Origin: Sinohyriopsis cumingii
Lineage: Eukaryota; Mollusca; Bivalvia; Unionida; Unionidae
Assembly (NCBI GenBank): GCA_028554795.2
Contig: CM068838.1
Coordinates: 85,688,944-85,752,943, forward strand
Direction of reading: 5' to 3'
DNA length: 64,000 nt
Part shown: positions 1 through 64,000 of the stretch, piece after piece
How positions within the stretch are numbered: position 1 is the stretch's first letter
Layout of the letters: every line of letters begins with the position of its first letter
Notes under the pieces: generated by a model
What the model was told of the DNA's origin: nothing
The model's input: only the letters and a program-made list of their open reading frames with translations
The model's database searches: none
Position numbers and translations under genes: made by a program

Positions 1-43
1 GAACTGGATATTTTTCTGAATACTTCAGGTTATTTCAGGATGC

Positions 44-262
44 TTAATAATCAGCTATCTGTCCGTTATTGAATAAAATGAGAATTACTGAACAGTCTGC
101 AGGGATATTAAATTCTATGGAGATTTTGAAAAGATAATTCAGAAATGAAATAATACAAAATTTTGGGTTATCTTCTATACTTTTGGCTTGAGATGGAGGG
201 GTGATGTATGCAGTATCTTGGATAGGAAGGACTAAACAAGCTGCTGGCAAGTTTTCTTTCAG
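44..262 (-). pseudogene. Frameshifted remnant of cassette D tail exon
   Basis: Out of frame with the D tail start, this stretch keeps recognisable similarity to the distal part of tail A (ENLPAACLVLPIQ, AYITPPSQAKS). The common terminal KPKR-stop is lost and the frame runs on to position 44. It looks like the decayed 3' half of the fifth tail exon. Confidence 0.5.
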
Positions 263-270
263 CTCCTTGG

Positions 271-318
271 TTATTCGAAGTTAGCCATGTCTTGTAGTGT
301 CAGTGCATTATTGAAGTT
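271..318 (-). CDS. Cassette D tail exon: 15-residue short tail or decaying copy
   Basis: After the acceptor TTTTCTGCAG the phase-0 frame reads NFNNALTLQDMANFE and then TAA. The opening N-F-N-N-A-L matches S-F-Y-(N/S)-D-(F/L) of the other tails. Beyond the stop, in another frame (44-262), residues such as TKELKENLPAACLVLP and AYITPPSQAKS still resemble KENNQNLP and QYISPHDIKPKR of tail A. A frameshift therefore separates the two halves. It may be a functional truncated tail or an inactive copy. Confidence 0.55.
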   Translation of the reverse strand, partial: NFNNALTLQDMANFE

Positions 319-513
319 CTGCAGAAAAGAAAATTTGATGTGGAAAAAAGAAAGATTTAACTGCATCTCTACTGAATTCTAAAGATGATTTATAACAGAG
401 GTAATACTTAAAGTAATTTGTAAAATACTACAGTTGGAAAATACGCTGAAAATTACTATACAAACCAGTTATATTATTTGATTCAAAAAGAATTTGAAAG
501 AAAGAAAATTTAC

Positions 514-559
514 CATTGTCTTGGGTGTGGCTGCAGTAGGAACATTGTCTGGAATGCTT
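514..559 (-). CDS. Cassette D small exon: juxtamembrane segment
   Basis: This 46-nt exon runs from phase 2 to phase 0, with an acceptor after an eight-T tract and donor GTAAAT. It codes (R)SIPDNVPTAATPKTM. The upstream AG of the transmembrane exon plus A again gives Arg. It has the same length as the cassette E exon, and the flanking intron aligns with E (420-513 against 26660-26756). Confidence 0.7.
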
Positions 560-689
560 CTGTAAAAAAAAAGTTAATATCTGTGTAGAGCAAAAATATT
601 TAGTTGTCCTACTGATAAAGAATATCCATAAAATTGTCTGCTGTCATACATTTAATAAAAACCTAGTCAAAATTGTCTTATTTGTATTT

Positions 690-1570
690 ATAACCTTACA
701 AATATGGAATTCTTATAGCTATAAAAAAAACAACATGTAAACTAAGTTGTAGATGAAAATGTACACATTTTTTGTACATGTATTTTATGGTACACCAGCA
801 CTGCAAGGCTACATAATTAACAAGATTATATGATAAATGATTTATGCATGAAAAGCTGTTCAAGATCAAAGAGCGATAAGAAGCTGAGAACAATAAGATG
901 GCAAGAATAATGTATGAAAGTTCCTGATCTATGGGTAATGTAAATGGTATGTATAAGGGATAATAAGATATTTCAGGTGATTGATAGTACACATTTGTTA
1001 AAAATACCCAAATGTAAATGGTTGCACACAAACTATAGTTTACAATAAATGTTAACTTCCTTCAAGAAATATCAAATACATCAATTCTACCAGAAGGTGT
1101 GTTCATGTGTTGAACATTGAACTAACATCTTTGTATACATTGGAGAACAAAGCTATCAGAAAGTGCTTCACAGTAAAGGATTTGTTGCCAAAAAACACTC
1201 GAGACGAGTCTTCACCTTCCACTATGCCGCAGAGGGTTATATATAAGTATGACCAATTCTAAGTCATGCAATGATTCCCTTACACATAGTTCTGCAGGGG
1301 GTGGGTGGGTGGGTGGGTATTTGCCTAAGGAGGGTTTGACCACATGGAGGTTGTTATTGACAGCATCAGTCCAATGATGCACGCCACTTACTGAATAAGA
1401 ATTCTTTTTTAATAGGAGATGTAAGATAAGTGTATGGCATTTTAAAAACAAAGTTGCAGAGACGGGGCCAATTTGGCAGTGCACTCTGCTCTTTCATACC
1501 GACTTGAATGAGCAACTAACCATACATTATATACAGCTCTGAACAAGTGAAAACAACCATAAAATATAGT
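690..1570 (-). mobile_element. LINE fragment, C-terminal end of ORF2 (RNase H/tail region)
   Basis: Translation on the minus strand gives pieces such as WTDAVNNNLHVVKPSLGKYP. These match the text after the RNase H-like region in the second LINE fragment (11410-12300). Frames are broken by stops. A polymorphic-looking GGGT tract sits at 1298-1318. It is a 5'-truncated non-LTR retrotransposon fragment of the Jockey/I-like type. Confidence 0.6.
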
Positions 1571-1669
1571 ACATGTACAACAGATTGCAAGTCATACATG
1601 TTTAGTGACAAACTGGTCAGATAGTAAAGTGCATGAACTATTCTTTAACTAATCGATTTTTGATGTATC

Positions 1670-1845
1670 CTGTGTACTTAAATTGAGTACCCTGTGTACC
1701 TAAAAAGAGTATCATGTGTACCTAAATAGAGTATCCTAGGTACTTAGAGTATCCTGTGTACTCTAATAGAGTATCCAGTGTACTCTAATAGAGTATCCAG
1801 TGTACTCTAATAGAGTATCATGTGTACCTAAATAGTGTTTATGAA
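1670..1845. repeat. Minisatellite, 22-26 bp units
   Basis: About seven imperfect copies of a unit containing 'gagtatcctgtgtacctaa' run head to tail. The best-conserved copies, near 1745-1815, alternate 'tctaatagagtatccagtg'. No coding potential. Confidence 0.8.
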
Positions 1846-1859
1846 CTATGCACAGAAAT

Positions 1860-2536
1860 TGCTCATTTACTATTTACCTTGTGAAAGCATTGACAGGATT
1901 GTAGATTTTGATGTATTATACATACCTAGATAGGCTTTTAATCTACCTGTTCTTGTAGCCTTAGGCTAACATTAGTAAAATAAAAGTGATATTTACACAC
2001 TATAATGTGATTGGAATGAAAGAAATGATATAGTACAAGCTACTTTTGAGACCACTTGTCTTAAGACACCAGATTTTCAATGTACAGATTTACTGATAAT
2101 ACAGTGTTATGACCTGTCATGAAAGACCAGGATTTTGGGCAGTTGGAGTGTTCCTAAAAGACTAGTTCAATTACACGGTTGACTAAATTTAACATTCCAA
2201 AAGGTAAAGGCAACATAAGTTAAAAGCTTTGCTTAGATAAACTCTTCCTAATAAATGTGAAATGATACTCCAGCAAGACAACAAGTAAAATTGCAACAAT
2301 TTCTTCAATGTATAGAAAATAAAACATATGGGTAAAAACTACACAAACAGCATTCATTTTAGAAAACTAAGATTTTCTTTGGTTGTCTTTAAAGACCTGT
2401 TCAACTTCAGGAACAGACAGTTATTACCATATGTGCTGAATACAAAATTTGAATGGTCTATATTTGCTGATACTTAAATCATCTGAAAACAAAAGAATGA
2501 AGAAAAAAAAATAAATAAATAATGGTGGGCTGTCTT
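1860..2536. repeat. 3' flank of cassette C, shared with A and B
   Basis: This stretch is the presumed 3' UTR and downstream flank of tail C. It aligns with 8617-9577 (B) and its distal part with 17990-18313 (A). Shared landmarks are 'gtgaaagcattgacagga', 'taggcttttaatctacctg' and 'caagacaacaagtaaaattg'. No gene is seen inside. Confidence 0.75.
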
Positions 2537-2728
2537 CTACCTTTTTGGTTTAATATCATGGGGTGATATATACTGTATCTCGGACTGAAGGGGGAGTGGG
2601 TCTGTTGGTTCCTGTACTGGCACAAGCATCTGTCTTTCAGCATCTTCAAAAGGTCTTCTTGGACTGGCAAACATGTCAAACTGAACATTGCGTGGAGTTA
2701 GTGGTGTAGGCAAATCACTGTAGAAGCT
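2537..2728 (-). CDS. Cassette C tail exon, 63-residue cytoplasmic tail
   Basis: This 192-nt exon includes the TAG stop; the acceptor is CATTTGCAG and the phase is 0. It begins SFYSDLPTPLTPRNVQFDMF, continues ASPRRPFEDAERQMLVPV, and ends EIQYISPHDIKPKR. The first 20 residues are identical to B. The downstream flank (about 2265-2536) matches the flanks of A and B, so the 3' untranslated region was duplicated too. Confidence 0.87.
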   Translation of the reverse strand, partial: SFYSDLPTPLTPRNVQFDMFASPRRPFEDAERQMLVPVQEPTDPLPLQSEIQYISPHDIKPKR

Positions 2729-3251
2729 CTGCAAATGAAATTGGACATTTATGAACTTGACTCAACTTTGTCCCTGTTTAAATTTTGACAGTACTGTTAT
2801 AACAGAAGTGGTAGTTTAAAGTATTTGTGAAATATGTTGTTGCACTTGCAAAATGAATTAAAAAGCTGAAAATTCTACATAAACCAGACTGTATTATTTG
2901 ACAGATTCAAAATGGATTAGAAAGAAAATTAGTGTTCTGTACTTAAGCATTTACCTCATGTGTTATTGTATTGGATGTAAGAGTGCTATAAATGGAACAT
3001 GTGTTACCTAAATGACAATGCAAATAGATATGCCTATAGGGTGGAATCTGAGCAGTGTAAATATGTTAAATTCAACATAAATTTTAACCATTTTACCTTT
3101 TTTTCTACATATTTGTTATCTACAGATAGGTTTAAGAGTAACATTTTATCCATATGATTATGTCCTAGGAATATTTGTTGATGATCTATTAATCTTGAGA
3201 GAAATCATTCATCATCAGGTTAGTGAAGCTGTGTGATGAACTGTTAGGTGA

Positions 3252-3408
3252 CCTTTCTCAACCTATAAATGTACCAGCTTTCTCAACCTATAAATGTACC
3301 AACTTTCTCAACCTATATATGTACCAGCTTTCTCAACCTATAAATGTACCAGCTTTCTCAACCTATAAATGTACCCGCTTTCTCAACCTATAAATGTACT
3401 AGCTTTTG
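3252..3408. repeat. Minisatellite, 25-bp unit x6
   Basis: Six head-to-tail copies of a 25-bp unit beginning 'ctttctcaacctataaatgt' lie in the intron of cassette C. They are absent at the matching place in A and B. Confidence 0.9.
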
Positions 3409-3499
3409 GTTTATGTCTGCATCACTAAATCATCCCAAATGGATCAATTATCAAAAATCAGTGTTGTTTACGTTGATATTGGAGACCATATCAAACTTG

Positions 3500-3760
3500 C
3501 TCAAGCATTTACAGCCATCATTCTAATAATCCAAACACATGAAAGTATTGAAGGAGGCCTCCATTTGCCTTTATAGCCACCATTCTAATAATCCAAACAC
3601 ATGAAAGTGTTGAAGGAGGCCTCCATTTGCCTTTATAGCCACCATTCTAATAATCCAAACACATGAAAGTGTTGAAGGAGGCCTCCATTTGCCTTTATAG
3701 CCATCATTCTTATAATCCAAAATTTGAAGGAAGCATCCATTTGCCTTTATAGCAGATTAT
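3500..3760. repeat. Minisatellite, about 63-bp unit, cassette C copy
   Basis: Four copies of a unit with 'cattctaataatccaaacac' and 'aaggaggcctccatttgcct' are present. The same array occurs at the paralogous position in cassette B (about 10205-10432) and A (about 20094-20260). It existed before the duplications and has changed copy number since. Confidence 0.85.
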
Positions 3761-4929
3761 TACTGTTCATAACACTTTGCTTCCCATATAAAAATCTAAC
3801 CCTGTTACCCATGCCTTTCATATGACATTCATGAGGTCACAGCCTGGTTCTCCATAAATTGTAAGGCAACATCATCGTGAGGAAGTTATATTCTTGCTTT
3901 GCTGGAAGAGCCTCAAAATAAACTATTCGTTTCTGCTGTATGTTAAGCATTTGTTTTCATTGCCAGATTTCCACAAGTTATTATTTGTCAACATTGTGTG
4001 ATGAAAATAAATTTTGAAGCAAATATTGGTATGTTTTAAACAAAACAACTCGAGTTTCAAAACTTAAAACATCAATATGTAAGTACCAATATGTATTTAA
4101 TAAGCACACTTGGTGAAAGCATTCTTAAAAATATTTTAGTGAAAATTTTCACTGCTGTGCTTGCATTATATTCTTTGCAATATCAGAGTCACAAGTGAAG
4201 TGGTCGACTGGCAGTTACGTAATAATGGTGGACATTGTGGTATTTCGACAATACCTCTTCATTAGATTGACCGTATTCGTAATTCCTTGGGCACATACAT
4301 CAAGGATAATATTGAATTTAGATGAAACATAATATAACCTTCTGTGGATGAATATTTAGCTATTTTTAAAAAAAAATTATATTGGACATTGCAAAGTTGG
4401 ATAATGTAATGTGCTATATAAGGTAAAGGTTATTTTCTTACATCACTTCCTTTGTGATAATAAAATTGTGATAATTAAATAAAGCAATCACATCTAACCA
4501 GTGTTCAACAATATTACAAGTACATACAGATTATTAAAACCTATAATTTGCAATCATTTTTTGTAACAAAATTAAAACGTGTGTAGACATATTTAAAAAA
4601 AAACCCTACTTGTAAAAATACATGCACCCACATGGCATGCATGGTGCCATTTCACTCTTGGTTGTAGTGTGATTCATTGGAAATGGGGATCTTTTTCATT
4701 TAAGGATGGACTTTAATGCTTCAATTCATTGTAGAAGAATAGCTAAGGTAATGTTTTGTCGACAACAATGAAATGAAACATCAAAGTTTTGAGGTTATCA
4801 TATATTTGGAGCCTGAAAATATTTGTACTTTAGGTGTTACTAATTATAGATTCTTCACATACAATTAAATCGTTCTCACAAAAACATATTTTCTGAAGTT
4901 TGACCGTTTTCCATATTTGGTCGTCTTAA

Positions 4930-5533
4930 CACATTAACCCCTGGAGGTTTTTGTTGTTTTCACCTGAATTTCTAGTAGGAAACACATTTTGAAAGCTATT
5001 TCTGAATACATCCTAAGACATCAACTTCCAGGTGATTTTCCAATAACCTAATGCCTAGTTGTGCTAGAAATATTGTTTTTCATTGGCTATTTGATTCGCG
5101 TATGAGCAGAAGGGTAAAAGTTGGATTATTTTTTTTTGCTTAACAGACCCATTATTTTTGTATCGAGACCACTCTTTATTCCAAATGCCCATCTTATCCT
5201 ACTTTTTGCAAAGGTTCATCTGTCTGTTTGCAGCTCATACCAGTCTGCCTTAGATCTGAGACCAAAAAGTCTAAAATCCAGACACAAAATCAGATTCCGA
5301 CCACGAGCAAATTTAAGCTGGAAAAAAAATCGTGTGAAAAAAATTAGGTTTCTCCCTCTGTATTTTGTAGTGCAGCTAGAACTTCCAGATTATTTGGTAT
5401 CATTGTAGAGCTACATGTCTACCTTTCTATAATACCACCCACTTTAGTGTATCATTCATGACCTTGATGTTACAGAGCTCGGGAGTAGGCTACTACCTCC
5501 TGTCACGTTAATTCGTCGCCAGGGGTTAATGTG
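4930..5533 (+). mobile_element. piggyBac-like MITE, copy 1
   Basis: This 604-bp element is flanked by TTAA (4926-4929 and 5534-5537) with inverted ends CACATTAACCCCTGG and its complement. TTAA target duplication is diagnostic of the piggyBac superfamily. It has no transposase. It lies in the intron of cassette C. Confidence 0.85.
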
Positions 5534-5639
5534 TTAAAGGTTATTAAAGTGTGTTCTTGTTATCTGACATTAATGATGCAGTAAAAGATAGGTAAATCTA
5601 TCAAGTCATACATATGTCTTAAAATAAAGGCCTAATGTT

Positions 5640-6960
5640 TCATTTCAATGAAGAGCTGATCTCGAATATAAATATCAACTATCTAGGAAATCTCTTATTT
5701 TCAGACTTTCATGTGGAGGAAAAATACTGAAACATGACAACAAAAACTTTCTACAATGAACATGCTTTGATGAAACAGGCCATGTCATTCTAAGCTGTAG
5801 AGATGGACGCTGCAAATGACACAGCCAAATTTGGTTTCTTTTAGTCTCTTTTCTCCATGCTTGGTGCAGTATTTGAAAGAACACCATGCCTAGAAAGGCA
5901 GACATCTCAGGCACACTGGTGTCTGTCCAGTTTTGGATCACTGGTGTCATGATCTGGCTGTTGTTCAGCTGATATTTTGTTTCAGTTATGATCTTTAAAA
6001 AAAAATATAAATGAAAATGGTATAGTTCTAGAGATGTTTCATGTAAATTATGTGATGGTCCTGACTGCTGAGTAAATGGACTTGTGTCATTATCTTACAC
6101 ATCTGCAAACCAAGTTGGCTGATAATCATCAGTGTCACTCGAGTCTGATGACATTTTAATGTTGACATATGACAAAAAAAGTTCAGATCCATCATCTTAA
6201 AAGCCATCATTATTTATCAAATCTGGTATTTCATCGGAACTGAATCTAGAAATATATTTTCTGCTTTATGACAAATCTCTGTAATCAACAGACGAGGACA
6301 AAATCATTATGATGAAATCAGGGAATTCCCTTTGTAAATACAAAATGTGACTTCTGGTATCATATGTGATGTGATTTGATTGAAACTTTGCATATTGAAA
6401 TGAATGGAAGAAACTGACAACACATATTCTTAATTTTGTATTTTTATTGTATACGTCCAACAATTATGGCCGATTTCGTGTTTTGAACACCTTAAAGCTC
6501 CATTATACATAATGTATGGAAGATGACTTGTCATATTTTCCGCACATTCTAAAAATGTGATTTTAAACATAAAGAACATAATGGCATTATGAACTGATAC
6601 TATTAATGTAAGATTCAGCATCATATTTGGAAAACATTAAACTTATGGCCTTTTCACATATGTAAGTTACTTATAATAGTTCCATCAGATCGAGGTATTA
6701 CCATCGGCTAATATCACCATTTTGGATACAGCCTTGGAAAACCCCTCTATATATAATTTGTCCGTTAAATTTAGATTCATATGGTCTGATATACGTCATA
6801 TAAACCGGATGTTAGTAAAGATGATATATAAGTTTTGACCTGTGTTTGGTTATCATGCAGTGAATTGACATTTAGCTGGAAGATTTTACAAATTCATAGC
6901 ATGAACTAAAGCACAGAAATGTGTAGATGGGGGCAAAAGGTAAAGGCATAGAAAAGTGTA
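5640..6960. other. Cassette C intron, no gene seen
   Basis: AT-rich intronic sequence with several short open frames on the minus strand but no exon-like frame with splice sites. From about 6970 it resembles the intron of cassette A (20330-20480). Confidence 0.6.
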
Positions 6961-7239
6961 CCTGGGGAGTAAAGGGTTAAATACCAACCATGTTATGTAA
7001 TATAATTGTAATAGTATTTTCCCTAAAGGTGGCTCTATGAAAACCAGCTCAAAATGGCTGATGTTTACTGTAGTCATCGAAACACTCTTCCATGTGAATT
7101 GGATTGAGGCATCCATTAGCGCTTCTGTAAGAATGTGGTAGAGGTGTTCGAATGTACTTCAATAAAGTAAACGGTAAGTCTCCTACATAGATAACTGAAA
7201 TTCGTATAAAAAAATGAACATGTCTCTTCCTTTATCTAA

Positions 7240-7600
7240 GTGCAAACCAACAAAGTTTGGTCCAGGTGTGTGATGCAGAAATAATTTGTATTCCTTTAAT
7301 CACAAGGACCTTCACCACTGAATTTTGTCCCCAAAACTAATAGGTTTTTACTTACCTAAGGTGGAAGTTATCTGTGAAGAACTCAAGTTATTGCATGGAA
7401 ACTATTTTAAGTGACCTTGACCCTTGACTTTCTGATCCCAAATTAATTGGATTTTTCTTTATTCCATATGCAATTCTGGTAACTGTTAATGATGTATGAT
7501 AAAAATCATTGTGCAGAATCCATCTTTCTTTCAGTAACTGACCTTTTGACCTTAAAAACAACAGGACATTTGGTCGACATTATAACATAATACATTCCAC
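7240..7600. repeat. Interspersed repeat, 'gaccttttgacc' family
   Basis: Text with 'caagtgcaaacca', 'aaagtttggtccaggt' and 'tgaccttttgaccttaaaa' recurs at 20760-21190, 49340-49920 and 62450-62850 in this window. The first two are paralogous positions in cassettes C and A. The others are independent copies. The family is unclassified. Confidence 0.6.
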
Positions 7601-7625
7601 CTTATGACAGACATATAAACATTAC

Positions 7626-7665
7626 CATTGGAGAACTGCTGGTGGATGGAGCTTCAAGTCTGTTC
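7626..7665 (-). CDS. Cassette C small exon: juxtamembrane segment
   Basis: This 40-nt exon runs from phase 2 to phase 0, with acceptor CTTTTTACAG and donor GTAATG. It codes (R)NRLEAPSTSSSPM and is the closest relative of the B exon. The intron to its tail exon is 4.9 kb and has been expanded by a piggyBac-like MITE, minisatellites and other insertions. Confidence 0.82.
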
Positions 7666-7739
7666 CTGTAAAAAGAGAAGTTGACATTTGAGTACACATT
7701 TTGCACAGAAAAAGGGTTTAACCATCCCAGTTATTATAT

Positions 7740-8060
7740 ATGGTATCTTTTGAATCAGATTACATGTATTTTGCAGTTAGTTACTTAACTTGCACAGTTC
7801 CAGTGAAACTCAAATTATTCTTGCTATCTTTACTATTGTTGTCTACTCTTTCCTCTATGACTTTAGTGACATTTTTTTATACTTTTTTGTTTTTACCAAT
7901 GCCTAACTGGTGTCATTCATAGTTTAGGAGACAAAATACACAGTCGAAAATCCCCTTATCTCCCAGCCTATTTATGTTCTTCTCACTGTATTAGTAATAT
8001 TGTGCTTTTTTACTTCATTTATGATAATTTGTCAAAATATGCCCCATGTTACGATCTTAA
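7740..8060. repeat. Inverted segment relative to the region upstream of cassette A
   Basis: The sequence is the reverse complement of about 21600-21860, for example 'tatctcccagcctatttatg' here against its complement near 21724. The blocks on both sides (7666-7735 and 8284-8480) are in direct orientation with the cassette A region. Confidence 0.7.
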
Positions 8061-8283
8061 TAAAACAATTAGTGTAAACTTTCATCTACAAATTGACAAG
8101 CTTTGGATGTTTGCAAAAGCACCATTGTCAAAGAGGTGCTCTACGAAAGTTCAAAATAGTAAATAAACATATGTAACAAATTACTGATAGAAATGTGTTT
8201 ATCTTAATCTTTGTTGTCAGGACTTTATTCGTATGAAATCTATTTGTTATTTTACTCTTATTTAAAATTTTAGACAACTTTTC

Positions 8284-8510
8284 TTCTCAACAAATGGAAG
8301 CACAGTCTTCATATCTGACAGGATTCTCCAATCACAAAAGTTGAAGGTTTTACATTGTAATGTAATCTTGTGGTAACACTGATATTACTATATTTTTCAT
8401 GCAATCCATGTGATCTACAAAGTAATGTAATCTTGTTGCTACACTGACAGTGTTTGCATGTACCCGATCTAATCTACTATGTGCTGTAATCTTTTGAAGT
8501 CTATTTCATT
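8284..8510. repeat. Decayed copies of the 66-bp satellite unit
   Basis: About three diverged units of the 'atcttgtggtaacactgaca' type match the large 66-bp array upstream of cassette A (21998-23262). They lie at the paralogous place upstream of cassette C. Confidence 0.6.
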
Positions 8511-8616
8511 TAGGATATATTGGAAAATTTGCACAAGCAAACTAATAACAAAAAAATGTAGTTTAATATGTAAAACGACTGTTTATGAACTGTATGTACA
8601 GAAATATACTATTAAT

Positions 8617-8795
8617 CTATTATGTACTGTATCCCTGTGAAAGCATTAACAGGACTGTGAAGTTTTATGTGTTCTATTTACCTAAATAGGCTTTTAATCT
8701 ACCTGTCTATTATGTACTGTATCCCTGTGAAAGCATTAACAGGACTGTGAAGTTTTATGTGTTCTATTTACCTAAATAGGCTTTTAATCTATCTA
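8617..8795. repeat. Tandem duplication, about 89 bp x2
   Basis: Two nearly identical copies of a block containing 'gtgaaagcattaacaggact' and 'taaataggcttttaatct' occur in the 3' flank of cassette B. One copy of the block occurs at about 13495 and one at about 1875. Confidence 0.85.
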
Positions 8796-8799
8796 TTAT

Positions 8800-9045
8800 T
8801 GGATTAATGAGGTGTGCACACATTAAGTGCATGTACCTCGGATTTATGATGGCACTGTGGCCTGTTAATTGTTCCTGGGGGAAGGAATTAGTACCTCATC
8901 CCCCAGGCATTTATGTGCTCAAGGAGCACTGTTAATTTAGCCTCAGGATGTCTAGCGGCCTTTTTGAGGTCCCTCTGTAACTTGCGCCTGCATTTATTGT
9001 GCAGTCTATGTTTTTGGACCATGATACCATGATGTGCGCGAATTA
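8800..9045. other. Insertion in the cassette B 3' flank, unclassified
   Basis: This relatively GC-rich block, with 'cctcatcccccaggcattta', interrupts the flank alignment between B and the copies at 1950 and 13580. It has no recognised terminal repeats or coding frame. Confidence 0.4.
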
Positions 9046-9577
9046 TCAAGGGATATGTGTATCATATGATTGAAATGATACAGTACAACCCGCTATTATG
9101 AGACCACTTGTCTTAAGACACGAATGTACTGATTATAGTGTTATGACCCATCATGAAAGACCAGATTTTTGGCAGTAGGACTGTTCTTCACAAACTAGTT
9201 CATATAAATGGCTGACTAAATGTACCATTCCAAAATGTAAAGGCAAAATAAGCCAAAAGCTTTGGGAAGATAAACACTTCCAAACAAATGTGAAAAGATA
9301 CTCATGCAAGACAACAAGTAAAATTGCAACAATTTCTTCAAGGTATACAAAATAAAACATGGGTAAAAACTGAAAAAAAATGATACACAAACAGCATTCA
9401 TTTGGTCATCATTTAAGACCTATTCAATTAAAGGAACAGACAGTTGTTACTGTATGTGCTGAATACAAAATAATGGACTATATTTCCGGATTCTTGAAAT
9501 CATTTGAAAACAACCTGTCCAACAAAGAAGGATTTGAAAAAGGAAGAAGAAACAAATTAAAAATGTTCGGCTGTCTT

Positions 9578-9769
9578 CTACCTTTTTGGTTTAGTATCAT
9601 GGGGTGATATATAATGTATTTCGGACTGAAGGGGGAGTGGGTCTGTTGGTTCCTGTACTGGCACATGGTTCTGTCTCTCTTTGCCTTCGAAAGTTTTTCT
9701 TGGACTGGTGAACATGTCAAATTGAACGTTGCGTGGAGTTAGTGGTGTAGGCAAATCACTGTAGAAGCT
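9578..9769 (-). CDS. Cassette B tail exon, 63-residue cytoplasmic tail
   Basis: This 192-nt exon includes the TAG stop; the acceptor is CATTTGCAG and the phase is 0. It begins SFYSDLPTPLTPRNVQFDMF, continues TSPRKTFEGKERQNHVPV, and ends EIHYISPHDTKPKR. It is the same length as C and differs by scattered substitutions, including the loss of one acidic residue in the FE(D/G) core. The reading frame is intact although the introns have diverged, which suggests it is maintained. Confidence 0.87.
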   Translation of the reverse strand, partial: SFYSDLPTPLTPRNVQFDMFTSPRKTFEGKERQNHVPVQEPTDPLPLQSEIHYISPHDTKPKR

Positions 9770-10204
9770 CTGCAAATGAAATTGGAATTTATGAGCTTGG
9801 GTTCAACTGTATCAATATTTAAATGTTGATAGCACTTGTATAACAGAAGTGGTAATTTGTGAAATATGTCGATTTGCAAGAAAACTGGAGCACTGAACAT
9901 AGCACATTATATGCCATTATTTTATGCTTAAGTATTGACCTCACAGCATCTGTTAGTGTGTAGGATGTACATATATATGTGTCAAAGAGTGCTATAAATA
10001 GAACTGTTACCTAAATGACAATGCAAATAGGTCTACCTATAGAATGGATAGCAGTGTAAATATGTTAAGTATAATATAAATTTTAACCATCATACCTTTT
10101 TTTGTACATATTTGTTATCTATATTTAAAAATTCATCTGAAATGGATAAATTATCAAAAATCTGTGTTGGTTACATTGATTTTGGAGCCTATATCCAACT
10201 TACA

Positions 10205-10432
10205 CTTAAGCATTTACAGCCATCATTCTAATAATCCAAACTCATGAAAGTGCTGAAGTAGGCCTCCATTTGCCTTTATAGCCATCATTCTAATAATCCA
10301 AACACATGAAAGTGTTGAAGGAGGCCTCCATTTCCCTTTATAGACATCATTCTAATAATCCAAACACATGAAAGTGTTGAAGTAGGCCTCTATTTGCCTT
10401 AACAGCCATCATTCTAATAATCCAAACAATGG
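10205..10432. repeat. Minisatellite, about 63-bp unit, cassette B copy
   Basis: Three to four copies of the 'cattctaataatccaaac' unit are present, paralogous to the array in cassette C at 3500-3760. Confidence 0.8.
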
Positions 10433-10635
10433 TGACTCTATGAAAACCAGCTCAAAATGGCTGATGTTTACTGATGCCATAATTTGAAATACTCTTCCAT
10501 GTAGCTGGTGGTGCACAGACATCAAAACATGCTTGTATGTGAATTGGAAGGAGCTGCACCCAATATCACTTGCATGAGAATTGTAACTGTGACATTTTGA
10601 TCTTAAAAATTACTGGACAACATCATAACATAATA

Positions 10636-11224
10636 CAGTGTGACCCTGCCATAACATGAATTTAGATATAACATATTATTGTGGCAGGGCTCCTAAATTG
10701 TCATATACATGTATCTTTCTTGTGTACGAATAAATATATTTTTTTCCTTCTTAAAAGTACGAAATATAATGTGCATAAGATTATTCATCATTTTGAAAAA
10801 GAGACTGTGTATGAATTTTGAATATAAGACTGTTGTCGTGTGGCCAATGAAATTTAATATACATGAAATCTTCTTGTACACCCAAATAAATTGTCTTCAT
10901 GTAAGAATTCAAATATGAAATGATTGTGGCATGGCTCCTGAAATTTTTTAATTTCACCAATTTCTTTAAGTTTAAATTAAACATTGGAAATACAAGTATT
11001 GGAAGGCTGGGCCTTTTGAGAATTCTGACGTTATTTTGTTGTTTAAAGATGTCAGCTCATGAGTGTTAATTTATCATTTCATATGCATTGATTTAAGATG
11101 GTAAGCCAGTTTTGGGACACAATTTTCTTCAGCTAACTGACTTGGTTCGTTATATCATGGTCAGTATATAACAAGGTTGCGGTCTATGGAGCCCAACCAT
11201 TCTGTTATGGGGAGGATCACACTG
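10636..11224. mobile_element. Tigger-like MITE in the intron of cassette B
   Basis: This 589-bp element begins CAGTGTGACCCTGCCATAAC and ends with an approximate inverse ending ATCACACTG. It is preceded by TA and followed by TG, a degraded TA target duplication. The sequence on both sides ('aacataata' then 'cattccacctta') is contiguous in cassette C at about 7585 and in A at about 21178, so the empty site is visible. The ends relate to the intact Tigger at 33991. Confidence 0.8.
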
Positions 11225-11259
11225 TGCATTCCACCTTATGACAGGCATATAAACATTAC

Positions 11260-11299
11260 CATTGTAGAACTGCTGGTGGGTGGAGCTTCATCTTTCTCC
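11260..11299 (-). CDS. Cassette B small exon: juxtamembrane segment
   Basis: This 40-nt exon runs from phase 2 to phase 0, with acceptor TTTTTACAG and donor GTAATG. It codes (R)EKDEAPPTSSSTM. The intron downstream is short (1.5 kb) and carries a Tigger-like MITE (10636-11224). Its upstream intron is interrupted by a LINE fragment from about 11410. Confidence 0.82.
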
Positions 11300-11409
11300 C
11301 TGTAAAAAGAGAAGTTGACATTTGTGTACACATTTTGCAAACAAAATAGGTTTAGTCACCCTAGACATGAAGAATGTGCATAAATTGTCAATCTGCAATT
11401 TGTTGAGAA

Positions 11410-12300
11410 TTGATTGATTGATTGTATTTTAATGGTGCGTCAGCACTGTTAGGCTATTTATGTTATATGTATACTTGTTTAAAAATTTTAAAAATTCTCA
11501 TATCAACCAGTGATATCAAAACCAAATAGTTGAAATTAAAATGATAAGATGGTAACGGTAATAAATAAAGCTTCCCGATCAATGGGGGATATAAATGGTG
11601 TACGTTAATGAAGACAGATGAAAAGGTATTGAAAAAAAGGGTCGGAATATACATTACGTAAGACTGCTCAAGGTGATAACATAAAAGTTACAGTTTAGAA
11701 TAAATGTTTACTTCTTTCAGGAATTCTATAATACAAGTCACATTTATTGAATCAAAAAGTTCCTTCATGTCATGCACATTGTAGTACTGATCGTGCAAAG
11801 GTTGGAGGTCAAAACACCCTGTCATAAAGTGCTTAACAGTGAATGGTCCATTGCAAGAAATGTACTCTGGTGGGTCTTTGCCTTTTAGTATATGGGAGTG
11901 GGCTATATAAGTATGACCAATTCAAATTCTTGCAATGACTACCTCCTCCCTATGGATGGTTCTTTAGGAAGGAGTCCATTCTCCTAAGGTTGGCTTGATT
12001 GCATGAAGTTTCTTATTCACTGCATCATTCCATGACGCCTGCCACTTCTGACACAAAGACTCTTTGATACTAGGTTTAAATTCAGTATATGGTATTTTAA
12101 AATCAAATGGTTCTAGGGATAGGACCATTTTAGCAGTGCAATCTGCTTTTTCATTACTGCAAACCTGATATATTATTTTAAAATTTGTGTGGAGTAGTAT
12201 TGTAGAATAAACAGTATCCTGGCACTGCCATAAAAAATTCCCTTTCAACCCAAGCCAGTTTCAGGGATCAAACAATTAACTGGCCTGGATTGCTGTCAAA
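11410..12300 (-). mobile_element. LINE fragment, ORF2 C-terminal end with RNase H remnant
   Basis: The minus strand reads NEKADCTAKMVLSLEPFDFK, then WNDAVNKKLHAIKPTLGEW, and after a stop VVIARI-IGHTYIAHSHILK with a C-x2-C-like cluster. This is the usual order at the end of Jockey/I-type LINEs: the RNase H 'N-E-x-A-D' motif, then the tail with I-G-H-T. It is truncated at its 5' side and contains stops. It interrupts the homology upstream of cassette B. Confidence 0.7.
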
Positions 12301-12309
12301 AAACAAATA

Positions 12310-13440
12310 CAATGTGGCCAATTTAAACAAAGAAGTTGATGTCGAAACAACTAGCTTGCTAAAATCAAAAGTTGAATGATAATTGGAAAATTATGATTTT
12401 GTCCTAAGCCAAAATACAAAACTAAAATGAATACATAATCTAGTTATTCTATATTCAGAATTTTAACCTAAATTATTATCATTCTTTAATAAAGATAACA
12501 ATTATATGAATACATGCTAGTTATGTGCCTTATATAATTACATGTCTTTTCATTTAGATTACAGGGAAAATGGTAAGGATTGCTTATATCACTGAAAAAT
12601 GGTAAGGATTGCCTATATCACTGAAAAATGGTAAGGACTGCTTATGGTGGTGCTCTACAGTTGCGTATTTTGCATAGGGTGTGGATTTTAAAGAAAAAGA
12701 ATTCCATCGACTTTCCTCACTGGTTATACTGGCTATTTAAAAAAAAACTTGTATATCTCAGGTATAATGCAAAAGAACCTTTAATTCCCTTTATTTTTGG
12801 TGTGTGATTGATGGGTGTACTATGGCTTATAGAGTATACAGCTTGGCCTTACTTCAGATGTGCATGTTTCAAAAAAGCGCTAGCTCTACTTGGTCATTTT
12901 CACTTCCTGAACTTCAGAGGTAAACTGTGTATAAAAAAGAGCCGATAACTTTTTTTACATTTTATATATTTGGTAATTCATTCATTGCACTTTCAGAAGC
13001 TGGTATTGTCTAGTCTGGCAAAATTCATTTTCCCTATTTTATTAGCTGCTATGTATAGTGTACTTTAGACTAATTCAGGCTGATTTTTTAACACAAGGGA
13101 GCAGTCATTTTAGTTAGCTGTGTGCTTAAATCATGTACAATATCCAAAAGAAATATCATCCACATTACATTAATGTAGCATAGAGGTATGCCAACATTCT
13201 CTCCATTGTGCATGTTTTAAATGCGAACTACTTTACCTTACATACGTCACTCTCTCAAAAGTACATATTATCTGGTGAGCGCCCCCTATATCACTGAAAA
13301 ATGGTAAGGATTGCTTATATCACTGAAAAATGTCAACTCTTGAGGACATGGATCAGAGTAAATAAAACAGCAATATAAATCATGATCTGGAATTACGTGA
13401 TTTGGTAAAAATGAGGAAGAAAGTAAAATCTGCACCTAAT
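12310..13440. other. Intergenic/intronic stretch with small tandem repeats, no gene
   Basis: It contains three 29-bp copies of 'tatcactgaaaaatggtaag' type near 12580-12650 and two more at 13290-13335. The rest is AT-rich sequence without supported coding frames. Confidence 0.6.
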
Positions 13441-13466
13441 ATTTTGAGCATGTAAATCAACTGTTT

Positions 13467-13877
13467 ATATGCACAGAAATATACTGTTGATCTATTATGT
13501 ACTGTAACCCTGTGAAAGCATTAACAGGACTGTGAAGTCTTATGTTTTCTATTTACCTAAATAGGCTTTGAATCTACCTTTTGTTGTAATCTTGTACTGA
13601 TCAACACTATACACACAACTGAGAATATTGTAACTGGAATGAAAGAAATGATATAATACACCCTGCTATGAGACCACCTTTCTTAATACACCAGATGTAC
13701 TGATTATACAGTGTAATGACCAGTTATGAAAGGCCAGGATTTTTGGCAGTAGGACTGTTCTTCACAAACTAGTTCATATAAATGGCTGACTAAATGTACC
13801 ATTCCAAAATGTAAAGGCAAAATAAGCTAAAAGCTTTGGGAAGATAAACACTTCCAAACAAATGTGAAAAGAAACAC
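13467..13877. repeat. Partial sixth copy of the cassette 3' flank
   Basis: By eye almost identical to the cassette B flank (8700-9296), for example 'aatggctgactaaatgtacc' and 'agctttgggaagataaacac'. It stops abruptly before the part that would contain the tail exon, where a LINE fragment starts. It shows that an additional cassette copy, or part of one, was produced. Confidence 0.8.
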
Positions 13878-13879
13878 CA

Positions 13880-14250
13880 TAAACAAATCTCTTTAAAACT
13901 CTAAAAGGCTTCCATTTCAACAGAGAACTCAGTTTCAAAAGGGTTTAATAGTTTATAAATCCTTACATGGTTTGGCTCCTGATTACCTTATATGTAACTT
14001 TAAATTTATTGCAATTGTGCACATTATGAACTTAGATCTCAAACAAGTTATATTTAACTAAAACAAATTCTGAGCTTTAAAAGAAGAGTTTTGGTTTTTC
14101 TGGACCCAAACTATGGAATTCCATACCACCTTAAACAAAGTCAGCTGACACATGCCAAGCTTTTAAAAAGCTTCTTAGTTAACATCTACAGAAACAATCA
14201 TTTGTATGATTTTGTTTCACATTATGCATTTTGGATGAGTGGTTCCTGAT
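13880..14250 (+). mobile_element. LINE fragment, reverse-transcriptase C-terminal tail
   Basis: The plus strand reads IVYKSLHGLAPDYL and, after stops, FGFSGPKLWNSIPP followed by AFKKLL. This is the conserved end of the reverse transcriptase reading frame of CR1/L2/Rex-like LINEs. Frames are interrupted by stop codons, so it is inactive. Confidence 0.75.
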
Positions 14251-14259
14251 ATTGATTGC

Positions 14260-15540
14260 TAAAAATGAAAATAGTGTTATCACTGCTGGGTGAATGTTAT
14301 TTAAATGACTTGGAAGTAGCGATCAGCATTGGAAAATCTTATTAATATCATAACATCATGTATGTATGTGTAATTACAGTGATTATCAACAAATAGAAGC
14401 ATTCAGTATATACAGACCTATAATAATAATAATATCAATAATCGACCTATTCCCCAATATATTTATAAAAAATTAAACAACATACAGCCAAGCAAATGAA
14501 AAATATCTCATAAAAAAGGGTTTATACAAAAATGTTTCTTTTAGAACGTTTTATCCTCTTTTACACCAAACCAATTTGAGCTAGTTCTTTTTAAGTTTTA
14601 AAAAATATTTGTCAAAACATGTTCAGAGGTATGTAATTTAAATAAACTAACTTAAATCTGTGGAAAAACCATCACCATCCTTGCAAATTCAGAAGGCAAC
14701 AGCCCCCCCCATTCCTTTTGCTTGAACTTAAATTTAAAATAAAATTTCCGTTAGATTCATTAGACTAATACCAATTTTAGTCTGATGTGAAATCTGCAAG
14801 TCTAATGGACTAATGTTAGTTTCAAACCTTGGAAACATCTTCATAGACTGCTTTTCAGAATCCTTGGTCTAAGTCTGACAATTGTCTGAACAATTTTTAA
14901 TTTAAAATAACATTGGTATATTGTTTTGGTATTTTAATTTAACAGAACATTATTCTATAGTTTTGCTTTTGCAATTTAAAATAACATTATTATATAGTTT
15001 TTTATATTTTAATTTGGCAACATTATTCTATAGTTTTACTATTGTAATTTAAAATAACATTATTCTGTTGTTTTATTACTTTAATTAAAATAACACTGTT
15101 CTATTTTTAAACTGCAAGGCATATTTTTTCATGAAAATTTGGATGCTGGTACGTAACACATGCATAGCCATTTGTATGTTGACACTAAAAAGATTTAAGT
15201 TTTCTTTTAATTTTTTTTATGGTTAAATACTGTAAATCCTCTATGGTTTTAATTGATATACTTCTGACATTCTGATCCTTTGTAATTCTTCCATCAGTGA
15301 GCGCCTTGTTTTGGAATTTTAAGATTTTATGAAATAACCAGACAGCATTACGTTATTTACAGGTATTGTGAAATTGGTCCATCAGTATTACTACTTTTTA
15401 CAATATTGTTATCATGTACTCGTATATAATGTTTAGACATGTTCGTCAACCATTTGTATGAATCCTGTATGTACTCATCCTTAAAGTCGTGTGCATATTT
15501 TCCTGTAGTAGTAGATCAACTGTATAGTTTTAACAGAACT
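14260..15540. other. AT-rich intron, no gene seen
   Basis: It contains a run of about five degenerate 50-60 bp repeats with 'aatttaaaataacattatt' (14890-15110). Otherwise there is no supported feature. Confidence 0.6.
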
Positions 15541-15568
15541 TTGTGTCTAAAGACACATCTTGTAAAAA

Positions 15569-15616
15569 TTATATATATATATATATATATATATCTATAC
15601 ACACACACACACACAA
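15569..15616. repeat. Microsatellite (TA)n followed by (CA)n
   Basis: An uninterrupted TA run of about 12 units passes into a CA run of about 8 units. Confidence 0.95.
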
Positions 15617-15691
15617 ATGTAATTGTAAAAAGCCTAATGAAGAATGGTCATTTGACAAAATGAGCTTCTTTAATTAAAGTCATTACTATTA

Positions 15692-17987
15692 CAATGTAAC
15701 CCCTATATAGCATGCTCCATTAAAACTCAAGTTTGGATATAACACGGCAGTTGTATAGCTCAGAACTTTCATACACATGTACTGTTCTCATTCATGAAAT
15801 TTTGTTTTCTTTCACAAAAGAACGAAAAGTAATATGTAAAAAGTTGATTGTCATTTTTGGGGGAAGAGATTGTGCATGAATTCTAATATAAGATGATTGT
15901 GGCTTGGCTCCTGCAATTTCATATACATATATTTTTCTCATGCAAAATGTTCATTCAGAGTTCACGTTGGGCTTCCCCAATGTCGCAAATTGTGATTCAT
16001 GTTCCTTATTGGCAATATACCAACTGGTGATTTTTTTACCCCAATATTACTGTTTAAACTTGTATATACAACCTTGGGTTGGAATAATGAAATTCAGAGG
16101 CACTATGAAAGGAAGCTGCAAACTTGATATAAAATGCACTGGAATTTATATATTGTTAGATAAACAAATTCTTTGTTCATATTGACAAACCATCTTAACA
16201 GTGCATTGTTGTTGTTGTTGTTGTAGGGTTTAACGCTATTTTTCAGCACAAGATAGGCTATACATGGCAGCCAGTATTAATGGTGGAGGAAGAACCCGGG
16301 AAAACCCCGGAAAGAACCACTGACCCACGAGAAGCTACTGGTGAGCTTTCTCACATGCCAACATAGGCCGAACCCGCAACTCGAACCCACGCAAACTGAG
16401 GTGAGATGGCAGTGATCCTACAGTGCATTGTTATATTATAATCGCTTACTCTGCATTAAAAAAAAAACATTTCTGGTAGCAGAGATCAAATGGATGAGGC
16501 ACTATCTCATAAAAGATCTTTTGGCCAAAATAGTGTCAGATTATCGTTTGCTTACTAGCAATTAATGTCTTTATTTCGACTGACCTCTGTATGTGGATGG
16601 TAAGTAAAATTCCTCTTCTTTTCACTCATAGAATTAAATCATTCAGAATACTCATATTTCTGTAGTAATTCCTGTCAGAAAAGAATTCCTGTGCATTCAT
16701 CATAAGTTAGCTTTTTTTTAAAAAAAAATTCTGATGCGTGGAAGGCAGCATCTCTCCACCACCAGAAATAAATCCAAACAAACAAAATCACAGATCTACT
16801 GGTTGGTCTGCCTATGCTACCAGGACTAGCTAAAATCCACCAACTTTTGAAGGCAGGAAAAGTAACTGCTACAACTGACCAAACAACAGCATAATTTATT
16901 TTGTTTTTAAAATGTACCCAGAAGAAAAACAATAGTTTTGCTGAAACTTCAAAGAAAACTGATCACCTCTGAAGCATGAATAATTCTGTATAAATACTAA
17001 GCAAATGAAAAAACAAAACAGTCTCAATCAATGGTCTACAATTTTTTGACGTTGCTGCTGCAATAAGAAACAGACATATGTTTGGTCCTCCAAAGCTGTC
17101 CTTTCGCGGTAACTTCAATAACACATGCACTCTTCATCAAAGAAAGCCAACTACAATCTTCAATCAAAACAAATAACCTCTCATCAAAGGAAGTCAGCAC
17201 CAAACTTAAATTAAAGCAATGGAATCTAAAAGATTTGCTGCATTTTCCAAAGTGACTGGAACATGTTTATTGTGCCATGAAAGTTTAATTTTTGCAGGAA
17301 AAAATTATGCTGATGGTCGCTACCAATGGCAGTATAAAATGCAAAATTAAATTTACAAACTTTTCAAACCATAGATATATGGCCATCAAGTTCAGTAAAA
17401 ATGGGGTATCTTGCAAAGATGTTAAACTTTTTAATTTGTTCAAGTTTTCATTCCCTATCATCCCTTGGGTAGCCTTAGTAAAATGGCATGGTCTTAGCTG
17501 ACCAAAATCTAGGCCAATTGAAGTACATGTGCATGTAAACGGCTATAGTCATGTGCTAATTGTGACAGTTGTAGTAAATTATTAAAGTGACAATTGGATA
17601 TAGATCAAAACAATGACTACCATTTTTTAAATAAATATGCATTATTTGTGTTTTCTAACAGGACATAAGTCATACATGAAGCTTATAACAAGTGATCCAT
17701 ACTCAAATTCATGGATTTATTATATAAAAGTACAGTACTTAATGGATTATGGATTGTACTATATAAATGTAAGTTGTCAATATACAAGATTTTTTTTCAT
17801 ACTAGCTTGTCTTCATTTAACCAAAAGCATGTATTTCTGTGCCTGCTTTTATTACCCTCTCCACCCCCATATTTTAGGTAAATGCATCATTTTCTTCAGC
17901 TGACTTGGTTGGTTATAACATGGTTTAGTCTATAACATGGTCGGGTTCTATGGACCCCAACTACCGTGTTATAGTGGGGTCACACTG
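15692..17987. mobile_element. Tigger-like DNA transposon remnant without transposase
   Basis: The left end is 'caatgtaacccctatatagc' after TA. The right end is the complement of CAGTGTGACCCCACTATAAC followed by TA. Internal text such as 'ttggatataacacggc' and 'ggcttggctcctgcaatttc' matches the MITE at 10636. No transposase frame remains. A SINE is nested at 16209-16419. Confidence 0.6.
16209..16419 (-). mobile_element. SINE family 1, 5'-truncated copy
   Basis: In the minus direction it ends TTAAACCCTACAACAACAAC. It lacks the tRNA-like head and is flanked by an 11-bp target duplication 'acagtgcattg' (16198-16208 and 16420-16430). It is the same family as at 28131. Confidence 0.85.
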
Positions 17988-18313
17988 TATTATTATTATT
18001 ATTGTTATACTCCAGCAAGACAACAAGTAAAATTGCAACATTTTTTGAATATATGCAAAATAAAACATAAATGCAAGAGTTGAAAAAAATAATAGACAAA
18101 AAACATTTGTTTTTGAAACTAAGATTTTCTTTGGTCATCTTTTAAGACCTTTTCAACTGAAGGAACAGACAGCTATTGCTGTATGCATTGAGTACAAAAT
18201 AAGAATGGACTATATTTCCTGATACTTCAAATCATTTGTAAACAATCTATTCAACGCTGAAGATTTGAAAAAGGGATTAGGAAAAGAAATAATGAAAAAT
18301 GTTGAGCTGTCTT

Positions 18314-18550
18314 CTACCTTTTTGGTTTGATATCATGGGGTGATATATACTGCATCCCGGACTGAAATGGGAACCTAACTGGCAAGTTCTGATTGTTTTC
18401 CTTTGTTTTCATGGGTATCTCAGGGTCTGTCAGTTCCTCGTCTATTGGCACAAACTTCTTTACTTCTGTGTCTTCAAAAGGATTTCCTGGACTGTTGAAT
18501 GTGTTTACCTTACGTGCAGGTACAGGTACATAGAAATCATTGTAGAAGCT
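18314..18550 (-). CDS. Cassette A tail exon, 78-residue cytoplasmic tail
   Basis: The acceptor is CATTTGCAG and the phase is 0. The frame begins SFYNDFYVPVPARKVNTFNS, passes through PGNPFEDTEVKKFVP, and ends FQSGMQYISPHDIKPKR with a TAG stop. It is 15 residues longer than tails B and C because of an acidic and polar insert (DPEIPMKTKENNQN). The ends align closely with B and C, so the C terminus is conserved while the middle varies. The stop reads AG|GTAGAA, a weak donor-like context. Confidence 0.88.
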   Translation of the reverse strand, partial: SFYNDFYVPVPARKVNTFNSPGNPFEDTEVKKFVPIDEELTDPEIPMKTKENNQNLPVRFPFQSGMQYISPHDIKPKR

Positions 18551-18748
18551 CTGCAAATGAAATTGGATATTTATGAACTTAGGCTCAACTGCGTCCCTAT
18601 TTAAAGTTTGATAATACTTGATTAACATTAGTGGTAATTTAAAGTAATTTGTGACATATGCTAATGCACTTGCAAAATGAATTAAAAAGCTGACAATTGC
18701 AACATAAACCAGGTTGTATTATTTTTGACAGACTCAAAATGGATTTAA

Positions 18749-19273
18749 CTCATTCGACCCCTTAGCTTTTTGTCATTTTCGCCTGAAATGTGCGTAGGAA
18801 AGACATTGGGGGGCTATTTCTGAATACATTGTAATACATCAGCTTTCAACAGATTTTCCATGAGACTAATGCCTAGTTGTATTAGAAACATCATTTTCCA
18901 TTGGTTATTTTGCTTGCGCATGAGCAGAAGGGTAAAAGTTGGAGTTCTTTTTTTACTTGTCTGTGTGCAGTTAAGACTGGTTTGCCTTAGATCTGAGGCC
19001 AAAAGGTATAAAATCCAGACACAAAATCGCATTCCGACCTCGAGTGAATTTTGGGTGAAAAAAAAAAACGGGTCCAAAAATGGAGGTTTTTCCCTCTGTA
19101 TTTTGTAGTGCAACTAGAACTTCCAGATTATTTGGTATCATTTTAGAGCTATATCTGTCTGCTTTTTTTAAATACTGCCCACGTTGGTGTATTTTGAATG
19201 ACCCTGGTGCTGCAGAGCTTGGAAACAGGGTACAGCCTCATTACGCTTACAGATGGGATCAAAGCCAAATCGG
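18749..19273 (-). mobile_element. piggyBac-like MITE, copy 3, older
   Basis: It is flanked by TTAA (18745-18748 and 19274-19277) with degraded inverted ends. The body matches copies 1 and 2, for example 'gagcagaagggtaaaagttg'. It sits in the intron of cassette A. The paralogous intron of cassette C near 2917 reads straight through and represents the empty site. Confidence 0.75.
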
Positions 19274-19465
19274 TTAAAAGAAGATTAGGGTACTGAACAC
19301 AGCACATTATATGGCAGTACTCTATGCTTAACCGTTTACCTCATAACATCTCTCATTGTGTAGGCTGTCCATATATATGTCTCAAAGAGTGCTATAAATA
19401 GAACATGTGTTACCTAAATGACTATGCAAATAGGTCTACCTTTAGAATAGATAGCAGTGTAGTTA

Positions 19466-19783
19466 TGTGTTTTGGATTTCTTAACGTAACTTTAACAAAT
19501 TTTCAGTCATATCACTACAATGTCTGCATTGTGGCAGTTTATTGTGATGTCTAGCACTAGGACATCATGCCACAAACATGCAGAATCATGTTCCACCCAG
19601 CCACATTATCCTGACACAAGGCTGACCGGTCCTAACACTAACCTCTTAATGTTGAGTGCCTAGTGAGGCAGCTGCTAGTACTGTTTTATAAGTCCTTGAT
19701 ATTAATTGGCTGGGGTTTCAACCTGCAACCTCCCACATCCGAGGCGGATGTTCTAACCACTTAGGCCACTGAATCGGTAGTGT
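19466..19783 (-). mobile_element. SINE family 2, tRNA-derived
   Basis: On the minus strand a tRNA-like head ('gtggcctaagtggttagaac' and a B-box-like 'gaggttgcaggttgaaacc') precedes a conserved body. That body is shared with 29860, 54180 and 63232. The 3' end lies near 19466. Confidence 0.75.
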
Positions 19784-20093
19784 AGATATGTTAAGTTCAA
19801 CATAATTTTTTGTGTGTACATATTTGGTATCTATGGAGAGGTTCAAGAGTAAATCCTGCTCTATATGATTGTATATTATTTTTCATAGAAGATTTGTTGA
19901 CACATTTTAAAACTTTGAGAGATAACATTCAACATCAAGTCAGAGAAACTGAGTGACAAACTATTTCACTACCTCTAAATCTTCTGGTTCACTGTCAATG
20001 CATGTATCGCTAAATCATCAGAATTGGATAAACTGTATAAAAATTAGTGTTGTTTCCATTGATAGTAGAGCCTATTATGTGACTTATTTCAAG

Positions 20094-20260
20094 CCATCAT
20101 TCTGATCATCCAAACACATGAAAGCAGTGAAGGAGACCTCCATTTGCTTTACAGCCATCAATCTAATAATCCAAACACATGAAAGTGTTAAGGAGGCCTC
20201 CATTTGCCTTTATAGCCATCGTTCTAATCATCCAAAGCGCTGAAGGAGGCATCCATTACC
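20094..20260. repeat. Minisatellite, about 63-bp unit, cassette A copy
   Basis: Two to three diverged copies of the 'cattctaataatccaaacac' unit lie at the position paralogous to those in cassettes B and C. Confidence 0.7.
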
Positions 20261-20759
20261 TTTGAAGCTTTTTGTTACTATACCTTAAATACCAAACGGG
20301 TCATGTGACACCATTTACTTCAGTGACAGAAGTTTGTAATAGTATTTTCCCCAATGGTGGCTCTATGAAAACCAGCTCAAAATGGCTGATGTTTACTAAA
20401 GCCATAAAAATACTTTTCCATGTGGATGCTGCACAGACATCAAAACACGCTTGTATGTGAATTGGATGGAGGCACCCAACAGCACTTGCATGAGAATTCA
20501 TTAACTGTGACCATTGACCTTAAAAATGACAGAACAGTTGGACAACATCATAGCACAATACAGTATGACCCTGCAATAGCATGCTCTACTATAACATGAA
20601 TTTGGATATAACATGATCATGGAATGGCTCCTGAAATTTCAAATACCTGCTTCTATGTGAAATGGATGGGGCCACCCAATAGCACTTCCATGAGAATGTG
20701 GTAGAGGTGTCCAAAAGTATTTATATGAGGTAATGGGTTAATAGTCCTCTATATATTCA

Positions 20760-21190
20760 ACTTAAGTTTGCAAAAATCAACATACTTCTTCCTTATTCAA
20801 GTGCAAGCCATTCACAGAGTTTGGTCCAGGTATGTGGCAGTAATTTGTAAACCTTTAGATGCTTACCACTAATCTGATGACCCCAAAAATGAAGATTTTT
20901 TTCTTACTAAAAGTACAAGCCATCTACAAAGTTTGGTAACTGTAGATGAGGAAGAGTGTAAATTATTGTATGGAATCTATTTTCTTCTTTCAAAGTGAAC
21001 TCGGCCTTTGACTTTCATAACCTGAAATTGATTTGGTTCTCCTTTACCCAACAGAAAATCATCCAGAAATTGTGGTAACTATGGTGATCATTCAAGTCAT
21101 TGAGCAGAAAGAATATTTCTTTCAGTCACATTAACTGTGACCTTTTGACCTCAAAATAGATTGGACATCATAACAAAATACATTCCACCT
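20760..21190. repeat. Interspersed repeat, 'gaccttttgacc' family, cassette A
   Basis: This is the paralogous copy of 7240-7600. Landmarks are 'aagtttggtccaggtatgtg' and 'ctgtgaccttttgacctc'. Confidence 0.6.
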
Positions 21191-21213
21191 TATCACAGGT
21201 ATGTAAACATTAC

Positions 21214-21244
21214 CATTGAAGAACTGCTGGCTTGACCTTTATTC
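21214..21244 (-). CDS. Cassette A small exon: juxtamembrane segment
   Basis: This 31-nt exon runs from phase 2 to phase 0, with acceptor TTTTTACAG and donor GTAATG. It codes (R)NKGQASSSSM. Compared with B and C it lacks nine bases, three codons, so the frame is kept. Serine-rich content suggests possible phosphorylation, which is inference. The intron to its tail exon is about 2.7 kb and contains a piggyBac-like MITE and a SINE. Confidence 0.82.
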
Positions 21245-21997
21245 CTGTAAAAAGAAGAAAAGTTGACATTTAGGTGCACATTTTGCACAGGAAATGGATT
21301 TAGTCACCTAGACATGAAGACATGAATGTGCATAAATTGGAAAGCTGTCGTTTTGAAGAAAATCAGTCTAAAATCTTAACCAAAATTGTGTCAGACTGCA
21401 AAAAAAAAAAAATCATAAAACAAATTAAGATGAAAACAGTCCTGACAACAAAGACTAAAATCAATACACTTATTTGCATTCCGTATATACAATAATTTGC
21501 TGCATTTGTTAAATTTACAAATTTTAATTTTTGCACAACTATTTTCTTTACTATGTAGCTTTTGCAAAAATTCAAAACTTGGTAAGTTGATTCTTAATGA
21601 AAGTATACACGTAAAATTTTTTAAGATCTTAACATGGGGCAAATTTTGACAAATTATCTCAAATCAACAAATCAACTTATGAAAAAGCACAATAGTATCA
21701 CTACAGTGAAAAAAATATAAATATGCTGGGAGATAAAAGGATATTTTACTGTGTATTTACATTGGTAAAAACAAAACAATACAAAAAATTTAACAAAAGT
21801 TGTTGAGGAAAGAGTTGTAGAGAATAGTAAAGATAAGTAACTAAGTGCAAACTACATGTCATTTGATTCATAACAACCGACAGTATGCTCCAACTACAAA
21901 AGTTAAAGGTGTTCTTGATCAAGGAAAATTTCAAGTAAAACAATCTTGACAATAGATTTTAATGTATCCTATCCAACTCAATAGACCATCTATCTGC

Positions 21998-23262
21998 AAT
22001 CTATTAATCTTGTGGGAACACTTACAGTACTAGATATTTTCATGTATCCCCTCTGATCTACCATGTACAATGATCTCGTGGGAACACTCAAGATAATTTC
22101 ATGTATCCCCTCTGATCTACAATGTACTGTAATCTCGTGGGAGCACAGAGTACTATATATTTTCATGTATCCCCTCTGATCTACAATGTACTGTAATCTC
22201 ATGGGAGCACTGACAGTATGAGATATTTTCATGTATCCCCTCTGATTTAATATTACTGTGAGCTTGTGGGAACACTGACAGTACTAGATATTTTCATGTA
22301 TCCCCTCTGATTTAATATGTACTGTGAGCTTGTGGGAACACTGACAGTACTAGATATTTTCATGTATCCCCTCTGATTTAATATGTACTGTGAGCTTGTG
22401 GGAACACTGACAGTGTGAGATATTTTCATGTATCCCCTCTGACTTAATATGTACTGTGCGCTTGTGAGAACACTGACAGTATGAGATATTTTCATGTATC
22501 CCCTCTGATTTAATATGTACTGTGCGCTTGTGAGAACACTGACTGTATGAGATATTTTCATGTATCCCCTCTGATTTAATATGTACTATGCGCTTGTGGG
22601 AACACTGACAGTATGAGATATTTTCATGTATCCCCTCTGATTTAATATGTACTGTGTGCTTGTGAGAACACTGACAGTGAGATATTTTCATGTATCCCCT
22701 CTGATTTAATATGTACTGTGCGCTTGTGAGAACACTGACAGTATGAGATATTTTCATGTATCCCCTCTGATTTAATATGTACTATGTGCTTGTGGGAACA
22801 CTGACAGTATGAGATATTTTCATGTATCCCCTCTGATTTAATATGTACTATGCGCTTGTGAGAACACTGACAGTATGAGATATTTTCATGTATCCCCTCT
22901 GATTTAATATGTACTGTGCGCTTGTGAGAACAATGACAGTACTAGATATTTTCATGTATCCCCTCTGATTTAATATGTACTGTGCGCTTGTGGGAACACT
23001 GACAGTACTATACAATTTCATGCATCCCCTCTGATTTAATATGTACTATGCACTTGTGGGAACACTGACAGTACTATATAATTTCATGGATACCGTCTGA
23101 TCTACCATGTACTATGATCTTGTGGGAACAGTGACAGTATGAGATATTTTTATGTATCCCCTCTGATTTAATATGTACTATGCGCTTGTGGGAACACTGA
23201 CAGTACTATCTAATTTCATGGATACCATCTGATCTAATATGTACTGTAATCTTGTGGTAACA
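21998..23262. repeat. Satellite-like array, 66-bp unit, about 19 copies
   Basis: Head-to-tail copies of a 66-bp unit contain 'gatattttcatgtatcccct' and 'cttgtgggaacactgacagt'. Because 66 is a multiple of three, long but meaningless open frames run through it. It lies between tail E and the small exon of cassette A. Confidence 0.95.
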
Positions 23263-23289
23263 CCGACAAGTGAAATAGTGAAAATCTCA

Positions 23290-25860
23290 TACTAACACTT
23301 TACATTTGTATAAAATATGATAATAATACATTTGTAATAAGGTTGGTGAAAGACCAAATCTTCTCAATGACTTCATACAATTTTTTTATTTTGAATAATA
23401 ACATATGTTTAATGCTTCAGCGTGATGCAGTCAGAATACTAAAATGATGCTTTACAACCCATGCCTGGCAATGATGCTGTTATAATCAAATGATTGGTAC
23501 ATCTTATTTCAAATGTTACATTTATTTCAGTTATGCAACATCTAATTTGCATTTCATGATAACTTTGTGGTTTTCTTGGATCAGCATGACTTAGATTATG
23601 AAATTCACAATATATATCACATTTCAAAGTCTCAAATGTTACTTATTTTGATCCCTTGGGTTGATCAATCCCTATAGGCTTTCATCTCAGCATTTCTTTG
23701 TCTATTTATTTATCTATATATTCAACAGGAGCAGATATATGCTGGTTTGCTGATTTTCTTAAGATGATTTTTTGGCATAAGGTGATTGTAATTATTTCAT
23801 TCCAACAAATGAACAAACCCTGGTAGTGCAGAAACCCTATATTTATGGTCAAATGTCACCTAGCTCTGTGTGCGGATACCACATTTTTATGGCACAGGAC
23901 AGTGATGTCTACGGATGTCCAATCTAGGCCAATCATTAATTGTATGCTAATAATAACTGGGAGATAGCATATGTAACAGTCTCGATGATCAGGGCTTTGC
24001 ATCACTGAAACATTATATCAGTGAAACAAATATTCAAACTGACTATTTGCCCAAGAAAGTCTGTCGTCAGCCATGGATGTTGATGTAAACAATATGGTGG
24101 CTGTTAAGTAGCTGCAGTCTCGCAGCTGTCCCATTCTCAGTTGGCACTGATTACTGTATATATGTATGGGATGGTCCTAATTAGAATAAAAGTTTGTGAG
24201 GGCTTTGTGTGGAGGAATAGACAGCAATATGCAGTTTTCCAAATCTGAGATTTTTTTGCAGGAATATACCATGTGTTGATATGAAAGTGCTCTGACACTA
24301 TCGCGTGTTGATATATAAGTGCTTTAACCTGGCCATCCCATTCAGTAATAACTTTAAAGCTACAGTAAATAAAGCTTAAACTATATAGTAGCTAAGTTTA
24401 TCAATGAGTCTTTTCTTATACTGGATGATACATTGTATCATCAAGAGTGAGAACTGTACTAGCTTGAAAGGGATCAACTAGTCATTTTACGGGGGGGTGG
24501 GGATTGGGGGGGTTCGAGTGTCAACTCCAACATCTTCATTCCTTGCCTATCATTTAAAAAAAATAAAAATCACAATATTTCTATCACATTATAAAGTTCA
24601 TTTTGCTCTGCTTCTCTCTCTCTCTCTCTCTCTCTCAGCAATCAAGTTGAAAAAGAAGTGGACAAAAGAGAGAGAGAGATTCACTTCTTAATTTAACCCA
24701 CTCTTATGACAGCAATGTGAAATTTATGTGACTTTGGAATCTAATAATCAAGACCTTCATCCAACATCTGAACTTTTGACCCGGAAGAAATCTTTTTTTT
24801 TCCTTCCTCGTCAGTTCATTTTGTTTTGTTTTAACAGAGCTAGTTTCTGCAGTAGGCCAATAAACATAAAAAGCTTGATCTCTGTTTTAACCCCTCAAAT
24901 GTTTGACAATGTAGAAGTTAAGATATGTTAAGATTGTTGCTGAGAAACTTAATTTCAAATATTTTTGGCAAGCTGCAATTATTAATTATCACTGAAAACT
25001 TCACAACTCTTGCTCAATAATTTATAATCAATGAGAAATATTTATGTAAATATTTGGTAATAATGAATTTCAGGCCTCTCAAATGTACAGCTCCACTCTA
25101 AATAATACCTGATAACCAATATCACTTTCATACATGTGTACTGGACACAATAGCTCCCAAGTGTTTTTAAACTCCATCTCTCCGTGTTCCTACTGTTGTT
25201 TATTTCTGCATCACTTGGTGGTGAAAATCAAAGAGCTAACTTGGTAGCACACTGGCATTTTTTTGGCTGTTTCATTACTATGTATAACCGAAAATTGGTA
25301 CACTACTGTTGTATTGCGACAAGACCCAAACTAATGGCTGTGATAATATTGCTCTATCTGATGATACTGCATTCAAATCATTCAGTTGTAGACACTAGAA
25401 TGTAAAAGAATTAAATATGTCTATTTGGTAGGCCACTGACAGTTGTGGAAGTGAATAATTTTTAACAGTATTTATTTTGTTTTGAAAGAAAAATTTATAT
25501 TTGTTTATTTACATGATGTGATGAAATAATAGTCCACTGCAGTCAATAACAAACCTGAAGATGGATTTTGTGTCAGTTACTACATTTGTCACATGTATAA
25601 TTGTATTCATCAAATTTATTCTTGCAACCAACAGTAACTGCTTATATAGATGTTTACATAAAAATCTGTTTTTAGACATCTGCCTTTCAACAATTTTCAA
25701 ATGAGATAACTAGTTCTCTACATTATGATAATTATTATTTTACCTTTATAATTAAAACAACTTGATAATATTGAGTTCTTTGAACAATGAATGCTGTATT
25801 TAGTTGGATAAAAGATTCTGCTAACAATATTATTTTAAACAGTCTTTTAAACCTTTCAAA
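23290..25860. other. Intron between cassettes E and A, no gene seen
   Basis: AT-rich sequence with a G-rich tract at 24491-24512, a (TC)n run at 24611-24637 and a matching (GA)n run at 24666-24680 that could form a hairpin. No exon-like frame was found. Confidence 0.6.
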
Positions 25861-25877
25861 CACTAGCATTACTTTTT

Positions 25878-25893
25878 GGTTGCTATGGCAACC
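25878..25893. promoter_or_regulatory. Perfect palindromic RFX-type X-box
   Basis: GGTTGCTATGGCAACC fits the known RFX consensus (GTTGCC/T-N-R-GYAAC type) on both arms. The palindrome is extended outward (ACTTT...AAAGT). It lies about 520 bp downstream of tail exon E. Function is inference. Confidence 0.45.
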
Positions 25894-26416
25894 AAAGTAA
25901 ATTTGTAAATATTTATCATTTTCAGTATGATTAGTATTTGTTCCTTATCAATGAACTATATAAGTGAATGGAATTATGTTTTATGTGGGGAAAATTTGTA
26001 TATAATAAATACATAAATATTGCACCATCTAAGTAGTGTACCATACTGAAATGTAGAGATGTGTTTGAAAGTAAAGTTTAAATTATCTAGCCGAGGCCTA
26101 AAAGTTATGAACTGAGGATATGTAATACGTAGAAACAAATTTACTGTCCATGTACACATTCAGAATCAATATATTTGATTTTTTGGGTAAAAATTACTTT
26201 TCCACCCATTTTCTGTATTTTTGTAGTTGTTATATGGATTTGGCCCAAAAAGTCTGTTTTGTTCTAAAACAATTCAGCATACACAGAGAAGGCAGTTAGA
26301 AACAAATCAGCACTAGCTTCATGGTCATGCCAAAACAACACAGTATTACCAGGGTTAAATGCCAAAATTATTTAGAACCAAGAAAAACTAATTTTTTGTG
26401 TGAATTTTTACAGGAC

Positions 26417-26548
26417 TTACCACATGCGAAATCGTGAGAGATCCTTTGAAAGATAATCTGGCACAAGTTTCTCTTTTCTTGTGCTTTCTACAGGAGGCAT
26501 TGAACAGATGACTGTGTCCGCAAGGAATGCTGATACTGGAGTATTGAC
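26417..26548 (-). CDS. Cassette E tail exon, 43-residue tail ending in a TAA within a GTAAGT donor
   Basis: The acceptor (GAAG at 26549-26552) follows a CT-rich tract. The frame reads VNTPVSAFLADTVICSMPPV, then STRKEKLVPDYLSKDLSRF, RMW, TAA. The stop lies inside a perfect donor (TG|GTAAGT at 26421/26420). The exon can therefore end translation, or splice on in phase 2, which is the phase accepted by every downstream small exon. If spliced on it would be 26421-26548, 128 nt. It shares the K-x-x-(L/F)-V-P core with the other tails but lacks their common C terminus. Confidence 0.75.
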   Translation of the reverse strand, partial: VNTPVSAFLADTVICSMPPVESTRKEKLVPDYLSKDLSRFRMW

Positions 26549-26756
26549 CTTCAGCAAGAGAAATTGGATATTTAAGAAATGAAGCTTAACAATATTTCTG
26601 TTTATATTCTGACAGTTCTATTACAACAGTAGTGATATTTGAATGTAACTTGTACAATTTTGCACTTGCAAAATAAATTTATACGCTGAAAACTAATATA
26701 TCACCAGATTATATTATTCAACCGTTTCAAAATAGATTTGAAAATACAAATATTAC

Positions 26757-26802
26757 CATTGGCTTGGTCTTGTCTGTACCAAGAATCTTGACTCGAATGT
26801 AC
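26757..26802 (-). CDS. Cassette E small exon: juxtamembrane segment
   Basis: This 46-nt exon runs from phase 2 to phase 0. The acceptor is CTTTTTACAG and the donor is GTAATA. It codes (R)YIRVKILGTDKTKPM, a basic stop-transfer segment directly after the membrane helix. It ends at an ATG codon next to the donor like the other four cassettes, and it has the same length as the cassette D exon. Flanking intron text is homologous to cassettes A-D, for example the stretch around 26660-26760 against 420-513. Confidence 0.88.
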
Positions 26803-27299
26803 CTGTAAAAAGAGAAGTTGAAATTTGAGTAGAAAATTTGAAGAAATTTTTGGTTACCCTATCCATGAAGCATATGCATATGTTTTGAAAGAAAATCAAT
26901 TGAAATTCTTTCAAAAAGTGTGTTGTAAAAATCTTCTAAATAATTCTGCTGCATCTGTTTCATTCACTAACTTTAATTTCCTTAAATATGTAGCTTTTTG
27001 GCAACAGTTCTAAGTATGTAAATTTGATTCATTAAAGTTTACACATTATTTTATTAAGATCTCGACATGAGCCAAATTTAGATAAATGATAAAATATTAT
27101 AAATCAACAGTGAAACATTATGGGACCCCCTTCCCACTTCAATCTGGCATAACTAGAATTGAGTACCAAAATTTTTCATGCAGCAATCATTAACATATAT
27201 GTACATCTGGACAAAATTTCATGGAAATCAGACATCAGGTCATCTGGGAAGATTTTTAAAATTTGACTGACTGGTATGGCATGACCCAAGTATGTATAC

Positions 27300-27316
27300 A
27301 TATATATATATTTTTT
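27300..27316. repeat. Short (TA)n run
   Basis: A TA run followed by a T tract lies in the intron between the transmembrane exon and cassette E. This intron otherwise shows no gene. Confidence 0.7.
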
Positions 27317-27649
27317 CACTACAAAAAATGTGGTTTGCTTGTTAAATATGGGGATTTTATTTTGGCTCATTATATTATAGTGACTAAAGATCTAGAGAGG
27401 TTAAAATATTTATGGTGATAAATTTGTTTGGGATTCATTTTTCCGATGTCATCCTGACACTGCTAAATTGCAAATAATTTCAGCATTAAAATTTCTCGCT
27501 TTGTTTATTTTTTTTCTTTTTCAGAAACCAGTTGAGTCAAAAGGATGCTGATTTTCCTATATTTATAAAAGTGCTCTGAAATTCTAATGTTTAATATTAA
27601 AAGTGGTATTATTAGGTAAGGAATAGATGTATAAGTATATTGTACTTAC

Positions 27650-27914
27650 CTCCCAATGAAGAACACCCCTACACCAAAGACTGCCAAACCAATAAAGGTC
27701 ATGACAAGAATGAAGTAAAGCTGTGTAATGCACTCGTATCCATTACCACGATTTTTGCATGTCTGGAACGAGTAGCAGGGGTTTTTGCCACAAGCGTTCA
27801 CCTCTATATCACAATACTGGCCCTTGTATCCCGCATCACAGTTACAATAGTAGTACTTCTCAAATCCCTGGTTGCGTCGTAAGTCATTACAGCTGTACCA
27901 ATTGGGATGCAAAC
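27650..27914 (-). CDS. Exon 11: EGF-like module(s) and transmembrane helix
   Basis: This 265-nt exon runs from phase 1 to phase 2, with acceptor ATATTTCAG and donor GTAAGT. It completes an EGF-like domain: YYYCNCDAGYKGQYC has the C-x-C...G-Y-x-G-x-x-C signature. A second, shorter cysteine cluster follows (NACGKNPCYSFQTC, GYEC). About 22 hydrophobic residues come next, beginning LYFILVMTFIGLAVFG and ending VFFIG, which is a clear membrane-spanning helix. The exon ends in the first two bases of an Arg codon (AG). Every cassette's small exon supplies G or A, so Arg is kept whichever tail is used. Confidence 0.93.
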
Positions 27915-28130
27915 CTGAAATATTTTGAGATGAAATATTTTACTTCTCATTTACTATGAATCAAACATTTTAACTTTTCTTTTCTTTTTTCGTCTAAATT
28001 TTGTAAGAAAACTTAATAGTCAGTCCTGTTTTTGTTACGTGAGAATCAACATTTTGTCATTTTAAAAATACTATGTACTGAAATGCCAAATTCACTTAAA
28101 GCAAAACAAAACCTTTAATTAGCATGAGAT

Positions 28131-28376
28131 AAGGGGCCCCGAGTGGTCTAAAGTGTTCACCATTACTGATCACTGCCATCTCACCTCTGTCTGCATGGGT
28201 TCTAGTCTTTGGTTCGGCCTATGTGGGTATGTGAGAAAGCTTGCCAGTAGCTTCTCGTGGGTCAGTGGTTCTTTCCGGGGTTCTCCCAGGTTCTTCCTCC
28301 ACCATTAATACTGGCCGCCATGTATAGCCTATCTTGTGCTGAAAAAGGCATTAAACCCCTCAACAACAACAAGAAC
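28131..28376 (+). mobile_element. SINE family 1, full-length
   Basis: This 246-bp copy is flanked by the 10-bp duplication 'agcatgagat' (28121-28130 and 28377-28386). The head 'ggggccccgagtggtctaaa' and B-box-like 'gggttctagtc' come from a tRNA of the Ser/Leu-like type. The tail ends 'acccctcaacaacaacaag'. Confidence 0.9.
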
Positions 28377-28715
28377 AGCATGAGATGGCCATTATTAAGA
28401 TAATGTACACATAGTTTCTCAACAAGTATAACAGTTACTCTGTTGCCCACATGCATTTCTACAGCCCAACTACAAACATTTTATAATGTTGCACATGTAT
28501 AAATTATCACTGCAAGTTAAGTGAACTAATTGTGTGACTGTAACTAATACCATCATTTTATTCTCTCTGATAAAAATTGTGTACATGCTCTATGCCCCTT
28601 GGGGCTGCATGAAAAAATTTAACTAAATGAGTTGTACCCTATGAAAATAAAGCATTATTTATCACTGTTATACACACAGATACCTTATTTGTAAAATTTA
28701 TCATAATTTACTTAC

Positions 28716-28914
28716 TGGCACAAGTTCCATGGTAACATGGGTTTTCCATGATGACAATATTAAGGGTAAGAATAGAAGAGATAGCGCCTGCAATGTCCGT
28801 CACATGTAGGTATGCTTCATCGACACCGATAAATACTGCTGATTGGTTGTACACCACATCAACAAGGATCCATTTCATCCAGCTGGATGGATGGTTGACT
28901 TCTGTAGCATAACA
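28716..28914 (-). CDS. Exon 10: cadherin-like domain 2 end and first EGF cysteines
   Basis: This 199-nt exon runs from phase 0 to phase 1, with acceptor TTTATAG and donor GTAAGT. It reads CYATEVNHPSSWMKWILVDV, then AYLHVTDIAGAISSILTLNI, then MENPCYHGTCA. The middle part is the closing strands of a cadherin-like repeat. The end opens an EGF-like module (C-x3-G-x-C) that is completed in exon 11. There is one sequon, NQS. Confidence 0.9.
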
Positions 28915-29859
28915 CTATAAATAAATCAATCAAAAAAGTTTTCAGTAAATAAGGCTGCAAGAAGATACTCCAACTCTATATATTTTAGGTATGTTAAGTA
29001 TACTCTTGAAAAAAAAGTTACTGTTTGATGTGTCATTATCTCAAGACAAATAAATATAGTGAAATTGGTCTACATTTTTTAGCACAGTGAAGACAGATGA
29101 ACAGACACGATGAATTTCTGCTGAAAATAAAGTCTAAATTACAGTACAATTTTGCAGTGTGGATTTTGGCACCCACATAATTCTGATTAGCAGAAATTAC
29201 TAAGAAAATGCATTTTGAGGAAATTCAAGATTCACAAAGGTAAGTATATTTTTTACATTGTTATTACCAGCTAAAGACAACATATATTTATGCATTGTCA
29301 CTTGCATGCTTTGCTGGAGGGGTTCCAGATATTTACACTATGCCTACTATTAATCTGAATTCTAGGTCACAAAAGTAAAATGGGGACAACTGCATAGCAG
29401 ATGCAGTATGACAGACAATTTCACCAGTGAGAATAAGACTTCCTCATTGTTTTGGTGACGGACTCTAAGGTTATTTGTTTTTTTTACCAAAACCCACCAT
29501 CTTCAGCTACATTTTGTTTTTAATTTTGTGTTCTGACTGACTTGTAAAATGGAATGTCTCGGAGGGAGACAAGATAGTCTTTGGCCTTAATATGCTTTGT
29601 ATGCTATTTTATTAGACCCGTGAGAGAAAAACACATGATCTGAACCATTCGATTTACAAATAGTCATGAACATTTCATCTAAATAACCACTTCAATGATC
29701 AGCGTGGTATTTTCAGTGCTGTGTGTCTCATGTTTGTTGTAGACATTGTTTATATCACATACAATTCTTTGCTGGGTTGAAAGTTTCTTTTTTGATTACC
29801 AAGTCTCCGCTTTGACATCTTACTTTCAAATGGACCAAACAGCTTGTTTAGAACTGCTG

Positions 29860-30175
29860 TGGTGGCCTAAGTGGCTAGAGCATCTACCTTGGATATGGGA
29901 GGTTTAGGTTCAAACCCTGGCTGAGTCATACCAAAGACTTATAAAAATAATATACTAGCAGCTGCCTTGCTAGGTGCTCAGCATTAAGAGGTTAGTGTTA
30001 GGACTGGTCAGCCTGGTGCCCGGATAATGTGACTGGGTGGGACATCATGCTACATGTCTGTGGCATGATCCTCCAGTGTTAGACATCACTATAAACTGCC
30101 AAACTGCAGACATCGTTGTGATATGACTGAAAAATTGTTAAAGCTATTTTAGAAATCCAAATCACACACACACAC
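29860..30175 (+). mobile_element. SINE family 2, full-length
   Basis: The head 'gtggcctaagtggctagagc' and B box 'aggttcaaaccctggc' are tRNA-like. The body is shared with three other copies. The tail ends in a (CA)n run at 30163-30178. Confidence 0.8.
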
Positions 30176-30699
30176 ACAACCTGTTTATGTAATCTACAGA
30201 CAAATCTAATAAATCAAACGTTCCAGCATCTACTACATGAGTGTACATGGTTTGTTTACAATTAAAAGTAGTTCCTAAGACATGATACCATTTTTAGAGA
30301 CATGTCATGCAGTATGAAGAAGTGCAGTATGGAATAACTTATACAGTAAAGATACACTATCCAGAACCTCACTGTTTCTGGGTACAACAGATATCACTAA
30401 GTCATCACCACCCTTGTCACTTCCAGTTGCAAGCAAATCAGTTACTTCATGGCGATCACTAATATCACATACAATATCTTCAATTGCTGATACTGTGGAT
30501 GTGATAATATCATTACTGGAGTTAATATAATCAGAGAAATCAACATTTTTGAAAACAAACCAAAGCAGGCATAGTGTATCACACTTAGTAGCAAAGATAA
30601 TAGCCTATCAACATTGTTATTACATGTACTTGCACTGACATCTCTCACTAAATCCTGCCTTAGCAAATCAGTTTGCAACACAGCCCATGGAAACATAAT

Positions 30700-31778
30700 G
30701 TTTTGGACTATATAGCAATAATTATAAATTTGGCCTTTGGACTATATTGCACTAATTAGAAATTTGGCCTTTGGACTATACTGCACTAACTAGAAATTTG
30801 GCTTTTGGACTATAATGCACTAATTATAAATTTGGCCTTTGGACTATTATATAGCACTAATTATAAATTTGGCCTTTGGACTATAATGCACTAATTAGAA
30901 ATTTGGCCTTTGGACTATACTGCACTAACTAGAAATTTGGCCTTTGGACTATAATGCACTAATTATAAATTTGGCCTTTGGACTATTATATAGCACTAAT
31001 TATAAATTTGGCCTTTGGACTATAATGCACTAACTAGAAATTTGGCCTTTAGACTATAATGCACTAATTATAAATTTGGCCTTTGGACTATTATATAGCA
31101 CTAATTATAAATTTGGCCTTTGGACTATAATGCACTAATTAGAAATTTGGCCTTTGGACTATACTGCACTAACTAGAAATTTGGCCTTTGGACTATAATG
31201 CACTAATTATAAATTTGGCCTTTGGACTATTATATAGCACTAATTATAAATTTGGCCTTTGGACTATAATGCACTAACTAGAAATTTGGCCTTTGGACTA
31301 TAATGCACTAATTATAAATTTGGCCTTTGGACTATTATATAGAACTAATTATAAATTTGGCCTTTGGACTATATTGCACTAATTAGAAATTTGGCCTTTG
31401 GACTATACTGCACTAACTAGAAATTTGGCCTTTGGACTATAATGCACTAATTATAAATTTGGCCTTTGGACTATTATATAGCACTAATTATAAATTTGGC
31501 CTTTGGACTATAATGCACTAACTAGAAATTTGGCCTTTGGACTATAATGCACTAATTATAAATTTGGCCTTTGGACTATTATATAGAACTAATTATAAAT
31601 TTGGCCTTTGGACTATATTGCACTAATTAGAAATTTGGCCTTTGGACTATACTGCACTAACTAGAAATTTGGCCTTTGGACTATAATGCACTAATTATAA
31701 ATTTGGCCTTTGGACTATTATATAGCACTAATTATAAATTTGGCCTTTGGACTATAATGCACTAATTAGAAATTTGGC
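30700..31778. repeat. Minisatellite with 34/37-bp units in a higher-order pattern
   Basis: About 31 units of the type 'gcactaattataaatttggc'...'ctttggactat' are present. Most units are 34 bp. Every third or fourth unit is a 37-bp form with 'ttatatagcac'. A seven-unit block of about 244 bp repeats (for example the 'tatatagaact' units near 31336 and 31579). Confidence 0.92.
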
Positions 31779-32266
31779 AGCAAAATTAAACTTGAATGTT
31801 CGAACAGAGAAAATGTTTTATTCAAAAAAGTAATAAACACTGTGTTCTGTAGAAAAATCTGTCAAAGGCAATCTAAGAGTGAAAACTGTTAATATTAATA
31901 TAATTGTGGGCATGATATTGCTCAACTATCTCACATAACCTAACAGCATGCTTGTATTGTAAGAATGTAACCCCAGATGAACCATCTCACAACCTCTACA
32001 ACATGTAAATTTAACCTATCTTACCATAGTCTGGTCAAAATTCTATCCTTAGATAAAGACATAAAGACATAATATGCACAGACATAATTGAAATAAATGT
32101 TTTAAAAAGGTTTTATTTAAATCTGAGGAGAAGTATAGTTACCTAAAGAAGTACCTGGTGTAAATCACCTCATGAATACATGCAGGTAAAACACCAATGC
32201 ACACATACACACTCAAACGCACATAGATAAATACAAATTCTGTTAATTAAAGTCCAAGCCAGTTAC

Positions 32267-32470
32267 CTTGCCCTGTGGTGAACACTGATCCTTGTAGTGG
32301 TTGGGGATTTCTTCTCGTTGGTTAAGAATTGTGATGGTACCATTATTGGTGTCAGGAATAGTTGAGTTGATTGTTAAAATGTTGGACTCACTTTCCACAT
32401 CATACGCTCCAAAGTACACAGTTTGCGTTATATTCTCATCTGTTTCATTCTTCTTCTGATTGAAGTAGAT
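32267..32470 (-). CDS. Exon 9: cadherin-like domain 2, first half
   Basis: This exon is 204 nt, exactly 68 codons, phase 0 at both ends. The acceptor is CTACAAACAG and the donor is GTAACT. It reads IYFNQKKNETDENITQTVYF, then GAYDVESESNILTINSTI. 'AYDVESE' matches the acidic turn seen in exon 7. Sequons include NET, NIT, NST and NGT. The single cysteine in KDQCSPQGK probably pairs with the cysteine that opens exon 10. Confidence 0.9.
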
Positions 32471-32540
32471 CTGTTTGTAGATTAACAATAAATATTTGAT
32501 TACACGTAGATGAAGCTGTTGTGCAAAGTGACATTAAACA

Positions 32541-32585
32541 TGAGAGAGAGAGAGAGAGAGAGGGAGAGAGGGAGAGAGGAGAAGA
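32541..32585. repeat. Microsatellite (GA)n
   Basis: A run of about ten GA units is followed by GGGAGA variants, 70 bp upstream of the exon 9 acceptor. Confidence 0.9.
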
Positions 32586-33324
32586 TGTAGAAGAAATACT
32601 TTGCCACTGAAATCCTGCATTGAAATTTTTAAAAATCCAGATAAAGGAGTCATGTCAAGATTCATGAATCAAGGCATAGTTAGAAAAGCACCACGTTTGA
32701 AGAGAACTTTACCCCATGAGACATTCCACAATGTAAATCATCTAAAACACCATTTCAGCTTCAGAGATTCAAAAATATGGTCTGTGGAATTATATTTTTT
32801 AAGGAGCAAGTTTAAGTGGAGGGACATAAAATTTGTCTATTAAAATTACCAAGGACTCAAATTTGTTCAGTAAATCGGAGGATAAAACTGACAAACATAT
32901 GTAACATAATGTATTACATCCTGTTACGATTTTGTCAACATCACTGGGACACAGCAGTAACTGTATGTTTACATTTTAAATTCTTGTGACTGTTCAAGCA
33001 TAAAAGAAAACAGATTAATAATGCTGTATTGCTTAGAATGTTCATGCTAAAGTATATCAAAATGATTATTTAAAATCTAGTCCATGTTATTGGAATAAAT
33101 GCTTAATTTTATTCTTAAATTATCAATTCATTGAAACAATAATTTCTTGTATTAAGTGAAAACACAAAAATTGAGAGTTTCAATGTACTGTTTGAATAGA
33201 TTTAATCTGCAGTCACAAGCAAGCGATGTTTTTCCTTAATTCTCAAATGGAACATAGTGTTTGGAACAGTAAGTGACCCTTTTTCTTTCACTCTGTACTA
33301 AATAGACATTCTACTTCCAAGCAA

Positions 33325-33475
33325 ATTTCAGGGCAAATATAGACTAACAGCAATTAAAAGAATTCAGGGCAAATATAGACTAACAGTAATTAAAAGGCAT
33401 TCAGGGCAAATATAGACTGATAGTAATTAAAAGAATTCAGGACAAATATAGATTAGCAGCAATTAAAAGCATTCA
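33325..33475. repeat. Minisatellite, about 36-bp unit x4
   Basis: Four copies of 'cagggcaaatatagactaac' plus 'taattaaaag' are present. Confidence 0.8.
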
Positions 33476-33990
33476 AGTTTATACAGAAAGCTCAGTCATT
33501 GAGAAATAAGATTAAACATTCACTTGCATGTGACTGCAGACTAAATCTATTCATATGTTCCATTTTTAAAAATTCAAAGATAAAGAGTAAATCCATATAA
33601 GAAATGCAGACAGACCAATGCAACTGCACAGTATCTATAGGCTATGTCATGGTTACATTCATGTACATGTTGAGGGTTGTACAATATCTTTCATAAAATG
33701 CAAAATGCCTAATTATTTGTTTTTAAGTGTCAGTTAATTTTTTTAAAAAGAATTGTGTGAATAAAAAGGAGATAGATAATAAATACAAAACCACGTGTTT
33801 TGTTTTGAGTTCAAGAACGAATTTGTCTGATATGGCTTTGGAATATAGTCTCAACCTGATGGCCTCAACAATCCTATGTTGTATCAAACTCGTTCTTTCT
33901 GCCTGCTCGGAACATAACATGTATGTAGTTTTGTCTAATCCTATTTATTAATTTATGACGGCTACATTAGTATCTTTTTCATGCAAATTA

Positions 33991-36900
33991 CAGTGGAACC
34001 CCGCTATAACGCGATGATCGGGGTCCATAAAATCGGATCGCGTTAATGTGGGGTTTTACAATATTTAACTTTTTTTCCAAGAACATATACGTGTATACAT
34101 GTACAATGATCAAAAGTCGGCTTATCATCAGATGAATATTAACTGGAATGCATTAATTAAGATATATTCAAAATAATCGATGGCTAATATATTTATAGGT
34201 TATTACTGTGCATTAAAAACATTTACTAATTTTTATTTGTTTGAACGATAATACAGATTGACCGATAATACCAGACTATCGCTATATCATGAAAAGTGTA
34301 TCAACACCGTATGCTACCGTGCCGTCGTGGCATGCAGTTCATCCATAATGGATGTAATTTCATTGAAAATCGTACAGATTTAAAATATTCAATAATTTTG
34401 TAATAGTCTGAATTAGTCGTGTAAAATATAGGATGAACAAAATATTGAAACCATTTACTTGCCGTCTGATATCGTACGGTCATTGCATGCAGCTATTCCC
34501 GGGTCTACATACGGTGTCTGTACAAATTTCATACCGCTAAAATTTTATCATATGCGACAACTGCAAGAATAATTAACAATCAACGCATGATTTCAGCGTG
34601 CAAATAACTTTTATTTCAGATTCTGTGAACATCAAAAGAAACATGTGAAAACTGCTAAATTAATCGTTGCGCAAAGTGCAAAGTCAGTGTGGTTCCAAAT
34701 TTAAATTTCATCATTTCTTGAAAAATATATCCAATGACATTTGCTTCTTTGCCGCGAACTGTTGGGTTCTAGCAAAGTCAAGAATGTTTCTTAATTGAAG
34801 GACTTTGACGCTGTCAACATCTTGTGTTTCCAGCCACCTTAAACTTGCTTCTAAATGTACTACTGCTTCAGACACTTTTGGTGGGGGAGTTGGGGTGCCA
34901 TCGTCATCGTTATCATTATTGTCACTGGTTTCAGGTTCTGATTGTGCAGCTTCATTCTTCCTGCTGACATTTGTAACAATTTCGTCATCTGACATGTGTT
35001 CGTATATAGGGCAGATGTCATCTACTGAATACCAGTTAAGGATATCATGATGACTGTGCTCGTATTTTTTGAGTGCTTCTTCTGCTAAACGTACGTCGTC
35101 TTCAGTGAATCCTGTAAATTCAAGCTCATCGTCACTATCATTTTGTGTCGAGGGCGTAAAAGCTGGCCCAAGACCCTTTATCCAGCATCGTTCAATGCAG
35201 CGTGCAGTGATAGCATCCCAGGCTTTACCTCCAAGGTGACATACTTCTTTTAAGTTGAGTAATGCCAATGATGTGTCGACGGATGCGTTATTATCTGCTA
35301 CCATTCCCTTTATCATTTCACGGCGATAATTTTGTTTAAATACGGAAATTATGCCTTGGTCAAGTGGCTGGATTTCTGATGTAGTGTTTTTCGGGAGGTA
35401 CGAAACTTTGATCTTGCCATCACTGCTGACAAGATTTTCCGCTGGGGGGTGGGCAGGGCAATTATCCAGCAGGAGGAGAGCTTTTTCCTCCAGCTTGAGT
35501 TTTCGTAAATGAGCCCGAACATCTGGAACGAATGTTTTGTGAAACCAGTCGTCAAATATGGAGCTATTCATCCAAGCATTCTTGCTGTTAGTGTACTGAA
35601 ATGGAAGTGCCTTCATATTTACATGATGAAAACATCTGGGAGCTTTCGATTTTCCAATCATCAGAGGTCTGACTTTGTGGCTGCCAGACTTGTTAACACA
35701 AAATAAGAGAGTCACTCTGTCCTTCCTCTTCTTGAAACCTTCTCGTTTGTGACTGTCAGTCTTGGTTGCAAGGGTGCAATCGGGTAACATTTTATAACAT
35801 AAACCAGTCTCATCGCAGTTGTAAACTTGGTCGGCTGTGTAGCAACCGTCCTCCAGCAACTTTTTAAGCCCAATCGGGTAGGAATTGGCAGCCTCTTTGT
35901 CAGTGGAGTGGATTTCCCCAGACACAAGAACTTGGCTGATAGCATGCCTTTTCTTGAATCTGTCTAGCCAGCCATTACTCGCCTTAAATTTGGAATCATC
36001 TCCATTGATATGGCGATCAAATTTCTCTGCTTGGGCTTTCAGAATTGGGCCAGAAATTGGAACACCTTCTGAGCGAGCTTGTACAAACCATTGGTACAAA
36101 GCTGAATCTAGGACATTGTCATTAGCTAACTTAACCCTTTTACGCTGTAAACCAGTTTCCTCTTCAAGAATGTTGGGAAGACTACGGAGCTTTCCTTCAT
36201 CTGTTTTCCACCCTCGCAAAGTGGACTCGCTGATTCCTAGATCTCTGGCAAGCTGAGTTTGTTGTTTGCCCTTCTTTAGTTGATCTATGGCATACAGTTT
36301 CTCTTTAGCAGAAAATGACTTGCGTTTTTGAACTTGCTTTTCCATAACAGTAAAATATTTTTTTATATAAGCAAACAACGTACACAGATAAAGCTCGATA
36401 ACTAAGTAATGAAGGCCTGCAATGGTTACGAATCACTTTTTATATAAAACAAAATTAAGCTGAACGGATGTACAATTTCATACCCTTTTAATTTACAGAT
36501 AATAAAGTGGATATTATTTACTTTCAACTGTTTGTTGTTTGATCACACCGCCAAGCACAGCATACATGTTGGCGGCTTTCGTCCTTTGATGTGCGACTCT
36601 TGTATCAACCACAGCTTTGTCTGCTGCTTGGCTGTGATTGCAGTTAAATAAGAAGCCCATGTCGGCTATTGTTTGAGCAACGACTGTATACAGAATTCAT
36701 GGAAGACAATCACAAAGACGACTTACTGGCTTTACTCATGGAACCTTAACAAGTAACACTTCCGATAATGTTTACTTCGGCTTAACAATTCAAAAACCTA
36801 ATGAAACCAGTTTTCTCTTCTAGAGTAGAATACGGAGCTTCACCACAACCTGTTCAAATTGATAAATTTCAGAAGCCAAGCGTTGTACACACTATTTCTC

Positions 36901-37333
36901 GTACGTTATATATATCGTATTATTTTAGAATTCATACACGATCACTTCTCCAAAATCACTTAAAGAACCTGGATAAATTGTTAAGTTCCGATCGTTTATT
37001 ATTAAAAGTCATACGCGAATTCTTCCACCAAATTATAATAAACGTTTTACACACTATTTCTCGTACGTTAAACAAATATTTTCACGGTCCGATAAAAATA
37101 CACGTAAATGAATTTCAAATTTCAGGAACCATGCCACGATCATATTATTTTAAAAGTCACAACTAATCTCATGCCCAAAATGAAGTTAATTTCTTGTTTT
37201 GTTTTTTTTACTTTTTTCCAATTTTTTTTTTCTCCATGTGTGAATGAATATACGAAATTTCGGGAGCCATGCTACGACCGCGTTATATCCGAATTCGCGT
37301 TATGGCGGGGCGCGTTATAGCGGGGTTCCACTG
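33991..37333 (-). mobile_element. Intact Tigger/pogo-type DNA transposon
   Basis: This 3343-bp element is flanked by TA (33989-33990 and 37334-37335). It has perfect 23-bp terminal inverted repeats starting CAGTGGAACCCCGCTATA (33991-34013 and 37311-37333). The motif 'tataacgcg' recurs in the subterminal regions as likely transposase binding sites. One long uninterrupted transposase is encoded on the minus strand. TA duplication and a CENP-B-like transposase place it in the pogo/Tigger group of Tc1-mariner. It lies in the intron between exons 8 and 9. Confidence 0.95.
34711..36345 (-). CDS. Tigger-type transposase (CENP-B-like HTH and DDE domain)
   Basis: The frame is 544 residues from the ATG at 36345 (MEKQVQKRKSF...). 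An 11-codon upstream extension begins at a TTG and is not used here. In order it has a Psq-type helix-turn-helix near residues 10-50 (LARDLGISESTLRGW), a CENP-B-type second HTH near 75-140 (SNGWLDRFKKRH), and a DDE domain. The three catalytic aspartates are visible in YNCDETGL (about D178), LLLLDNCPAH (about D294) and QPLDQGI (about D329). An acidic stretch (SDNNDNDDD) precedes the C terminus, a feature also seen in CENP-B relatives. Length and motifs are complete with no stop or frameshift. It should cut and paste elements bearing these terminal repeats at TA sites. Confidence 0.96.
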   Translation of the reverse strand: MEKQVQKRKSFSAKEKLYAIDQLKKGKQQTQLARDLGISESTLRGWKTDEGKLRSLPNILEEETGLQRKRVKLANDNVLDSALYQWFVQARSEGVPISGPILKAQAEKFDRHINGDDSKFKASNGWLDRFKKRHAISQVLVSGEIHSTDKEAANSYPIGLKKLLEDGCYTADQVYNCDETGLCYKMLPDCTLATKTDSHKREGFKKRKDRVTLLFCVNKSGSHKVRPLMIGKSKAPRCFHHVNMKALPFQYTNSKNAWMNSSIFDDWFHKTFVPDVRAHLRKLKLEEKALLLLDNCPAHPPAENLVSSDGKIKVSYLPKNTTSEIQPLDQGIISVFKQNYRREMIKGMVADNNASVDTSLALLNLKEVCHLGGKAWDAITARCIERCWIKGLGPAFTPSTQNDSDDELEFTGFTEDDVRLAEEALKKYEHSHHDILNWYSVDDICPIYEHMSDDEIVTNVSRKNEAAQSEPETSDNNDNDDDGTPTPPPKVSEAVVHLEASLRWLETQDVDSVKVLQLRNILDFARTQQFAAKKQMSLDIFFKK

Positions 37334-37339
37334 TACATA

Positions 37340-38290
37340 CAATATTGTGGAAATTTGTAGTTGTGGAAAGATACTAGCAGTTTTAACACTAGATTATGAC
37401 GATAAATCATGTAAAAATAAATTACCATCTATGATATTCCCTGATAAAAACTGCTACAAAATAAACTCTCAAAAATGAAAAATGTCTTTCTGAACATAAT
37501 ATTTTTTGTTACATCTGCTAGAAATACCCTCAATAAGACATTCCTTTTATCTGAGAAATGTACCTTCGGTACAGAACATTTATACTTTGAATTTACAAAA
37601 TAATGTCTCTAGAAAAGGAAAAAAAAGCAAAAATTATTAAACATAATATATTTTAAAGGAACAGATGAAATGAATGAAATAAGCTTCTAATAATAGCATT
37701 TTTTCATGAAGACTTTTCATCTTTTCTCCGCAAAAGCCTCCAATGTAGTCACTGCATACAACATAGTATCCTGTTATTGTTGGTGATGTACAAGTCATAC
37801 CATGGTACATACATCCATATAGTTATTTCCTACCCCCCCAGGACTTTTCAAGGCTATCCAAGTATTTTCTAGGAATACTTTCAAATTGTTTTACAGAAGC
37901 AGAATCTTCTCTATATGTTACTTTGTTAACTATTGATGTTGTGTGTCATTTAATCTACCCAATTTCATCCCATTTTATTTATTATTTTTGGAAAATACAT
38001 ATATAACAGAAATAATGAATTCAAAAAGTGAGGTTTTTAAAGATCAGTTTTAATAATTTGTATTCCATTTGATCAAATTAAGGAATGTTTCAAAAAATTA
38101 AATCACTTTTCATGGTGAAAAATAATTTTGGGGGAAAATTACAGACTTTTCTAAGTCTTACAAACCATGTGACAATACCACACAGCTTGGATCATGAGCA
38201 TCTACTTGAAAAGAAATTCATGTGGAAAAATGCTGATGTAGAATGCTAACAGTTAAAATCATACAAGATTGTGTCAGTATAAAGTTGCCA
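37340..38290. other. Intron between exons 8 and 9, no gene seen
   Basis: AT-rich unique-looking sequence without supported coding frames. It is followed by the (AAT)n run. Confidence 0.6.
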
Positions 38291-38310
38291 GCAACTGCAG
38301 CAGAAATTCA

Positions 38311-38347
38311 GTAATAATAATAATAATAAAGAAAATAATAATCATGA

Positions 38348-38389
<42 letters not shown>
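38311..38389. repeat. Microsatellite (AAT)n
   Basis: Interrupted AAT/ATA runs end 57 bp downstream of the donor of exon 8. Confidence 0.9.
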
Positions 38390-38446
38390 GGTTATATTCA
38401 TTAATGTAACTTGAAAATTTGAAGGCAGGCATTTATTTCTGTTTAC

Positions 38447-38657
38447 CATAACTGGCTCAGTGGGGTCTGGTCCCAGGAGGGAATAAGTTTTGTCACTGTA
38501 AGCAAACATGTAGGGGGCATCATTGATGTCTTGTATAACTATCGTTATGTTGACAAGTGAACTGGCAGATTTCACTCCAAAAATGGTTGGTTTATCTTCT
38601 AGTTGTACAACAATTGTAACATTACCAGAGCAGTCCTGACATGGTGTGAATATAAAT
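38447..38657 (-). CDS. Exon 8: cadherin-like domain 1, end, with DINDAP motif
   Basis: This 211-nt exon runs from phase 2 to phase 0. The acceptor is TTACTTTCAG and the donor is GTAAAC. It reads FIFTPCQDCSGNVTIVVQLE, then SLVNITIVIQDINDAPYMF. D-I-N-D-A-P is the inter-domain calcium-binding motif of cadherin repeats. C-Q-D-C may form a local disulphide, and two sequons are present (NVT, NIT). The exon ends in SLLGPDPTEPVM at an ATG codon abutting the donor. The next intron (38446 to 32471) holds the Tigger transposon. Confidence 0.9.
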
Positions 38658-38929
38658 CTGAAAGTAAATTGATGGTGTTTGTATTATTAATTCAACCAAA
38701 TATTGATCAACAGACACTTGAAGAAATGGGTTTAAAATGCTGTAAGAATGTAACCTTAAGTTGAAAAATAGATAATTAATATTAATTATATAATTAACAG
38801 ATTCTGATGCAGACAAATTCGAATACCACTTGCTGGTTCTAGTCCATCATATTAACATTTATACCGTATTGTAGACTGGAGATACTGGACTAATTGCTGA
38901 TGTAACTTTGACAGAGGTATCACTTATTG

Positions 38930-39300
38930 ATCCTTGTTGGTCTAAGTAATCTCCCTATTCTACTAAAGTATGGACAATAAAGACCTGAATACAGTATAAC
39001 TTACCAGCCTTTGTCAGTCATGGTGATATTTTCCTCATCTGGTAAAGTGTGGGAATAAAGACTTGAATGTGGTATTACTTACTGGCCTTTGTCAGTCACA
39101 GTGATATTTCCTTAGTCTGATAAAGTGTTGAGAATAAAGACTTGAATACAGTATTACATACTAGCCTTTGTCAGACTAATTGATATTTCCCCAGTCTGGT
39201 AAAGTGTGGCGAATAAAGACTTGAATGTAGTATCACTTACCGGCCTTTTTCAGTGATAGTGACATTTCCACGGTCTGGTAAAGTGTAGAGAATAAAGATG
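38930..39300 (-). repeat. 78-79 bp tandem array that includes the end of exon 7 and its splice donor
   Basis: Four copies occur. The functional one covers the last ~60 bp of exon 7 plus the GTAAGT donor (39231-39240). The other three carry GTATGT (at about 39152-39161), GTAAGT (39073-39082) and GTAAGT (38995-39004) at the same register. Each keeps 'cactttaccaga'-like coding text on the minus strand. Confidence 0.88.
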
Positions 39301-39349
39301 AATGGATCATCTTCAGGATCAATGGCTTCCATGGTGTGAAGTATGGTGC
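39241..39349 (-). CDS. Exon 7: cadherin-like domain 1, middle
   Basis: This 109-nt exon runs from phase 1 to phase 2. The acceptor follows an uninterrupted T tract and the donor is GTAAGT. It reads TILHTMEAIDPEDDPFIFIL, then YTLPDRGNVTITEKG. 'AIDPEDDPF' is the acidic calcium-binding-like turn and 'LPDRGNVTI' the following strand typical of cadherin-like repeats. The 9.7-kb intron upstream contains the Gypsy element and the 51-bp array. The exon's 3' half and donor have been copied three times into the downstream intron (38995-39230). Confidence 0.9.
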
Positions 39350-39389
39350 CTAAAAAAAAAAAATGATTTAATGAAATCAACAAAATCAT

Positions 39390-40044
39390 AACCTTTTAAT
39401 AACTATTATCTAATTACCATTCAGGTTCTGAATGGTGAGCAATTTGTCCAGGCAAATATAACACAACATCTCCTGCATCCCATCCCTACCCCAGGATGGC
39501 GAGAAATCTATGTTCAAAATAGGGCATAACTCTTCTGAATATAGTGTAAGCATCATGACTGGCCAACATGCAAATCTCCTGAAGATGACCATAATACATA
39601 CCATAAAGCACAAACACTGATCAATATGTACATCTTAATATAATGACCACAGTGATCCATAAAAAAACAGACATGTTGCATTCACAACTTCTATCTTCGA
39701 TCAGCTGTAAGATAAAAATGACAATAACTCTTGCAAAACTGGCAAAAGCACAGTTATCTCTTGAAATGCACTTCTTTTCAGAAGATGTCCAAAATATGTA
39801 CAAACTTCAATAGAGAGATGTTTAAAACCATGAGGCAAGTTACATTCAAAACATTTTGTTAAAGTAAATTCAAGACAATGGAAATATAACTGGGTGGGTG
39901 GGGGGATAGTAGTTAGTTGAAATGTGCATCTTTAAATTATGATAATAACATCTAAAAAGTTTCATGGATATCCACTGAACACTGTATCATTATTTGCATT
40001 TAAAAGATTATGCCATACTTAACAGCAGGATCCAATTAAAAAAG
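39390..40044. repeat. Interspersed repeat with 'gggcataactct' text
   Basis: This block and 40311-41110 share phrases such as 'gcaaatctcctgaagatgac', 'cataactcttctga' and 'tgaccataccattttacc'. They look like adjacent copies of an unclassified mollusc-type repeat. No coding frame is supported. Confidence 0.5.
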
Positions 40045-40057
40045 GGCAACAACTCTG

Positions 40058-40310
40058 TTGTTGTTGTTGTTGTTGTAGGGTTTAATGCCATTTTTCAGCA
40101 CAGGATAGGCTATACATGGTAGCCAGTATTAATGGTGGAGGAAGACCCTGAAAACTCCAGAAAGAACCACTGACCCACGAGAAGCTACTGGCTACTATTC
40201 TCACATACCCACATTGGCTGAACCCGAGACTTGAACCCATGCAGACAGAGGTGAAATGGCAGTGATCCGTAATGGTGAGTGCTTTAGACCACTCGACCAC
40301 TCGGGGCCCC
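40058..40310 (-). mobile_element. SINE family 1, full-length
   Basis: It is flanked by the 13-bp duplication 'ggcaacaactctg' (40045-40057 and 40311-40323). On the minus strand it starts 'ggggccccgagtggtcga' and ends in a (CAA)n tail. Confidence 0.92.
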
Positions 40311-40627
40311 GGCAACAACTCTGAACAAAAGTAATGGAACACAATGATATGTTGACATGACATCTCCAAATGATGATCATAACATTTTCCAAGTTTCACT
40401 GTGATCCTCTGAAATCTTGTTGTATTCACAAGATTCTGAATTGCACTGCGTTTAATGGAAGTCATAACTCATTCAAACTGTTAGTGTGTACAGATTTGTT
40501 GGTATGTTCATCTTCAGATGAGGAACAAAATATTCACCAAATTTCATGGCAATCCATACAAACACTGTGTTATTAGCTGTGCTAATGATTTGTGTCATAG
40601 ACAACATTTAAGCTACAATACAAAAAG

Positions 40628-40880
40628 GTTGTTCTTGTTGTTGTTGTAGGGTTTAACACCATTTTTCAGCACAAGATAGGCTATACATGGCAGCCAGTAT
40701 GAATGGTGGAGAAAGAACTTGGGGAAAACCCCTGAAAGAACCACCAACCCATGAGAACCTATTGGCAAGTGTTTTCATGTACTCACATTGGCCAAACCTG
40801 AGACTCAAAACCCACACAGACAGAGGTGAAATGGCAATGATCCATAACAGTGAGAGCTTTAGACCACTCGGCCACTCGGG
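40628..40880 (-). mobile_element. SINE family 1, full-length
   Basis: It is flanked by 'atacaaaaa' (about 40618-40626 and 40881-40889). The body is shared with the copy 570 bp away, but in detail the two differ, so they are separate insertions rather than a duplication. Confidence 0.88.
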
Positions 40881-41514
40881 ATACAAAAAAGTAATAGCTA
40901 CATAAAACAATTTCCAGAGCAATGTGATTTGTTGATATGCAAATCTTCTGATCATGACCATACCATTTTACCAAAATATGACACTAGTTGCATTCACAAG
41001 ATTTAGTCATAAACTGCATTCTAGAGAAAGTCAAAGAGGTGCAAAATGATTTGATTGCTATAATATTTACCAAGACCATGGCAATCCATCAAACTCTACA
41101 AGACTAGTGTTGTACTAGCAAGATTGTTTGCTGGATGAAGGCAGACAGGAGGATTCCTTGTACACATAGACTGTTATAACAAAAGAACAAAGAAAGAAGT
41201 GGAAGAAAGGGTAAACCCACACTATAAGCTTATGAAAAATCAGGGAATAGGTTTATTTTCAAGTTTGATCATTGGAAAGGAGAGAGTTTGTATCTTATTT
41301 TCTTGTGTTGCATAATTAAACACCAAAGAAACTAAGTTCTGAGATCGCTTGATAAATTTAGTCTCCATACACTAGAGTCCCTCAAAAGGACCAATGTTCT
41401 ACTGGGTGGAAAGAATTTCCAAGAATTCAGGTCAAGACAATTTTCTTTTTTAAACTTCTGAGTGTTGAAACCATCCTTGATATTCTTTAGTGATAAAAAG
41501 ACTTTTAAATTAGT

Positions 41515-41640
41515 TGCTCTGGTAGACATACTGGAAGTCAGATGACTTTCAAGGACCAACCAGAAACAATAAGAAAGTTGCGATAAAAAGATTTTCAAGA
41601 TGGCCTCTGTGGCAGTGTTATGTATATCTGATTTAACTGT
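41515..41640. repeat. 'tttcaagatggc' interspersed repeat, left flank of the Gypsy element
   Basis: It contains 'ctggtagacatactggaagt' and 'agattttcaagatggcctct'. The matching repeat resumes at 45365-45560 on the other side of the LTR element. The retroelement landed in or between copies of this repeat. Confidence 0.55.
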
Positions 41641-41700
41641 TTGTAAGTTTTAAAATCTTTCCACTTTTTAAAAATTATATTTCAAAATAATCTAGTTCTG

Positions 41701-42596
41701 TTTACTAGGAACTCATACTTTTTCCAGAAAATAGGTTGACCTTGACTGTTTATTTCTGCAAAAATATGACTAACTAGCTTCCCGATCTTAGTTCAAATTT
41801 AGTAACAGTCATGTCAACAAGTTCATTTTTTTAATTTATTTTTATTGTGGAAGTAATAAAAGTGAGATCGAGGCTGTATTGGATATGTGACCCTAGGCTT
41901 GTAAATAGTTTTTAGTGAAGTAAACAACTTTTTCAAATTTTATTCTTAGAGTAAAATGATTGGTTTTGATCAAGGTCATAATGGGGCTACATGATCTTTT
42001 TATATGTAAACATGATCACATGATCCTCTATTTTGTAATTCAGGCATTTCTGAAATTGTGCATTAGTTAGTTTTAATAAGTGAGAGAATTTAGTCAGTCT
42101 GGGCTTAAAAAACGCTCGATGTCAAGTCGTTTCCTTCTGCTAAAGCCAGTTTTTGAGTAATATGTTAATTTTTCTCCAGATTATTTGGATTCAAAAGGAT
42201 TAATTCTTTTTCCTGGAAATATATGCATGCTCTTACAGAATTCTTGAACAAAGGCATTTCTTAAAATTTTTATTTGGATTTCCAAAACTGGAGGATTATT
42301 TATTGGATTTTACAAGAACTGTAGACAACCACACTGTACCAGATACAGCATACATCATTACCTTTCATCTTTGATTCTTCATTGGGACTTGAACTTGAAA
42401 TCATTAGAATATTAGGACTTCTAAAATTTTATTCATGGATTATTCTGGGATTATTTTTGGATTTGATTCTTAAAATCATACGTTCTTATTTTTTTCATTT
42501 TTACAGTATTTTTCCAGGGAAATAAATTATTTGTTAAATTTTTCAAAGCTTACTGTTTTCACTCTTTCTTGTGTTAATGTTTATTTGAGCCTAAAC
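41701..42596 (+). repeat. 5' LTR of the Gypsy element
   Basis: It matches the 3' LTR from 'tttactagga' to 'tatttgagcctaaac' with a central extra block. The true outer boundary may differ by a few bases. The text after it, 'ttgggtagctcgccc', may be the primer-binding region. Confidence 0.75.
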
Positions 42597-42741
42597 CTGT
42601 AACATAAGAATTGGGTAGCTCGCCCTGGATTATTTTGAATTTTGGATAGAATATTTCAGAAAACTTTGTTTTTTGAAATTTGAATTCCCTGTGTTTTAAA
42701 TCTTAGTGAAATTGGCAAGCTTTTTCTAAAATTCATCAAAA

Positions 42742-44100
42742 GTGGAAATCTTTCTTTCAAATCCTACCCAGGAACAATTAGATCTTTTTAAAAAAGATGC
42801 ATTAATTCAAGTTGCCAGAAAATATGAACTTTCTGATTCTTTAACGAAACAAGAAATAAGAAATATTTTGGTTCAGCATTTGGTTGAAAAGAATGTTTTG
42901 GATAAAAGGGCTTTGGTTTTGATCAGTAAGTCTGTATCAGACACTGACACAAAAGTAAAGGAATTAGAATTAAAATACAATATAGAATTGGAGTTAAGGA
43001 AGCTGGAACTTCAGAAAGAAGAAAGAGAGAGAGAGAGATGCAAATGCAGTTGCAAGAAAAACAAATGCGTTACAATATGAGAAAGAGGAGAGAGAGAGAG
43101 AGAGAGGAAAGAGAGAAAGAAAAACAAATGCATTTACAAGTGGAAGAAAAAGAGAAAGAAAGACAAATGCAGTTACAAAAAGAACAAATGCATTTACAAG
43201 CGGAAGAAAAAGAAAAAGAAATGCAATTACAAAAAGAACAAATACAAATGCAATTAGATACAGAAGATTGAGAGAAAGAGAGGGAATATCAATTTAGAAT
43301 AAAAGAAATGGAGCTGGCAAGTGAAAAGCATATTCACACTTCAAATCCAAATTTAAGTTTTGATCTTGCAAAGAATATTAGATTAGTGCCCCCTTTCAGA
43401 GAAAAAGAAGTAGACAAATATTTTACTTGTTTTGAAAACGTTGCTGAAAATTTGAAATGGCATAGGGAGCATTGGACTCAATTATTACAATGTGTACTCA
43501 CTGGTAAGGCTAGTGATATTTACCATTCACTGTCAGTTCACCAAAGTGGTGACTATGATACAGTTAAGGAATGCATCTTAAGGGGTTATGAGTAAGTCCC
43601 TGAAGCTTATCTGCAAAAATTCAGAAATTATTGAAAAGAAGCTGGACAAATTCATGTCAAATTTGCTAGAGAAAAAGAGCAGTTATTTGATAGGTGTGCT
43701 TAGCCAAGAAAGTTGAACTAGATTATAAAAGTCTCAAATAACTTTTATTACTTGAAAAGTTCAAGAACTGTGTCCATAGTGACATTAAGTCTTATCTTGA
43801 TGAGCATCAGATTGAAACCTTGGAAAATGCTGCTCGAGCTGTGGATGAGTATTCTTTAACTCAAAGTTTCTTTTGTAAATAAGACTTCTACTTAACACTC
43901 TTCTGGCAGAAAAGTCTTTCAGCCTAATACATGCCTTTCTAAAACTCAAACTGGCACAACTTCTAAAAATCAAGCTTCTGATAAGCTTGACCAAAGATCC
44001 TTGTCTTTTCCTACGTGTACCTATTGCAAGAAAAAAGGACACGTTATTTCTGATTTCTACAAATTGAAAAATAGGCATCAGAATCAAGACAGATGTATTT
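42742..44100 (+). pseudogene. Gag remnant with SCAN-like domain and defective zinc knuckle
   Basis: The first part (42742-43270) is rich in glutamate and arginine and predicted coiled coil. The second (43308-43595) reads LVPPFREKEVDKYFTCFENV, HWTQLLQCVLTGKASDIYHS and YDTVKECILRGYE, the SCAN-like capsid fold known from Gmr1-type Gypsy gag. Several stops and frameshifts follow. A CCHC knuckle (CTYCKKKGHVISD, near 44018) has its last cysteine codon replaced by TTC (Phe). Not functional. Confidence 0.8.
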
Positions 44101-44269
44101 AAAACGCTTTTCATTCTAAGAGGTCAAGGTCACGGTCAGGTATTTAAAGCAATACATTTGTTGGGTCTAATAAACCCCAATCTAATTTTATTATGGAGAA
44201 TTATGAACCATTCATTTTGAAAGGTTCTATATCACTCTTGGGTGATTCGGCCAATCCTATTCCTATTAA

Positions 44270-44713
44270 AAATTTTTAAGGGACACAGGAGCTTCTCAGA
44301 GTCTTTTATTGTCAGGTACTTTGCCTTTTTCTGAGAAGTCTCCTTCTAACGAAAGTGTTCTTATTCAGGGAGTAGAGTGCAGCTTTGTTAATGTTCCCCT
44401 CCATTGTGTAAATTTATCATCAGACTTAATCTCAGGACCCATGACAGTCAGCACAGTGTCTATTTTACCTGTTGAGGGCATTCATTTATTACTAGGCAAC
44501 GACCTAGCTGGAGACAAGGTTGTGATTAATCCACTTGTAACTGACAAGCCTTGCTTGGATCAGAAAGTTGATCCAATTGAAAAAGAATTCCCTGATTTAT
44601 TCCCAGCTTGTGCAGTTACCAGAGCTATGGCAAAGAAAGCTCTTGAGAATGATGTTGATAAGGAAAGTATTTCTTTAGCTGACACATGTATTGGTCAGGC
44701 TTTGATGAGGTGA
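44270..44713 (+). pseudogene. Retrotransposon aspartic protease remnant
   Basis: It contains R-D-T-G-A-S-Q-S-L (from about 44279) with the catalytic D-T-G-A triad, and downstream the flap-to-terminus text GIHLLLGNDLAGDKVV. The frame is open from there to 44713 but is preceded by a frameshift. The expected connection to reverse transcriptase (EFPDLFPAC...) is cut off about 100 bp before the 3' LTR. Confidence 0.8.
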
Positions 44714-44815
44714 CTTTCACTCCTTGTTTGGATCAATCAGAAGGTATTGATCACAGTGATTCTCTTTTAACTACTCATTCTCTTTATTCTAATCAGGGTG
44801 ATAAATGACAATCAC

Positions 44816-45362
44816 TTTACTAGGAGCTCATTCTTTTTTCCAGAAAATAGCTTGACCTTGACTGTTCATTTCTGTAAACATAAGACTGACTTGTTTCCCG
44901 ATCTTAATTCAAATTTAGTAACAGTCAAATCAACAAGTTTTTTTTTAAAATTTATTTTTCTTGTAGGAGTAATGAGTGAGATCGAGGCTGTATTGGATAT
45001 GTGACCCTAGGCTTGTAAATAGTTGGTTTTTATCAAGGTCATACTGGGGCTACATGATTATTTTAATATAAACATGATCACGTGATCCTCTATTTTGTAA
45101 TTCAGTCATTTCCGAAATTGCACATTAGTTAGTGTTAATAAGTGATACTTAGAGAGAATTTAGTAGTCTGGTCTTAAAAAATGCTTGATGTCAAGCTGTT
45201 TCCTTCTGTTGAAGCCAATTTTTGAGTTATATGTTAATTTTTCTCCAGATTATTTGGATCCAAAAGGATTAATTCTTTTTTCCTGGAAATATACGCATTA
45301 CATTTTTTCAAAGCTTGTTTTTTTTCACTCTTTCATGTGTTACTGTTTATTTGAGCCTAAAC
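44816..45362 (+). repeat. 3' LTR of the Gypsy element
   Basis: This 547-bp direct repeat of the 5' LTR lacks the block near 42235-42510 of the 5' copy. Many substitutions separate the two, so the insertion is old. Confidence 0.78.
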
Positions 45363-45559
45363 AGGCGACTGGCAGACATACTGGATTCAGATCAGCACCA
45401 TTTTCATTTAGGACTCAAAAGTCATCATAGAAGTCATTTAGTAATCCTATGTTGAAATGACAAACCTTTCAGAAGGAGTGGTGATGACAGAATATTTTCA
45501 AGATGGCCACTGAGTCAGTCCTACTGGATGTGCAAGGGGGCATAATTTTTATTTCGGAC

Positions 45560-47145
45560 CAACTGGACATTATAAGAAGTCTTCTGCCAAAATTTAAATG
45601 GCAATTGTAAAGTGTCGAATTTTGAACAAGTATTGAACCTTAAAGTTGAATGCAACAAGCATTAAATTTTATCACATTTAAGCCAGAAACGTCTTTGTGA
45701 CGAGTCACTTCGACCTTTCTTCTTTCCCCCATGTCAGTGTTGAACTTGAAAGACCAGCATCTATGACTCATTGAGATTTGACCGGGCTATTGCAATGCTG
45801 CCCTGAGAAAGTAAACATTTGAGCTACCAACCATAACCGCTTGATAGGAACCCGTGTCAAATTATCATTTTCAAAGGGAAGTTGATATACAACATAGTTC
45901 AGAGATTCTAGGTTGTCAAAAATCCAATGAAAGAAATGATTATCTAGGGAGAAATTTAGGAAATGCTGCATACAATTTGTCAGAGTAAATTAAGGTGGAC
46001 ACTTTGGAAGCAATGTGAATTTAAAATGATGACGTTGGTCGAAATCCTTTACTCCAAAAATTCCTGAGAGAGAAGAAGTTTGGCTCCAAGGAAACCTAAA
46101 AGGAATGGTGTTTTCCTTGTTAAACAAGAAAAGGGGACCAGGTAGCTAATTTGTAAGAAAAGACAGGTTTTAGTGCTAGGATACACAATTTCTGAAAGAG
46201 AACAGCATTAAGGTATTGAATTTTAATTTTTCATGTAATTGTCTATTTTTGATTGTTTTATGCAAATGTGTTTGAAATGACAGAGATCCATATTATTCAT
46301 GCTAGAGTTGTTATGCAATTAATCTCTTTAATTTTACAGTTATTAGTTCATTGATAGAATTGATGGATTGCATGCCATCCAAATTTTCATGTGTGTAGGA
46401 TTTCATAAGGTTATGTGAAATAATTTCCTTTTTCTGTTAGGACAAAACTGATTATTGTAAGTTAACGATAGTCACATATTTATATCTGATTTTGTAATGT
46501 TTAAATAATCTTGTAGGTTATGGAATGCTGTGAGCTAGAATTTTGTGAATTTTATGCAATAGTAATCGAGCATTTGGAAGGGGTAGGTAAAGAGAATCGG
46601 TAATGTTAAATACACCACTCACGTGTTAATTTATGGTTGGTCGCTGAGAAGCGAGGGTGATGATCTATCAAATTAGGTCAGAATTAATGCAGTGTTTGGA
46701 TAGCTAGTTATGATTCTGAATAAAATAAGTGAGGGAATTTTATGTACATATAGAAAGTGATACATATAGAGATTTAGGGTTAATTTTGTCCATTAAGGAA
46801 GCAGCTATCTGGGAGAGACGGGACAGTCCGAAAGCGGCAGTCTGGAAAGAGATGACATGTTCAGAATAAAAGACTAGGAAGTCCAGAAAGAAATGAAGCA
46901 TTCAGAATAGGAAGACTAGAGAGAACAGGAAGAGTGATACATGGGTCAAGAGAGGAAGGTGATACAATCAGTTGTGGACATTGTGCTCTTTTCATTACTC
47001 ATTATTATGATGAAGTAAATTCAAATTAGACACCGCCATTAAATTCTGACGACATAACTTAGGTTGAATTGGAGTTGCCGCTATTAATTGTTATTGATTA
47101 AATTTTATTATTTTTCTTGTCTAAGGGGGCTCGTATTGCATTTTT
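45560..47145. other. Possible solo LTR or other retroelement remnant
   Basis: No coding frame. The right part has purine-rich text ('agaaagaaatgaagcattca') and ends near 'gtctaagggggctcgtattg', which resembles the LTR/primer-binding boundary of some Gypsy elements. Boundaries and target duplication were not identified. Confidence 0.3.
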
Positions 47146-47269
47146 TCTTCCCAATAGTCTTGCTCAATTCTCTGTTGATGTTCAATCTATCCACTCACTC
47201 TGGGCCATAATATCGAAGGAGGTCATCCCCTAGATAATGCCAGCCGAATCCAATTAACCACACCTCTTA

Positions 47270-47790
47270 CTGATAGGGTGACATTACAGCAACATTACTT
47301 TCAGTTCAGCATGACTAGTGATGACAATTTTAAGATTGCCACTGTGATGGCTATACCGTACATCAGCTCAATACCATTTTCAAGTTGGGTCAAAAAGACA
47401 TTATAAGAAATCTTTTAGTGAAAACCTCACATTAATATATGAATATCCATTGAAGAGGAGAAGCGGTAAGATTTTAAGGTGGCCACTGTGAAGGCAATAT
47501 CGGACATCAGATCCATACCATTTTCACTTAGGACCAATTTACGTCATAAAGTCTTCTGGTGAAAATCTTGTGTCAACACGACATTCTGTGAAGGAAGGAT
47601 AGCAATAACAAGATTTTCATGATGCCTGCTGTGGTGGCAATATTAGACATCTGATTGGCACTTTTTTCATTTATGACCAACTACACATCAGAGGAAGTAT
47701 TTCAGTGATATGGTGATATGACTATTTGTTCAGGAGGAGTAGCAAATTCAAGATAGCTGTTGTGGTAGTCATACTGGATGTCTGATAGGC
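47270..47790. repeat. 'tttcaagatggc' interspersed repeat
   Basis: Three imperfect sub-repeats of about 160 bp contain 'ggacatcag', 'ccattttcacttaggaccaa' and 'tcttctggtgaaaatcttgt'. It belongs to the family at 57360 and 60240 and passes directly into the 51-bp array. Confidence 0.65.
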
Positions 47791-48908
47791 ATTATTTCCA
47801 AGTAGATAATGGCATGAATTGTGTGTAAACTCTGATAGGCATCATTTCCATGTAGATAATAGCATGAATGTGTGTGTAAAGTCTGAGAGGCATCATTTCC
47901 ATGTAGATAATGGCATGAATGTGTGTGTAAAGTCTGATAGGCATCATTTCCATGTAGATAATGGCATGAATGTGTGTGTAAAGTCTGAGAGGCATCATTT
48001 CCATGTAGATAATGGCATGAATGTGTGTGTAAAGTCTGATAGGCATCATTTCCATGTAGATCATGGCATGAATGTGTGTGTAAAGACTAACAGGCATCAT
48101 TTCCATGTAGATAATGGCATGAATGTGTGTGTAAAGTCTGATAGGCATCATTTCCATGTAGATAATGGCATGAATGTGTGTGTAAAGTCTGAGAGGCATC
48201 ATTTCCATGTAGATAATGGCATGAATGTGTGTGTAAAGTCTGATAGGCATCATTTCCATGTAGATAATGGCATGAATGTGTGTGTAAAGACTAACAGGCA
48301 TCATTTCCATGTAGATAATGGCATGAATGTGTGTGTAAAGTCTGATAGGCATCATTTCCATGTAGATAATGGCATGAATGTGTGTGTAAAGTCTGATAGG
48401 CATCATTTCCATGTAGATCATGGCATGAATGTGTGTGTAAAGACTAACAGGCATCATTTCCATGTAGATAATGGCATGAATGTGTGTGTAAAGACTGACA
48501 GGCATCATTTCCATGTAGATAATGGCATGAATGTGTGTGTAAAGTCTGATAGGCATCATTTCCATGTAGATAATGGCATGAATGTGTGTGTAAAGTCTGA
48601 GAGGCATCATTTCCATGTAGATAATGGCATGAATGTGTGTGTAAAGTCTGATAGGCATCATTTCCATGTAGATAATGGCATGAATGTGTGTGTAAAGACT
48701 AACAGGCATCATTTCCATGTAGATAATGGCATGAATGTGTGTGTAAAGTCTGATAGGCATCATTTCCATGTAGATAATGGCATGAATGTGTGTGTAAAGT
48801 CTGATAGGCATCATTTCCATGTAGATAATGGCATGAATGTTTGTGTAAAGTCTGATAGGCATCATTTCCATGTAGATAATGGCATGAATGTGTGTGTAAA
48901 GTCTGATG
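47788..48908. repeat. Minisatellite, 51-bp unit, about 22 copies
   Basis: The units contain 'gataggcatcatttccatgt' and 'aatggcatgaatgtgtgtgt'. Because 51 is 17 codons and no copy has a stop in two of the frames, there are accidental open frames of about 360-380 codons on both strands. Units come in variants (tctgat, tctgag, actaac, actgac) in a non-random order. The array ends about 130 bp from exon 6. Confidence 0.96.
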
Positions 48909-49041
48909 GCAATTGTCCAAGTAGTTTAGGAGAAGGAGCAGTAACAAACTTGTGTCGATAGATGGATGACAGACAACACACCTTGCCATGAGCACTTCTG
49001 TGACCAGGAAAGCTAAAAATGAAGACTATGATGTATCTTAC

Positions 49042-49234
49042 CCTCATCCTCAAGCATAACCATGACCTTTGTACTGGTCAGCACCGGGGGCTCGTTGGGA
49101 ATGGTGGGCAGTGCAGTAATGATAGCAAACTGTGTTCCTTGGTAAAAGAAGGTGTCAGTGAGATTCGTTACTCCATTAAACAGTGGAAGCTGTTGATTTT
49201 CATACTCTGTGTTGTTGGCCCAGGTGTCACATAC
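49042..49234 (-). CDS. Exon 6: extracellular, start of cadherin-like domain 1
   Basis: This 193-nt exon runs from phase 0 to phase 1. The acceptor is TTGTTTCAG and the donor is GTAAGA. It reads VCDTWANNTEYENQQLPLFN, then NEPPVLTSTKVMVMLEDEG. Two sequons (NNT, NLT) are present. 'NEPPVL...V.MLEDEG' is the standard entry of bacterial-type or tandem-95 cadherin-like repeats, in which a proline-rich linker precedes an acidic E-D-E-G turn. The end joins exon 7 to read LEDEGTILHTMEAID. The 51-bp minisatellite ends about 130 bp downstream in the intron. Confidence 0.88.
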
Positions 49235-49339
49235 CTGAAACAAGCATATAATACATTTCAAATTATATGCCTGTGTTGTACCAAATATTTGTTGATGCGA
49301 CACTTTTAAGACACTAAACTCAATATGCAGAAACCATTT

Positions 49340-49920
49340 CTTTTTTAATTAGACTTATCATGACCAAACATACCAGTAACTTCTGACCTGTTGAACCCAG
49401 AATCTACAGGTGTTTTTATTATGCTAAGTGAACACCATTCACGGGGACTGGTAAAAAATTTACTCTAGAACAAAAGTTATTTTTTAACATCCATTTTTAT
49501 TCGAGTCACAATGACACCGACCTTTGACCATCAATTGGCCTCTTTCATACATATAAGTGTATACAAGTCCTTTAAAAGTTTTGTTCAATATATCTGATCT
49601 AGACTTGGAGTTATTATGAAAAACCATTTTCTTCATTCAATAACAATGGCTATGACATCTGACATTTAAACCTCCAAATCAACAGTCTTCTTTCCTACCC
49701 AATGTGTAAGTCATCCACTAACACTTGGGATGGCACGTGGTTAAGAACTGAAATGTTTAAGTAGAATTATTGTTCTTCATTTGCATTTACCTTGTCTTCT
49801 GAATTCTGGACCCAAAAATTAATAACATCCTTTCATTGCAAAATGTCATTCATACACATGGGCATGGGTTGGTGATGTCAGACTGATGTTATTATGTGGA
49901 AACCATTTTTTCCTTTTAGT
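49340..49920. repeat. Interspersed repeat, 'tgaccatc/tgacatttgac' family
   Basis: Text such as 'gacttatcatgaccaa', 'aatctacaggtgtttttatt' and 'atgtgtaagtcatccac' resembles 62450-62850 and 7240-7600. Diverged; no coding content. Confidence 0.5.
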
Positions 49921-49983
49921 CAGTCAGCTTGACATTTGATCTAACAAATGATACCTCCCATTAACATTTGCTGCCCTGGGTAT

Positions 49984-50824
49984 AGGCCTAGCTTTATGTG
50001 GAAATATGACAATGCATTTCATACTTAAAGGCCTAGCTGGGCTATGTGGAAATATGACAGTGCATTTCATACTTAAAAGCTTAGCTGGCCTATGCAGAAG
50101 TATGACAATGCATTTCATACTTAAAGGTTTAGCTGGCCTATGTGGAAGTATGGCAATGCATTTCATACTTAAAGGCTTAGCTGGCCTATGTGGAAGTATG
50201 ACAATGCATTTCATACTTAAAGGCTTAGCTGGCCTTACTGGAAATATAACAATGCATTTCATACTTAAAGGCCTAGCTGACCTATATAGAAATATGACCA
50301 TTTCATGCTTAAAGGCCTAGCTAACCTATATAGAAGTATGACTGTATTTTATACTTAAAGGCCTAGCTGACCTATATGGAAGTATGACTGCATTTCATAC
50401 GTAAAGGCCTAGCTGACCTATGTGGAAATATAACTGTATTTCATACTTAAAGGCCTAGCTGACTTATATGGAAGTGTGACTGCATTTCATACTTAAAGGC
50501 CCAGCTGACCTATGTGGAAATGTGACTGCATTTCATACTTAAAGACCTAGCTGACCTATGTGGAAATATGACTGTATTTCATACTTAAAGGCCTAGCTGA
50601 CCTATGTGGAAATATGACTGTATTTCATACTTAAAGGTCAAGTTGGCCTATGTGGAAGTATGGCAATGCATTTCATACTTAAAGGCTTAGCTGGCCTATG
50701 TGGAAATGTGACTGCATTTCATACTTAAAGGTCTAGTTGGCCTATGTGGAAGTATGGCAATGCATTTCATACTTAAAAGCTTAGCTGGCCTATGTGGAAA
50801 TGTGACAATGCATTTCATACTTAT
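49984..50824. repeat. Minisatellite, 48-bp unit, about 17 copies
   Basis: The units contain 'gcatttcatacttaaaggcc' and 'tatgtggaaatatgac'. The period is a multiple of three, so short open frames on both strands are artefacts. Confidence 0.95.
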
Positions 50825-50983
50825 CTTTAAAAACTGCATGGAAATCCCTACAATTATGCAAACTTATTGGCACAATGTTTGCAGTAGTCATCACTGCATT
50901 TACTGCACAAGAAACAACATCTAGGTTTTGGATATCAGTTTAGTTTTAGCTTTGTGCAAACTGAAAGTCTTCTTAATCATACT

Positions 50984-51644
50984 CTACTATAACTTGTACT
51001 GTAATGCATAATCTGAACACATACTATAACTTGTAATGTAATGCATAATCTGAACACATGCTATAACTTGTACTGTAATGCATAATCTGAACACATACTG
51101 TAACTTGTACTGTAATGCATAATCTGAACACATGCTATAACTTGTACTGTAATGCATAATCTGAACACACACTGTAACTTGTACTGTAATGCATAATCTG
51201 AACACATGCTATAACTTGTACTGTAATGCATAATCTGAACACATGCTATAACTTGTACTGTAATGCATAATCTGAACACATACTATAACTTGTAATGCAT
51301 AATCAGAACACATGCTATAACTTGTATTGTAATGAATAAGCTGAACACATACTGTAACTTGTACTTTAATGCATAATCTGAACACATATTGAAACTTGTA
51401 TTGTAATGCAGAATCTGAACACATACTATAGCTTGAACTGTAATGCATAATCTGAACACATAGTTAATTTGTACTGTAATGCATAATCTGAACACATACT
51501 ATAACTTGTACTATAATGCATAATCTGAACACATAGTTAACTTGTACTGTAATGCATAATCTGAACACATACTATAGCTTGTACAGTAATGCATAATCTG
51601 AGCACTACTATAACTTGTACAGTAATGCATAATCTGAACACATA
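50984..51644. repeat. Minisatellite, 37-bp unit, about 18 copies
   Basis: The units contain 'cttgtactgtaatgcataat' and 'ctgaacacatactataa', with occasional shortened copies. Confidence 0.95.
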
Positions 51645-51979
51645 TTTGTCAATGATGCCTTAGTTGTACAATGCCTGAACTGTTAAGCCACATGTGGCCA
51701 AGGCTATTACAGTATTCATTTCTGGGTTTTCCTGCCAAGAAATCAAGCTCTAAACTCCTATTGTATCAAGAAGGCTTCTTTTGCCAATGGACTGACTAAT
51801 GTAGAAATTTACTTATTTGTTAAGATAACATTCTTCTTAAGTATCAGAATGTCTTGAACAGTTGACAGATTTATACTTCATTTGCACATGGGTTAAATGC
51901 AGATGTTTTAGGCATTATGTAATTAAAATCTTGAATGCTTATTTATGATAGAACCAGTAAAGATGTATGGCACTAGTTC

Positions 51980-52425
51980 TAGACAAAGCTGGGACAAGTC
52001 AAGTTTCCTAGGCCAAGCTGGGACAAGCCATGTTTACTTGGCAAAGCTGGGACAATTCATGTTTACCAGGCCAAGCTGGGGCAAGCCATGTTTACCAGGC
52101 CTAGCTGGAACAAGCCAAGTTTACCAGGCCAAGCTGGGACATGCCATGTTTATTTGGGAAAGCTGGGACAAGCCATGTTTACCAGGGCCTAGCTGGGATA
52201 AGCCATGTTTACCAGGCCATGATCTTGGGATAATCCGTGTTTTCTAGGCCAAGCTAGGACAATCCAAGTTTACTAGACCAAGCTCGAAAAGAATTTTTTC
52301 TAGGACAAGCTGGGACAATCCATGTTTACTACTCCAAGCTGGGACAATCCATGTTTACTAGTCCCAGCTAGGAAAGCCATGTTTTCTAGGCTAATCTGGG
52401 TCAAGTCATGATTTCAACTCCAAGC
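51980..52425. repeat. Minisatellite, about 29-bp unit, about 15 copies
   Basis: The units contain 'ccaagctgggacaagccatg' and 'tttaccagg'. Copies become diverged toward the right end. Confidence 0.92.
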
Positions 52426-52651
52426 TTAGAAAGTAGAGACAATCCAGGACATACCCTGCATGTGCATCTAAGAAAACCTCCATAATGCTTCGACTGAACC
52501 TGAGCCCGTCCCAGATTTTCCTAATATAACACACTCCCTCCATTCCAAACATTTTTCCACTAATTTTTATCAAAGGATATTCCAGGTAATATCAGAATGA
52601 TTTGTTTAATTTTTCACATTGGTCTAGCTTGAAAAAATATGATATTCTGAC

Positions 52652-52689
52652 CTTCACAGTGATCGATCCCTCTGTTACATTGTAAACCT
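52652..52689 (-). CDS. Exon 5: probable 38-nt micro-exon
   Basis: The frame VYNVTEGSITVK, with sequon NVT, continues directly into the next exon in phase 0. The AG at 52690-52691 gives the required phase 1 entry and completes a Lys codon with exon 4. A stronger-looking acceptor at about 52726-52730 (ATTACAG) would open the reading frame further but in the wrong phase for exon 4. The short form is therefore preferred. The donor GTCAGA is non-optimal. The start of this exon is the least certain junction in the chain. Confidence 0.55.
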
Positions 52690-53806
52690 CTGTATTTATT
52701 TGGTACAGGCAAGTTCTGCTGGAGATTTTCCACAACTGTAATGCTTAGAACAAATATACAAGAAGAATGAGAATTAAGTTAGGATCTGTCAGGTAAGTTA
52801 CATTATAAACATACTTTTGGAATTCAACTATTTTATACAGTACTTTATTGTTACCAAACTATGATTTCTATAGTTTACTTTTTTCAAATAGCATGTTACA
52901 AAATTTTACTTTGCTTTAATTTTCTGGACTCTGAAAGTCCATAAAAAGATTATTTACTTTACAAGAAGTCATTACAATTCACAAAGTATTTTGTGATAAT
53001 CAAAATATTAAGAATACTGCTGGCTTGCAAGGCTGAAGTGGTCCCAATTTACAGCGATATCAAAAATAAGAATTTAACTCTACGCTACTAATAATGGTCC
53101 TTTTTAACTAGCATATAAGTACAGTTCTAAATACTGGTTATCATTTACCAAAATTTGAATTGCCTCCCTTGACATAAAAAATTCACAAGGAAGGTCAATC
53201 CAAGACCAAATAGTTACTATTATTAATAATACAAAATATATTTGGTAAAAGAGAATAGACAATGCAATAAGCATGGAGAGTTTAAAATGCCTCCAAGACA
53301 AACATAATTTTATAAATGTTACAACTAAATATTGTAATATTATAAATAAAGCTGCTTTAGGCTGACATACAAGCCACACATTCTTAGATTCATGAGAGTT
53401 AGAGAACAATATTTCAGCATTGAAATACAGGTGTTATGCAGCATTGAAATACAGGTGTTATGCAGCATTTCTTCGAGTCCCATGCTCCTAAACCGGGGGG
53501 GGGGGGAGACTCTCTGTTCTGCACATAATACCATAACCTAGCAGTAATTTGTCACTAGGAAATTAAATTCAGGATATCAAAATAAAAGCAAATATTTTTT
53601 GCCAACTATTCTACAACGACTGAAGTCTATGAAATGTATAATGAAAAAAATTAAATCCATTTACCAGCAAATAGGAGCATCTAAAATACTTAAAACTCTA
53701 TTTTTTTAATTCCCCAATCAGTAGACCAGTAGACTGGTTCTCTATTAAATAATTAGTAGCTTCTAGATTTAGTGTAAATATGGAAGTTATAACATTTTTA
53801 ACTTAC

Positions 53807-53946
53807 TTGGATTCCAGTGAACCAACAGAGTTAAGCTACCATTCTCTCCTACGCTAAAGTCATGTGGATACTTAACCAACAAAGGCCCAGGCATTGCAAG
53901 CTGGCCAACAGATATTAGAGAAAAGGATTTTGAGTAAGCTTGGACT
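53807..53946 (-). CDS. Exon 4: extracellular segment
   Basis: This 140-nt exon runs from phase 2 to phase 1. The acceptor is TTATTTCAG and the donor is a perfect GTAAGT. It reads VQAYSKSFSLISVGQLAMPG, then YPHDFSVGENGSLTLLVHWN. The stretch 'FSVGENGSLTLLV' looks like the opening of a cadherin- or calx-like beta domain and carries a sequon (NGS). It joins exon 3 in frame. Confidence 0.8.
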
Positions 53947-54179
53947 CTGAAATAAACAAAGATAAAAGCATTAGTTATCTATTCTAATGGGTGTATAGAT
54001 TAAATTCATAAATGATCTTCTATACTGTACTGAGTGTAAATCTTGGGACACTGTAAGTCTTGGGACACACTAAATTATTTTCAAAAGTAATTTATTTTAT
54101 GACCTATAACTGTTGGAACACAAAATTATACCAAATTTTTCATGTATGGACACCTTGACGGTTTTTCCACTAATTGATT

Positions 54180-54425
54180 GATGTGTGTGTGTGTTTTTAT
54201 TTTTAACATAGCTTTAACAATTTTTCAGTCATATCGCTATGATATCTGTAATCCAGCAGCTTATAGTGATGTCTAGCACTGGGGCATCATGTCACAGACA
54301 TGTAGCATCATGTCCCACTCTGTCACATTATCCTGACACCAGGCTCACCAATCCTAACACTAACCTCTGAGTGCCAAGTGCCAAGCGATAGTACCATTTT
54401 AAAAAATAAGTTTTTGGTATGACTC
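54180..54425 (-). mobile_element. SINE family 2, head missing
   Basis: The body matches 29860 ('atcctgacaccaggct', 'cactggggcatcatgtcaca') with a (GT)n tail at 54183-54193. The tRNA-like head is absent. Confidence 0.75.
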
Positions 54426-54429
54426 TGCC

Positions 54430-56060
54430 AGGGTAATTGACTAATGTATTATTGATCATAATGACAACAAAGAAAATTGACTTTGTGGTTGTTAAGGGAC
54501 AATCATCATGAATTGTTACATGGAAATGTTCGAATTTATGATAATTTGTTTGAAAAGTCAATAAATTTAATTTAATTTTCCTGTTTTCGTATAATTTCGA
54601 CCTAATTGAGATTTGTGTATAGTTTGATTGGATGATAACAAGAACTGAAGATTCGTGGGTTGCTGTAACAGTAAGCTTTCCATACTGCTTTTTTATGCCT
54701 TATTGCAATTTAGAATTTTGTATAAATGCACCAGTAATTATGTTTTTATTTTTCCTTGAAAGTGTAAACACAAAATTCATTAAAATGTGATCCAAGTTTG
54801 ACAACAGTGTTTGGCTGAATGCTCCCATTTAGTAAGCATATTTATAAATGGTCCACATTGAAGTTTTGAACTTATGCTTAAAGTTTTACATCCCATGGAT
54901 CCAAATCAAACAAATTACTGTCATAAACTTAAATAATATCTCCAAAATACAATAAAGAAGTTTCAGAAATAATGCTTCAAAAATAATTGCAATACCTTAA
55001 AAACTTGTAATTTTACTTTTATGTAAGTGACCTTAAATCCCCTTTAAACAGCTATAATGGTAATCAAACAATTATTATGGAGCAAAAGGCAATTCCACAT
55101 CAAGGTACTGGTATAGCTGCCTGACAAAATTCCGTCTTAACCCATGCCAGTTTTAGAGTTTAAATAATTTACTTGCCTGAATTGCTGTTTGAAAACAAAG
55201 GACACCAATTATAGACAAAGAAGACTGAAACAATTGGATTCCATTCCAATGAGTGGAAAATTAAAATTGTATTCAGCCAAAAGCCTTTTTATGATCATTT
55301 TTTCATGAACATTTAAGAGCAATGTGAATATATGCAGGTAATGCCATATACAATTAAACATATGTACCTTTTATTATGATTTCCTCACTTTGTAGGACTG
55401 CTTATATCATTGAAAAACACCACCTCATGAGTGTTTAGGTCAAAGTAAATGAAACAGCTATGTATGTCTGGCTGAAATGTAATCTGGAAGAATGTGTTTT
55501 GGTTAAAACATTCAACAAAGAAAGATCTGCATCTGCATTTTGGGCAATAAACAAGGATATAAGTGATGCTAAGCAAGATTTGCACTTTGTTAGTACTGTA
55601 CATTATAGTACTGCCTGGTCTCCTGGGTAAGCTCTAATGGGCCCACGAATTATGAAGTCTTTATTTACCTTTATTTAATTTCATGTTGGACATATTGGAA
55701 AATATGCACATGCAAAATAACAAGAAAAACAATCCTAGTAGTTTGTAACAGCCTCTTGATGTAGTTATTGAAAGAGCTGGTCACTGATGTATGACATGTC
55801 AATCACGCCAATTTTGTCTTGACATTATTTTTGCATCCACATGTGTAGGGAACACCGAAAATGTTTTTTTTATATTTTTTTTACATGCATACAAGTTTTG
55901 GGACAGATAAAAATTATTTTTTTGTGTCCCAAAATTTACAGCTATTACAGTATTTTAATTCTTACAATCAGATAGCACATGAATACTGAAATATATGGTA
56001 CTGTTCATATCTCTAAAGATACCAGTTAAACACATGCAGTCAACTTAACTATTTCATTAC
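54430..56060. other. Intron between exons 4 and 3, no gene seen
   Basis: AT-rich, without supported exons. The stretch near 55080-55480 resembles 12240-12560 ('ctgcctgacaaaattcc', 'tgccagttttag'), so an interspersed repeat is likely. Confidence 0.55.
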
Positions 56061-56161
56061 ATATAAACATGAAAAAAATTGAAGAAAGCCAAAAACCTTG
56101 CAAAAAATATTTGCTAAATTCAAGATGCCTAATGAAATTCAGCCAGACCTATCAGTATTAC

Positions 56162-56318
56162 CTTTTTAGTAGCAATCTCTCCACAGTGCCATTGAGCAAG
56201 GTCTTAGCTGGATTAACAATGTATGGGATGAAGGCTGATGATGTGGCTGCCTGGTATTCTGTGGATAATTCACTTGCTGTCAGCTCAGTTACGACAATGG
56301 CCTGTCTATCTTGTAAAC
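56162..56318 (-). CDS. Exon 3: extracellular segment
   Basis: This 157-nt exon runs from phase 1 to phase 2. Its acceptor is preceded by CTTTTTGTTTCAG and its donor is GTAATA. It reads LQDRQAIVVTELTASELSTE, then VNPAKTLLNGTVERLLLK, with one N-glycosylation sequon (NGT). It joins exon 2 and exon 4 without a frame break. No domain family is recognised; alternating hydrophobic residues suggest beta strands. Confidence 0.8.
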
Positions 56319-56579
56319 CTGAAACAAAAAGATAGATACTTTAGGAGGCCAAATTTTTAAAAAATTGCACTGTTTCCTCCATTATATGTGGAAACTTCAG
56401 ATTCCTAGATCAACTAATGACTTTCTTTCTTATAATGCACCTCTGAAGTTCCAGCTATAATATTCAGTGTTGGCAGATAAGGGCATAAAGAGGCCAGTCA
56501 TCCAAAGTTGGTGGTTTCCTAAACTAGAGAGAACCCACATGATGCTGATATCTGATCCATACTTCTCACATTTGCTTAA

Positions 56580-57203
56580 CACATTAACCCCTAGCGACGA
56601 CTTTACGGGGCAGGAGGTAGTAGCCTACTGCCGAGCTCTGTAGCGTCATGGTCATGCATGATACACTAAAGTGGGTGGTATTATAAAAGGTAGACAGATG
56701 TAGCTCTACAATGACACCAAATAATCTGGAATATCTAGTTGCACTACAAAATACATATAGAAAAACCTCATTTTTTGGACCCGACTTTTTTTTACCCAAA
56801 TTCGCCCGTGGTCATAATCCGATTTTGTGTCAGGATTTTAGACTTTTTGGTCTCAGATCTAAGGCAGACTGGTATGAACTGCAAACAGACAGATGAGCCT
56901 TTGCAAAAAGTTGGATAAGATGGGCATTTGGAATAAAGAGTGGTCTCCATACAAAAATAATGACTCCGTTTAGCAAAAAAAGAAAGAGAAAAAAGAAAAA
57001 AAGAACTCCAGCTTTTACCCTTCTGCTAATGCGTTGAGTCAAATAGCCAATGAAAAACAATGTTTCTAACACAACTAGGCAGTATGTTATTGAAAGATGA
57101 CCGGGGATTTGGTGTTTTCGAGTCTGTTCAGAAATAGCTTTCAAAATGTGTTTCCTACTCAATTTTCAGGCAAAAATGACAAAAAGCTCCATGTGCTAAT
57201 GTG
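56580..57203 (-). mobile_element. piggyBac-like MITE, copy 2
   Basis: This 624-bp element is flanked by TTAA (56576-56579 and 57204-57207) with inverted ends CACATTAACCCC / its complement. It is in opposite orientation to copy 1, and the body is strongly similar to it. Confidence 0.87.
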
Positions 57204-57359
57204 TTAAGTTAGTAGTACATCTATTCAAATCTTATTGGTAGAGAATGTTTGATAACTGATGAGAAAATCAACTTCACTTGACTAGTTTTACACACCATAT
57301 AGCAACAAAACTACACCATATATATTACTGGTCAATTATGGCCATCACAACAACAAAAA

Positions 57360-57795
57360 AATTGGTACCATTTTCATTTAGGACCAATCAGATATTTTAA
57401 GAAGCAGTGAATACTCCACATTAGTATGAAATTGTGTATTGGAGTCATGACAAACAGATGTTTGAGGTAGCCACCATTGCAGCCATATTCTGTCAGATGA
57501 TACCAGTTTTATACAGGACCAATTAGACATCAGAGGAAAAGCCCAGGCTGAAATGACCATCCATTCAGAGGTTGTAGCAATAAACAGGACTTTCAAGATG
57601 GCAGCCATACCAGAGGACCAATTTCATTTAGGACCAAGTAGACCATGGGATCTATGTGTGCATAAAATTCATGGTAGTCCTCCAAGTGGTTTATGACACA
57701 TAGCAAATACAAACCTTTGCCAACAGATGGATTGATGGATGATGGACAACACACCATCTCATATGTTCTTCTGGTCTGTAACTAGTAGAGCTAAA
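57360..57795. repeat. 'tttcaagatggc' interspersed repeat
   Basis: Sub-repeats carry 'ccattttcatttaggaccaa' and 'ttcaagatggcagccatacc'. The end, 'gatggatgatggacaacaca', is shared with 48960 and 61110. Confidence 0.65.
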
Positions 57796-58041
57796 ATCAA
57801 GGTAAGGAACAATGTATTTAAACTATGCTGATAAATTTAAGTACTTTCTTCTGCTTAAGAAGTTTCTGTTCCAAGTTCTATAAATAATGTGAATTCCTTT
57901 CTGTTTGTGGGCATCATTAAAGGCATCCAGAGGCCGCATAATAAGACCATACTCAAGGAAAAATTCTAACTAAAACCTTGCTGAAAGTGTGATATAATGA
58001 TGGCAATGCCATCTCACTGCAGGAAAAATGGTAATACTTAC

Positions 58042-58467
58042 CACTAGGTGTTGTAATTGTTAAACCACTAAATGATGAAGCTCTCTTCTTTCTCGATGAA
58101 GGCAATGACACCTTTGCTGTAATTTCAGTTCCATTTTTAGATGTAAAAAGTTGACTTCCATCGCTTTCAATCACCACAATGCCTGATAGCTGGTATGTGC
58201 ATTTCATTGCATAGTTACAAATTCTAATGTATACAAACATCGTTCTTCCTGGTTCCATATGAAATATATTGCCTTCATTGGTTTCATATTTAGGATCTGA
58301 GAAATCATTGGTAGGCACTAGTTTTGATATCCTCCATATTGGATGATGATTGATTGTGACATATCCATTCTCAATGGCAGCTTCACCAGACTGGTTTGTT
58401 GCCACCCAAATACAGGGCACAATATCCTCACGAGTTTCATCTGTATCACCACTACCAACACACAGGT
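58042..58467 (-). CDS. Exon 2: extracellular domain with furin-like RKKR site
   Basis: This 426-nt symmetrical phase 1-1 exon is the longest in the gene. The acceptor is TTTCAG at 58468-58473 and the donor is GTAAGT at 58036-58041. It codes for about 141 residues with cysteines in LCVGSG, VPCIW and RICNYAMKC, and sequons ATNQSG and SKNGTE. Near its end it reads SSRKKRASSF, a basic R-K-K-R followed by A-S that matches the proprotein-convertase (furin) consensus. The mature receptor may therefore be cleaved extracellularly into two chains. The beta-rich pattern (YVTINHHPIW, GIVVIESDG) fits an immunoglobulin- or cadherin-like fold, but I cannot assign a family. Confidence 0.85.
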
Positions 58468-58689
58468 CTGAAATGAATTATGTAACAAATGAGTGAGATA
58501 CTATGGGCAGAAACAAATTCTGCATCTTTTTCATTGCAAACAATGTAACTAAAAAGACCTTCTCAAAAATGTTGGAAGATAAACACAAACAAACAAATGA
58601 AAACATGAAGTACTACAAGATAAATGATAGCCAGTAAAGATTTAATATTCTGGACAACGGCACAGTATGCACACTGGGAAAGGTTCACC

Positions 58690-59106
58690 ATCTAGAAGAT
58701 ATGTATTATGCGTGTCCTGTAAATCACTATACAATTCAGTAGGTAGAGATGAGTCCAGTATGTCATACAAGTCAGTTGGTATGCATTATGTGTGTCCTGT
58801 AAATCACTATACCATTCAACAGGTAGAGATGAGTCAGGTATGTCATACAATTCAGTTTGTATGCATTATGTATGTCCTGTAAATCACTATACAATTCAAT
58901 AGGTAGAGATGAGTCAGGTATGTCATACAAGTCAATTGGTATGCATTATGTGTGTCCTGTAAATCACTATACCATTCAATAGATAGAGATGAGTCAGGTA
59001 TGTGTCGTACAAGTCAGTAGGTATGCATTAAGTGTGTTATGTATGTCACTATACCATGCAATAGGTAGAGACTAGTCAGGTATGTGTCCTACAAGTCAGT
59101 ATATGG
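58690..59106. repeat. Minisatellite, 80-bp unit, about 5 copies
   Basis: The units contain 'gtatgcattatgtgtgtcct' and 'ggtagagatgagtcaggtat'. Confidence 0.92.
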
Positions 59107-59324
59107 AATCTCCCTTTCAAAAGTTGGTGACTGCAAAACTTTGAGTATGGCTATAATTTTTCCATTAAAAAGTAATATCTGGTCATTGGTTCGAAATAGT
59201 GCCATGGGGTGGTGCAATAAGAGCTTCAAACCTTGAATCCATTTTAACAAATCATACATTATACAGTATTAAATTTGGGCCAAAGACTATATCATATATA
59301 GAAATTAGATGAATCAAGCATCTG

Positions 59325-59502
59325 CAGGGATGGGCAGAATACAGCCTGTGGGCTGGATCAAGCATCTGTAGGGGTGAGCAGAATACAGTCTGTGGGCTGG
59401 ATATAGCACATGACCTAGTTTTGTCCTTTAATTTACAGCATAAAGTGTGGCTTTAAAATTCACTTTCCTGACCTGTGCCATGGAGGAAGTTGCCCATGCC
59501 TG
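59325..59502. mobile_element. hAT-like MITE with internal duplication
   Basis: It begins CAGGGATGGGCA and ends TGCCCATGCCTG, giving inverted ends of the hAT type. The first ~43 bp are duplicated at 59368. I could not define an 8-bp target duplication with confidence. Confidence 0.55.
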
Positions 59503-59519
59503 ATCTACAAGCAAGATTT

Positions 59520-60240
59520 ATACAACTGAACCAAAGTTAAGTTTAGACCTTTTGATCTGCTGTCCAAGCTATGTTGCCATGACTTGTATTAGATCCAGGG
59601 CTATTTTACATTTCTCAATGAGCAATTTAATATGGGGAGGGAAAGTTAGTTTATGGTTGAAAATAAATCCGACAAATTTCGTCTTCTCAACAACAGGAAG
59701 AAAACCATTAAGATAGAGCCTTGGGTCAACATGAATTAAATGTAATCTGTAGAAGTACATGCAAACAATTTTAGAATTCAAAATCTGAACCGATTTCTTC
59801 TGCCCATTTCTGAAATCTATTTATTTTTAGTGGACATTCAATAGCATGCATACTCTTTGATCCATAGTACAACAAAAAGTTCTTGACCTAAAATGAACAG
59901 TCAGTTCCTTGATTAAGGCATTTTTACAATATAGTTATTTTGAATAGGGTGACTGGTAATATATTGCCCTGAGGTACACCAGTCTCCTGAGGATAGATTT
60001 CAGAAAGGGTGCTACCTACCTTAATGCTGAAATTGGCAGTAAAGTTGGGTAGGCAGATCCTTAGACCTAGGCTTAATAGGTCATTCATTATGCCATACTT
60101 CCATGTGGTGTCATAAGCTTTTTCCAGCTTGAAAAAGATGGCAACTATATATTCTTTTTTATGAAAGCTTCTCTTCTAATTTCACAAGATGGTCTAATGT
60201 GGTTCTCTGTCAATCTGATCATCATTTTGGAAGAGTAATG
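59520..60240 (-). mobile_element. LINE fragment, reverse-transcriptase region
   Basis: The minus strand reads VEKTKFVGFIFNHKLTFPPH followed by IKLLIEKCKIALDLIQVMA, the post-catalytic region of Jockey-type reverse transcriptases. Upstream are broken pieces of the catalytic part. Stops and frameshifts are present. It may be the same family as the 3' fragments at 690 and 11410. Confidence 0.75.
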
Positions 60241-61170
60241 ATAGTAATTTTGATGGTTGTTGCTGTGGCAGCCATATTTGAGGTCAGATAGGCACCATTT
60301 GTACTCAAGTCTTCTGGAATGACTTTCAATTCAGCAATACCAAGATTTTTAATGGAATACTAGTTGTATGAGAGACACTATTTTCATTAGTAGCAACCAG
60401 ACTTAAAAACAAATCTTTTGGTGAAACCCTTATGTCAATATGACTTTTTCTTCATAAGAAGTGATAAGATTTTCAAGCTGGCTGCCATGGCAGTCATATT
60501 AGATGTCAGATTGGCACGATTTTCATTTAGGACCAACTAGACAGCTTAAGAAGTTCTTAAGAATAAACCTGTGTTAATGTGAACATCTATTCTGGAGAAG
60601 TAGCAATAACTAGATTTTCAAGATGCCAAGCTGAATGTACTAATGGCGTCTTTTCTAATTAGGACCAGCTGGATCAGGGGTGGGCAAACTATGGCCCACC
60701 AAGGGATTTCATGCAGCCCGCCAAGGGTTTTCATGTGGCCTAGGAACAAGTCATCATTCGCACTGACTCTGTTTATGTTACTCTGTTTATCAAATAAATG
60801 TGCTTCTTTTGAAGTTTAAGTTTAAGTTTTCAAATATTAACAACATATTAACAACTGAAAATTAATTAGATGTTATTTAGAAAAACCTTTTGTTTTTGCT
60901 ATTTCAAATATTAATTATTTTACTTAATTAACTATGCGGCCCGTGACAAGGTGTAAATTTGTGTATGCGGCACTTGCACTGGAAAGTTTGCCCACCTCTG
61001 AGCTAGATCATGGGATGAATGTGTGTGTAACATTTCATCACAATCCTCCAGATAGCTTTGAAAGAGTAGTGAACACAAAGCTGTGCTAATGAATGAACAG
61101 TTGAAGGACAACTGATGATGGACAACAGGCCATCCAATAAGCTCTGCTGGTCTCGGACCACTAATGCTAA
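60240..61170. repeat. 'tttcaagatggc' interspersed repeat, interrupted by a hAT MITE
   Basis: It contains the sub-repeats 'tttcatttaggaccaacta' and 'attttcaagctggctgccat'. The tail 'gggatgaatgtgtgtgtaac' shows that the 51-bp minisatellite unit derives from this repeat. The 60675-61000 segment is a nested insertion. Confidence 0.7.
60675..61000. mobile_element. hAT-type MITE with 8-bp target duplication
   Basis: This 326-bp element begins CAGGGGTGGGCAAACTATGG and ends GTTTGCCCACCTCTG. It is flanked by agctggat (60667-60674) and agctagat (61001-61008). Eight-bp duplication plus these ends fits the hAT superfamily. Confidence 0.88.
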
Positions 61171-61831
61171 AAATGTTACAATTCTGTAAAAGATCCATAA
61201 AATAAAAGATAAAATAACACATGCAAAATACTTATTACATATAGTCAAATTGTTATTATATATACACACTGCATTCCCTCAAACAGTCCAATTTCGACTT
61301 GGATTGTACATTACCATCATTATTTCTTCAAGTTTGCATCAAAATACTTCTGTTTCACAGGGTGGAGGTCTACCTATTTGATATGAATGTTCCACTGTCA
61401 GTGGACACTGTCAGGTATGCATTCAGTTGAGGTTCACCTTCGTAACATATGCACGAGTCAAATATGTGTCTGACAAATGATTGGCACAATTCCACCATAT
61501 CTCTGTGTTATGTTCTATATGTCGGATGCCACTGTGTAATAGTGGGTTTGATGTTCTAAAGTCTGTGGTGTTTTCATTCCACATATTTCTCACGTATGAG
61601 AAGAGATAGATGAACAGATGGGCAGAGAATGCATCACACAACATGGAAGGTCCAGGAAGAAACACCACAGGTGTCTGGGTTTGAAAATTATCTGACCTAT
61701 AATGCAACATATAGATGGTACAGGAAGGAACAAGTGTCTAGGTTTGCAAATTATCTGACCCATAATGCATCAAACAACATTTATGACATGACGTTATAAC
61801 GCTTACAAATAAGAATAATGTGACAAGTTAC

Positions 61832-62002
61832 CATATCTCTTAATGGATGTATCTTTGCTGATAGTCCAGGAGGAACCACAAGTGTCTGGGTTAGTAGATT
61901 TTCTGGCTGTGCTTGGTATGACCTTTTCCTCAAATTCTTCTGTACCCACTGGTACTGTATTTACATCATCAACATGAGGGGGAAACAGCAAAATTTTTAC
62001 AC
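61832..62002 (-). CDS. Exon 1 visible: extracellular segment, family not recognised
   Basis: This 171-nt exon has a pyrimidine-rich acceptor (AG at 62003-62004) and a GTAAC donor ending at 61827. Only phase 1 is open, giving residues such as VKILLFPPHVDDVNTVPVGT and ending ...DTSIKRYG. It holds one cysteine in PDTCGSSW. Phase 1 at both ends makes the exon symmetrical. Upstream exons must exist because it begins mid-codon. I saw no convincing further exon between 62005 and 64000. No domain is recognised. Confidence 0.75.
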
Positions 62003-62012
62003 CTGGAAACAA

Positions 62013-63230
62013 AGGAATATCAACAATAATTGGATAAGAATGAATTATATAATCTTGCCTTTGAAGTCATCTGTATTAAGTGATCAATCATATGTTTGAA
62101 ACAACCACTTTTTTCACTCATGAGAACCTATAAACCAAACAGTATTCACTATTTTTTTTATATGGTTGCCAATTTTTGTGCATTCTATGTTGATTACATA
62201 TCACAAATTTAAAGACCCATTACATAAATATGTATCTGTAAAAAACAATAAAATCATTTCAACAATCCATAACTTTAAGTACCAATAAAAGTGTTCTTTT
62301 GTTTCTCTCTCCCCCCCAAACCCTGATACTCATGAAAATAAAGGAAACAAGATTACCATAATGGTACTTTATGTCTGCTCAGTTGCTAACAATATGCTAC
62401 ATAGGCACTCAAAACACTGAATTTAATGTGCAGACACTATTATTTTCTAATCAGATATACCCTGACCTTTGACCTTTTTTCACCTCAGAATCTACAGGCT
62501 TCTTTACTAACCTGAGTGCAAGCCATCCACAAAGTTTTTTGAAGGAGTTAACTTTTTTTAACAAAAAAAACCCCAGGCTTTTTCCTTACCCCATGTGCAA
62601 ACAATCGACAATGTTGGATCAAGGTATGGAATGTAGAACTAATATTATTGTGTAGAAACCATACTTTCAGTCACAGAAAACTTGATCTTTTGACAGTTTT
62701 TAAATTATAAAACTGATAGGTTTCTTTCTAACCCCAAAAAGAAGATATCCACAAAATCTGGTAACTGTAGTTGATGGAGTTATTGTGCAAAAACCATTTT
62801 CTTCTTTCACTCACAGTTATCTTGATCTTTGACCTTTTAAATCCAAGAACAACAGGAGTCTTCTTCCCCCATTTGCATTCCAGAAAGTTGGGAAAATGCA
62901 GATGGTGGACAACTTGAGTCTCAGACCAATAGTAACATATATAATATTTGTCTGTGATTCATTGACATACATTTTATAAGAGAAGGCCAATCCAATATAC
63001 ACAGAAGAAATACTGTTTCAATAAACTAAACTTGTGACAAGATGGTATGTTTTCATAAATATTAATCACAAATAAAGTTTCCTGAATTTAAGTCAATACA
63101 GGCACAAGTTTTTCAGTCTAAATTTTTGTGCTAACTGTTTTGGCAAATGCTAAACAGGAATTTTGTACTGTTGATATTCCTAAATGATCAATCAGAAACA
63201 GATTCTGTTAATGTATGAGGTATCTAAAAA
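62013..63230. other. Upstream intron, no exon seen
   Basis: It includes the 'gaccttttgacc' repeat family at 62450-62850 and otherwise AT-rich unique sequence. No frame with matching phase-1 donor was convincing. Confidence 0.5.
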
Positions 63231-63231
63231 T

Positions 63232-63545
63232 TATGTGTGTGTGACATCGATTTTTAACAGAGCTTTCAAAAAATTTCAGTTACATCACTATGATGTCTGC
63301 AGTGTGGCAGTTTAGAGTGATGTCTAGCACTGGGACATCATGCCACAGATGTGCAGCATCATGAACCATTCAGTCACATTATCCTGACATCAGGCCAACC
63401 AGTACTAACACTAACTTCTGAATGCTGAGCACTTAGTGAGGCAGATGTTAGTATCATTTTTATAAGACTTTGGTATGAATCGGCCAGGGTTTGAATCCAC
63501 AACCTCCCGATTCTGATGCTAACTCTCTAGACACTAGGCCATTGA
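63232..63545 (-). mobile_element. SINE family 2, full-length
   Basis: On the minus strand a tRNA-like head ('atggcctagtgtctagagag', 'ggttgtggattcaaaccc') precedes the shared body. The copy ends in a (CA)n-type tail near 63232-63242. Confidence 0.8.
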
Positions 63546-63584
63546 AGTGGTGCATAAAAATTAGTACACTTCTTGACGCTTAGG

Positions 63585-63814
63585 TTGTTGTTGTTGTAGG
63601 GTTTAATGCCATTTTTCAGCACAGGATAGGTTACACATGGCAGCCAGTATAATTGGTGGAGGAAGAACCCTGGAAAAACCCGGGAAGAACCACTGACCCA
63701 CAAGAAGCTACTGGCAGGCTTCCTCACGTACCCACATTGAACTCACACAGACAGGTGAGCTGGCAGTCATCCATAATGGTGAGTGCTTTAGACCACTTGG
63801 TCACTCGTGTCCCC
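63585..63814 (-). mobile_element. SINE family 1
   Basis: It has the family body and the CAA tail (63585-63598 in reverse). It is flanked by imperfect 'tttaggt'-like duplications. It lies 40 bp from a family 2 SINE. Confidence 0.85.
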
Positions 63815-63851
63815 GAAGTTTAGGTCAATGCATACTTGTATGAAACTGTAA

Positions 63852-63866
63852 GCAGCAGCAGCAGCA
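63852..63866. repeat. Short (CAG)n run
   Basis: Five AGC/CAG units. Confidence 0.85.
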
Positions 63867-64000
63867 GTGAATTTGCAAAATATATATCCCCTGCCTCCTT
63901 TATTACAGACTGCTGCCCTTTGTCTTGAAAATATATGACTGAATAAAGTACCCAACTAATGTACTATAATCAGTGACATATATCAATACAAAGTTTTAAG

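Follow-up and report, generated by a model that had tools for sequence, protein, structure and literature searches.

The window analysed here, a 64,000-nucleotide stretch of contig CM068838.1 from the bivalve Sinohyriopsis cumingii (GCA_028554795.2, positions 85,688,944 to 85,752,943), contains a receptor gene on its minus strand. We term this gene g1, a duplicate 0.9 Mb away g2, and a third copy g3. Between positions 62002 and 27650, 11 exons of g1 encode an intact cadherin-like/EGF-like ectodomain followed by a transmembrane (TM) segment (Table 1), all 11 with AG/GT borders and consistent phases. The true 5′ end of g1 was not found, e1 being the first exon located in the window. When 94 kb (the window plus 30 kb beyond) were searched with the TM exon, its own match was the sole one at E ≤ 1e-4; no second TM exon was found inside the downstream array in these 94 kb, and one TM exon precedes all five cassettes described below.

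Pfam returned no match above its cut-offs for separate stretches of the ectodomain, and domains surfaced once the exons were joined: Big_9, which is named a bacterial Ig domain, Cadherin_4, and a weak EGF match adjoining the membrane. The ordinary Cadherin family is absent from the seven families listed at E ≤ 5 for the in-window ectodomain, in a scan whose HMMER filters discard most matches above E 0.1, and neither FN3 nor animal-type Ig families are listed for this part. In the PDB, Cadherin-23 matches the ectodomain at E 0.43 only. The ectodomain of g1 is intact and under purifying selection, with a dN/dS of 0.20 against g2 (10 exons; e1 lies outside the g2 stretch compared and was left out) and 0.30 against g3 (11 exons).

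Table 1. Predicted exons of g1 and intronic repeats (window positions; a vertical bar in a motif marks the exon border).
Feature	Position	Strand	Remarks
Ectodomain exon e1	61832..62002	-	AG/GT, phase fits; g3 homologue, 83% aa
Ectodomain exon e2	58042..58467	-	AG/GT borders, phase consistent; 9 genome matches, own included
Ectodomain exon e3	56162..56318	-	AG/GT borders, phase consistent
Ectodomain exon e4	53807..53946	-	AG/GT borders, phase consistent
Ectodomain exon e5	52652..52743	-	AG/GT borders, phase consistent
Ectodomain exon e6	49042..49234	-	AG/GT borders, phase consistent
Ectodomain exon e7, portion of Big_9/cadherin-like domain	39241..39349	-	Phases; Pfam on joined exons
Ectodomain exon e8, portion of Big_9/cadherin-like domain	38447..38657	-	Phases; Pfam on joined exons
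Ectodomain exon e9	32267..32470	-	AG/GT borders, phase consistent
Ectodomain exon e10	28716..28914	-	AG/GT borders, phase consistent
EGF-like + TM exon	27650..27914	-	Phase-2 donor GAG|GTAAGT
Cassette c1 small exon	26757..26802	-	Unchanged in g2 over 45 coding bases
Cassette c1 tail exon	26417..26548	-	Stop TAA inside GTG|GTAAGT; acceptor GCTGAAG| poor by eye
Cassette c2 small exon	21214..21244	-	
Cassette c2 tail exon	18314..18550	-	78 aa, stop TAG
Cassette c3 small exon	11260..11299	-	
Cassette c3 tail exon	9578..9769	-	63 aa, stop TAG
Cassette c4 small exon	7626..7665	-	
Cassette c4 tail exon	2537..2728	-	63 aa, stop TAG
Cassette c5 small exon	514..559	-	
Cassette c5 short tail exon	271..318	-	15 aa, stop TAA, kept in g2
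Tandem repeat, 61-bp form, c2 intron	20092..20236	.	
Tandem repeat, 62-bp, c3 intron	10213..10428	.	
Tandem repeat, 62-bp, c4 intron	3508..3721	.	g2 c3/c4 hybrid junction falls here

A sequence-only reading of this DNA had proposed five tandem two-exon cassettes behind the TM exon, and a profile search of the 94 kb at E ≤ 1 recovered these ten exons, five small and five tail, and nothing else; their E values (2e-19 to 1e-76) lack independence, the profile having been built from the same exons. The shared design that it described also holds throughout: in all five small exons the first base completes AG|N to an Arg codon (G in c1–c4, A in c5), and the exon ends in ATG|GTAA and passes phase 0 into a tail exon with an in-frame stop. 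Every cassette can thus be joined in frame to the TM exon and reaches a stop, giving five same-phase acceptors behind one shared donor, each with its own stop (ambiguous for c1). The c5 tail is truncated: its homologous 3′ half runs on past the stop, to about position 128, with homology beyond the stop both to the other tails and to their 3′ flank. Tyrosine content varies among the tails: a C-terminal YISPHD(I/T)KPKR is common to c2–c4 and absent from c1 and c5, the latter tail being devoid of tyrosine. YISPH, which we take to contain a YxxP adaptor motif, is kept in all five intact c2/c3/c4-type tails of g1 and g2. SFYSDL in c3 and c4, which could be read as an ITIM-like motif, was dropped as a main point, as g2 carries SFNSDL there.

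Of the segments compared between cassettes, mean identity is highest in the 40 bases preceding the small-exon acceptors (81%, 10 pairs), against 59–61% in the 120 bases further upstream, 61% over the first 28 exon bases, and a mean of 57% for random 40-mers of the window, individual pairs of which reach 90%. The T-rich tract of any acceptor accounts for part of the 81%. Beyond roughly 40 bases before and 30 bases after the small exons most pairs lie near background (0.57–0.61), whereas the 120 bases preceding the tail exons show clearer homology (0.68–0.74). The introns had been described as homologous; this applies near the small exons and before the tails, while elsewhere similarity is patchy. 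The introns of c2, c3 and c4 have a 61/62-bp tandem repeat in common.

The exon anatomy is conserved in the paralogue, g2 retaining in the same order c1, c2, a c3/c4 hybrid cassette and c5, plus a relic tail. The array is older than g1. Repeat units were recognised by eye in the g2 sequence. The 40 kb searched around g3 hold a single intact cassette; g3 also has a frameshifted second tail, and an orphan tail lies at C15:86397047-86397401. Together with the g2 relic, the frameshifted and orphan tails are decayed members of arrays. Among three more distant relatives on contig C13, two carry a single two-exon tail closed by a terminal stop, and their phase-2 entry, judged by eye, is the same as in g1. 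With five tails in one linked copy, five (one a relic) in the next, and one intact plus one broken in the third, growth and loss of the array can be traced within one genome.

We read the 3′ half of g1 as that of a type I receptor gene that probably offers alternative last-exon cassettes off one TM donor, at a probability of about 0.62. It is highly improbable that the extra cassettes are instead separate genes or are served by promoters within the array: only the long distances suggest this (27 kb from the TM donor to c5), whereas no further TM exon was found in the array and every small exon opens with the single base that the TM exon requires. Less remote, but still quite unlikely, is one working tail accompanied by decaying tandem duplicates that are little used and drifting. 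The tail amino acids do drift at about the neutral rate between g1 and g2 (dN/dS 1.2; dN 0.078, dS 0.064, flank K 0.058), the relic, frameshifted and orphan tails are consistent with decay, and so is the presence of only one intact cassette in the 40 kb examined around g3. However, after about 6% divergence the four comparable cassettes are free of frameshifts, of premature or lost stops and of broken AG/GT borders, and c1 differs by one 3-base in-frame insertion. At locally measured per-base rates (0.064 for substitutions, 0.0119 for indels), all four stayed unbroken in 0 of 20,000 neutral simulations, although without indels this outcome was only mildly unlikely (P = 0.030–0.065); the c3 tail and c4 small exon, which have no g2 counterpart, were excluded from both the g1–g2 dN/dS and the simulation. 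Against decay also stand the similarity of the acceptor regions in all five cassettes and the open frames kept by the intact g3 tail and the g1 tails c1, c2 and c4 at a dS of about 0.7–0.9. Between cassettes, the c3 and c4 tails give a dN/dS of 0.38. Neutral substitution, which the sequence-only reading had named as a sign against itself, is half borne out, in that the tail amino acids change at about the neutral rate although the gene structure is conserved. Its proposal of one TM exon with five homologous alternative ends is supported: the four comparable cassettes came through the duplication of the gene with their frames and splice dinucleotides unbroken.

An unlikely, though weightier, alternative is that cassettes are used in series, at least c1: the apparent tail stop would be the start of an intron, and c1 would be an internal exon pair in some or even all mRNAs, where an in-phase junction (TG|G) with c2, c3, c4 or c5 would yield compound tails. 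Carried through in full, this model would splice every cassette in succession and leave only c5 terminal. Each of the c1–c4 tail exons has a phase-2 GT at its end, which would let any cassette join the next. For c1, the stop TAA sits within a consensus donor, GTG|GTAAGT, that ranks among the best 0.23% of that strand's GTs in a simple weight matrix, shares its nine bases with the predicted e2 donor, and keeps GTAAGT in g2; c1 may therefore be internal rather than terminal. This site scores 5.8, compared with 7.8 for the TM donor, 1.8–3.1 for the predicted small-exon donors and 1.0 for the stop-site GT of c2–c4. Since the small-exon donors are themselves weak, the gap to c2–c4 is small and leans slightly towards serial use, yet the evidence from stops outweighs it. 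In the g2 c3/c4 hybrid the −1 G of the stop-site donor is lost while the stop is retained; g3 tail 1 terminates in GAA TAG with no GT; and in the two C13 relatives the tail exon is simply terminal. Of 13 tail copies, 10 carry TAG at the homologous position; two of these (g3 tail 1 and g1 c5) lack a directly adjoining GT, and only four of the 10 have G|GTAG. Full serial splicing is accordingly unlikely, with the g3/C13 stop homology and the −1 G loss in g2 ruling against it. Poly(A)-like hexamers lie within 2.5 kb behind all nine tails examined and occur too often in such AT-rich sequence to be informative.

Under the preferred reading of alternative terminal cassettes, the donor at 27649 in the pre-mRNA would be spliced to one among several homologous acceptors, and the selected small exon would lead into its own tail exon, the source of the stop and presumably of the 3′ end. 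Cassette choice would thereby equip one ectodomain with a predicted tail of 59 (c1), 89 (c2), 77 (c3), 77 (c4) or 31 (c5) residues, the shared Arg included. Cassettes c2–c4 might act as adaptor-binding ends, and c5, perhaps also c1, as signalling-poor or decoy ends. The array may have expanded from a single two-exon tail, with unequal crossing-over in the repeat-bearing introns altering it. More tentatively, and with greater doubt than we attach to the cassettes themselves, the diversifying side of this receptor family could be the intracellular one: a conserved ectodomain combined with an expandable 3′ tail array whose protein sequence may drift or diverge as long as frames and splice sites stay intact. 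Unequal crossing-over at intronic minisatellites would reshape the array, and each cell would generate output diversity through its choice of last exons. If used, the array would also serve as a natural test of which tail features are indispensable (entry phase, acceptor, stop and a short C-terminal motif) and which are free to vary.

A constant 5′ part followed by an array of alternative 3′ ends is known from Drosophila lola and mod(mdg4), which encode nuclear transcription factors, whereas g1 encodes a receptor. In clustered protocadherins, tandem cassettes are joined to a shared part and variable first exons encode the cadherin-repeat ectodomain; the g1 ectodomain is distributed across 10 exons and, in the window, has only a bacterial-type cadherin-like/Big_9 domain. 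Chelicerate sDscam genes likewise join tandem 5′ cassettes to a shared part (PMC4835542). In both systems the variable cassettes occupy the 5′ end, whereas those of g1 lie at the 3′ end. Drosophila Dscam1 has tandem homologous exons of which one is selected per mRNA (PMC3364881), and g1 shares such tandem homologous exons. According to the passages cited, however, the Dscam1 arrays encode ectodomain/TM parts, with endodomain exons 19 and 23 merely contained or lacking, whereas the g1 array encodes tails. These tails end at stops shared with g2, g3 and the C13 relatives (c1 being ambiguous) instead of returning to a shared downstream exon, and the in-window Pfam matches lack the Dscam-type Ig and FN3 ectodomain with FN3 adjoining the membrane.

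In Penaeus monodon Dscam, as far as the cited passages go, splicing picks a stop-bearing tail exon (44.1 or 44.2) alongside optional tail exons (PMC6851185). Its ectodomain is hypervariable, the 44.2 sequence is nested in 44.1, and those passages describe no homologous two-exon tail array, unlike g1. Vertebrate Protocadherin-15 resembles g1 in combining one ectodomain and TM segment with varied cytoplasmic ends (isoforms CD1, CD2 and CD3), of which CD2 serves an essential function (PMC4119359). It has three ends, whereas g1 has five that are visibly homologous tandem copies, and orthology of g1 to PCDH15 with its cadherin EC repeats is unsupported by Pfam at E ≤ 5 in the in-window ectodomain. 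The sequence-only reading, which set a constant ectodomain with a variable intracellular end against protocadherin and Dscam clusters as the reverse arrangement, is weakened by these precedents. Among the best open-literature matches listed, no title or opening of an abstract mentions tandem homologous two-exon cytoplasmic tails, and it is the homologous array of five such tails that appears to be a new variant, alternative cytoplasmic ends themselves being known. If used, the array would turn one surface detector into a family that shares its outside and differs inside, mirroring the arrangement in Dscam and the clustered protocadherins.

The window's receptor gene, g1, runs on the minus strand through 11 exons, from position 62002 to 27650, with consistent phases and AG/GT borders throughout. 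Together they encode 721 residues, the C-terminal part of which comprises an EGF-like region and a transmembrane (TM) helix; the product matches a Big_9/Cadherin_4 domain (Pfam; E 7.5e-8 and 1.2e-5), and its closest solved relatives by sequence are the EGF repeats of Notch. The TM exon closes with a phase-2 donor (AG|), downstream of which lie five two-exon cassettes, termed c1 to c5 (26802-26417, 21244-18314, 11299-9578, 7665-2537 and 559-271), each comprising a small exon and a tail exon. The regularity described by the sequence-only reading held throughout: in five of five cassettes, the first base of the small exon completes an Arg codon, ATG|GTAA closes that exon, and the tail exon contains an in-frame stop. 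Phases, stops and splice sites, together with their conservation, can be read directly; the use, regulation and meaning of the cassettes we infer. Most likely, one cassette per mRNA would be spliced onto the TM donor, the chosen cassette supplying its own stop and its own 3′ end. The c5 tail exon stops after 15 residues, with the remainder of the homologous tail sequence behind the stop. A C-terminal stretch, YISPHD(I/T)KPKR in its g1 form, is common to c2–c4 and lacking in c1 and c5; we propose that c2–c4 might provide adaptor-binding ends, as opposed to signalling-poor ends supplied by c5 and perhaps c1.

A search of 94 kb, covering the window and 30 kb further downstream, returned the small and tail exons of these five cassettes and no others. 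Across the ten cassette pairs, the 40 bases 5′ of the small-exon acceptors are 81% identical, compared with 59–61% further upstream and 61% over the first bases of the exon; random 40-mers average 57%, with single pairs reaching 90%. The claim that the introns are also homologous stood for these acceptor-side bases and for the 120 bases before the tails (68–74%), but similarity elsewhere is patchy, with identity near background more than 30 bases 3′ of the small exons. The introns of c2, c3 and c4 share a 61/62-bp tandem repeat.

Genome comparison within the 2.9 Gb assembly, in which the window spans C15:85688944-85752943, located two close relatives of the TM exon on the same contig (C15): a duplicate, g2, at 86.617 Mb (97% amino acid identity) and a third copy, g3, at 87.325 Mb (79%). 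The g2 array keeps the g1 order, with c1, c2, a relic tail, a c3/c4 hybrid cassette and c5, the last with the same early stop as in g1. The junction between the c3-like small exon and the c4-like tail of the hybrid falls within the 61/62-bp tandem repeat, whose units were recognized there by eye; the hybrid is thus most simply explained by an unequal crossover that joined the c3 intron to that of c4. In g3, 40 kb of downstream sequence contains one intact cassette, whose 90-residue tail is similar in places to c1, c2 and c3/c4; a second tail there is frameshifted. At C15:86397047-86397401 lies an orphan tail, interrupted by one in-frame stop. Ectodomain exon e2 has nine genome matches including itself, three each on contigs C15, C13 and C2. 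In two of the three C13 members, both examined, one two-exon unit with a terminal stop makes up the tail and is entered in the same phase as in g1 (TM donor read by eye); no second convincing tail copy was found within 20 kb, where one weak match (E 0.065) lies on the opposite strand. The array therefore most probably originated within the C15 branch, starting from one terminal two-exon tail, as judged from these comparisons.

Alternatively, each cassette could join the next in series, the apparent tail stop being a phase-2 donor. The c1–c4 tails indeed halt exactly at a phase-2 GT, a point that the sequence-only reading had not weighed, and the weight-matrix score of the c2–c4 stop-site GT (1.0) is little under those of the predicted small-exon donors (1.8–3.1). 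Among 13 tail copies, some not intact (five from g1, five from g2 including the relic, two from g3 and the orphan), 10 have TAG at the homologous site; two c1 copies have TAA and in one the site is unrecognisable. GT occurs at eight of the 10 TAG sites, yet only four have the −1 G, and plain stops end the first g3 tail and those of the C13 relatives. These counts and plain stops lead us to conclude that c2–c4 probably terminate in real stops. The first stop of c1 lies 5′ of the homologous site, within GTG|GTAAGT, which scores 5.8 (top 0.23% of GTs) and whose GTAAGT is conserved in g2; c1 may thus be an internal rather than a terminal cassette.

For the 10 ectodomain and TM exons compared between g1 and g2, dN is 0.014 and dS is 0.070 (ratio 0.20); g1 versus g3 gives a ratio of 0.30 (11 exons). 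The eight comparable cassette exons of g1 and g2 show a dN of 0.078 and a dS of 0.064 (ratio near 1.2) beside a flank divergence of 0.058, the c2 tail alone having 19 non-synonymous changes in 187 sites. All four cassettes that can be compared nevertheless remain intact. In neutral simulations with rates from 6,896 flanking bases, the chance of intactness was 0.061 for c1, 0.022 for c2, 0.034 for c3/c4 and 0.205 for c5, and no run of 20,000 kept all four. The chance that all four stay intact rises to 0.00035–0.00085 at about half the indel rate and to 0.030–0.065 without indels, so the result leans largely on absent frameshifts. Over longer spans, dN/dS points to weak purifying selection (c3 versus c4, 0.38; c2 versus c3 or c4, 0.74–0.82; g3 tail versus c1, c2 and c4, 0.53–0.89).

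The g1 introns also hold repeats and sequences resembling mobile elements. A 79-bp tandem repeat (38964-39298) overlaps the 3′ end of e7 and continues into the intron, repeating exon pieces. The e8–e9 intron contains a long open transposase frame (34711-36351, minus strand) with DDE_1, Tc5-type HTH and CENP-B_N matches, presumably pogo/Tigger-like. By eye, the stretches 59927-60175 and 42730-44713 encode peptides similar to part of a reverse transcriptase and to gag/protease-like pieces of retroelements.

Positions of minisatellites in g1 and of distant receptor family members
Feature	Position	Remark
61/62-bp minisatellite, c2 intron	20092-20236	shared
61/62-bp minisatellite, c3 intron	10213-10428	shared
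61/62-bp minisatellite, c4 intron	3508-3721	shared
51-bp minisatellite	47780-48911	g1 intron as modelled; open in several frames
66-bp minisatellite	22091-23268	g1 intron as modelled
105-244-bp minisatellite	30702-31778	g1 intron as modelled
46-bp minisatellite	49995-50823	g1 intron as modelled
37-bp minisatellite	50985-51644	g1 intron as modelled
Family members, C13	30.49 / 51.82 / 52.61 Mb	e2 match, 39-45% aa
Family members, C2	63.40 / 64.63 / 85.49 Mb	e2 match, 39-45% aa

By sequence comparison, the array is genuine and has been kept in a duplicate gene; it is best read as a predicted set of alternative receptor tails. Among the literature matches listed, we found no description of homologous two-exon tails lined up after a single TM exon. 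Alternative cytoplasmic ends are described for Pcdh15 (PMC4119359) and shrimp Dscam (PMC6851185), and tandem exon arrays for Dscam1 (PMC3364881) and, as 5′ cassettes, for chelicerate Dscam (PMC4835542); g1 differs from these, as described there, in the tandem arrangement of its homologous two-exon tails downstream of one TM exon.
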